Under the pieces are notes generated by a model. The model was given only the letters and a program-made list of their open reading frames with translations, was not told the DNA's origin and searched no databases. From Bacteroidota bacterium (GTDB taxonomy: Bacteria; Bacteroidota; Bacteroidia; J057; JAJTIE01), in NCBI GenBank assembly GCA_019638695.1, contig JAHBTG010000026.1, positions 1 to 35,181 on the forward strand: a DNA stretch of 35,181 nucleotides. Direction: 5' to 3'. Each line of letters begins with the position of its first letter. Position 1 is the stretch's first letter. Positions 1 to 35,181 of the stretch are shown here, in pieces. The position numbers were made by a program, and so were the translations under genes.

Positions 1-1399
1 GTAGCGGCCAGCTATCGGCGGCAGCCAGCGGATGGAGCCCAAAAGCCAGCCACAGGCTGCCCAGTCCCAGCACCACAAGAGGCAGCTTCAGCACCAGGCC
101 CCGTTCCCGCACTACGGGCGCATCTGTATTCGGCCTTACAAACACCTGCCATATCATCCTGAAGGAATAGGCGGCTGTGAGCAGAGCCCCCACGCCCAAC
201 AGGCCAAAAAGGACAGGATTCACTGCCCATGCCTGGGTAAGGATAGCCTCCTTGCTGAGGAACCCCGCCGTAAGCGGCAGACCCGCCAGCGCGGCTGCGG
301 CCAGGATCATACTGGCGGCAGTAAAAGGCAAGCGCCGGGCCAGCCCGCCCATATGGCGCATATCCTGGGGATCCCGGCTGCCTTGCCAGGCATGCCCCAG
401 TTCGTGAATGAGCACTCCGGCCCCCAGGAAAAGTGCAGCCTTGAACACTGCATGGGTAAGCAGGTGAAAATAAGCCGCCTGCCAGGCGCCCAGGCCCACC
501 GCAGCCACCATATAGCCCAACTGGCTGATGGTGGAAAAAGCCAGCAGGCGTTTCAGGTCTGTCTGGCGAAAAGCAGCCAGGGCCGCCAGCAGTGCGGTAA
601 CCACTCCTATCCACGCAACCACCTGCAAGGCATCGGGTGTAAATACCGGGAAAGTCCTCAGCAGGAGAAATACCCCTGCGGCCACCATAGTAGCGGCATG
701 GATGAGGGCGGAAGCGGGTGTGGGCCCTGCCATAGCCGCAGGCAGCCACACCTGCAGAGGAAACTGGGCGCTCTTGGCCAGGGTGCCACAGAACAGCAGC
801 AGGGGGACCCAGCTGCCTTGCAGTTGCAGCTCGTCCCACCCGGTGTGGCCCTGCTGCACCCATAACAGGAGCATCCCGGCCAGCAACCCGGCATCTCCTA
901 TGCGGTTGGTCCAGAAAGCCAGCGGCGCTGCCCGGCTCGCCTCGGCAGTGCGATAATAACTGATCAGCAGGAAACTGGAGAAGCCCACCAGTTCCCAGCA
1001 AACAAAAAGCTGCAACAGGTTGGGCGACAATGCCAGCCCCAGCATACTGGCAGCAAAAAGCCCCAGGTAACCCCAGTAACGAGGGGGCTGCCGCTGCATG
1101 TAATACAGGGAGAAAACACCTACGCATAGTGCAATGACACTCACCAGCACAACCAGCGTCAGGGAAAGGGAATCCCACCGGAAACCGGCCTGGGCGCCGG
1201 GTGTGCCGGGTATCCAGGCAATTACTTCCTGGTGCGGGAGATGGGATATGCGGGTACAGGCCAATAGAATGGAAGTCCCCGCGGAAACCAGCAAGGCCCC
1301 CAGCACAGCCTGCCGTGCCTGGCGGGGAAAACCGGCTCCCCAGAAAGCACCCGCCAATGGGGCCAGTACCAGTACCAGGGAACAGAAGGTGGGGCTCAT
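1..1399 (-). CDS. nuoL: NADH-quinone oxidoreductase subunit L (NuoL), C-terminus cut by window edge
   Basis: This is the large antiporter-like membrane subunit of respiratory complex I, which couples quinone reduction to proton pumping. The reading frame is open from the ATG at 1399 to base 1, giving 466 codons. The usual length is above 600, so the last helices and the long lateral helix lie outside the window. The protein is strongly hydrophobic. Visible family motifs are WELVGFSSFLL (E136), a conserved TM7-type lysine in LAKSAQFPLQ (K209), GPTPASALIHAATMV (228-239), LLAFSTISQLGYM (285-297), HLLTHAVFKA (H316, K320) and GFLSKEAIL (K383). These match NuoL better than MrpA or DabB; residue equivalences are from memory of the family. 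The start follows the stop of the upstream lipoprotein gene by 20 bases. That neighbour is unusual, because nuoK normally precedes nuoL. Confidence 0.93.
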   Translation of the reverse strand, partial: MSPTFCSLVLVLAPLAGAFWGAGFPRQARQAVLGALLVSAGTSILLACTRISHLPHQEVIAWIPGTPGAQAGFRWDSLSLTLVVLVSVIALCVGVFSLYYMQRQPPRYWGYLGLFAASMLGLALSPNLLQLFVCWELVGFSSFLLISYYRTAEASRAAPLAFWTNRIGDAGLLAGMLLLWVQQGHTGWDELQLQGSWVPLLLFCGTLAKSAQFPLQVWLPAAMAGPTPASALIHAATMVAAGVFLLLRTFPVFTPDALQVVAWIGVVTALLAALAAFRQTDLKRLLAFSTISQLGYMVAAVGLGAWQAAYFHLLTHAVFKAALFLGAGVLIHELGHAWQGSRDPQDMRHMGGLARRLPFTAASMILAAAALAGLPLTAGFLSKEAILTQAWAVNPVLFGLLGVGALLTAAYSFRMIWQVFVRPNTDAPVVRERGLVLKLPLVVLGLGSLWLAFGLHPLAAADSWPL

Positions 1400-1419
1400 G
1401 CAGGCACGCGGCAAAAAGG

Positions 1420-1959
1420 TTATTCAGGAGACTCGGGACGATCCTGATAATCGAGCCCCGGGCCGGACTCGGCATTGAGTTCGCGCTTGGCGGTCAGGCT
1501 TTCGATATGGGCGCACTCGGCATGATCCTTTACCTTCTGCGGCACCCGCTTACCATAGGCTTCCGCCTGGTAGATATCCCGGCAGGCGCCCACTTTGTCA
1601 AAGGTGAGGGAACGGGCAACGGCCCTGTAGAAATAGACATCGCCATTCTTGTCATAGAAAGACTCGGTGCGTTCCAGGTCCCGGAGCCCGCGCCGCAGGT
1701 AATTGGCCGCATCTTCCTTGAAGTCATTTTTGTCCATCAGCACCCCGGCTTCTATAAACACCATGCCCCGCCGGTAGAGGAGAGCCTCCGTGCTATCCAG
1801 CTTCAGGGCTTCTTCTGCCAGGTGGGCCGCTTTGACAAAATAACCTTCTTTCAGCTGCTGTTCGGCAGATTCCATTTTCTGAATAGCTTCTTCTGCACGG
1901 CTGCAAGACAGGGCTACCAGGCAAGTGCAGCAAAGGAATAGGCGAATCAGCCAGTGCAT
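1420..1959 (-). CDS. Small TPR-like lipoprotein, function unknown
   Basis: The product is 179 residues. The ATG at 1959 is preferred because it begins directly with a lipoprotein signal: a short hydrophobic stretch ending in VALSC, with the likely lipidated Cys19. The mature part is helical and tetratricopeptide-like: an 'EQQLKEGYFVKAAHLAEEALKLD' type helix pair is followed by RRGMVFIEAGVLMDKNDFKEDA and a segment ending in a charged, disordered tail. It probably sits at the inner face of the outer membrane or in the periplasm. It lies 20 bases upstream of nuoL on the same strand, so the two are likely cotranscribed, but no complex I role can be inferred. An in-frame upstream start at 2040 would add 27 residues without a signal peptide and is rejected. 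Confidence 0.75.
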   Translation of the reverse strand: MHWLIRLFLCCTCLVALSCSRAEEAIQKMESAEQQLKEGYFVKAAHLAEEALKLDSTEALLYRRGMVFIEAGVLMDKNDFKEDAANYLRRGLRDLERTESFYDKNGDVYFYRAVARSLTFDKVGACRDIYQAEAYGKRVPQKVKDHAECAHIESLTAKRELNAESGPGLDYQDRPESPE

Positions 1960-2083
1960 AACAGAGTTGTTGTGGCGCAAAATTCGGCACTGGGCACTGC
2001 ACCTGCAAGCATCCGGGCAAAAAGGTTGCCGTCTCTGCACTGCCGTTTATATGAAAAGGCTGCGCCATGCGTTTAGGTTTTAC

Positions 2084-2091
2084 TACTTTTG
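2084..2091 (+). promoter_or_regulatory. Candidate -7 element (TACTTTTG) of bamD
   Basis: This is an exact match to the Bacteroidota -7 consensus TAnnTTTG, ending 8 bases before the bamD ATG at 2100. No clear TTG-type -33 element lies 19-21 bases upstream. If used, it would give a very short leader or none. Confidence 0.5.
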
Positions 2092-2099
2092 CTTCCCTT

Positions 2100-3020
2100 A
2101 TGCGCAAGCTGTTTTACTGGTTGGCCCTGGGCCTTGTCTTCTGGACTTCTCAAGCCTGCGACCCCTGTCGCAAGATGGCCAGGAGCAAAGACTTTGCGCT
2201 GAAAGACTCTGCCGCCTATTGTTACTATGAACGGAAACAATATGAGAGCGCTGCCTTGCTGCTGGAAGAACTGGTAGGGGTCTATGGCCCCGGACCCCAG
2301 GCGGAAAAGACGATGTATTACCTGGCCAGCGCCAAATACTATGCAGGTGAGTTACTGACGGCCAGTTTTACCTACAATGAATTTCTGCAGCGCTACCCTG
2401 GCAGTAGCCGCGCCGAGGCAGCCCATTACCAACTGGCACAATGCTATTACCGCATGAGCAACCCCTGGCGCCTGGACCAGCGGGACACCTATACGGCGAT
2501 AGAACGCCTGCAGTTGTTTATAGAACTCTACCCCAACGGAGAACAAGCCAAGGAAGCCACGCGCCAACTGGAAAACCTGCGGAACCGGCTGGCGACCAAA
2601 GCCTTCCGGCAGGCCGATCTGTACCTGAATATCTACCACTACAAAGCGGCCTCCTTTGCATTTAACAGCTTTATGCAGGACTACCCGGACAGTCCTTACC
2701 GGGAGGAGGCGCAGTTCAAGCAATATAAAGCCACCTGGTATTATGCAGATGGCAGTGTAGATGCCAGGAAAAAAGAGCGCTTTGAAGAGGCGAACCGGTT
2801 GTATATCAAGTTCCTGGACAAATACCCCAATAGCAAATACCTGCGTAGTGCCGAACGCTTGTATGCCAGCACTGCCCAGCGCATGACCCTGTCCGGGGAA
2901 AAAAGACTGAAACGGGACCGCAACCAGCGCCGTATGGAACGCCAGGAGAAAGCCGAGACCCAATCCAAAAAGGAGGCGTCTCCCAAGGCTCCTAAAGAAA
3001 AGAAATCCGCAGAGGAGTAA
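2100..3020 (+). CDS. bamD: Outer membrane assembly lipoprotein BamD
   Basis: BamD is the essential lipoprotein partner of BamA in folding beta-barrels into the outer membrane. The protein is 306 residues. The ATG at 2100 is chosen because it opens a signal peptide ending in TSQAC (lipidated Cys20); the earlier in-frame start at 2067 would bury the signal. The mature part is a string of TPR motifs (DSAAYCYYERKQYESAALLLEELV, AGELLTASFTYNEFLQRYPGS, AIERLQLFIELYPNG, YKAASFAFNSFMQDYPDS, EANRLYIKFLDKYPNS), the repeated F-x-x-x-YP pattern being typical of BamD. The C-terminal 45 residues are highly charged (Lys, Glu, Arg) and probably disordered. The gene heads a co-directional group with rpoZ and coaBC, a common Bacteroidota order. 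Confidence 0.92.
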   Translation: MRKLFYWLALGLVFWTSQACDPCRKMARSKDFALKDSAAYCYYERKQYESAALLLEELVGVYGPGPQAEKTMYYLASAKYYAGELLTASFTYNEFLQRYPGSSRAEAAHYQLAQCYYRMSNPWRLDQRDTYTAIERLQLFIELYPNGEQAKEATRQLENLRNRLATKAFRQADLYLNIYHYKAASFAFNSFMQDYPDSPYREEAQFKQYKATWYYADGSVDARKKERFEEANRLYIKFLDKYPNSKYLRSAERLYASTAQRMTLSGEKRLKRDRNQRRMERQEKAETQSKKEASPKAPKEKKSAEE

Positions 3021-3051
3021 TTTTTTTGTCCGGGCAAGTGCGCTCATCTGT

Positions 3052-3059
3052 TATCTTTG
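3052..3059 (+). promoter_or_regulatory. Candidate -7 element (TATCTTTG) of rpoZ-coaBC
   Basis: This is an exact TAnnTTTG match in the bamD-rpoZ gap, 27 bases before the rpoZ ATG. A TTG within a T-run at 3026-3028 could serve as -33, but the 23-base spacing is longer than usual. It suggests rpoZ can be transcribed independently of bamD. Confidence 0.5.
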
Positions 3060-3086
3060 TGCTTTGGAAAAACTTTAGCCGGAATT

Positions 3087-3401
3087 ATGCTGAACCTGCA
3101 AGACGATATCAACATCCAGAGCGTGGATGTGCTGGACCTCACCAGAGGAACCAATAATGTATATAAGTCACTCTCCATCATTGGCCAGCGCGCCAACCAG
3201 CTGGCCGTGCAGATCAAGCAGGAGCTGAGCGGCAAACTGGCAGAATTCGGCCCTCCGGGTGATGGCCTGGAAGAGATCGTGGAGAATGCGGAGCAGATCG
3301 AGATCGCCCGCTATTATGAAGCCCAGCCCAAACCCAGCCTGCTGGCGCTGGATGAGTTCCTCAAGGGCGAGGTCTTCTTCACCGATCCGCTGGAGGCCTA
3401 A
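3087..3401 (+). CDS. rpoZ: RNA polymerase omega subunit, Bacteroidota type
   Basis: Omega is the small RNA polymerase subunit that helps fold and hold beta prime. The protein is 104 residues, matching the Bacteroidota RpoZ-like family. The conserved core is visible as DLTRGTNNVYKSLSIIGQRANQLA (about residues 17-40), in which the Arg-Ala-Asn-Gln segment corresponds to the R-A-x-x-L helix of omega. The C-terminal part, ending LLALDEFLKGEVFF, is a lineage-typical extension. The ATG at 3087 is preferred over a start at 3057 because homologous proteins begin close to this core. It sits 66 bases after bamD and 6 bases before coaBC. Confidence 0.9.
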   Translation: MLNLQDDINIQSVDVLDLTRGTNNVYKSLSIIGQRANQLAVQIKQELSGKLAEFGPPGDGLEEIVENAEQIEIARYYEAQPKPSLLALDEFLKGEVFFTDPLEA

Positions 3402-3407
3402 TTTACT

Positions 3408-4631
3408 ATGTCCCTGGCAGGCAAACAGGTACTGCTGGGCGTATGTGGCAGTATAGCCGCCTATAAGTCCGTTTTTTTACTGCGCCTGCTGCAGCAGGCA
3501 GGCGCCCGTGTGCAGGTGGCCCTCACGCCCAATGTCTCGCGCTTTGTGGGAGAGCTCACCTTCGCGTCTCTCAGCCAGCAGCCGGTATTTGCAGACCTGT
3601 GGAGCACGGAGCAGTCCTGGAGTCAGCATGTACACCGGGCCCGTGCGGCAGACATAGATATCAGAGCACCCGCCACAGCCCATACACTGGCCAAGCTGGC
3701 ACACGGCCTGTGCGACAATGCCGTAACGGCGCTGACGCTCTCGGCACAATGCCCGGTACTGGTATGCCCGGCCATGGATCATGAGATGGTGCGCCACCCG
3801 GCCACACAGGGTAACCTGAACCGGCTGCAAAAACTAGGCTACCAGGTGCTGGCGCCGGAAACCGGGTACCTGGCCAGCGGCGCCACCGGGGAAGGCCGCA
3901 TGGCAGAGCCCGAACAGATCCTGGCCAGAGCAAAAGCTATACTGAACCGGCTGCCACAGCCGCAACAACAACCGCTTGCGGGCCGGCGGCTCCTGGTCAC
4001 AGCAGGGCCCACCCGGGAACCCATAGATCCCGTGCGTTACCTGACGAATCACTCTACCGGCAAGATGGGCGTCGCGCTGGCAAGCACCGCCCGCGCACTG
4101 GGTGCAGAAGTTACCCTGGTACACGGCCCCTTACAGGTGCCGGTACCGGCCGAAGTAGCAAGTGTGCCAGTGGTTACCGCGCAAGAGATGCTGGCCGCCG
4201 TACAGCAACAGTATGCGCACCAGGACATCCTTATTTTTGCCGCAGCCGTGAGCGACTATACGCCTGCCCAAACGGCAACCCATAAGCTCAAAAAACAGGG
4301 TGCGGAACTGAACCTGCCGCTGAAACCTACGGAGGACATTCTGGCATGGGTGGGCCGGCATCGCAACTCCAGGCAGGTATTGGTAGGCTTTGCCCTGGAG
4401 ACCCGGGATGCAGAGGAATATGCCCGCCAGAAACTGACCCGCAAGCAACTGGACTGCATTGTGGTCAACAGCCTGGCCGACGAAGGGGCCGGATTCGGGC
4501 ATGATACCAACCGCATTAGCATACTAGACCAAAACGGACAGGCAGCACGTTATCCCCTTAAGTCCAAGACAGAAGCAGCCCTGGATATCCTGATGTATAT
4601 TGTCCAACATCATTTGCCTCCCAAAGAATAA
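3408..4631 (+). CDS. coaBC: Bifunctional phosphopantothenoylcysteine decarboxylase / synthetase (CoaBC, Dfp)
   Basis: CoaBC makes 4'-phosphopantetheine from 4'-phosphopantothenate and cysteine in coenzyme A synthesis. The protein is 407 residues, full length. The N-terminal flavin-dependent decarboxylase domain (about 1-185) shows the GVCGSIAAYK FMN loop, catalytic His74 in SQHVHRA, APATAHTLAKLAHG and PAMDHEM. The C-terminal synthetase domain (about 190-400) shows VTAGPTREPIDPVRYLTNHSTGKMG and AAAVSDYTPA followed by HKLKK. The loop that carries the catalytic Cys in the E. coli enzyme (ACG) reads YLASGATGEGRM here (154-165), with Ser in place of Cys. The same change occurs, as I recall, in other Bacteroidota enzymes. 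The start at 3408 follows rpoZ by 6 bases. Confidence 0.95.
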   Translation: MSLAGKQVLLGVCGSIAAYKSVFLLRLLQQAGARVQVALTPNVSRFVGELTFASLSQQPVFADLWSTEQSWSQHVHRARAADIDIRAPATAHTLAKLAHGLCDNAVTALTLSAQCPVLVCPAMDHEMVRHPATQGNLNRLQKLGYQVLAPETGYLASGATGEGRMAEPEQILARAKAILNRLPQPQQQPLAGRRLLVTAGPTREPIDPVRYLTNHSTGKMGVALASTARALGAEVTLVHGPLQVPVPAEVASVPVVTAQEMLAAVQQQYAHQDILIFAAAVSDYTPAQTATHKLKKQGAELNLPLKPTEDILAWVGRHRNSRQVLVGFALETRDAEEYARQKLTRKQLDCIVVNSLADEGAGFGHDTNRISILDQNGQAARYPLKSKTEAALDILMYIVQHHLPPKE

Positions 4632-4635
4632 TTCC

Positions 4636-5532
4636 ATGACACGCTGGCTCGGCACACTATTGCTTTGGCTCCTGGCCGTGCCTGTGATGGGGCAGGAACT
4701 GAACTGCACGGTCAACATCCAGAAACCCAATATCCAGGGTATAGATCCGTCTGTATTCCAGAATATGCAGAAGGAGATCTTCGAGTTTATGAACCTGCGC
4801 AAATGGACGCAGGACGACTTCAAGGCCGAAGAGCGCATCAAGTGCAACATCAACATTGTCTTCACCAACGGCAGTCCCGGTGGAGACCGCTTTGAAGGCA
4901 CAATGCAGATACAGGTCATCCGCCCGGTGCTCAACAGCAACTATGAGACCGTGACACTGAATTTCCAGGACCGTGATATGCGCATCAACTATGTGCCTTT
5001 CCAGACGGTGCAGTTCTCCGAGAACACATATATCAACAACCTCAGCTCCATCCTCACCTTCTGGGGCTATGTTATACTGGGCATAGACTACGATACCTTT
5101 GGCAAAGATGCAGGCACGGAGTTCTTTGAGAAAGCCCGCAACATTATGAACCTGGCCGTGCCCGGGGGCGAGCCCGGCTGGCAGGCAATGGACGGCAACC
5201 GCAACCGCTACTGGCTGGTAGAGAACCTGCTGAATAATTCCTACGCAAGCTTCCGGAGCGCCTATTACGGCTACCACCGGCAGGGTCTGGATGCGATGCA
5301 TGAAGACGTGGTCAAAGGACGCAAGGCGGTGCTGAGCAGCCTGGAGACGGTAGAGAAGGTATTCACCCAGAATCCCAACCTGTTTATCATACGGGTGTTT
5401 ACAGATGCCAAGGGCAACGAACTGATCCCTATGTTCAAAAAAGCGGACCCGGCAGATAAGCAGAAGTTTATCCGCATTATGAGCCGGCTGGATCCCAACA
5501 ACGCTTCCAAGTATAACTCCGTCATGGAATAA
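4636..5532 (+). CDS. DUF4835 family exported protein
   Basis: The protein is 298 residues. The ATG at 4636, 4 bases after the coaBC stop, opens a clear signal peptide (MTRWLGTLLLWLLAVPVMGQ), whereas an in-frame ATG at 4600 would put 12 polar residues before it. The mature protein begins ELNCTVNIQ and includes FEGTMQIQVIRPVLNSNYETVTLNFQDRD, YVPF, NLSSILTFWGYVILGIDYDTF and GWQAMDGNRNRYWLVENLLNNSY. These are the recognisable DUF4835 pattern, and linkage to coaBC is a known feature of the family. Some databases associate the family with type IX secretion (PorD); I recall this only loosely and do not rely on it. It is likely periplasmic. Confidence 0.87.
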   Translation: MTRWLGTLLLWLLAVPVMGQELNCTVNIQKPNIQGIDPSVFQNMQKEIFEFMNLRKWTQDDFKAEERIKCNINIVFTNGSPGGDRFEGTMQIQVIRPVLNSNYETVTLNFQDRDMRINYVPFQTVQFSENTYINNLSSILTFWGYVILGIDYDTFGKDAGTEFFEKARNIMNLAVPGGEPGWQAMDGNRNRYWLVENLLNNSYASFRSAYYGYHRQGLDAMHEDVVKGRKAVLSSLETVEKVFTQNPNLFIIRVFTDAKGNELIPMFKKADPADKQKFIRIMSRLDPNNASKYNSVME

Positions 5533-5536
5533 CCCT

Positions 5537-5785
5537 ATGGGCCGCCGGACCGAACGTATTTTCACACCCGATGCGTCCCGGCTGCGCCCGCTGCTGGGCC
5601 AGAAGGTGGATGTGGTGCTGGCCAATGGCCGTACCTACTACGGACGGATAGAAGCGGTGCAACCGGACGGACTGCAATTACACACGGTACACAGCAACCT
5701 CCAGCTTCGCAAGCTGTACTTTGGCCGGGTCATCCACTGGTCAGATATTGCGGTGGTCATCCACACGCCCTGGCAAGCCTGGTAA
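5537..5785 (+). CDS. Small Sm-like (LSm/Hfq-fold) protein, predicted
   Basis: The protein is 82 residues with no signal peptide. The segment from residue 20, LGQKVDVVLANGRTYYGRIE, followed by AVQPDGLQLHTV, has the Sm1 pattern: a G-x-x-V-x-V-x-L-x-NG-x-x-h-x-G strand pair, then a hydrophobic-Asp-Gly strand. A later segment, YFGRVIHWSDIAVVI, could be the Sm2 strands with their 'G-x-x-I-x-x-I' turn. That would give a five-stranded barrel able to form a ring and bind RNA. The fold is read only from the sequence pattern. The gene begins 4 bases after the DUF4835 stop and is almost certainly cotranscribed with coaBC. In many relatives recN occupies this place, from memory. A different small beta-barrel is possible. 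Confidence 0.62.
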   Translation: MGRRTERIFTPDASRLRPLLGQKVDVVLANGRTYYGRIEAVQPDGLQLHTVHSNLQLRKLYFGRVIHWSDIAVVIHTPWQAW

Positions 5786-5802
5786 ATAAGAATGGCATGC
5801 GT

Positions 5803-5810
5803 TATATTTG
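5803..5810 (+). promoter_or_regulatory. Candidate -7 element (TATATTTG) of the hydrolase gene
   Basis: This exact TAnnTTTG match ends 3 bases before the ATG at 5814, so transcription would begin at or next to the start codon. No Shine-Dalgarno-like sequence lies between. No TTG is seen at the usual -33 distance. Confidence 0.5.
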
Positions 5811-5813
5811 ATC

Positions 5814-7352
5814 ATGCTACAATATTCATTCATCGCGGCGCTGCTCTGGCATCTGTGCAGCCCACTATATGCCCAGGACATCACTGGCTACTGGCAGGGC
5901 AGACTGGAAGCCGGGGGGCAATCCCTGAAGATCGCGTTTTATATCGATGTGCCGGATACCGGAGGGTACTGCTCGTTCCTGTATGTGCCGCAGCAGGGTG
6001 TCCAGAGGCTGCCGGCCACCCGCACTACTTTCCAAAACAACCGGTTGCAGATCCGATTTGACAACCTGGAGGCCTCCTTCCGGGGCCAGCCGTCGGGCGA
6101 CACACTGGAGGGCACATGGCATCAGAACGGGCAGGAGATCCGCACCCGGCTGGTCAGGCTGGAAGCGCCCGCAGCCGCCCCCCTCCCGGAAACACCCGCC
6201 AACCGTCCGCAAACCCCACTGCCTCCATTTCCTTACACGACCGAAGAGGTAGACATACCCGGGCCGCAATGGCCGTTTTCGCTGGCGGGCACGCTCACCC
6301 TGCCCCGGCAGTTACCGCCCAAGGCCACTATCCTGCTGATCACCGGCAGCGGGCCCCAGGATAGAGACGAGACCATTATGGAACACAAACCTTTTGCCGT
6401 CATTGCAGATCATTTTACCCGGCTGGGCTATGCAGTATTGCGCGTGGATGACCGCGGCATGGGTGAGTCAGGCGGCACCCTTGAAGGAGCCACTTCGCTG
6501 GACTTTGCACAGGACGCCAAAACCTGCCTGGCCTATCTGCGCCTGGAGAAACGCCTGGCAGGAGTTCCTATAGGTTTGCTGGGCCACAGCGAAGGCGGAC
6601 TTATCGCTGCGATGATAGCGGAAGAAGAAGGAGACAGCCTCGATTTCTTTATTATGCTGGCCGGACCCGGCCAACCCGGATATGCGCTGCTGGCAGACCA
6701 AAGCCGTGCCATGATGCTGGCAAATGGCCATTCCAAGGCAACAACAGAAGCTTGTTATCAGCTCATCCATGAATGGCTTGACATAGCGCTCAACAGCGTA
6801 GAGAACACAGCCGCTGCCCAGGAGGCGGGTATGGAGGCATACCGCAGATGGCGGGAGGAACAACCCCCTAAAGTGCTGACAGAGCACGTATTATTGGCAC
6901 TATTTGGACAAAGACCAAAACGAAAGCAACCATTAGCTAATGTACCAGCAAAACCGGATACCGCAGCAGAGAATACCGCTATCACGTGGCTCCTGGACAA
7001 GATGATGGCACAGCTAACCACTCCCTGGATGCAGTTCTTTCTGCATACCGATCCCAGCAGATACTTGGAAAACACGCATATCCCCATGCTGGCGCTACTG
7101 GGCAGCCACGATGTGCAGGTAGTGGCAGACCGCAACGTTAAACCCCTGAAGCGGGCGGCCGAAGCCAACGGGAATCCGTTTTCACAGGTCATCGTGCTCA
7201 AGGGGCACAACCACCTCTTCCAGAAAGCCCCGGCCAACCTGGGTATTCGCTATGACGAAGTAGAACAGACCATCAGCCCCCAAACGCTGCGCACCATCGA
7301 AAAATGGCTGCAAAAGGTCCTGGCCAGCCAGCCCCAGAAAGCTACTTTCTGA
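5814..7352 (+). CDS. Exported alpha/beta hydrolase (S33-like) with N-terminal beta domain
   Basis: The protein is 512 residues from the ATG at 5814; a TTG two codons earlier is less likely. A signal peptide ends near SPLYAQ. Residues 22-118 form a beta-rich domain (ITGYWQGRLE, LEGTWHQNG) of the kind found ahead of exported Bacteroidota hydrolases, followed by a Pro/Ala linker. The hydrolase domain has the oxyanion segment ITGSGPQDRDE, the DDRGMGES turn and the nucleophile elbow GHSEGG (Ser259). The acid is probably Asp433 in LGSHDVQV, and the base is His465 or His467 in KGHNHLF. The catalytic set looks complete, so it is probably an esterase or peptidase-like enzyme acting in the periplasm; the substrate is unknown. 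It converges on the next gene with 13 bases between. Confidence 0.85.
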   Translation: MLQYSFIAALLWHLCSPLYAQDITGYWQGRLEAGGQSLKIAFYIDVPDTGGYCSFLYVPQQGVQRLPATRTTFQNNRLQIRFDNLEASFRGQPSGDTLEGTWHQNGQEIRTRLVRLEAPAAAPLPETPANRPQTPLPPFPYTTEEVDIPGPQWPFSLAGTLTLPRQLPPKATILLITGSGPQDRDETIMEHKPFAVIADHFTRLGYAVLRVDDRGMGESGGTLEGATSLDFAQDAKTCLAYLRLEKRLAGVPIGLLGHSEGGLIAAMIAEEEGDSLDFFIMLAGPGQPGYALLADQSRAMMLANGHSKATTEACYQLIHEWLDIALNSVENTAAAQEAGMEAYRRWREEQPPKVLTEHVLLALFGQRPKRKQPLANVPAKPDTAAENTAITWLLDKMMAQLTTPWMQFFLHTDPSRYLENTHIPMLALLGSHDVQVVADRNVKPLKRAAEANGNPFSQVIVLKGHNHLFQKAPANLGIRYDEVEQTISPQTLRTIEKWLQKVLASQPQKATF

Positions 7353-7365
7353 TGAAACCGCCTAT

Positions 7366-7920
7366 CTATTGACGGGATCCTTCCGTCGTATGCTTGCGGA
7401 TAATCTCTTTCAGGCGCGCATCGGAAGAATCCGGCAAAGACTCGAAGAACACAATGGCCTCCCGCGCCACGCGGGCATGGCGGCCGCGGGGGTGCTGGGA
7501 GAGATAGGCTTTGTACAAGCGCTGTGCTTCTTCAGCTTCGCCCAGCTCCACATGTGCAATGGAGGCCATCTGGTACAAGGCTTCCTCAGCCAGCCGGTGT
7601 ACAGGGTATTGTTTCAGCAGTTCGGCATGCAGGGTATAGGCCCGCCGGCCATCTCCCAGCAACAGGGCATTCTGCCCGGCGCGCATCAGTAGCACCGGGG
7701 CCAGGGTATCTTTGGGATGGCCATGTGCCCAGGCTTCCTGCTTACGGGAAAGGGTAAGGATCTTCATAGAATCCAGGGAAGCTTTGCCGGTCTTTGCCTG
7801 CTCCCGGTTCTCGGCCAGTTCTTCCTGTAATTGCTGTATGGCGGCCAGCTCTTTATCCTTGGGGCCGCAAGCCGTGGCCAGTAACCCACTCAACAATAGG
7901 GCAGCAACGAATATCTTCAT
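7366..7920 (-). CDS. TPR-containing lipoprotein
   Basis: The protein is 184 residues from the ATG at 7920, chosen because it starts a lipoprotein signal ending LLATAC (Cys18); the in-frame start at 7941 is rejected. After a short coiled-coil-like segment (LAAIQQLQEELAENREQ) come TPR-like helices: HPKDTLAPVLLMRAGQNALLLGDGRRAYTLHAELLKQYPVHRLAEEALYQMASIAHVELGEAEEAQ and RLYKAYLSQHPRGRHA. This suggests a periplasmic or outer-membrane scaffold. A TATTTTTA octamer (one mismatch to TAnnTTTG) at 7925-7932 ends 4 bases before the start. It follows the T9SS cargo gene by 31 bases on the same strand and is the last gene of this run. Confidence 0.8.
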   Translation of the reverse strand: MKIFVAALLLSGLLATACGPKDKELAAIQQLQEELAENREQAKTGKASLDSMKILTLSRKQEAWAHGHPKDTLAPVLLMRAGQNALLLGDGRRAYTLHAELLKQYPVHRLAEEALYQMASIAHVELGEAEEAQRLYKAYLSQHPRGRHARVAREAIVFFESLPDSSDARLKEIIRKHTTEGSRQ

Positions 7921-7951
7921 CCGGTAAAAATAAGGAGACATCGGCCGATGT

Positions 7952-9541
7952 TTAACGCACGAGTTCTCCCTTGCGCAGATAGCCCCTGCCTTTGATCGTC
8001 AGCTGGAACAGATACGTGCCGGGAGGCTTACCGCTGCAATCCCACCGAATATGGTAGATACCGGCATCCCTGGTCTCATTGAGCAGGGTAGCCACCGGCT
8101 TACCCCTGGCATCCCGCACCTCCAGGCGCACGGCAAGGCGTTCGGGTAATTCAAAGGATACCAGCGTATAGTCCGAGAAAGGATTGGGCGTGAGGGGAAA
8201 CTGCTCCAGCGTGAGGCTACCCGGCGGCGGGGTATCTGCAGAAGGATCCGCCGCCTGTGTTTGAAACTTGACAAAGCGGAGCATGCGCGCATAAGTAGCC
8301 AGCATGGGAATGTCATCCAGCCAGGGCGTACCGGTGTGGAGCAGCCTGCCGGAAAGCACCCGCAGGGAATCCTGGAAGCTGGCGGGCAGCTGGTCTGTCA
8401 GCTCCTGCAGCACAAATACCCAGCGGATATCTGCCGTGGCGCCGCATCGCAGGTACTCCGCCGTGAGGTTACGCCCTGCCCGTAGCAGGGCCGCCTGCAC
8501 CTGCGGGCGCACCCGGGCGGTATCTGCCAGGCGTCCATACAAGCTGGCCAGCGCAATGACCAGGTCAGACTGGCTTTGCGCCTGCGCATCCAGGCTATCG
8601 GGCCAGCGGCCGGTGGGCAACTGGGCAGGTAACAGCGCCAGCCGTGTGACGGCTGTCGCCCGGCTGAGGTAATCGGTATCCTCCAGCAGACTATAGGCAT
8701 AACATAACCCGGTAACCAGCGCCGCATTGTGGCGCATGGCGGCCACGGGCGCCTGGGTAAGCAGGTGGCGGGCCAAACGCTCTCCTACCTGCTTGTAAGC
8801 TGGAAAATTGGTCTCCGCGTAGGCTTTGGCATAGACGCTCATGAGCTTACCATTTACCTGGTAGGCTTCTCCGGTGCCATAGTCATAGCTGAGCCACCCC
8901 TTGGCCGGCAAAGCCACCGTATCATGCGGAATAGGCGGATAATAACGCGTCAGCAGGGGGGGGGGATTGAGAAAGCGGCCTTTCAGGTCCAGGAACGGAA
9001 AGGTGGCGCCACCCTGCCTCAGCTGCATCAGGGTATCCAGGGTATGCAATCCCAGGTTGAGCAGGCGGGCCCGGCGGGTATCGTCCGTACTCAGGTTGGC
9101 CAGCTGCAGCAATGCCAGGCCATATTCCCCCGCTGCGACAGGGCTCAGATTGGGACTACCCTGGGTACCGGGCAGGAACCCCCTTGCCATCCGGCCTAGC
9201 TGGCCGAATAGTTCGGGCTGCTTATCCAGGTTTTTTTCTGCCTGAACAATGACCTGCTCCAGCGTAAGCCAGCGCGTCCGTGTACTTAGTTTGATCCATT
9301 GCTCGGCAAACAAGGGATACCCTGCCTCCACCCCCAGCGTAAGGCGCTGCTCCCGCAGCAGTTCCTGCACACGGTAGCTGTCATTCCGGGCAAACGCCAG
9401 GTTAAGGTCTCCCTCCAGTGCTGCCAGTCGGGCCACCTGCCAGGGCTTCAGGGTCTGCGTCACATCGCACTGTGCGGCTGCGCTTCCTGCACAAACCCCC
9501 AGCCATACTATCCACAGAACAATCCTGCGCAACTGGGTCAA
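7952..9541 (-). CDS. Exported helical protein with T9SS type A C-terminal sorting domain
   Basis: The protein is 529 residues. The start is a TTG at 9541 overlapping the TGA of the upstream gene (TTGA). It is supported by the immediately following signal peptide (IVLWIVWLGVCAGSAAAQ) and by the lack of any ATG until well inside the mature protein. Residues 25-440 look all-helical and resemble a glycoside-hydrolase-like toroid, but I do not recognise a family. The last 80 residues (FPLTPNPFSDYTLVSFELPE, RLEVRDARGKPVATLL, GIYHIRWDCSG, PGTYLFQLTIKG) are a FlgD-like or T9SS type A sorting domain that directs export across the outer membrane. A run of 10 C on the coding strand (8956-8965) encodes PPP at 193-195, followed by the C of a CTG. 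Confidence 0.82.
   Translation of the reverse strand: MTQLRRIVLWIVWLGVCAGSAAAQCDVTQTLKPWQVARLAALEGDLNLAFARNDSYRVQELLREQRLTLGVEAGYPLFAEQWIKLSTRTRWLTLEQVIVQAEKNLDKQPELFGQLGRMARGFLPGTQGSPNLSPVAAGEYGLALLQLANLSTDDTRRARLLNLGLHTLDTLMQLRQGGATFPFLDLKGRFLNPPPLLTRYYPPIPHDTVALPAKGWLSYDYGTGEAYQVNGKLMSVYAKAYAETNFPAYKQVGERLARHLLTQAPVAAMRHNAALVTGLCYAYSLLEDTDYLSRATAVTRLALLPAQLPTGRWPDSLDAQAQSQSDLVIALASLYGRLADTARVRPQVQAALLRAGRNLTAEYLRCGATADIRWVFVLQELTDQLPASFQDSLRVLSGRLLHTGTPWLDDIPMLATYARMLRFVKFQTQAADPSADTPPPGSLTLEQFPLTPNPFSDYTLVSFELPERLAVRLEVRDARGKPVATLLNETRDAGIYHIRWDCSGKPPGTYLFQLTIKGRGYLRKGELVR
8956..8965 (-). repeat. C10 homopolymer in coding sequence
   Basis: Ten consecutive G on the plus strand (C on the coding strand) lie at codons 193-196 of the exported T9SS protein gene. 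The gene is in frame as read here. Gain or loss of one base would truncate the product well before its sorting domain. Such tracts are known slippage sites. Confidence 0.85.
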
Positions 9542-9996
9542 GGAACAGAAATAAAGGCCGTACGATACCGGTTCATCAGGTCATAGACCAGGAAATTGGA
9601 GCGCACCTTGATGAGGCGGCACTTGTTAAAATCTCCGGTGTCATCTGTGAGGCTGATCCACCCGTGGGCCACTGCCCACTTGCCTTTAGTCACCAGGCGC
9701 CCTTTCTGGCTACTGAAGGGTTCGCACGCATAGCGGGCATAAGTGCCATTGGGGTAATACACCACTATCTGGCTTACATAGGTATCCTCCAGCAAGCTAT
9801 AGTCCAGGTCATTGCCAAAACCGCGGTTGTCCCAGTTGCCCACTTCCTTCCAGGCAGTAGCGCACAGGGTAGCGGTAATATCCGGCGCAATGTCCAGCGT
9901 GGAGTCGCTAATAGCCTCTTTAGCAGGCAAAACCAGGTCCTGGGCAAACAGTGGGGATGCGCCCACCAGGAGGAACAGCAGAAGCAGCTTTTTCAT
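9538..9996 (-). CDS. Small exported protein, function unknown
   Basis: The protein is 152 residues from the ATG at 9996, which opens a textbook signal peptide (MKKLLLLFLLVGASPLFAQ). An in-frame start at 10083 would lie in the kinase gene and precede the signal with polar residues. The mature protein has ATAWKEVGNWDNRGFGND, a beta-rich middle (IVVYYPNGTYARYACEPF, KGRLVTKGKWAV) and ends YRTAFISVP. The G-T-Y-x-x-x and 'G-K-W' spacing recalls lipocalin-like exported proteins, but I would not assign a family. The stop overlaps the TTG start of the T9SS cargo gene, so their translation is probably coupled. It lies 49 bases downstream of the histidine kinase gene on the same strand. Confidence 0.75.
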   Translation of the reverse strand: MKKLLLLFLLVGASPLFAQDLVLPAKEAISDSTLDIAPDITATLCATAWKEVGNWDNRGFGNDLDYSLLEDTYVSQIVVYYPNGTYARYACEPFSSQKGRLVTKGKWAVAHGWISLTDDTGDFNKCRLIKVRSNFLVYDLMNRYRTAFISVP

Positions 9997-10001
9997 GTGG
10001 T

Positions 10002-10009
10002 TAAAAATA
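10002..10009 (-). promoter_or_regulatory. Possible -7-like octamer (TATTTTTA)
   Basis: This octamer has one mismatch to TAnnTTTG and ends 5 bases before the ATG at 9996. The same octamer sits 4 bases before the ATG at 7920. It is weak on its own and noted because of the shared position. Confidence 0.3.
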
Positions 10010-10045
10010 CGAATAAGTATACAGCTGAGATGTGGTGTGCAAAAC

Positions 10046-11359
10046 CTATGCCAGGGGAAGACAAAAACTGAAACAGGACCCATGGCCGGGTCGGCTCTCT
10101 ATATGCAGCTCTGCACCATGGGCATTCAGCAGGCTTTTCACCACTGCCAGGCCCAGTCCTGTGCCTCCCTGGCTGCGGGCACGGGCGCTATCTGTGCGAT
10201 AAAAACGGTCTGTAAGATGGGGTAAGTGCTCTGCCGCAATCCCCGGCCCCGTATCTGACACGCTGACCTCCACCTCCCTGCCCCGGACGTCAGCAGCCAG
10301 GATGATCGTACCCTGGTGGCAATATTTGAGGGCATTGGACAAGAGGTTGTCCAGCACCTGCTCCAGCCTGGCGGCATCTGCCGCTACCTGCACGGCAGGC
10401 ACCCGCTGATGAAACACCAGCCCCTTGGCCGCTATGCCGTCCAGGTAGGGCTGCGCTGCACGGGTAGCCAGTTCATCCAGCCGAAAAACGGACGTATGCA
10501 CAAAGCCGGGCTGATGGTCTGCCTGCTGCAGGGTGAGCACATCCTGGAAAAGCTGGGCCATACGATCCGTCTGGTTCTGCAAAATATCCAGGTAACGTGC
10601 ATGGGCAGCAGGGTCATCGGGGCGGAGGCGGAGCATCTCCAGGGCACCTTTCATCACATGCAACGGGTTATTAAGCTCGTGGGCAATATCCGTATAGAAA
10701 CGGCTTTGCCGGTCATTCAGCTCGCGCAGGCGGACATTGTCCCGCTGGAGATTATGGCTCACACTGTTCAGGGCACGGGCGATCATCCCAATCTCGTCTT
10801 TGCGCCGGCTATCGCGGGCCAGCAGCTCGGGTTTGCCACGGGCTATCTCTTCCAGGGTTCTCTTAATGCGCACAATGGGACGGGATAGCGTGAGCGAGAG
10901 CAGGATAGCGGCCAAAGCTACCAGTCCCAGGGTAACAAACATGGCATGATAGATGATCCAGCGGATAGGACGCAGTTCTTCCAGTACAGTGGCTTTTTCC
11001 AGGGCCAGCACCAGCAGGCCTCCCTGCGGCAAGGGACGGGAGACCAGGAGCAGGGAATCATTTTGCGGGGGCAGGGTGCGCAGTTGCTGCAGGTCGAGCG
11101 CCAAATGGCGGTCTGCGCACAGCAATTTACCACGCGCATCCAGGACAGCGGCGCGGTAGGTGCGGCGGGCAGCCCGCTGGCACAGCACCTGAGGGTCTGA
11201 AGTGGTTTCCATCAATTCCTGTGCAAAACGCAGCAGTTCCTGCCGTTTCTGGGCATAGAGATGGTCTCGTATGAACAGAATGGAATAGCCTATGGTCATG
11301 AGAACGGCAGCTGCCATCAGCAGGATAAAGAGCCCGGCGATCTTGCGGCGCAGTCTCAT
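10046..11359 (-). CDS. Sensor histidine kinase
   Basis: The protein is 437 residues. TM1 lies about 9-30 and TM2 about 135-158, enclosing a roughly 100-residue periplasmic sensor segment. A HAMP domain (about 159-206) follows, then a HisKA dimerisation helix with FYTDIAHELNNPL and phospho-acceptor His227. The ATP-binding domain has N-box DNLLSNALKY, G1 DTGPGI and G2 GGTGLGL (399-404). All catalytic boxes are intact. The ATG overlaps the stop of the response regulator by 4 bases (ATGA), so the two form an ordinary two-component pair. The signal sensed cannot be read from the sequence. The following genes encode exported proteins, which are possible regulon members or operon partners. Confidence 0.95.
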   Translation of the reverse strand: MRLRRKIAGLFILLMAAAVLMTIGYSILFIRDHLYAQKRQELLRFAQELMETTSDPQVLCQRAARRTYRAAVLDARGKLLCADRHLALDLQQLRTLPPQNDSLLLVSRPLPQGGLLVLALEKATVLEELRPIRWIIYHAMFVTLGLVALAAILLSLTLSRPIVRIKRTLEEIARGKPELLARDSRRKDEIGMIARALNSVSHNLQRDNVRLRELNDRQSRFYTDIAHELNNPLHVMKGALEMLRLRPDDPAAHARYLDILQNQTDRMAQLFQDVLTLQQADHQPGFVHTSVFRLDELATRAAQPYLDGIAAKGLVFHQRVPAVQVAADAARLEQVLDNLLSNALKYCHQGTIILAADVRGREVEVSVSDTGPGIAAEHLPHLTDRFYRTDSARARSQGGTGLGLAVVKSLLNAHGAELHIESRPGHGSCFSFCLPLA

Positions 11360-12051
11360 ATCGATTCGGGATTGATACCATAGCCCAGCCCACGCTGCGT
11401 GGCGATCATGGCAGCCTCTGCCCCAAGCTTATGGCGCAGGTTTTTGATATGCGCATCTACCGTGCGAATACCCATGACCTTGTCTTCGCGCGCGCCAAGG
11501 GCATCTGCCAGTTCTTCGCGGGAGAAGATGCGGCGGGGCTGGCCAGCCAGCAGGTGCAGCAGGTAATACTCCGTGGGAGTGAGCCCCAGCTCTCTGCCCG
11601 CATAGCTGGCCCGCAACTGCGAAGGCTCCAGCAACAGCGCCCCCAGCGCAATGTGGTCTGATTCTGTGCGGTGTCGCCTGAGCAATGCCAGCACATGTGC
11701 ATGGATCTCCGCCAGTCCGGCGGGCTTGCGCACATAGGCGTCCGCTCCCATTGCCAGGCCCCGCACCACATCGGCTTCGCGGTCCAGGGCAGTGAGCAAG
11801 AGCACCGGCAGATGCAGGGTTTCCCGCTGCGCGCGCAGGGCTGCCAGGATACGCAACCCATCCACTTCCGGCAACATGACATCCAGCACCGCCAGGCTCA
11901 GGCTATGGCCTTCCTGCTGAATGCGCAGAAGAGCAGCCGCGCCGCTGGTCTCCCAGGTCACCAGGTAGCCCTGCATCTCCAGGTAGTCCCGCAGCAACTG
12001 GCCGGCATCCGGTTCGTCTTCTACCAAAAGGATATGGGTGGCGGCACGCAT
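11356..12051 (-). CDS. OmpR/PhoB-family response regulator
   Basis: The protein is 231 residues. The receiver domain (about 5-118) has acidic pocket Glu11-Asp12, phospho-acceptor Asp57 in LAVLDVMLPEVDG, Thr87 and Lys109 in VRKPAG. The C-terminal winged-helix domain includes LGLTPTEYYLLHLLAGQPRRIFSREEL and a recognition-helix region with RTVDAHIKNLRHKLG, ending in the wing RGLGYGIN. This is a classical transcriptional regulator and not the PorX type, which lacks this DNA-binding domain. It is the first gene of a five-gene minus-strand run ending at 7366. Confidence 0.95.
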   Translation of the reverse strand: MRAATHILLVEDEPDAGQLLRDYLEMQGYLVTWETSGAAALLRIQQEGHSLSLAVLDVMLPEVDGLRILAALRAQRETLHLPVLLLTALDREADVVRGLAMGADAYVRKPAGLAEIHAHVLALLRRHRTESDHIALGALLLEPSQLRASYAGRELGLTPTEYYLLHLLAGQPRRIFSREELADALGAREDKVMGIRTVDAHIKNLRHKLGAEAAMIATQRGLGYGINPESI

Positions 12052-12055
12052 GCTG

Positions 12056-12063
12056 CAATTTTA
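12056..12063 (-). promoter_or_regulatory. Candidate -7 element (TAAAATTG) of the two-component operon
   Basis: This octamer has one mismatch to TAnnTTTG and ends 4 bases before the regulator ATG at 12051, with CAGC between. It lies in the 137-base divergent gap shared with the DUF2490 gene. That gap is AT-rich and shows no other clear element. Confidence 0.4.
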
Positions 12064-12188
12064 ATGAATTGGGCAGATTACTTACCCATATGGTTTATTA
12101 AAGGGCCCTCATTGTTAATTTTCCTTAAGTCCGGGACCAAAGCAACGGATTATATAGCTATTTGTCGTTTTATCTAAAATCAGGTTGA

Positions 12189-13010
12189 ATGTATCTTAGG
12201 CATGGCATACACGCTGTTTACCTTACTGGCCTCTTTCTCGCCGCTTTAACAACCCCTGTCCAGGGCCAGGTTCCTCAGAAGGTTGTCTACCAACACTATG
12301 CTTTCTGGAACAAAACAGAGGTCAACGAGATCTTTCCCAACAAGTTTGGCGTAGGCGGTGATTTCATTTTCCGCACAACCAATACGCTGGGAAAAGGCTC
12401 CCCATTTGACAGATGGCACCGCACCAGCTTCCGGCCCTGGGTGCACTACCAGGTTTCCAAGAACTGCCGCTTTTCCCTCTCTCCCCTCGGTTATTTTGCC
12501 ACGCAGGAATATGTGGGCAAGGAATCGGATTTCTCCAGGCCCCGCTATGACGAATGGCGCACCACCCTGGGTTTCTTTCATCATCACTATAACCTGAACA
12601 AACGCCTGAATCATACCTTCCGGCATTGGTACGAGTTCCGGTACCGCAGCCTGGGGAGCGAGGAGGGATTCACGTTCTCGCGGTACCGGATGCGCTACCG
12701 CCTGAGATATGTACTGAACCGGCCCGACTTTAACCAGGACGGAGCGCTCTATGTGTTTGGGTACAACGAGATCATGATAAATTATGGCCAGGAGATCGTG
12801 AGCAACATGTTCTCTCAGAACCGGCTGGCTGTGGGCATGGGCATCCGCTTCCTGGGGGCAGCCCGTGTGGAACTGCGCCTGCAGCGGCGTTTTCGCAGCA
12901 GAGCCTCGGGTTTTGAATATGACCAGGCGGATAACATTATGATAGGGATATTCATAGACCAGTTCTCCCGCCTGGGTTCTAAAGACATACCGGTAAGATA
13001 CCATGACTAG
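12189..13010 (+). CDS. DUF2490-type outer membrane beta-barrel protein
   Basis: The protein is 273 residues. The signal peptide ends around TTPVQGQ. The mature part alternates polar and aromatic strands throughout: WHRTSFRPWVHYQVSKNCRFSLSPLGYF, EWRTTLGFFHHHYNLNKRLNHTFRHWYEFRY, RYRMRYRLRYVL, NRLAVGMGIRFLGAARVELRLQRRFRSR and NIMIGIFIDQF. The 'R.R.W....F....K' spacing and an N-F-x-x-D-G-A-L-Y-like turn are typical of DUF2490 proteins, predicted outer membrane barrels of unknown role. The gene is divergent from the two-component operon, and its stop overlaps the next gene by 8 bases. Confidence 0.75.
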   Translation: MYLRHGIHAVYLTGLFLAALTTPVQGQVPQKVVYQHYAFWNKTEVNEIFPNKFGVGGDFIFRTTNTLGKGSPFDRWHRTSFRPWVHYQVSKNCRFSLSPLGYFATQEYVGKESDFSRPRYDEWRTTLGFFHHHYNLNKRLNHTFRHWYEFRYRSLGSEEGFTFSRYRMRYRLRYVLNRPDFNQDGALYVFGYNEIMINYGQEIVSNMFSQNRLAVGMGIRFLGAARVELRLQRRFRSRASGFEYDQADNIMIGIFIDQFSRLGSKDIPVRYHD

Positions 13011-13941
13011 CCGCAAAACCCCAAAGATCCCTCGCACGCTGCTGCACTGGGGCCTGCATGGCACAGCCGTATGCCTGCTGGTATGGCTGTGGTATCGCCT
13101 GGACCGGAAGGAAGAAGAACTTAAGGCTACCCGGGAGAAACAGTCTGCACTCATGGAAGCGCATACACGCCTGAACCGGCAGCATCAGCAAGAACAGAAA
13201 GCCTGGAAGCTTAAGTCTGAAGCAGACGAACGGTTCCTGGCAAATGAGCCTATGGCCATGGAGATCTACCGCCAGCTGGACTCCATATCCTCCAGAACAG
13301 GGCGCCTGTTTCCCCTGCGCAAGACCCAATGGGAGCGGAGGCAATACCGCACCCAGCAGCTGTCTGCCCTGAGGTCTCTGCTGAAGCAGCAACAGCAGGA
13401 ACTGATGCAGAGCCATACCCAGCGGGACAGCCTGGCGCAGTCACTGCACCAGGTGGAGGTCTCCTGGGAATCTGCGCAACAAATGACCTCCCAGTTGCAG
13501 GAGAAGCTGCAGGACAGCCTGCACCAGTTAACAGCCCTTAACCGGCATCTGCTGGAAAACATCCGGCTTGCCGAGTTCACCTCTCCCAAAGGCTCTCATG
13601 TGTATTACCTGGGAGAATTGTCTGACGGCAAAGCACACGGCCAGGGGGTGGGTATCTGGGCAACCGGGGGCATCTACATAGGCCAGTGGCTGAACAATAC
13701 CCGCCACGGCAGGGGCACTTACCAGTGGGCAGACGGCGAGCGCTATGAAGGCGACTTTATCCATGACCGACGCACAGGAAGCGGCACCTATTACTGGAAA
13801 TCAGGCGAGTATTTCATAGGCCAATGGCTGAACGACGCCCGCCAGGGTCCCGGCAAACTCTACAAACCGGACGGTAAGCTGCGGGTAGAGGGCCTCTGGC
13901 ACAAAGATGAGCTGAAACGCGGTGTGCAGGTATCCAATTAA
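13003..13941 (+). CDS. Membrane-anchored coiled-coil protein with MORN repeats
   Basis: The protein is 312 residues. A single hydrophobic segment (about 14-31) follows a basic N-terminus, so it is probably a type II inner-membrane protein. Residues 35-190 are rich in Gln, Glu, Lys and Leu with heptad-like runs (LRSLLKQQQQELMQ, LQEKLQDSLHQLTAL), predicting a long coiled coil. The last 115 residues hold four to five MORN repeats with the Y-x-G-x-h-x-x-G-x-x-x-G-x-G pattern (YLGELSDGKAHGQGVG, YIGQWLNNTRHGRGTYQW, YEGDFIHDRRTGSGTYYW, FIGQWLNDARQGPGKLY). The gene starts 8 bases inside the DUF2490 gene, implying coupled translation. A role in envelope organisation is possible but unproven. Confidence 0.85.
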   Translation: MTSRKTPKIPRTLLHWGLHGTAVCLLVWLWYRLDRKEEELKATREKQSALMEAHTRLNRQHQQEQKAWKLKSEADERFLANEPMAMEIYRQLDSISSRTGRLFPLRKTQWERRQYRTQQLSALRSLLKQQQQELMQSHTQRDSLAQSLHQVEVSWESAQQMTSQLQEKLQDSLHQLTALNRHLLENIRLAEFTSPKGSHVYYLGELSDGKAHGQGVGIWATGGIYIGQWLNNTRHGRGTYQWADGERYEGDFIHDRRTGSGTYYWKSGEYFIGQWLNDARQGPGKLYKPDGKLRVEGLWHKDELKRGVQVSN

Positions 13942-13962
13942 CCCCCATACACCCCAGGGGGG

Positions 13963-14571
13963 CTAGAACTTGACACCCAGGCTCAAGCGCAGGTTTCGGT
14001 TCTGCACAGCCTCGTCAAACGCCTCACGGGAGCCCTGGGCGGTACGCAGGTCATTCAGGCCCCACTCATACCGCACATCCAAGGTCAGGAACAGGATATC
14101 CACCCCCGCGCCCAGCTGCACATTCCACTGCCCGCGCTTGAAATAGTCATCCGCATTGTCAAAGTTAGCATCCCCCTTGATATTCACGGCATAGCTGGCA
14201 GAGGGCCCGCCCATGACCCGCAGATTGAAGTTCTTCTTGTTAAAAACCTTGAAGCCGACAATAAGAGGTATTTCCACATTCTGAAAGTCCACCTTCACGC
14301 GGTCACTATTCCCGGACCTCAGCTCGCTGCCTTTAACGCTGAACAACAGTTCGGGCTGGGCGTAGAGGTTCCCGATATTCAGCCGCAGCAACCCACCCAC
14401 CAGGTACCCGGTGGAACTGTAAGTATCAATATCCGAGGTATTCGTATTCAGCCGGGAAACATTGAGACCCGCCAGGGCTCCTATTTCTACAAGCTTTTGA
14501 TTCTCAGGCTGGGCGAAAAGGCTGGAAGTTCCCAGGAGACAAAACGCAAGGGTAATTAATTGCTTTTTCAT
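13963..14571 (-). CDS. PorT-like outer membrane beta-barrel protein
   Basis: The protein is 202 residues. The signal peptide (MKKQLITLAFCLLGTSSLFAQ) is followed by the typical outer-membrane-protein beta-barrel domain: IGALAGLNVSRLNT, YLVGGLLRLNIGNLYAQPELLFSVKGSEL, VDFQNVEIPLIVGFKVF, NLRVMGGPSASYAV, VQLGAGVDILFLTLDVRYEWGLNDL, ending in the barrel terminus LRLSLGVKF. The fold is that of the large PF13568-type family; the specific function is not assignable, and PorT itself is longer. It converges on the MORN gene with 21 bases between, and it follows the helicase gene on the same strand after 61 bases containing a hairpin. Confidence 0.85.
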   Translation of the reverse strand: MKKQLITLAFCLLGTSSLFAQPENQKLVEIGALAGLNVSRLNTNTSDIDTYSSTGYLVGGLLRLNIGNLYAQPELLFSVKGSELRSGNSDRVKVDFQNVEIPLIVGFKVFNKKNFNLRVMGGPSASYAVNIKGDANFDNADDYFKRGQWNVQLGAGVDILFLTLDVRYEWGLNDLRTAQGSREAFDEAVQNRNLRLSLGVKF

Positions 14572-14611
14572 GTGTTTAATAGGTTTTAGGTTTCTAAAAG
14601 TGGTTAAACGA

Positions 14612-14634
14612 AGGTAACCGGCAAGAGGTTACCT
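14612..14634 (-). terminator. Perfect 8-bp hairpin at the end of the helicase gene
   Basis: AGGTAACC (14612-14619) and GGTTACCT (14627-14634) form a perfect inverted repeat with a 7-base loop. It overlaps the helicase stop codon and lies before the barrel gene. No strong T-run follows on the minus strand, so it may be a weak terminator, an mRNA-stabilising stem or an operator. Confidence 0.4.
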
Positions 14635-17600
14635 AAAAAGGCACTTGTTCTATCTTGACTTTATCCAGGTATACCAACAGGCCTTCTGTGGGCCGGAGCC
14701 CCATATCTGCCAGTGCCTGGAGATATTGCCGCACCTGGCGGATGTGCGCGGGCTGGGGCTGCCCGGTCTTGTAGTCTATCACTACTGCGTGCGGATGCTT
14801 TACCACCACACGGTCCGGCCGCAGCAGTTCTCCCCGGGAGCCCAGGATATCCAGTTCGGGATAATGGGCCCAATCCGGCTGTAAATAGGGTGCCAGTTGT
14901 GGCAAATGCAGGATCCCCGCTAACTGGTCTTTCAGAAGGCTCTGTTGCGGCACGGAGATCAGTCCTTCCTGCACGGCATGTGCCAGCACCTGGGGCAAGT
15001 CGGCAGGGGTAGCTATGCGGGAGAGCAACAGGTGAAACAGTTCGCCCCTTGCAATGGCCATCTCCTCGCGGCCGCCGAGGGGAGTGCGGTTCCGCAGTTG
15101 TAACACTTGTTGCCAGGCAGGATGCTCCTGATAGCACAGGGGCGTCTCCGCCGCAGGCACAGCTGAGGTTTCTGCAGCGGACCGGGCAACCTGCCGCTGG
15201 CGCATGCCCGACTCCCACACCTGTGCCTCAGTCCAGTGGTCTGCCAGCTGCAGGCTATGGGGGGACGCCCGGGTTTCCGTGCTGCGCAAGGCCAGCAGGA
15301 GGAGTTCGTCCACTTGTGAGATCCCTGCATATTTTTCCCGGGGTTTATGGGGGATGAGCATATACAGTTGTTCTATGGCACGGGTAAGTCCCACATAAAG
15401 GCTATTGATCTTGTCCAGCAGAAAGTCCTGATATTCTTGCTGGTGGGCATTGGCAAAGAGGCTGTCCCGCAGAAGCCTGGAGAGCCGGAGAGGGTATGCC
15501 TCTGCCTGCAGGAAAGGCGCCTGCCGGTCTGCCCACACAATGTCTCCATAAGCCGCAGGTTTCAGGCTCCAGTTGGCAAACGGCAGGATGACCACCGGAA
15601 ACTCCAGTCCCTTGGACTTATGGATAGTCATGACTTGTAACGCCTGGTTACCCGGCAGAAGGGTTACCGGTTTTTGATGCCCTTCTTCTTCATAGAACCG
15701 CAGAAAATCTGCCAGTGAACTCCCTTGCTGTGCCTGGGCGTGCAGTTGTGCGAAGAACGCGGTCAGGTAAGCATCATGGGTCTGCCCTGCCGGCACCAGG
15801 TCCAGCAAACGCGCCAGGGTCGTGGCCTGTGCATACACCGGGAGTTGCAACAGCTCCGGCAACTGAAGCGGCAGGCGATAGGAGAGCACCTCCTGCGGAT
15901 GGACTTGCGTGGGCATAGGCCGTCCTTGCAGCGCGCACAGACCTGCAGCGGCAGCATACAGGGCTATATGGTCTTCCGGGTTAGCCAGCCAGCGGAGTGC
16001 TTCCACCAGTATGCGCACCCGCGCGCCGGCATGCACCACCAATCCCTGCGCCGCATACACCTGGTAACCCGCTGCCATCAGCAGCTGAGTGACCTGGCTG
16101 GCTTCGGCATTGGTATTCACCAGCAAGGCGATATCCGAGGGTGCATAACCCAGGTCCAGGATCTCCTGCACGAGTCCGGGCAAACGCGCCACTACCTGCT
16201 GTACAGGCAAAGGCTCTTCTTCCGTGGGTTCAAATACCTCTGCCCGCACATACCCCCCTGTCGTATGGGAAGGTAACTGCGCAGCATCTTCATATACCTG
16301 GCCCAGGAGCCGGGCGATAGCGGATGCCTCCAGGTCATCGTGGTATGGGAGGCGGGGAATAGCGGCGCAGATACTGTTGTTGAAATGCACCACCTGGGCC
16401 AGGCTCCTGTAATTGTGCGCCAGGGTCTGTTCTTCGGGGGCCTGCCCCTGCATCTGCCGGATATCCTGCCGGGCCACCTCGCGCAGCAGATTACTGTTGC
16501 CGCCCCGGAAACGGTAGATACTCTGCTTGACGTCTCCGACCAGCAGGGCTTCTCCTTCCACGGCCAGGGCATTCTCCACCAAGGGCAGCAGGTTCTCCCA
16601 CTGCAGGGAGCTGGTATCCTGGAATTCGTCCAGGAAGATGCGGTTGTAACGTTCGCCCAGCTTCTCATAGAGGAAAGGTACACTGCCTTCCCGGTGCAGG
16701 CGGGCGATCAGCTGCCCGGCTTCTCCTATCAAGACCATGCCCTCGGCCTGTTTATATGCATCCAGGCCCTCTCGCAGGTGCTCATACAGCCCCAGCCGGA
16801 AGAGGCTTTCCCGCACGAGCCAGGCAGCCGCAGCCGTCTGCCGCCGGGGGTCTTCCGGGTTACCTGCCAGGTCATAGAGCTGTTGTAACACGGCAAGCAA
16901 CCCGTTGTCCATAGCCTTATCTATGGCCAGGCCCTTGGTAGCGGTTTTACTATACCAGTTCTGGTTGCCGGCAAGCGCCCGCACAAAGGTAACCCCGGCT
17001 TCCATCAGCAGGAAGGGCTTGCCCGCTTTCAGGTCAAATACCAGGTTCTTCAGCGGGTTGAGAATGTTCCTGCTGTAGAAATCCTCATACCGGAGGTCAT
17101 ATTGCTGCAAGTAACCCTCTGCCTGTGCTACCAGCGCTTCCACCTGAGAGCGGTGGGTGCGCAGAATGTCCCGGGTAAGGGTTCTCAGCTCATCCAGGTC
17201 TTGCGCACTCAGGTGCAGCCGGAGCAAATGCGGCAGATGTTTGTCGGAAAGCAACTGGGCAGACAGCCCCTGGAGCAAGGCATCGGGCTGCCAGGTTTTC
17301 TGGTTCTGCATCTGTTCCAGGGCATAGCTGAGTACCCATTGGGTCAGGGTTTCATCCCGGCCCAGCCGGCGCAGCAGGTCATCTGCCATGTAGCGGGTAA
17401 CCCGCTCTGTATTCATCTCCAGCGTGTGTTCCCAGGGCAGGCCCAGTTCTGCCACAAAGGCGGCGATCACCTGCTGAAAGAAGCTGTCTATGGTATACAC
17501 ACCGATACGCCCGTAATCCTGCAGCAGATGGCTAAGGAGGCAGTGCGCCCGCCGGGTGAGCGTGTCATCGGAGACATCCAGCCGGCGGCAAAGATAGCGG

Positions 17601-17812
17601 CGCAACGGCGCCTGCTGCTGCGGCTGATGAGACAGCTCAAAAAGAAAGCGCAGCAGGCGGTCCTTGATCTCGGCAGTGGCTTTGCGCGTGAAGGTGATGG
17701 ACAGGATCTGCCGGTAGGCCTGAGGCTCAGCCAACGCCTGGCAAAGCCAGGTTTGGGCCAGCGTATAGGTTTTGCCGCTGCCGGCACTCGCTTTATAGAT
17801 GGTGGCTGGCAT
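14633..17812 (-). CDS. RecB/AddA-like UvrD-family helicase with C-terminal nuclease domain
   Basis: The protein is 1059 residues. It carries the superfamily 1 helicase motifs in order: Walker A ASAGSGKT (residues 8-15), FTRKATAEI, TIDSF, motif II FLDEFQDT (about 393-400), LVGDVKQSIYRFRGGN (about 424-439), AHNYRS, QVMTIHKSKGLEFPVVILPF and LYVGLTRA. The last 90 residues hold a PD-(D/E)XK nuclease core: GELFHLLLSRI, then RPDRVVV, VIDYKTG and QVRQYLQAL, as in AddA and RecB. It should therefore process double-strand ends for recombination. The ATG at 17812 is preferred to a GTG at 17845, because relatives begin about 10 residues before the Walker motif and GAGGG precedes it. No AddB-type partner is adjacent. 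Confidence 0.92.
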   Translation of the reverse strand: MPATIYKASAGSGKTYTLAQTWLCQALAEPQAYRQILSITFTRKATAEIKDRLLRFLFELSHQPQQQAPLRRYLCRRLDVSDDTLTRRAHCLLSHLLQDYGRIGVYTIDSFFQQVIAAFVAELGLPWEHTLEMNTERVTRYMADDLLRRLGRDETLTQWVLSYALEQMQNQKTWQPDALLQGLSAQLLSDKHLPHLLRLHLSAQDLDELRTLTRDILRTHRSQVEALVAQAEGYLQQYDLRYEDFYSRNILNPLKNLVFDLKAGKPFLLMEAGVTFVRALAGNQNWYSKTATKGLAIDKAMDNGLLAVLQQLYDLAGNPEDPRRQTAAAAWLVRESLFRLGLYEHLREGLDAYKQAEGMVLIGEAGQLIARLHREGSVPFLYEKLGERYNRIFLDEFQDTSSLQWENLLPLVENALAVEGEALLVGDVKQSIYRFRGGNSNLLREVARQDIRQMQGQAPEEQTLAHNYRSLAQVVHFNNSICAAIPRLPYHDDLEASAIARLLGQVYEDAAQLPSHTTGGYVRAEVFEPTEEEPLPVQQVVARLPGLVQEILDLGYAPSDIALLVNTNAEASQVTQLLMAAGYQVYAAQGLVVHAGARVRILVEALRWLANPEDHIALYAAAAGLCALQGRPMPTQVHPQEVLSYRLPLQLPELLQLPVYAQATTLARLLDLVPAGQTHDAYLTAFFAQLHAQAQQGSSLADFLRFYEEEGHQKPVTLLPGNQALQVMTIHKSKGLEFPVVILPFANWSLKPAAYGDIVWADRQAPFLQAEAYPLRLSRLLRDSLFANAHQQEYQDFLLDKINSLYVGLTRAIEQLYMLIPHKPREKYAGISQVDELLLLALRSTETRASPHSLQLADHWTEAQVWESGMRQRQVARSAAETSAVPAAETPLCYQEHPAWQQVLQLRNRTPLGGREEMAIARGELFHLLLSRIATPADLPQVLAHAVQEGLISVPQQSLLKDQLAGILHLPQLAPYLQPDWAHYPELDILGSRGELLRPDRVVVKHPHAVVIDYKTGQPQPAHIRQVRQYLQALADMGLRPTEGLLVYLDKVKIEQVPF

Positions 17813-17863
17813 GCCCTCAAGATAGCAGGCAACCCGTGCCGGCACAAGTCTTATACCGGGCGC

Positions 17864-18739
17864 CTATTCTTCCTCCGCACCCAGGCCGCCCAGCGTATCG
17901 TCAAACCGCACCTCAATATCCTGCAGCAACTGCTTGTAGGTGGCGGCCTGCTCTTCCTTGCCTTCCTGGGCCAGCGCTTCGGCTATGGCCTGGATGAGGT
18001 GCAGGATGACGTAGATATTGGACAGCGGCTTATAGGTGTTCACATTGGGGTCTGCCTTCAGCTTGCTGAGGAAGTCCTGCACCTGCTGGGGGGTAAAGAA
18101 CATGCCTTTGTTATACGCATCAATGTAAAAATGCGTGGTACGGCTGATATAGCGGAGGGCATAGTAACCCTTGAAGTTGACCACCTGCAGGGGGATATCC
18201 AGTTCCTGGCAAATGATGGCATAGAACAGGCTCATAGAGAGACTGTTTCCCCGTTTGCTGTCGATCAGCTGGCCCATGAAGTTATTGTCCGAGCGTTCGG
18301 GTTCCTGGAAGTTACCCACGTATTTCTCCACGTTGAACAGCTGGCGATTGATCACCACCAGTTTTTCCAGATCGTTCATCCCGGTAGCCAGTTGCAGCCA
18401 TATCTTGCTCACCAGTTTTTTGATCTCGTTCCGGTACTTCTGGCTATCCAGGGTGGGGAAACGGATCTGCGTGAGAATCATCCAGCCATCGATAAGGTCT
18501 TTGCCGCCACTCAGCCGCCACTCATAGAGTTCGCGGGTATAGTGGTCTACCTGTATATGATAGATCAGCTCCTCCAGCCGGTTCTGGATAGTAGCATCCT
18601 GGGTACGTTCCCAGGCTTCTTCCAGCAGGGTAATACCCTGGGTACCCAGGCTCATAAGTTCCTGCTCCACCTGGCGGGCCACGGTGGGGTCCGTGTCATC
18701 CAGCAGGCGAACCAATGCTTCAAATTTATTTCTTTCCAT
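17864..18739 (-). CDS. SirB1-type transglutaminase-like protein
   Basis: The protein is 291 residues with no signal peptide. The N-terminal third is helical and HEAT-like (FEALVRLLDDTDPTVARQVEQELMSLG, ITLLEEAW). The central part (about 80-235) matches the transglutaminase-like SirB1/TPR family: LIDGWMILTQIRFP, NFMGQLIDSKRGNSLSMSLFYAIICQELDIPLQVVNFKGYYALRY, HFYIDAYNKGMFFTPQQ. In this family the catalytic Cys is often replaced, and here the position after the R-G-x-x-x-S segment is Ser, so enzymatic activity is doubtful. The C-terminus is helical. The gene ends 51 bases before the helicase gene on the same strand; whether the link is functional is unknown. Confidence 0.85.
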   Translation of the reverse strand: MERNKFEALVRLLDDTDPTVARQVEQELMSLGTQGITLLEEAWERTQDATIQNRLEELIYHIQVDHYTRELYEWRLSGGKDLIDGWMILTQIRFPTLDSQKYRNEIKKLVSKIWLQLATGMNDLEKLVVINRQLFNVEKYVGNFQEPERSDNNFMGQLIDSKRGNSLSMSLFYAIICQELDIPLQVVNFKGYYALRYISRTTHFYIDAYNKGMFFTPQQVQDFLSKLKADPNVNTYKPLSNIYVILHLIQAIAEALAQEGKEEQAATYKQLLQDIEVRFDDTLGGLGAEEE

Positions 18740-18948
18740 AATGATTACCCGTTGAGGGGGAAGAATGAAATAGCGCGCAGGTATTGTGGTTTGTGCTTTT
18801 AATCCTCAAAGAAGCAACAGTACCTCATACATACCCATTACGCCATATGTTTCGGTTTCGTTACAAACATGGTGCCAATCGCCAGACACCCGGTTTGTAT
18901 GGCAACATAAGGGGTAAAGCTCAAGACGTTTTGTCAGGCGCCGGACGT

Positions 18949-18970
18949 TTTATCCACGGTTTATCCACGG
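18949..18970 (+). repeat. Tandem 11-base repeat containing TTATCCACG
   Basis: TTTATCCACGG occurs twice back to back. Each unit contains TTATCCACG, one base from the DnaA box TTATCCACA. The pair sits 25-46 bases upstream of the ATG at 18998. It could be a regulator or DnaA binding site. Confidence 0.7.
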
Positions 18971-18983
18971 ACAGCAAAACCCG

Positions 18984-18991
18984 TAGCTTTG
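18984..18991 (+). promoter_or_regulatory. Candidate -7 element (TAGCTTTG)
   Basis: This exact TAnnTTTG match ends 6 bases before the ATG at 18998. The tandem 11-base repeat lies just upstream, where a -33 contact or activator would be expected. Confidence 0.5.
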
Positions 18992-18997
18992 CAAGAG

Positions 18998-19705
18998 ATG
19001 AAAGAACTGGTCTGGATGTTAATAGGCACCTGCATGGCAAGCATAGGGATGGCTCAGACACAGACTCCCAAACCCACTTTCTTCCAGGGCAAGGTGGTAT
19101 TCGATATCCGGTACGATGCCACGACTATGGGACTTCATCCCATGTGGGGAGACAGCGCGGTCCTATCCTACGGGCCCAAGGTCCTGCACTTCGAGTTTTT
19201 CCCGGACACAGCACAGAGTACCTCCTCCGCTTACAGGCGTTCCCTTCGTCACATCTGGCTGTTGCCGGACGAGAAGCGTATCTGCTGGCAATACGCCCTG
19301 GCCGACACGCTGCATTGGGCACACGGCCAGGATTACAGGTATACGCTCTATGGCATGTCCTTATCCCTCACGGCAGACAGTTTGCTGGGTTTTGCTACCC
19401 AGAGCCTGTTGCTGATGAAGCGCGACCCGGGATTGCCGCTGGATCTGCTGATGCCGGTGCGCTACACATTTGCACCGGCGCTGTCCTTGCCTGTAGGATA
19501 CTTTGCTCCTTTTACAGGCAGCCTGTGGCATATCTATAGCCGCAAAGCCAAAAGTGTGTTTCTCGATTACCATGTCAGCTTCTGGGAAGAAGGCAGGTTT
19601 ATGCACTGGCATGCCCGGCGCGTGGAACAGGAACCTGCAGAACCCAGACTGCCTTCAGCCGAATGGCCCAGGGAATACGACCCGCAAACCGTAGTTTTGT
19701 ATTGA
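18998..19705 (+). CDS. Exported protein of unknown function
   Basis: The protein is 235 residues. The ATG at 18998 opens a signal peptide (ELVWMLIGTCMASIGMAQ); a TTG three codons earlier is less likely. The mature protein is beta-rich: FFQGKVVFDIRYDATTMG, SAVLSYGPKVLHFEFF, RHIWLLPDEKRICWQYA, YTLYGMSLSLTADSLLGF. The opening pattern 'F-x-G-K-V-x-F-D-I-x-Y', followed by strands that carry a measured quantity, resembles exported GLPGLI-like or DUF4412-like proteins of Bacteroidota, but the match is loose and I do not assign it. Its stop TGA shares one base with the hpt ATG (TGATG). Confidence 0.75.
   Translation: MKELVWMLIGTCMASIGMAQTQTPKPTFFQGKVVFDIRYDATTMGLHPMWGDSAVLSYGPKVLHFEFFPDTAQSTSSAYRRSLRHIWLLPDEKRICWQYALADTLHWAHGQDYRYTLYGMSLSLTADSLLGFATQSLLLMKRDPGLPLDLLMPVRYTFAPALSLPVGYFAPFTGSLWHIYSRKAKSVFLDYHVSFWEEGRFMHWHARRVEQEPAEPRLPSAEWPREYDPQTVVLY
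19692..19699 (+). promoter_or_regulatory. Candidate -7 element (TAGTTTTG) of hpt
   Basis: This exact TAnnTTTG match lies inside the 3' end of the upstream coding sequence and ends 5 bases before the hpt ATG at 19705. It could give a leaderless hpt transcript in addition to read-through. Confidence 0.45.
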
Positions 19706-20253
19706 TGGACAGCCTGCACCCTATAGCTCTCCGGGACAAGACCTTTGTCCCGTATATTACCCAACCGCAGATCGAGACCAGGGTGCAGCAGCTGGCAGCA
19801 GCACTGAATGACTACTATGGCACCCAAACGGTATTGCTGATGCCTATCCTCACCGGTGCCCTGCGTTTTGTGGCGGGGCTGCTGCCCTTGCTGGAGTTTC
19901 CTTATGAACTGCACTGCATTCAGATCAGCACCTATGCAACGGAAATGAGCGCGCAAAAAGCTCCTGCCTACACCCTGGCGCCCCCATGCCCCCTGCCCGG
20001 GCTGCCCGTGCTGTTACTGGAAGATATTGTAGACACAGGGCACACGCTGGACTTTGTCATACAAGACCTGCTGCAGGCAGGTGAAACCGAAGTGCAATGC
20101 GCCAGCCTGCTCTTTAAGCCCGCCGCATACAAAGGCGCGCACCGCCCCCGTTTCGTGGGGTTTGAGATTCCCAACGCATTTGTTGTGGGGTATGGACTGG
20201 ACTATGCCCAGCAAGGCCGCCACCTGCCCCACCTCTACCAACTGGCTCCCTGA
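19705..20253 (+). CDS. hpt: Hypoxanthine phosphoribosyltransferase
   Basis: Hpt salvages hypoxanthine and guanine to IMP and GMP using PRPP in the cytoplasm. The protein is 182 residues, a normal length. The ATG at 19705 overlaps the upstream stop by one base and gives the expected N-terminus, with KTFVPYITQPQIETRVQQLAAALNDYY. The PRPP-binding loop is LLLEDIVDTGHTL (about 109-121). A PRPP/pyrophosphate loop (LLMPILTGALRFVAGLL) and the base-binding region, with FKPAAYK then RFVGFEIPNAFVVGYGLDY, are intact. The stop in turn overlaps the helicase gene (TGATG). Confidence 0.95.
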   Translation: MDSLHPIALRDKTFVPYITQPQIETRVQQLAAALNDYYGTQTVLLMPILTGALRFVAGLLPLLEFPYELHCIQISTYATEMSAQKAPAYTLAPPCPLPGLPVLLLEDIVDTGHTLDFVIQDLLQAGETEVQCASLLFKPAAYKGAHRPRFVGFEIPNAFVVGYGLDYAQQGRHLPHLYQLAP

Positions 20254-21680
20254 TGCGTGCAGAAGAGGTCACCCGGGAACTGCGGGAGGGGTTTGGGCAC
20301 AGTCCCACGAGTGAGCAGGAAAAGGCCTTCCGCATACTGGGTAAGCTACTGGTGAGCGAAGCGCCCCGTCCCACGCTGGTGATCCGCGGGGCAGCCGGCA
20401 CCGGCAAGACCACTCTGATGCACACACTTGTCCGCTGGCTGGCAGACCAGGGTATCCGCGCGGTACTACTGGCACCTACCGGGCGCGCAGCCAAGGTACT
20501 GGCCGCCCGCACCGGCCGCAATGCCAGCACCATCCACAAATACATTTACCAGGCAGAAAGCGAGACCGGGGGTAGCGTGCGCTTCCGCCTCAACAGAAAC
20601 GAGGACCCCGCCCATACCTGCTACATTGTGGATGAGGCCAGCATGCTGGGCAATGAACCCGGCATATCCGGCAATTACCAGAGCCGTCCCTTGCTGGAAG
20701 ACCTGGTACAATTTGTTTTTGAGGGCAGCACTGCCCGCAAGCTCATCTTCCTGGGAGACCTGGCCCAGCTGCCGCCCGTGGGCAGCCTGGAATCCCCCGC
20801 ACTGTCCATTCCCTGGCTGCGCGAACAGCTGGACCTGCAGGCGGGCCTGTGCACACTCACCGAGGTCAAACGCCAGTTGCTGGAATCTCCCATCCTGGCC
20901 AATGCCACTGCCTTGCGGCAGGTACTGGATAAGGAACTGCGCCTGGAGGCGCTAAAGCTGGTTACAGGGCCGGACTGCTACGTGCTGGAGCAACCGGCGG
21001 AACTGGTAGATCTTTTTTGCGACCTCTATAACCCCGAAGACCTGGACCGGGTGCTGGTGGTATGCCACAGCAACGGCATGGCCACTCAACTTAACGAAGC
21101 CATCCGGCAGCGACTATACCATGAACCTGAGTTCCTGATGCGGGATGACGTGGCACTGGTGGTGAAGAACTACTACCAGCGCCAGCATCATGAGCTGCCT
21201 TTTGTCGCCAACGGAGACCTGGGCCGGGTGCAGCAAGTGTACTATCGCAGTAAGGAAACACGCTTTGGCCTGGAATGGTGTGATGCCGATATTGTGCTGA
21301 CAGACCTGGACGGGCAGCCCCAAACGGTAGCCGGCAAAGTGCCCATATCCCTGCTCACCTCCAAACAACCGGCGTTGTCTCTTACCGAGACCCGCCACAT
21401 CTGGCAGGAACGGCTGGCCGAACTGAAAGCGGAGAAAAGATCCACTCAAAAGGCAGATCTCCGCAAGGACCCGTATATACAGTGCCTTCAGCTCAAATAT
21501 GGTTACGCGGTGACTGCCCACAAGGCGCAGGGCGGGCAGTGGGATACCGTTATCGTTTATTTTGAACCCTGGCTGTTCAAAGAAGGCAAGACGGACGAAC
21601 TGCTGCGCTGGGCCTATACGGCCATCACCCGGGCGGCGCGCAGGCTGGTACTGGTAAATTGCCCTTTCCCCGTGGCGTAA
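20253..21680 (+). CDS. RecD/Dda-like superfamily 1B DNA helicase
   Basis: The protein is 475 residues. Motifs in order are Walker A VIRGAAGTGKTTLM, motif Ia APTGRAAKVLA, ASTIHKYIY, Walker B CYIVDEASML, motif III LIFLGDLAQLPPVGS, then the C-terminal UvrD_C_2-type region GYAVTAHKAQGGQWDTVIV and the arginine-finger motif WAYTAITRAARRLVLV. This arrangement is that of small RecD2/Dda-like 5'-3' helicases without the long N-terminal region of RecD2. The ATG overlaps the hpt stop by one base, so it is translated from the same mRNA. It converges on the glycosyltransferase gene with 29 bases between. Confidence 0.92.
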   Translation: MRAEEVTRELREGFGHSPTSEQEKAFRILGKLLVSEAPRPTLVIRGAAGTGKTTLMHTLVRWLADQGIRAVLLAPTGRAAKVLAARTGRNASTIHKYIYQAESETGGSVRFRLNRNEDPAHTCYIVDEASMLGNEPGISGNYQSRPLLEDLVQFVFEGSTARKLIFLGDLAQLPPVGSLESPALSIPWLREQLDLQAGLCTLTEVKRQLLESPILANATALRQVLDKELRLEALKLVTGPDCYVLEQPAELVDLFCDLYNPEDLDRVLVVCHSNGMATQLNEAIRQRLYHEPEFLMRDDVALVVKNYYQRQHHELPFVANGDLGRVQQVYYRSKETRFGLEWCDADIVLTDLDGQPQTVAGKVPISLLTSKQPALSLTETRHIWQERLAELKAEKRSTQKADLRKDPYIQCLQLKYGYAVTAHKAQGGQWDTVIVYFEPWLFKEGKTDELLRWAYTAITRAARRLVLVNCPFPVA

Positions 21681-21709
21681 GCAAAGGCGCACACGGGCAA
21701 CCAGGGCAG

Positions 21710-22585
21710 CTACAGCAGCTTGTAATTGCGGTACTCAAACAACCTGCGCCCTGTGTGGCGCTCTATGTAATACAAGAGCTTATCTTTCAGGGACTGGTGA
21801 AACTTACCGGGCGGCTGGAAGTCCCAGTTCTTGCGGGCAATGCGCTCCTGCATCACGGCGGGATGTGTGCCGGGATAACGCTCCAGCGCATCTATGCCCG
21901 TGTAATCAAACTCCGGCACATCCGGCACATGGCGCGCCACCCATTCGTCATCATGCCACAGGCGGTGGAAGTCCCGCACCTTCTGCTGCAGGGCCTGAGG
22001 ATCTCTCACCCACCCATAGTGGTGCACATAGGCCATAGCCAGCTTCACATGAAGTGGCCTGCCCGCCAGCCGGAAGCCTTGTGCATCGCGGTAGGACCGC
22101 AGCCGGGGATGCTGGCGCACCACCCGCACCTCGCGGCGATACCATTTGCGGGAGCTGCCCACATAATCATAGCTGCCCCAGAAATGGCGATAGGGCAAGG
22201 CCAGCCCTTCTACGCGGGGATCGTCTTTCCACTGGGCCATCGCCTGCCGCAGGGGTGCATACCCGGCTTCGTGCAGCACTTCATCCGCTTGCAGATAGAT
22301 ACACCAGTCTGCACCGGGGGGCATGGCGTCATAGGCTTTATCGGTCTCTATGGCCAGCACGCGGCCGCCTTCGCGCAGGCTATCGTCCCACACAGAAGGC
22401 ACGATACAGAGCTTGCCGGGATGCTGTGCCTGCAGGTCCCGGATCAGCGCCTCTGTGCCATCTTCGCTTTGTCCCAGGCACACGGTAACGGTATCGCACA
22501 GGGGCAATAAACTGCGGATGGATTCTACTACGGGATAGTCATAGCGCAAGGCATTGCGCACAAACGTAAAGCCCTGTACCGTCAC
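21710..22585 (-). CDS. Family 2-like glycosyltransferase
   Basis: The protein is 291 residues. The start is a GTG at 22585 overlapping the prfA stop (GTGA). It fits because the following residues, VQGFTFVRNALRYDYPVVESIRSLLPLCD, are the usual first strand and helix of this group. GQSEDGTEALI matches the nucleotide-binding acidic turn, and IYLQADEVLH (about 95-104) is the A-D-E version of the metal-binding DxD. The rest (GLALPYRHFWGSYDYVG, WYRREVRVVRQHP, AYVHHYGWVRDP) is typical of glycosyltransferases that modify surface polysaccharide. The protein is cytoplasmic with no membrane segment. The sugar and acceptor cannot be read from the sequence. Confidence 0.88.
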   Translation of the reverse strand: MTVQGFTFVRNALRYDYPVVESIRSLLPLCDTVTVCLGQSEDGTEALIRDLQAQHPGKLCIVPSVWDDSLREGGRVLAIETDKAYDAMPPGADWCIYLQADEVLHEAGYAPLRQAMAQWKDDPRVEGLALPYRHFWGSYDYVGSSRKWYRREVRVVRQHPRLRSYRDAQGFRLAGRPLHVKLAMAYVHHYGWVRDPQALQQKVRDFHRLWHDDEWVARHVPDVPEFDYTGIDALERYPGTHPAVMQERIARKNWDFQPPGKFHQSLKDKLLYYIERHTGRRLFEYRNYKLL

Positions 22586-23667
22586 GCCTGTGCAGTAGTG
22601 GTGAGCCCTTCATTCAGGCGGGCGGCATTCTCCTCTATACGGAGCGCTTCGATCACTTCATCCAGTTCTCCCAGCAGCACTGCGGGCAGGTTATACAGGG
22701 TGAGCCCTATACGGTGGTCTGTAAAGCGGCTTTGCGGGAAGTTATAGGTGCGGATCTTGGCAGAACGGTCGCTACTGCTGACAAGGCTCTTGCGCTGGGC
22801 CATCTCCGCTTCCTTGCGTTTGGAAAGCTCCAGGTCATACAGGCGTGTCTTCAGTACCTTAAGCGCCAGGTCATAGTTCTTGAGCTGGCTGCGCTCGTTC
22901 TGCATACTCACCACAAGGCCGGTAGGAATGTGCGTGAGGCGCACGGCCGAATACGTGGTGTTTACACTCTGCCCGCCGGCGCCGCTGGAGCAGAAGGTAT
23001 CCTTGCGGATGTCATTCTCCTTCACTTCCACGTCAATGTCTTCGGCCTCAGGCATCACCATGACGGAAGCGGCGCTGGTATGCACACGGCCCTGGGTCTC
23101 GGTATCGGGCACCCGCTGCACACGGTGCACGCCGCTTTCAAACTTGAGCGTGCCGTAGACATCATCCCCTGTTATATTGACAATGACCTCCTTGTAGCCT
23201 CCTACGGTGCCTTCATGTACATCCTGCACCTCGAAGCGCCAGCCCTTTTTCTCGGCATAGCGCTGGTACATCTTAAAGAGGTCGCCGGCAAACAGGCTGG
23301 CTTCATCTCCTCCGGTGCCGGCCCGGATCTCCAGGATAACGTTCTTGGAATCCTCCGGATCTTTGGGGATCAGCAGGGTCTTGAGTTCGTTCTCGGCCTC
23401 TTCCAGTTTGGGTTGCAAGAGGGTAAGCTCTTCCTTGGCCATCTCGCGCATTTCCTCATCGCTTTCTGTGGCCACTATCTCCTTGGCGCTTTCTATATTG
23501 CCCAGGATATTGCGGTATTTATGCGCAGCCTTGACGATGCGTTCCAGCTCTTTATATTCCTTGCTAAGGGCGGTCATGCGCTTCATATCACTCACCAGAT
23601 TGGGATCTGCGAGCAACCCTTCCACCTCCTGGAACCGCTTCTCTATTTCACTTAATTTCTCCAGCAT
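22582..23667 (-). CDS. prfA: Peptide chain release factor 1
   Basis: RF1 recognises UAA and UAG stop codons and releases the finished peptide. The protein is 361 residues from the ATG at 23667; a GTG two codons upstream is rejected because RF1 proteins begin MLEKL. The codon-recognition tripeptide is P-D-T (187-189) in HRVQRVPDTETQGRVHTS, and the catalytic GGQ is at 231-233 in SSGAGGQSVNTT. The N-terminal helical domain and the C-terminal region (RSAKIRTYNFPQSRFTDHRIGLTLYNL) are complete. The upstream NHL-protein gene stops 2 bases before it, so it belongs to the ftsH-led run. Confidence 0.97.
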   Translation of the reverse strand: MLEKLSEIEKRFQEVEGLLADPNLVSDMKRMTALSKEYKELERIVKAAHKYRNILGNIESAKEIVATESDEEMREMAKEELTLLQPKLEEAENELKTLLIPKDPEDSKNVILEIRAGTGGDEASLFAGDLFKMYQRYAEKKGWRFEVQDVHEGTVGGYKEVIVNITGDDVYGTLKFESGVHRVQRVPDTETQGRVHTSAASVMVMPEAEDIDVEVKENDIRKDTFCSSGAGGQSVNTTYSAVRLTHIPTGLVVSMQNERSQLKNYDLALKVLKTRLYDLELSKRKEAEMAQRKSLVSSSDRSAKIRTYNFPQSRFTDHRIGLTLYNLPAVLLGELDEVIEALRIEENAARLNEGLTTTAQA

Positions 23668-23669
23668 AC

Positions 23670-24566
23670 TCACGAATTAGGATACAAAAGTACCGCATTT
23701 TTAGTCAGGATAAACAATCCCTTGCGGTGGGGCACCACGTCCAGGATGGGTTGTACAAGCTCCGGACGCAGGTAGCGGGCCGGTTTTCCGGCATCCAGCG
23801 GCTGCACCCAGATGCGAGTGGCATCCCAGCACACCAGACGGCGGCCATAGACCCGGAAGCCGTCCCAGCGGAAGGGTAGCGGCTGCTGGGGCAAGCTGAA
23901 AGCATAGACCCCGAAGATGTCAAACACCTTGATTTGCTGGGCTGTTCTATCCGCCACATAGACATAAGGGTTCAGATAATCATCGGGGTCAAATTCCAGC
24001 TCGGCAGGATTGGACAAGGTCCCTTCTCCAAAATCCATTCCGCCGAAAATAAGTTGCAATTCTCCCAGGTGATCATACTTGAGGGTGCGGTTATCCTCAG
24101 CATTAAGCACGTAGAGGTCTCCCTGGGGAGACACGGTAAAACTACGGGGAAAGATGGGAATCTGGTAGTCTGCATTGGTGGCTATGGCGGCGGGGTCTGC
24201 AAAATCCCAGGCGCGTACCGGCCGGAGGTTGACACTGAACAGTGAGATGCGGCGATTAGCATAATCCAGCAGATAAAGCTTATTGCGGGCAGCCACCCGG
24301 GCTTTGACGGGGCGGTACAGTCCTTCCGTGCGCAACCCGGCCCCGCCAATGGTAAGCACGCTGTCATAACCATAGAGATGAAAGCATTTTTGCAGCTGGC
24401 TCTGATTGGTACGCACCAGGTAGAGATTGGCTTCTTCATCCACCTCCAGTGCATCTGCCGGTTGTGCCAGCCGGTAAAGCGTATCCAGGCGGATAACCGC
24501 AGGTTGCTGTGCCCGCAGGCCGGGCAACAAGCTACTGAGGGCGAAAATCCAGCAGGCGCGTTTCAT
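23670..24566 (-). CDS. Exported NHL-type beta-propeller protein
   Basis: The protein is 298 residues. The ATG at 24566 starts a signal peptide (MKRACWIFALSSLLPGLRAQ), 35 bases inside the 3' end of lpxH. Repeated blade-like units of about 45 residues are seen: DALEVDEEANLYLVRTNQSQLQKC, VAARNKLYLLDYANRRISLFS, FTVSPQGDLYVLNAEDNRTLKYD, LEFDPDDYLNPYVYVADRTAQQIKVFD, VYGRRLVCWDATRIWVQPL. This is an NHL or 6-bladed propeller arrangement. It is probably periplasmic or lipid-free at the surface. Its ligand is unknown. It is translationally nested between lpxH and prfA. Confidence 0.8.
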   Translation of the reverse strand: MKRACWIFALSSLLPGLRAQQPAVIRLDTLYRLAQPADALEVDEEANLYLVRTNQSQLQKCFHLYGYDSVLTIGGAGLRTEGLYRPVKARVAARNKLYLLDYANRRISLFSVNLRPVRAWDFADPAAIATNADYQIPIFPRSFTVSPQGDLYVLNAEDNRTLKYDHLGELQLIFGGMDFGEGTLSNPAELEFDPDDYLNPYVYVADRTAQQIKVFDIFGVYAFSLPQQPLPFRWDGFRVYGRRLVCWDATRIWVQPLDAGKPARYLRPELVQPILDVVPHRKGLFILTKNAVLLYPNS

Positions 24567-25281
24567 GAGCAGATACCTCAAGATACGAAAAATCCTCGAT
24601 CCAGTCTCCCAGCACATAGAGTGTGGCGGTATCCGAAAGTGGCAAAGTGCGTGCCAGGTGGCGGTGCCCCATAACAATAGCCTGAAGATGCGGATGGCTG
24701 GCGGCATACTGGCGGGCAAAGATCACCTGGCGTTCCTGCTCTCCATAATCCTTGAGCTTGTGACGGCGTTCCTGGGCATTGCGGCTGGTATTGCTGCTCC
24801 AGCCGGCCAGGTTCATGGCCAGGTTGGGATGCAGGCGGGCAAACGCCCACTTTAGCACAGGGTTGCGCAGGGCAGCCTTGAGGAACTTATAGCCATGGTC
24901 TCCGGGACCCAGGCCGTCGCCATGGGCCAGGAAAAAATGCTGCCCGAAGAACGTCCTTTCGATAGGGCGGTCATAGACCTGGATGCCCAGTTCCCGGGGG
25001 AAGTAGTCTTTATACCAGATGTCGTGGTTGCCGGTAAGCACCGTAATGGGCAGTCCGCGGTCAGACAATTCCGCCAGCTTGCCCAGCAGGCGGACATAAT
25101 ATTTGGGTACCACGTGCTTCCATTCGAACCAGAAATCGAAGATATCTCCCAGCAGGTAGATCTCCTGGGCATCCTGCGAGACCCTATCCAGCCACTGCAC
25201 CAGCAACTTCTCCCGCACCAGGCTGCGGGCATGGTCTGGCGCACCCAGGTGGATGTCCGAGGCCATGTATACCTTGCTCAT
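24532..25281 (-). CDS. lpxH: UDP-2,3-diacylglucosamine hydrolase (LpxH-like)
   Basis: LpxH cleaves UDP-2,3-diacylglucosamine to lipid X in lipid A synthesis at the inner membrane. The protein is 249 residues. All metallophosphoesterase motifs are present: SDIHLG (Asp9, His11), GDIFDFW (Asp46), GNHD (Asn85, His86), LAHGDG (His120) and GHRH (His206, His208). The helical insertion of LpxH is seen between (LRNPVLKWAFARLHPNLAMNLAGWSS). The ATG at 25281 lies 3 bases after the ftsH stop. An LpxH-like phosphatase of other specificity cannot be excluded, but the insertion favours LpxH. Confidence 0.88.
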   Translation of the reverse strand: MSKVYMASDIHLGAPDHARSLVREKLLVQWLDRVSQDAQEIYLLGDIFDFWFEWKHVVPKYYVRLLGKLAELSDRGLPITVLTGNHDIWYKDYFPRELGIQVYDRPIERTFFGQHFFLAHGDGLGPGDHGYKFLKAALRNPVLKWAFARLHPNLAMNLAGWSSNTSRNAQERRHKLKDYGEQERQVIFARQYAASHPHLQAIVMGHRHLARTLPLSDTATLYVLGDWIEDFSYLEVSAHETRLLDFRPQ

Positions 25282-25284
25282 ATC

Positions 25285-27261
25285 CTAAACGGCAGATTCT
25301 TCGGCCGGGGGTGCTGCGGGTGTTTCGGCGGATGACGGGGACGTTACCGGCAGATCAACTACCGGCTCCGGGTGAACGAAGGGACGGGGACCCAGCAGAC
25401 GCTCCAGGTCTTGCTGGAAGATGACTTCTGTTTTCAGCAGCTCCTGTGCCAGGGCCTCGAGATAAGGGCGCTTCTCCAGCAGCAGCTCCTTGGTGCGCTC
25501 ATAGGCATCCTGGATAATGGAGCGGGCTTCGGTGTCTATGGTCTCGGCCAGCGCTTCAGAGTAGGGCTTAGTAAAGGTATACTCCTCCTGGCCCTGGCGG
25601 GCATAGCTGATATTACCCACTTTGTCATTCATGCCATAGTAAGTGATCATGGCATAGGCCATCTGGGTAATGCGTTCCAGGTCATTTTGTGCGCCGGTGG
25701 AGATCCTGCCAAAGACAATCTCCTCTGCGGCCCTGCCTGCCAGCGTAACGCACATGCGGTCAATCAGCTGCTCGGTATTGTAGAGATATTCTTCCCTGGG
25801 CAGGTACTGGGCATATCCCAGCGCAGCCACCCCGCGGGGGATAATGCTCACCTTCACCAGCGGGTCTGCATACTCCAGGAACCAGCCGGCTACGGCATGG
25901 CCGGCCTCATGATAGGCAATGATCTTCTTCTCCTGCGGAGAGATGATGCGGTTCTTCTTCTCCAGGCCGCCTATGACGCGGTCGATGGCATCCTGGAAGT
26001 CCTGCATGTCTATGGCGTTCTTGTTTTTGCGGGCGGCAATGAGGGCGGCCTCATTACACACATTCATAATATCCGCCCCTACGAAACCAGGCGTCTGGGC
26101 GGCCAGTTGTTTGGCATCCACGTTATCGCTCTTCACCAGTTTCTTGAGGTGGACCTTAAAGATAGCTTCCCGCTCCTTGAGGTCGGGGCGGTCCACGGCG
26201 ATCATGCGGTCAAAACGACCGGGACGCAGGAGCGCTTTGTCCAACACATCGGGGCGGTTGGTGGCCGCCATCAGGATCACTCCCTGATCGGTATTGAAGC
26301 CGTCCATCTCCACCAGGATCTGGTTAAGCGTATTCTCCCGCTCATCATTGCCGCCGGTAACATTGGCGCGGCCACGGCTGCGGCCAATGGCGTCTATCTC
26401 GTCTATAAAGATGATACAGGGCGCTTTTTCCTTGGCCTGCTTGAAGAGGTCCCGCACCCGTGCGGCGCCTACGCCCACAAACATCTCCACGAAGTCTGAA
26501 CCGCTGAGGCTGAAGAAAGGGGCGCCGGCTTCACCAGCCACAGCCTTGGCCAGCAGGGTTTTGCCGGTACCGGGAGGGCCCACCAGCAGCACTCCCTTGG
26601 GAATATGCCCACCTAGTTTGGTAAACTTGCCGGGGTTCTTGAGAAACTCCACTACTTCCTGCACCTCTTCCTTAGCCTCTTCCTGGCCGGCCACGTCGCT
26701 GAAGGTGACCTTCACGCGGTTTTCCTTGTCAAAAAGAGAAGCCTTGCTCTTGCCGATACTGAAGATCTGCGAACCGCCCATGCCCCCGCTCATGCGGCGC
26801 ATAAAGAACATCCAGATGGCAATGAGGATAAATACAGGGATGAGGAACTGCAGTACAGGGCCTATATAGTCTACTTTTTCAACGTTGCGATAGAGCACGC
26901 CTTTATCGCGCAGCTCTTTGACAAAGGTCTCGGGGGCAATGATCTTGAACGTATAAGAAGGGGTCTTGCCATCGCCAAACATGGGTTTACCGCCGGCAGC
27001 GCGGTCGCCGCCCTGTTCGGCAGCTTTAGCCTCGGGTGTGAGGTAGACTTCTACGAGCTTCTGGTTGACAATATCTATGCTCTCCACCTTCTTATCCGCC
27101 ACCAGTTCCCAGAACTGGTTCTCGGGGATCTCTTTGCCGCTGCTGCGGTCTGGCAGCACAAACAAGGCCACGAGAATAAAGAGGAAGATGATGCCATATA
27201 TCCAATACAGGTTGCCGCTGGAGCCGCCTTTGGGTTTCTTGGGGGTGGGTTCTTGGGCCAT
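25285..27261 (-). CDS. ftsH: ATP-dependent zinc metalloprotease FtsH
   Basis: FtsH is the membrane AAA protease that degrades misfolded membrane proteins and regulatory targets. The protein is 658 residues, typical for Bacteroidota. TM1 (about 18-36) and TM2 (about 135-154) enclose the periplasmic domain. The AAA domain has Walker A GPPGTGKT (228-235), Walker B IIFIDEID (283-290), the [10 protein letters not shown] pore-loop region and the second region of homology with RPGRFDR. The protease site is HEAGH (451-455), with a later acidic zinc ligand expected near the [10 protein letters not shown] segment. The C-terminal tail is acidic and Pro/Ala-rich. The gene heads a run with lpxH, the NHL protein, prfA and the glycosyltransferase. 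Confidence 0.97.
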
Positions 27262-27423
27262 TTGCTAACGATAACGCGTAAAAATAACGTTTTAGCCATT
27301 CAAAATACGTACCCAAGGGCAAAGCCAGGCCAAAAGGGCAGGCTACCCCACATTACCGGCTACCGTGCAGGATAAACGGGCGGCAACCTGCCCTTTTGGC
27401 AGACCCCTGACAGCCCAGCAGTG
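27262..27423 (-). other. Intergenic region upstream of ftsH
   Basis: This 162-base gap lies between the MscS-like gene and ftsH. It holds a long perfect inverted repeat (listed separately) and a TATTTTTA octamer at 27279-27286, 17 bases before the ftsH start, a possible weak -7 element. No open frame of interest was seen. Confidence 0.55.
27329..27400. repeat. Perfect 14-base inverted repeat with 44-base loop
   Basis: GCCAAAAGGGCAGG (27329-27342) is exactly complementary to CCTGCCCTTTTGGC (27387-27400). It lies after the MscS stop and before ftsH. It could be an MscS terminator, an mRNA structure ahead of ftsH, or a binding site. No T-run follows on the minus strand. Confidence 0.8.
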
Positions 27424-29058
27424 TTATCGGGCGGGGGCATCCGGCGGCTTCTGTGAAGCAGGCATTGACGAAGGAGGAAACAGGGGTATCCCGTTCATAT
27501 CCCGCAAGCTGACATAGGAAAACGAGGTGATCTCTATACCCGCTTCCCGGAAGCAGTCCTGGATATGCTCATGCAGGTGGGAATAGGTAAATTCCTGGTT
27601 CTCTGCATCCCGGGTATAGGCGTTGATTTCATAAGCCGCATACCAGTCATTGAGGGCCGTTTGCAGAATGAACGGATGCGGGCTGGGCAAGATCCCCGGG
27701 GTGCGCAGGGCCGCCTGTATCAGCAGTTCGTGCACGGTGCGCCAGGGCACATCATAACCAATCGTAACGGAGGTATGCAGGATCAGTCCATCTTCCCTGC
27801 TGAGCTTACTGTGGTTGACGGTATGGTTACTGAGTACCGTGCTGTTAGGCAGGGTAATTTCTTCATTCTTAATGGTGCGGAGACGGGTGACCAGCAGGGT
27901 CTTCTCCACCACGATCCCATCCGTATTGCCCAGCCGCACACGATCGCCCACGGTAAAAGGACGCATATAGGTAATGATCATGCCGGCCACGGCATTGGAA
28001 ATGGCGCTGGAAGAACCGAGCGAGAACAGCACCCCCAGGAAAACGGAGACTCCCTGCAGCACAGCGGAATCCGAGCCGGGGAGATAGGGGAACACCAGGA
28101 CAAACATGAGGGCATAGGCCAATATGCGTATGATCTGGTAAGTAGGCTTGGCCCATTCCGGGTGGAAATCCGGCAACCGCAAACGGCCGCTGGCTATTTG
28201 CAGGCTCAGCCGCCGCAAGGCCCTGAGCAGCAGGCGCACACAAAAGACGATCACTGCGATGGTCAGCAGGTTGGGCAGATAGTCCCAGAACGCCAACGCC
28301 ACTTTCTTCACAGGTGCCAGGGCAAAACGGATCAGGTGATCGGCATAGGGCTTTGTCCAGGGGAACAGGCTGAATATGAGCAATAATGCCCCATAGGAAA
28401 GCACGAGGATACACGCCAGGCGAATGAGTTGCAATGCTTTGGAGAGCAGCTTGCGCAGGCTGCGCACGCCCATAACCAGGTAACCTTTGTAGTAAACATC
28501 CTTCAGGCGGGGATGTGCGCCCTGCTGCAGGTAGCGGTCGAAACGGCGCATCTGGTAATTGAGCAGCCAGACACACAGGACCAGCACGCCCAGCACCAAT
28601 GCCGCCAGCCCAAGGTCTGTCCACAACCGGGTCTGGTCCTCCGCGGCCCGCACAGTCATCACCTCTGTCAGCATGTGCTTCCGCCAGCGCTCCGCCAATT
28701 CGCGAGGCGGCAACCCGGTACCCAGCGTATCCGCGGCCTGCACCGTGACCAGGCTAATGCCATGCCACCGGATGATCCACTTATGATGCAAACTGTCATA
28801 TGCCTGCACCAGGCTATCTGCAGACACTTCCTTCCGCAAGGCTAGGGTTTGCAGGCCCTGGATAGTCAGCTGAGCACGCTGCTGCGGAGAGAGCTCGCCA
28901 TAAGGCTGCCTGAGCATAAAGAGGGTATCTTCCCAGGGCACCACGGGAGCAGGCGGATGAGGCTGCCCATACGCTATAGAAGGTAGCACGCAAAGGATCC
29001 ACAGGGCATACCGGAAACTCTTTTGCCAGATGTATGTTAAGAAAGTAGCAGGTGTCAT
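27424..29058 (-). CDS. MscS-type mechanosensitive ion channel
   Basis: The protein is 544 residues. The ATG at 29058 opens a signal sequence (LWILCVLPSIAYGQ); an earlier in-frame start at 29100 would place it after 14 polar residues. A periplasmic N-terminal part (about 33-150) is followed by several membrane helices (WTDLGLAALVLGVLVLCVWLL, LACILVLSYGALLLIFSLF, LLTIAVIVFCVRLLL, ILAYALMFVLVFPYL). The MscS pore helix is VFLGVLFSLGSSSAISNAVAGMI, then the beta domain with RPFTVGDRVRLG, GIVVEKTLLVTRLRT and LPNSTVLSNHTVNHS. It should act as an osmotic safety valve in the inner membrane. Its start lies only 36 bases from the divergent gene at 29095. Confidence 0.92.
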   Translation of the reverse strand: MTPATFLTYIWQKSFRYALWILCVLPSIAYGQPHPPAPVVPWEDTLFMLRQPYGELSPQQRAQLTIQGLQTLALRKEVSADSLVQAYDSLHHKWIIRWHGISLVTVQAADTLGTGLPPRELAERWRKHMLTEVMTVRAAEDQTRLWTDLGLAALVLGVLVLCVWLLNYQMRRFDRYLQQGAHPRLKDVYYKGYLVMGVRSLRKLLSKALQLIRLACILVLSYGALLLIFSLFPWTKPYADHLIRFALAPVKKVALAFWDYLPNLLTIAVIVFCVRLLLRALRRLSLQIASGRLRLPDFHPEWAKPTYQIIRILAYALMFVLVFPYLPGSDSAVLQGVSVFLGVLFSLGSSSAISNAVAGMIITYMRPFTVGDRVRLGNTDGIVVEKTLLVTRLRTIKNEEITLPNSTVLSNHTVNHSKLSREDGLILHTSVTIGYDVPWRTVHELLIQAALRTPGILPSPHPFILQTALNDWYAAYEINAYTRDAENQEFTYSHLHEHIQDCFREAGIEITSFSYVSLRDMNGIPLFPPSSMPASQKPPDAPAR

Positions 29059-29094
29059 CAACTTTGGTCCGTTTTTTGTAAAATGCATATAATT

Positions 29095-29490
29095 ATGCAA
29101 AAAAAATCTTTTCTTCTCTGGATACTGCTGGGCTGGCTAAGCCTGGGCAGTGGTTTGGCGCAAAGTGCCTTTGAGGTGCGCGTAGATAACAAGATAGTTG
29201 CTGAGCAGGATGAGTACACCTTCAACAAGGACGAGACCTACAAACTGGATGTACAGGGACTGAAGCCCAACTCCATCCTGAAGCTGCGCTACCGCAAAGC
29301 GGGCGTAAAGATGCAGGAGCAAACCATCATGGCCGATGCCGAAGGCAAGCTCTCCCGTCTGCTGGAAGCGCCGGAGAAAAGCATCGGCGTCACCTGCGAA
29401 CTGGAGCTGACGACGGCGGACGGCGAAGACAGGCTTATCCGCTTCCGCATCAAATTCCGCAACCTGGAAAAAGGACAGCCGCAGGAATAA
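29095..29490 (+). CDS. Small exported beta-rich protein, function unknown
   Basis: The protein is 131 residues. The ATG at 29095 begins a clear signal peptide (MQKKSFLLWILLGWLSLGSGLAQ), four codons after an alternative in-frame ATG at 29083. The mature part is strongly beta: FEVRVDNKIVAEQDEYTF, TYKLDVQGLKPNSILKLRYRKAG, CELELTTADGEDRLIRFRIKFRNL, suggesting a single Ig-like or carboxypeptidase-regulatory-like domain. It is probably periplasmic. The divergent MscS gene starts 36 bases away, leaving little room for two promoters. Its 3' end converges on the metalloprotease gene across a region with a REP-like element. Confidence 0.75.
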   Translation: MQKKSFLLWILLGWLSLGSGLAQSAFEVRVDNKIVAEQDEYTFNKDETYKLDVQGLKPNSILKLRYRKAGVKMQEQTIMADAEGKLSRLLEAPEKSIGVTCELELTTADGEDRLIRFRIKFRNLEKGQPQE

Positions 29491-29680
29491 TACCTGCACA
29501 CCGGGGTTACGATGACTATACTAGCTGTAGTGCCCCCCACGCCACCCTGATTCTGCGCAGCGTCATCCTGAGCGTAGCGAAGGATCTCCTCCTTACTGAA
29601 AGCACCCAGAAATCAAGGCTGAACCGAAAAGGGCAGCCCCAGAAATAGTGCACAGGGGTCAAGGATAAGGCATCCTCCCC
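29491..29680. other. 190-base convergent intergenic region
   Basis: This stretch lies between the ends of two convergent genes. It contains a REP-like hairpin element (listed separately) and otherwise GC-rich, apparently non-coding sequence. Confidence 0.6.
29561..29594. repeat. REP-like palindromic element
   Basis: The stem ATCCT (29565-29569) and AGGAT (29581-29585) flank GAGCGTAGCGA, within the string CGTCATCCTGAGCG that I recognise from dispersed repeats in several phyla, including Bacteroidota. A second small stem, AAGGA (29580-29584) with TCCTT (29590-29594), overlaps it. It sits between convergent gene ends, a usual place for REPs. Only one copy is visible in the window. Confidence 0.6.
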
Positions 29681-32600
29681 CTACACCTTAACAAAGACCC
29701 TGTTATCGAGGAGGCGGCCGCGGGCGCGGAGGCGGCAGTGGTAGACGCCGGGCAGCAGGGTGTGCACGCAGAGCGCGCAGGTGCGGCCGCGGGCCAGGTG
29801 GGTGAGGACTACGGCGCCCGCCCAGTCCAGTACCAGGACCTCCAGGGGGTACTCCGGGGGGGCTTCGCGGGTGAGGGTGAGGAGGAGCCGGTCGGTGGCG
29901 GGGTTGGGCTCCAGGGTGTGGATGCGCGGCGGGTCTGCGGGACTGACAGGCGGCGCGGGGGTGTGCCGGGGGGTGTGGGCGCTGCGGATGCGGGGGAATG
30001 CGGGCAGGGCGGGCTCGGCTTGGGGGACGGGCTGGCCGTGCCAGGTGAGCCAGGCGCGGGCGTGGCTGTAGATGGGGCAGCCGGGGCTGAGCAGGGCGGA
30101 GACCTGGGCGGCTTCGGCGGGGGTGGCTTGCTGGATGCTGCGGCGGGCTTCCTGCAGCCGGAGATTGAGCCGGAAGTAGTCTTGGGTATGTTGCTGGCAC
30201 TCGGTGGCGGGGCTGAAGGCGGCCAGCTCGGCGGCCAGGGTGCTGTGCTGACGGTGGTGCAGCAGGTAGGTCCAGTATTCGAGGGTGGGGTCGGCCGTGA
30301 GGCGGGCGCTTTGGGTGCGGATGGCTTGGGGGCTGAGCTCGGCGGGCTGGGCGGGGTCTTCCCAGGCGGGGAGGTCTGCGGTGGTGGCAGTGAGATAGGC
30401 GGGGGCGCGGAGGCCTTCGCCGCCGCCGTCGGGCGGGGTGGTCTGGTAGTTGCAGGTGTCTACGCAGTAGCGGTTGGCGTATTGGGGGTAGGCATAGCCG
30501 GTGGTCTTGGGCCGCAGGTGGTCATAATCGCACACGCTGGCGCCGCCGCTGACGGCGCTGTGGTAGTAGTCGAAGGTGACGTCGGCATTGGTGTATCCGA
30601 CGCCGGGAATGGAGTAGATATCGAGGCCGTAGGGGTTGTCGGCGGCAAAGATATTGTCCATGGGTACGGTGACGGTTCCCATGGTGTGGGGGGTGCCTGC
30701 GTAATTTATTTTCCCTTCATTGTACCACACGGGTTCGTCTTCGCCGTTCATATAATTGCAGAAGAAGCGGAACCGGTTGTCGCCCTGGGTCCACAGGGCT
30801 ACGGGGGTTTCAAGGAAGCGGTTGTAGAAGACCTGGACTTCGTAGCAGGTGCCGTCGCACCGGGGTTGGGCGTCTTTTTGGTAGATGGAGATGATGCCGT
30901 TTTGGAAGGTGTTGTAACTGATTAGGCTGCCGCGGATCTGGTCTAGGTGTATGCCGTAGAAGGGGGTGTGGCCGGTGGTGTCTTTAAAGGTGTTGACGGC
31001 GGCGCTGAGGTTATAGAAGGGCCCGCCGACTTGCAGCCCGATGCGGCAGCCGGTGAAGGTATTGTGTTCTACGGCGCTGCTGGTGGTGGTGTTGCCGTTG
31101 ACTAAGGTGGAGAGGTTGACGCCGGATTTCCAGCCTTGGATCGTATTGTACCGGACGTCAGCCAGGCCGTTCCAGATGTCTATGGCGTTGTTGTCGGTGC
31201 CGGGGTTATTATGAGAATAATAGCTTTGGGTGAAGGTGTTATGATGGATCTGCATGCGGTCTACGCCCCAGCTGGCGATGCCGTGTTTGGTGGTTTCGCC
31301 GGGGGTGCCGGGCACTGCGTCGTCTGCGATAAAGTGGCAGTGGAGGGCGTGGCTTTTGTTGAGCATGATGGCGCCGGTGGGCCGGCATTCGTCCAGGTTG
31401 AGGCCCCAACGGCAGTTGCGGAAGGTGGCGGTATCGGCATACACGATGCCGCAGGTGTGGCTGGCCACGCCTTTGTAGGCGTTTTCTATGATCACCTCTT
31501 TATCCAGTTCTACAAACCCGTGGGCATAGCCGCCGCTCCGCGGGTCGCCATTATGGTTAACGAAGGGGTCGCCTACGACGACGATGCCTTCCCATCTTTG
31601 GTTACAGAGGTTGGTGAGGTGGGCGCCTTCGTGCACATATAGTTTGCCGCCGGGTTCTACTTTGATCTTGGTGTTCTCGGCCATATGTACCTGACAGTAG
31701 ATATGGAGTTTGCCGCCGTTCTTTACATGGATGTCGCCCCGCAGTAGCTTTTTGTCCCGCCAGTGGATGTCTTGACCGTTGGTGATTTCGATGTTCTGGG
31801 TGCTGTCACGGGTGCAGTAGTCTTTGACGAGGTAGCGCTGTAGGCCAGTGTATTGAGGGTGGTTACCAGGAGGAACGGTTAAGCCTATTATAGATAGGTA
31901 ATTATTATTTATCCAATAATGTATTCTACCTATTTGGCAAGGGGTTAACGAATTAGTAAAAATATTATACCCCATAGCATTATTAGATACCTTCGTTATC
32001 GAGTCACAATTCGGATTAAACAAATCATGGTTCCAACAATTTGTATTTTCAGGAGTATCTAAACAATAATCCTCTTCCACCCAAGAGTGTTCTAACCCTA
32101 GATGATGGCCTACTTCATGATATAGCAAATTACCAATATCAGATACAGGATTTCGATAGGGGTAAGAACAGTTAATATTAAATAGCCTATGAAAACTAAC
32201 TAGAGTTATTTGTGCAACATTATGGCCATTTATGATACGAACCGGCGCACAACCGCCTTCTTTAGTTGCAGCAGTTCTATCATATAAAAAGATATTTATT
32301 ATAGAATCAGCACCAACATAGTAATTAGTTGGAAAGTTAATATAACATCCAGAGAATATAGAATAATATGGGTTTGAATAATGGAAATACACCCCTTTCT
32401 CATCTTCGTCTTCATCAGGTTGACCCGTAAGCTCAAGTCTAATTCGTGTTGGTAGCACCGCAGGATATCCCCCACCCGGCATCTCCATGTGCATCAATTG
32501 ATTATTAGCCATTCTGGCATTTGCATGGTCAATAATAGAGCGGGCCATACGATACCCATTATTCCATGTATCGGAGCAACCATCCCCTGCATCAGTGGGG

Positions 32601-32839
32601 GTCCAATTACCCGTAGAATCTTCTCTTAATATGTAATGAATATTTACTCTAATAGTTCTAATAGGTGTTGCTGCCAAATGGAGAGTATCTGGAATATAGA
32701 ATTTTGTCTCATTACAATCTCCTGTTACTTGTACAATTGGCAGACTATCAGGCAAAATAGAATCTACATGACATTCAGATTGAGAAAATGATTTTAATGG
32801 CAAGATAATTATTAGAGAGGCTAGTAGTACTATTTTCAT
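29681..32839 (-). CDS. Secreted M43-type metalloprotease with beta-helix and T9SS sorting domain
   Basis: The protein is 1052 residues. The signal peptide is residues 1-20. The protease domain (about 60-325) has HEVGHHLGLEH (His241, Glu242, His245, His251), DTPEN and the Met-turn NNAMGYN (Met289), followed by LTPCQIGRIHYW; this is the pappalysin/cytophagalysin (M43) pattern and looks catalytically complete. Residues 330-780 form a likely parallel beta-helix (IHVKNGGKLHIYC, VEHNTFTGCRIGLQVGG, GSLISYNTFQNGIISIY). A helical Ala/Pro-rich section follows, and the last 85 residues (LEPNPATDRLLLTL, LPGVYHCRLRARG) are a T9SS type A sorting domain. The 5' third is AT-rich and the 3' end extremely GC-rich. 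The ATG overlaps the upstream stop (ATGA). Confidence 0.88.
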   Translation of the reverse strand: MKIVLLASLIIILPLKSFSQSECHVDSILPDSLPIVQVTGDCNETKFYIPDTLHLAATPIRTIRVNIHYILREDSTGNWTPTDAGDGCSDTWNNGYRMARSIIDHANARMANNQLMHMEMPGGGYPAVLPTRIRLELTGQPDEDEDEKGVYFHYSNPYYSIFSGCYINFPTNYYVGADSIINIFLYDRTAATKEGGCAPVRIINGHNVAQITLVSFHRLFNINCSYPYRNPVSDIGNLLYHEVGHHLGLEHSWVEEDYCLDTPENTNCWNHDLFNPNCDSITKVSNNAMGYNIFTNSLTPCQIGRIHYWINNNYLSIIGLTVPPGNHPQYTGLQRYLVKDYCTRDSTQNIEITNGQDIHWRDKKLLRGDIHVKNGGKLHIYCQVHMAENTKIKVEPGGKLYVHEGAHLTNLCNQRWEGIVVVGDPFVNHNGDPRSGGYAHGFVELDKEVIIENAYKGVASHTCGIVYADTATFRNCRWGLNLDECRPTGAIMLNKSHALHCHFIADDAVPGTPGETTKHGIASWGVDRMQIHHNTFTQSYYSHNNPGTDNNAIDIWNGLADVRYNTIQGWKSGVNLSTLVNGNTTTSSAVEHNTFTGCRIGLQVGGPFYNLSAAVNTFKDTTGHTPFYGIHLDQIRGSLISYNTFQNGIISIYQKDAQPRCDGTCYEVQVFYNRFLETPVALWTQGDNRFRFFCNYMNGEDEPVWYNEGKINYAGTPHTMGTVTVPMDNIFAADNPYGLDIYSIPGVGYTNADVTFDYYHSAVSGGASVCDYDHLRPKTTGYAYPQYANRYCVDTCNYQTTPPDGGGEGLRAPAYLTATTADLPAWEDPAQPAELSPQAIRTQSARLTADPTLEYWTYLLHHRQHSTLAAELAAFSPATECQQHTQDYFRLNLRLQEARRSIQQATPAEAAQVSALLSPGCPIYSHARAWLTWHGQPVPQAEPALPAFPRIRSAHTPRHTPAPPVSPADPPRIHTLEPNPATDRLLLTLTREAPPEYPLEVLVLDWAGAVVLTHLARGRTCALCVHTLLPGVYHCRLRARGRLLDNRVFVKV

Positions 32840-33744
32840 TTTAAAAATGATTTAGTTCCATAGATACCATTAGATAAATTCACTTTCACAAAATAAATGG
32901 CTGAAGACAAGTCAGAAGTATCTAGAAATACACTCTTCTTCAAATAAGGATTACCGTTTCTAGCGATAATCCGGCCGGACACATCGTATAGCTCAATATT
33001 CTCTATTGGCTCATTGGCAGTTAAAATGATGTGATTTGAGTATCTATGGATAAGAATCTGAGCACTATTACTATGCAAATTACGACTTGTTACAAAATAC
33101 CCAGAACAGCTATCTTCGCTTGCTGTAAATGTTATATGAGTCTCTGAATCCGAATAACACATAAGGCCATAGTACCATGGATGTACAGTCAAACCCCTTC
33201 CCATAAGCCCAAAGTCATGGATATAATTATTATTATCCTCGTCAATCAAATCCAGCTCAAATAGCCGACCTATCTTCTCCACAATTAATGCACTAGAATT
33301 ATCCCTTTTAACAATCTGGAATCTAAGCTGAACTCCATCTATATCAAGGTTTCCAATACTATCAACCAGATATTTAACCGTAGTTCCTGGGGTAGGCTGA
33401 AGATAATCCATTTCGACAGTCTCAAGGGAATCGTCAACTTGAAGACTAAGGTTATAGTACTGCCTAAAGAGCAAAGGCTCAAGATCTACTAAAAATATGG
33501 TATCTCCAGATTGATGGAAGTACCTAGGATTTTCTGGGTAATCCGCAAATATGAGTTTACGGCATTGTTTATCAAGGATTGTTGTATCTTTTTCACAAAA
33601 AATCCGTGATGGTCTTTGCCAACCCCAAGGTTCCTGACCTTCAAGGCAATTCCATTCCGCCCCTACAGGAAACCATTCCGTAGGCTGCGCATAAGCCACC
33701 AATCCACCCATCCAGAGCAAGCAAGTAAGTATAAGTGTTTTCAT
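32836..33744 (-). CDS. T9SS type A cargo protein, paralogue 2, function unknown
   Basis: The protein is 302 residues. The ATG at 33744 starts the signal peptide (MKTLILTCLLWMGGLVAYAQ); the ATG at 33780 is less likely, as it lies within the upstream coding sequence. The mature N-terminus, WFPVGAEWNC, matches FAPVGARWNF of the upstream gene, so the two are related. The middle shows DTTILDKQCRKLIF and GDTIFLVDLEPLLFRQYYNLSLQ, followed by V-D-S-I-G strands, a pattern common in large Bacteroidota families of surface proteins. The C-terminal 70 residues (IENIELYDVSGRII, LDTSDLSSAIYFVKV, KSFLK) are a T9SS sorting domain. GC is about 35%. It follows its paralogue by 4 bases and overlaps the metalloprotease gene by 4. 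Confidence 0.8.
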   Translation of the reverse strand: MKTLILTCLLWMGGLVAYAQPTEWFPVGAEWNCLEGQEPWGWQRPSRIFCEKDTTILDKQCRKLIFADYPENPRYFHQSGDTIFLVDLEPLLFRQYYNLSLQVDDSLETVEMDYLQPTPGTTVKYLVDSIGNLDIDGVQLRFQIVKRDNSSALIVEKIGRLFELDLIDEDNNNYIHDFGLMGRGLTVHPWYYGLMCYSDSETHITFTASEDSCSGYFVTSRNLHSNSAQILIHRYSNHIILTANEPIENIELYDVSGRIIARNGNPYLKKSVFLDTSDLSSAIYFVKVNLSNGIYGTKSFLK

Positions 33745-33748
33745 AAGT

Positions 33749-34675
33749 CTAATAAATATGTATTTTGTGAGTTTCTCCATTACTCAATCTCAGGCAATAT
33801 AATCCCACAGCTAGGCCATCGCAAGAAATATGGACAGTATGCGTATAAATTTTCGTTGTTCTTAATACTTTCCCGGAATAGTCCATCAATTCGGCGCCTT
33901 TTATCCGGACATTATCCGTAAGCGTTAAGGATAACTGTTTATGACCCGGATTATAGGCAATAGCACTTATACTTTTCCTGCGACCAGTCCTTGAATCTGG
34001 TATTTCGCATTTAGTCGTCCACAGAGAATCTCCATAAGAATACTGGTAAAGGAAAGATGACGTTTCTGATAGTTGTGTATAGAAATAAAGGCCCCCAAAA
34101 TACCCATATAATGTACAGTAAAATGGCTGATATTCCATTCCATACTGTTGCAAATTGTCTGCCGGACAACCAGGAATAATAGACATATCCCAATGGTATG
34201 CCGAAGAGCAATTACCTAGGTATATTTCTTTCTCCATACCAAAAACAAACTTATGCGTTTTGCCAAATATAAAGGCGGTTATTACCGTATCTATTTCCAT
34301 ATTAAGGGTATAAACAGCACAAGGCTCTCGATAATACACCTGCTTTTTTAATGTATCACCCGGTTGCAGGGAGAAATCCATATACAGCAAAAAACTGTCA
34401 ATCTCAGCAGCATACTGATATACCCGCTCTGTTTCCGGTTCTATATAGAAGTACATACTCAACGCAGGAAACTGATCGTTAACCACTTCCCTACACAATC
34501 TCCCGGAAACTATCGTGTCCTTAGTAGAAGTATAAACATCTCCAATGCTCCCGAATCCCCAAAATGCCGTGTAGAAATTCCACCTCGCCCCCACCGGTGC
34601 AAAATCAAAATCCTGCGCCAGGGCCCCCACACACACCATCCAAAGCACACCAGCAAGCACAAGCGTTTTCATCAT
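33749..34675 (-). CDS. T9SS type A cargo protein, paralogue 1, function unknown
   Basis: The protein is 308 residues. Two adjacent ATGs (34675 and 34672) are possible starts, and the second gives the same MKTL opening as the paralogue. The signal peptide ends VGALAQ. The mature part shares PVGA-x-WN, STKDTIVSGRLCREVV and YFYIEPETERVYQYA with the general pattern of its neighbour. The C-terminal domain (LTLTDNVRIKGAELMDYSGKVLRTTKIY, GLAVGLYCLRLSNGETHKIHIY) is a T9SS type A sorting signal. GC is about 35%, far below the rest of the window. It is the first gene of a three-gene run of exported proteins. Confidence 0.8.
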   Translation of the reverse strand: MMKTLVLAGVLWMVCVGALAQDFDFAPVGARWNFYTAFWGFGSIGDVYTSTKDTIVSGRLCREVVNDQFPALSMYFYIEPETERVYQYAAEIDSFLLYMDFSLQPGDTLKKQVYYREPCAVYTLNMEIDTVITAFIFGKTHKFVFGMEKEIYLGNCSSAYHWDMSIIPGCPADNLQQYGMEYQPFYCTLYGYFGGLYFYTQLSETSSFLYQYSYGDSLWTTKCEIPDSRTGRRKSISAIAYNPGHKQLSLTLTDNVRIKGAELMDYSGKVLRTTKIYTHTVHISCDGLAVGLYCLRLSNGETHKIHIY

Positions 34676-34869
34676 CAGATATCTGAAATTCTCAATATAC
34701 TAAAAAAAACAAGTAAACTTCCGGTTTAGTAGCGCCAAAAGCATATTTATCCCTATATTTGGCAAACATCCGTGTGTCAATAGAAATACCATGCGGACAA
34801 AGAAAACAGATGCCCATATTGGTTCTTATGATTTTTAGTAATAAATTTGGAATAAAATAGGAATAAACG
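34676..34869. other. Divergent AT-rich intergenic region
   Basis: This 194-base gap holds a good promoter for the XRE gene (listed separately), a second TATATTTG at 34754-34761 and a 15-codon frame at 34791-34838 with no supporting evidence. An A8 run lies near the T9SS gene start. Confidence 0.55.
34819..34849 (+). promoter_or_regulatory. Bacteroidota promoter of the XRE regulator
   Basis: TTG (34819-34821) is separated by 20 bases from TAAATTTG (34842-34849), an exact -33/-7 arrangement. The ATG at 34870 follows after 20 bases containing a weak AGGA. This is the best-formed promoter in the window. Confidence 0.65.
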
Positions 34870-35181
34870 ATGGTAGGCGACAAAATACGCGAAGCCCGTG
34901 AGAAAAAAGGATACAGCCAGGAACAGCTGGCCGAACTCCTGGGCCTTAGCCAATCCACCGTCAACAAAATGGAGAATGGCAAGATCCGCCCCAACCCGCG
35001 CCGCGTAGTAGAGATCGCAGAAGCCCTGGAAGCAGACCCCCAGGAATTACTACAGGACGAAGAAGGACATTTTGTCACGATCATTAATAACACAGAGAAC
35101 AAGGCTAGTGCACAGTTTCTGTACTCAGACCGTGATGATTTGACAAAGGAGCTTATCAAAAGCAAAGACGCAGAAATCGCC
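34870..35181 (+). CDS. XRE-family helix-turn-helix regulator, cut by window end
   Basis: The frame is open for 104 codons from the ATG at 34870 to the last base. Residues 2-58 are a cro/C1-type helix-turn-helix: DKIREAREKKGYSQEQLAEL, LGLSQSTVNKMENGKIRPNPRRVVEIAEAL. After ELLQDEEGHF comes a segment (TIINNTENKASAQFLYSDRDDLTKELIKSKDAEIA) that looks like the start of a coiled coil, as in Bacteroidota XRE proteins with a C-terminal oligomerisation helix. GC returns to about 57% here, unlike the neighbouring AT-rich block. Its target cannot be told; the divergent T9SS operon is an obvious candidate. Confidence 0.88.
   Translation, partial: MVGDKIREAREKKGYSQEQLAELLGLSQSTVNKMENGKIRPNPRRVVEIAEALEADPQELLQDEEGHFVTIINNTENKASAQFLYSDRDDLTKELIKSKDAEIA

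Follow-up and report, generated by a model that had tools for sequence, protein, structure and literature searches.

The σABfr promoters of Bacteroidota combine a −33 element, TTTG, with a −7 element, TAnnTTTG, and leaderless mRNAs are already known in the phylum as a minority. For Bacteroides thetaiotaomicron, 3.7% with a 5′ untranslated region under 10 nt was reported (PMC7366714), for Flavobacterium psychrophilum 5.5% leaderless (PMC9723704) and for Flavobacterium johnsoniae ~13% with leaders no longer than 10 nt (PMC6847099). Since the mapped species show 4–13%, leaderless mRNA was dismissed as an explanation for the lack of Shine–Dalgarno signals in Bacteroidota. A survey of 953 bacterial genomes, which could see only Pribnow-like boxes, recorded leaderless genes in 1 genome of the 37 from Bacteroidetes/Chlorobi (PMC3160421). 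In Actinobacteria and Deinococcus–Thermus (Zheng et al. 2011, PMC3160421), leaderless genes form a major genomic class with a box at a fixed distance before the ATG. The family described here is alike in both respects, but those lineages use TA-like boxes and this family uses another promoter.

That promoter matches the σABfr type in its −7 octamer, in the depletion of G at the fourth position of the octamer and in the Bacteroidota-type sigma factor that accompanies it. It differs in that a large share of genes carry the octamer directly against the start codon and that no −33 element was seen. Compared with the TAHHTTTG of F. johnsoniae, the third position tolerates G (14–15%; as in TAGCTTTG and TAGTTTTG). 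The minor leaderless class of Bacteroides and Flavobacterium shares this promoter and, presumably, its mechanism.

The window, by which we mean the whole stretch of 35,181 nucleotides analysed, is contig 66 of a 2.94-Mb draft genome in 146 contigs and has a G+C content of 56%. The nearest relatives of its CoaBC are found in the Bacteroidia metagenome-assembled genome (MAG) CC_bin17 (54% identity) and in Chitinophagales MAGs. The genome encodes a primary sigma factor of Bacteroidota type, a single PF04539 match in a 288-aa ORF, and TAnnTTTG is therefore the expected −7 element. This sigma factor is short, with region 1.1 judged absent from its length and N terminus only.

The original prediction held that exact octamers before four start codons, and one-mismatch octamers before three others, mark likely leaderless genes. 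All seven sites lie at the positions and distances given in it (Table 1), and family profiles agree with its gene names for bamD, hpt, the response regulator (OmpR/PhoB type) and the alpha/beta hydrolase. For hpt, Pribosyltran scored above and TIGR01203 (E = 8e-35) below the cut-off; profile searches matched no family to the 18998–19705 protein. Signal peptides begin exactly at the ATGs at 2100, 5814, 18998, 7920 and 9996, and lipoboxes follow the starts at 2100 (SQAC) and 7920 (ATAC). This placement makes 2100 and 7920 better starts than the longer ORFs from 2067 and 7941 that a caller may choose, and the octamer can correct such automated calls.

Table 1. Promoter elements and genes in the window. 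Gap, intervening bases between octamer and start codon.
Feature	Position	Strand	Details
Exact −7 element TACTTTTG	2084–2091	+	Gap 8 to bamD ATG 2100
bamD, outer membrane assembly lipoprotein	2100–3020	+	TIGR03302 above cut-off; N terminus MRKLFYWLALGLVFWTSQAC
Exact −7 element TATCTTTG, contrast with ordinary spacing	3052–3059	+	Gap 27 to ATG 3087
Exact −7 element TATATTTG	5803–5810	+	Gap 3 to ATG 5814
Exported alpha/beta hydrolase, predicted leaderless	5814–7352	+	Pfam Hydrolase_4; signal peptide at 5814
Variant −7 element TATTTTTA	7925–7932	−	Gap 4 to ATG 7920 of lipoprotein gene 7366–7920
Variant −7 element TATTTTTA	10002–10009	−	Gap 5 to ATG 9996 of exported protein gene 9538–9996
Weak candidate TAAAATTG	12056–12063	−	Gap 4 to ATG 12051 of OmpR-type response regulator 11356–12051
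Exact −7 element TAGCTTTG	18984–18991	+	Gap 6 to ATG 18998
Exported protein, predicted leaderless	18998–19705	+	Signal peptide MKELVWMLIGTCMASIGMAQ
Exact −7 element TAGTTTTG	19692–19699	+	Gap 5 to hpt ATG, inside last codons of upstream gene
hpt, hypoxanthine phosphoribosyltransferase, predicted leaderless from internal promoter	19705–20253	+	
Exact −7 element TACTTTTG, contrast with leader	23685–23692	−	Gap 17 to prfA ATG 23667
Exact −7 element TAAATTTG, contrast	34842–34849	+	Gap 20 to ATG 34870

The claim that these sites exceed chance also stood: four of 30 starts in the window carry an exact octamer at gaps 3–8, a position occupied before 0.18% of in-gene ATGs (p = 2.5e-7) and 0.65% of antisense intergenic ATGs (p = 4e-5). 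In this frequency the window is typical of its own genome. An AT-rich word falling near starts by chance would gain some support from the 1.7-fold over-representation of octamers at any position of the window (22 exact matches versus 12.7 expected; 3 of 100 shuffles reached 22). A genome-wide scan by distance from starts, which had been proposed as the test with a peak expected at 3–9 bases, bears on this directly. We scanned stretches of the window genome totalling 0.81 Mb, with 621 usable starts from a simple gene caller, which learned from long ORFs and used neither the motif nor any other upstream sequence. Exact octamers numbered 3, 18, 11, 4, 5 and 2 at gaps 3 to 8, respectively, then 4 in all at gaps 9–15 (background 3.7) and 83 at gaps 16–60 (background 24). 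The same peak at 4–5 appears in a raw count made without gene calls. Exact octamers at gaps 3–8 precede 6.9% of starts in this sample, rising to 15.5% with up to one mismatch.

Both genomes of the family comparison, that of the window and that of a sister genus (G422), show the peak at 4–5, background level at 9–15 and a rise at 16–60. Combined, they hold 78 exact octamers at gaps 3–8, 9 at 9–15 and 35 at 16–22, a depletion at 9–15 with p = 2e-7. The spacing between box and start codon is thus narrowly fixed and distinct from that of the leadered promoters; leaders of ~5–11 nt are nearly absent, so that leaderless and leadered classes are separate. Gaps 4–5 alone hold 49 exact octamers in the family versus 1.7 expected, and a Firmicutes control has no such excess. 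With the in-gene ATGs (0.18% versus 6.9% of starts), these gap controls refute chance as a general explanation, and we assign it virtually no weight.

One-mismatch sites are weaker evidence than exact octamers. At gaps 4–5 they number 24 in the genome sample versus 9 expected from gaps 9–15, an excess that was repeated (34 versus 10). The variant TAnnTTTA, the type found before 7920 and 9996, is among the commonest of them and is enriched at gaps 4–5 (5 versus 0.6; 6 versus 1.1 in the sister genus). As its mismatch class is little enriched genome-wide, TAAAATTG before the response-regulator gene is a doubtful promoter, and individual one-mismatch sites, this one above all, may still be due to chance. 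The start codon itself says little: where an exact octamer stands at gaps 3–6, ATG is the start in 66 of 67 cases, against a background already at 93–95%.

The octamer might alternatively be a translation-initiation signal on leadered mRNA. Its position falls within the reach of a ribosome footprint at the start codon, and the phylum lacks Shine–Dalgarno signals and uses other upstream bases (PMC6847099). A translation signal, however, would not explain why a second group of identical octamers lies at 16–60 nt with an empty zone between, nor why the motif is letter for letter the σABfr −7 element and peaks at just the promoter-to-start distance that has been published. The A(−12/−11) and T(−8/−7) signal found before free genes is, moreover, much weaker before operon-internal genes. 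We regard a translational role as very unlikely. In both family genomes and in all gene classes, ~70–80% of genes have a pyrimidine immediately before the start codon; as this includes tightly packed genes, it is not only a transcription-start preference.

In F. johnsoniae, transcription starts 4–5 nt after the −7 element (PMC6847099), so that with an octamer 4 or 5 nt before the ATG the first transcribed base would be the A itself or the base preceding it. The peak at gaps 4–5 coincides with this measured distance, which makes leaderless transcription the natural reading. Shine–Dalgarno cores are depleted before starts (2.7% versus 6.1%), in keeping with this reading. By analogy with Flavobacterium, the same 4–5-nt spacing would hold in the window family, and RNA polymerase would begin either at the A of the ATG or a few bases upstream of it. 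Gaps of 3–6 would then give leaderless mRNAs and gaps of 7–8 leaders of ~1–4 nt; ribosomes would find the 5′-terminal AUG without a Shine–Dalgarno sequence or any real leader, and the mRNAs would be translated in this form. We consider it highly probable that the octamers are ordinary σABfr −7 elements that make mRNAs leaderless or near-leaderless as a family-wide promoter class, which would comprise ~6–7% of starts (exact octamers, gaps 3–8) and ~40% of recognisable exact-octamer promoters. A −33 element (TTG or TTTG) was sought in 43 abutting and 82 leadered promoters and no offset was enriched; F. johnsoniae likewise showed no clear one (PMC6847099), so that the element cannot be strictly required.

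The leaderless interpretation of the window genes thus gains from the genome-wide peak at the expected spacing, with three amendments. Besides the doubtful response-regulator site, the essential bamD, with its gap of 8, is better called near-leaderless than leaderless, with a predicted leader of 3–4 nt. hpt is perhaps also read from an operon: its ATG overlaps the stop codon of the upstream exported-protein gene (TGATG), and its octamer may act as an internal promoter in addition to transcription of the operon. The pair at 18998–20253 are overlapping genes, each with an abutting octamer, giving two predicted leaderless promoters. At some genes, hpt included, a leadered transcript from further upstream may also be made.

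This raises the question of whether abutting octamers are real but secondary, with the main transcripts of most such genes starting further upstream and carrying a normal leader. The hpt overlap fits such an arrangement, as does the abutting octamer at 13 of 292 closely packed family starts: genes spaced by <25 nt carry it in 4.5% of cases (7.2% for free genes), and some abutting octamers are therefore internal promoters. By contrast, 65 of the 78 octamer-abutting starts belong to free or divergent genes, and the close spacing at bamD, conserved across the phylum, points to the main promoter there. We judge it improbable that the octamers are mostly secondary.

Leaderless or near-leaderless transcription from these octamers would account for a considerable part of the promoters in this family. 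Background-subtracted, the abutting share of detectable exact-octamer promoters is 40% in the window genome (bootstrap 95% CI 29–53%), a figure that covers exact octamers only and rests on our own gene calls. It is 38% (28–51%) in the sister genus, 33% (21–48%) in a member of the same class (G041), 15% (2–31%) in Chitinophaga polysaccharea and 0 (upper limit 7%) in Saprospira grandis. The layout therefore looks several times commoner in the window family than reported for studied Bacteroidota, an indirect comparison, as our share of ~40% is sequence-based and the published Bacteroides and Flavobacterium figures are transcript data.

Whole-genome counts of TAHHTTTG followed by ATG, independent of genes, compared gaps 3–6 with gaps 9–12. 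The latter served as control because reversing the pattern is imperfect (301 versus 207 in the Firmicutes genome). The window genome gave 201:56 and the sister genus 158:41, and ratios in the rest of the order were 0.8 to 2.0 (G431 and G392, which appear identical (CC_bin17) with all counts equal, were counted once). Within its order, the strong excess is limited to the window family. Chitinophaga gave 376:303 and Saprospira 281:219, and the Firmicutes control, Sporosarcina, in which we know of no TAnnTTTG-type promoter, gave 301:292. An even stronger excess, with ratios of 4.7–6.9, occurs in four genomes of a family from another class, f26 (G101, G113, G136 and G363; 94:20, 55:11, 69:10 and 61:11). 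Judged by these counts, f26 is another lineage in which leaderless genes may be widespread, and the abutting layout probably arose more than once.

The octamers are conserved between relatives. Exact octamers at gaps 3–8 precede the window-genome member of five among 190 reciprocal best orthologue pairs with the sister genus; in all five the octamer is kept there with at most one mismatch, versus 26 of the 185 other pairs (p = 9e-5). bamD in the sister genus has TACCTTTG at gap 7. Across 24 non-Bacteroidales Bacteroidota bamD loci with a recognisable lipoprotein start, an exact octamer lies 5–10 nt before the ATG in 19 and a one-mismatch octamer in two more; in Bacteroidales (mostly Rikenellaceae), it is 22–55 nt away or there is none. 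Three genomes of the same order have the hpt octamer at gap 3, and others have it at gaps 7–20; in the sister genus, where start placement is ambiguous, no octamer was found before the nearest ATG. The element before prfA, leadered in the window, recurs in the sister genus at gap 12.

Taken together, we lean slightly towards a broader reading, in which leaderless transcription would be a main promoter architecture of the window family and, separately, of f26 (~40% of recognisable promoters, with ~5–11-nt leaders nearly absent), missed by surveys seeking only TATA-like boxes, and in which the near-leaderless bamD promoter would be ancient in the phylum. What is new is the abutting share, its restriction to one family and how deeply the layout at bamD is conserved; our literature search found no paper reporting a family-level share or conservation of this layout. 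If a third or more of promoters are indeed of this kind, the dismissal of leaderless mRNA extends no further than the species that were examined, and the phylum would offer a natural comparison set for how non-Shine–Dalgarno ribosomes choose between leaderless and leadered mRNAs. In relatives that can be cultured, the conserved bamD layout could be put to a concrete test.

In many relatives, pyrimidines dominate the short bamD leader, which often ends CTCCTTT-ATG and, in the window family, CCCTT-ATG (window 2092–2099). Its letters are those of the usual 16S rRNA 3′ tail, CCUCCUUU. A search for a ribosomal change behind the layout found 16S rRNA missing from both family assemblies and bS21 present in both, and loss of bS21 was therefore rejected as the cause.

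Elsewhere in the window, PorD (NF052317), a type IX secretion protein, is encoded at 4636–5532, adjoining coaBC and bamD, and type IX sorting tails occur on the proteins at 7952–9541 (weak) and 32836–33780. Large secreted-type ORFs on the minus strand at 29681–34675, including an M43 peptidase and a Por tail, score poorly on codons with the model of the genome itself; this run may be recently acquired, or simply repetitive.
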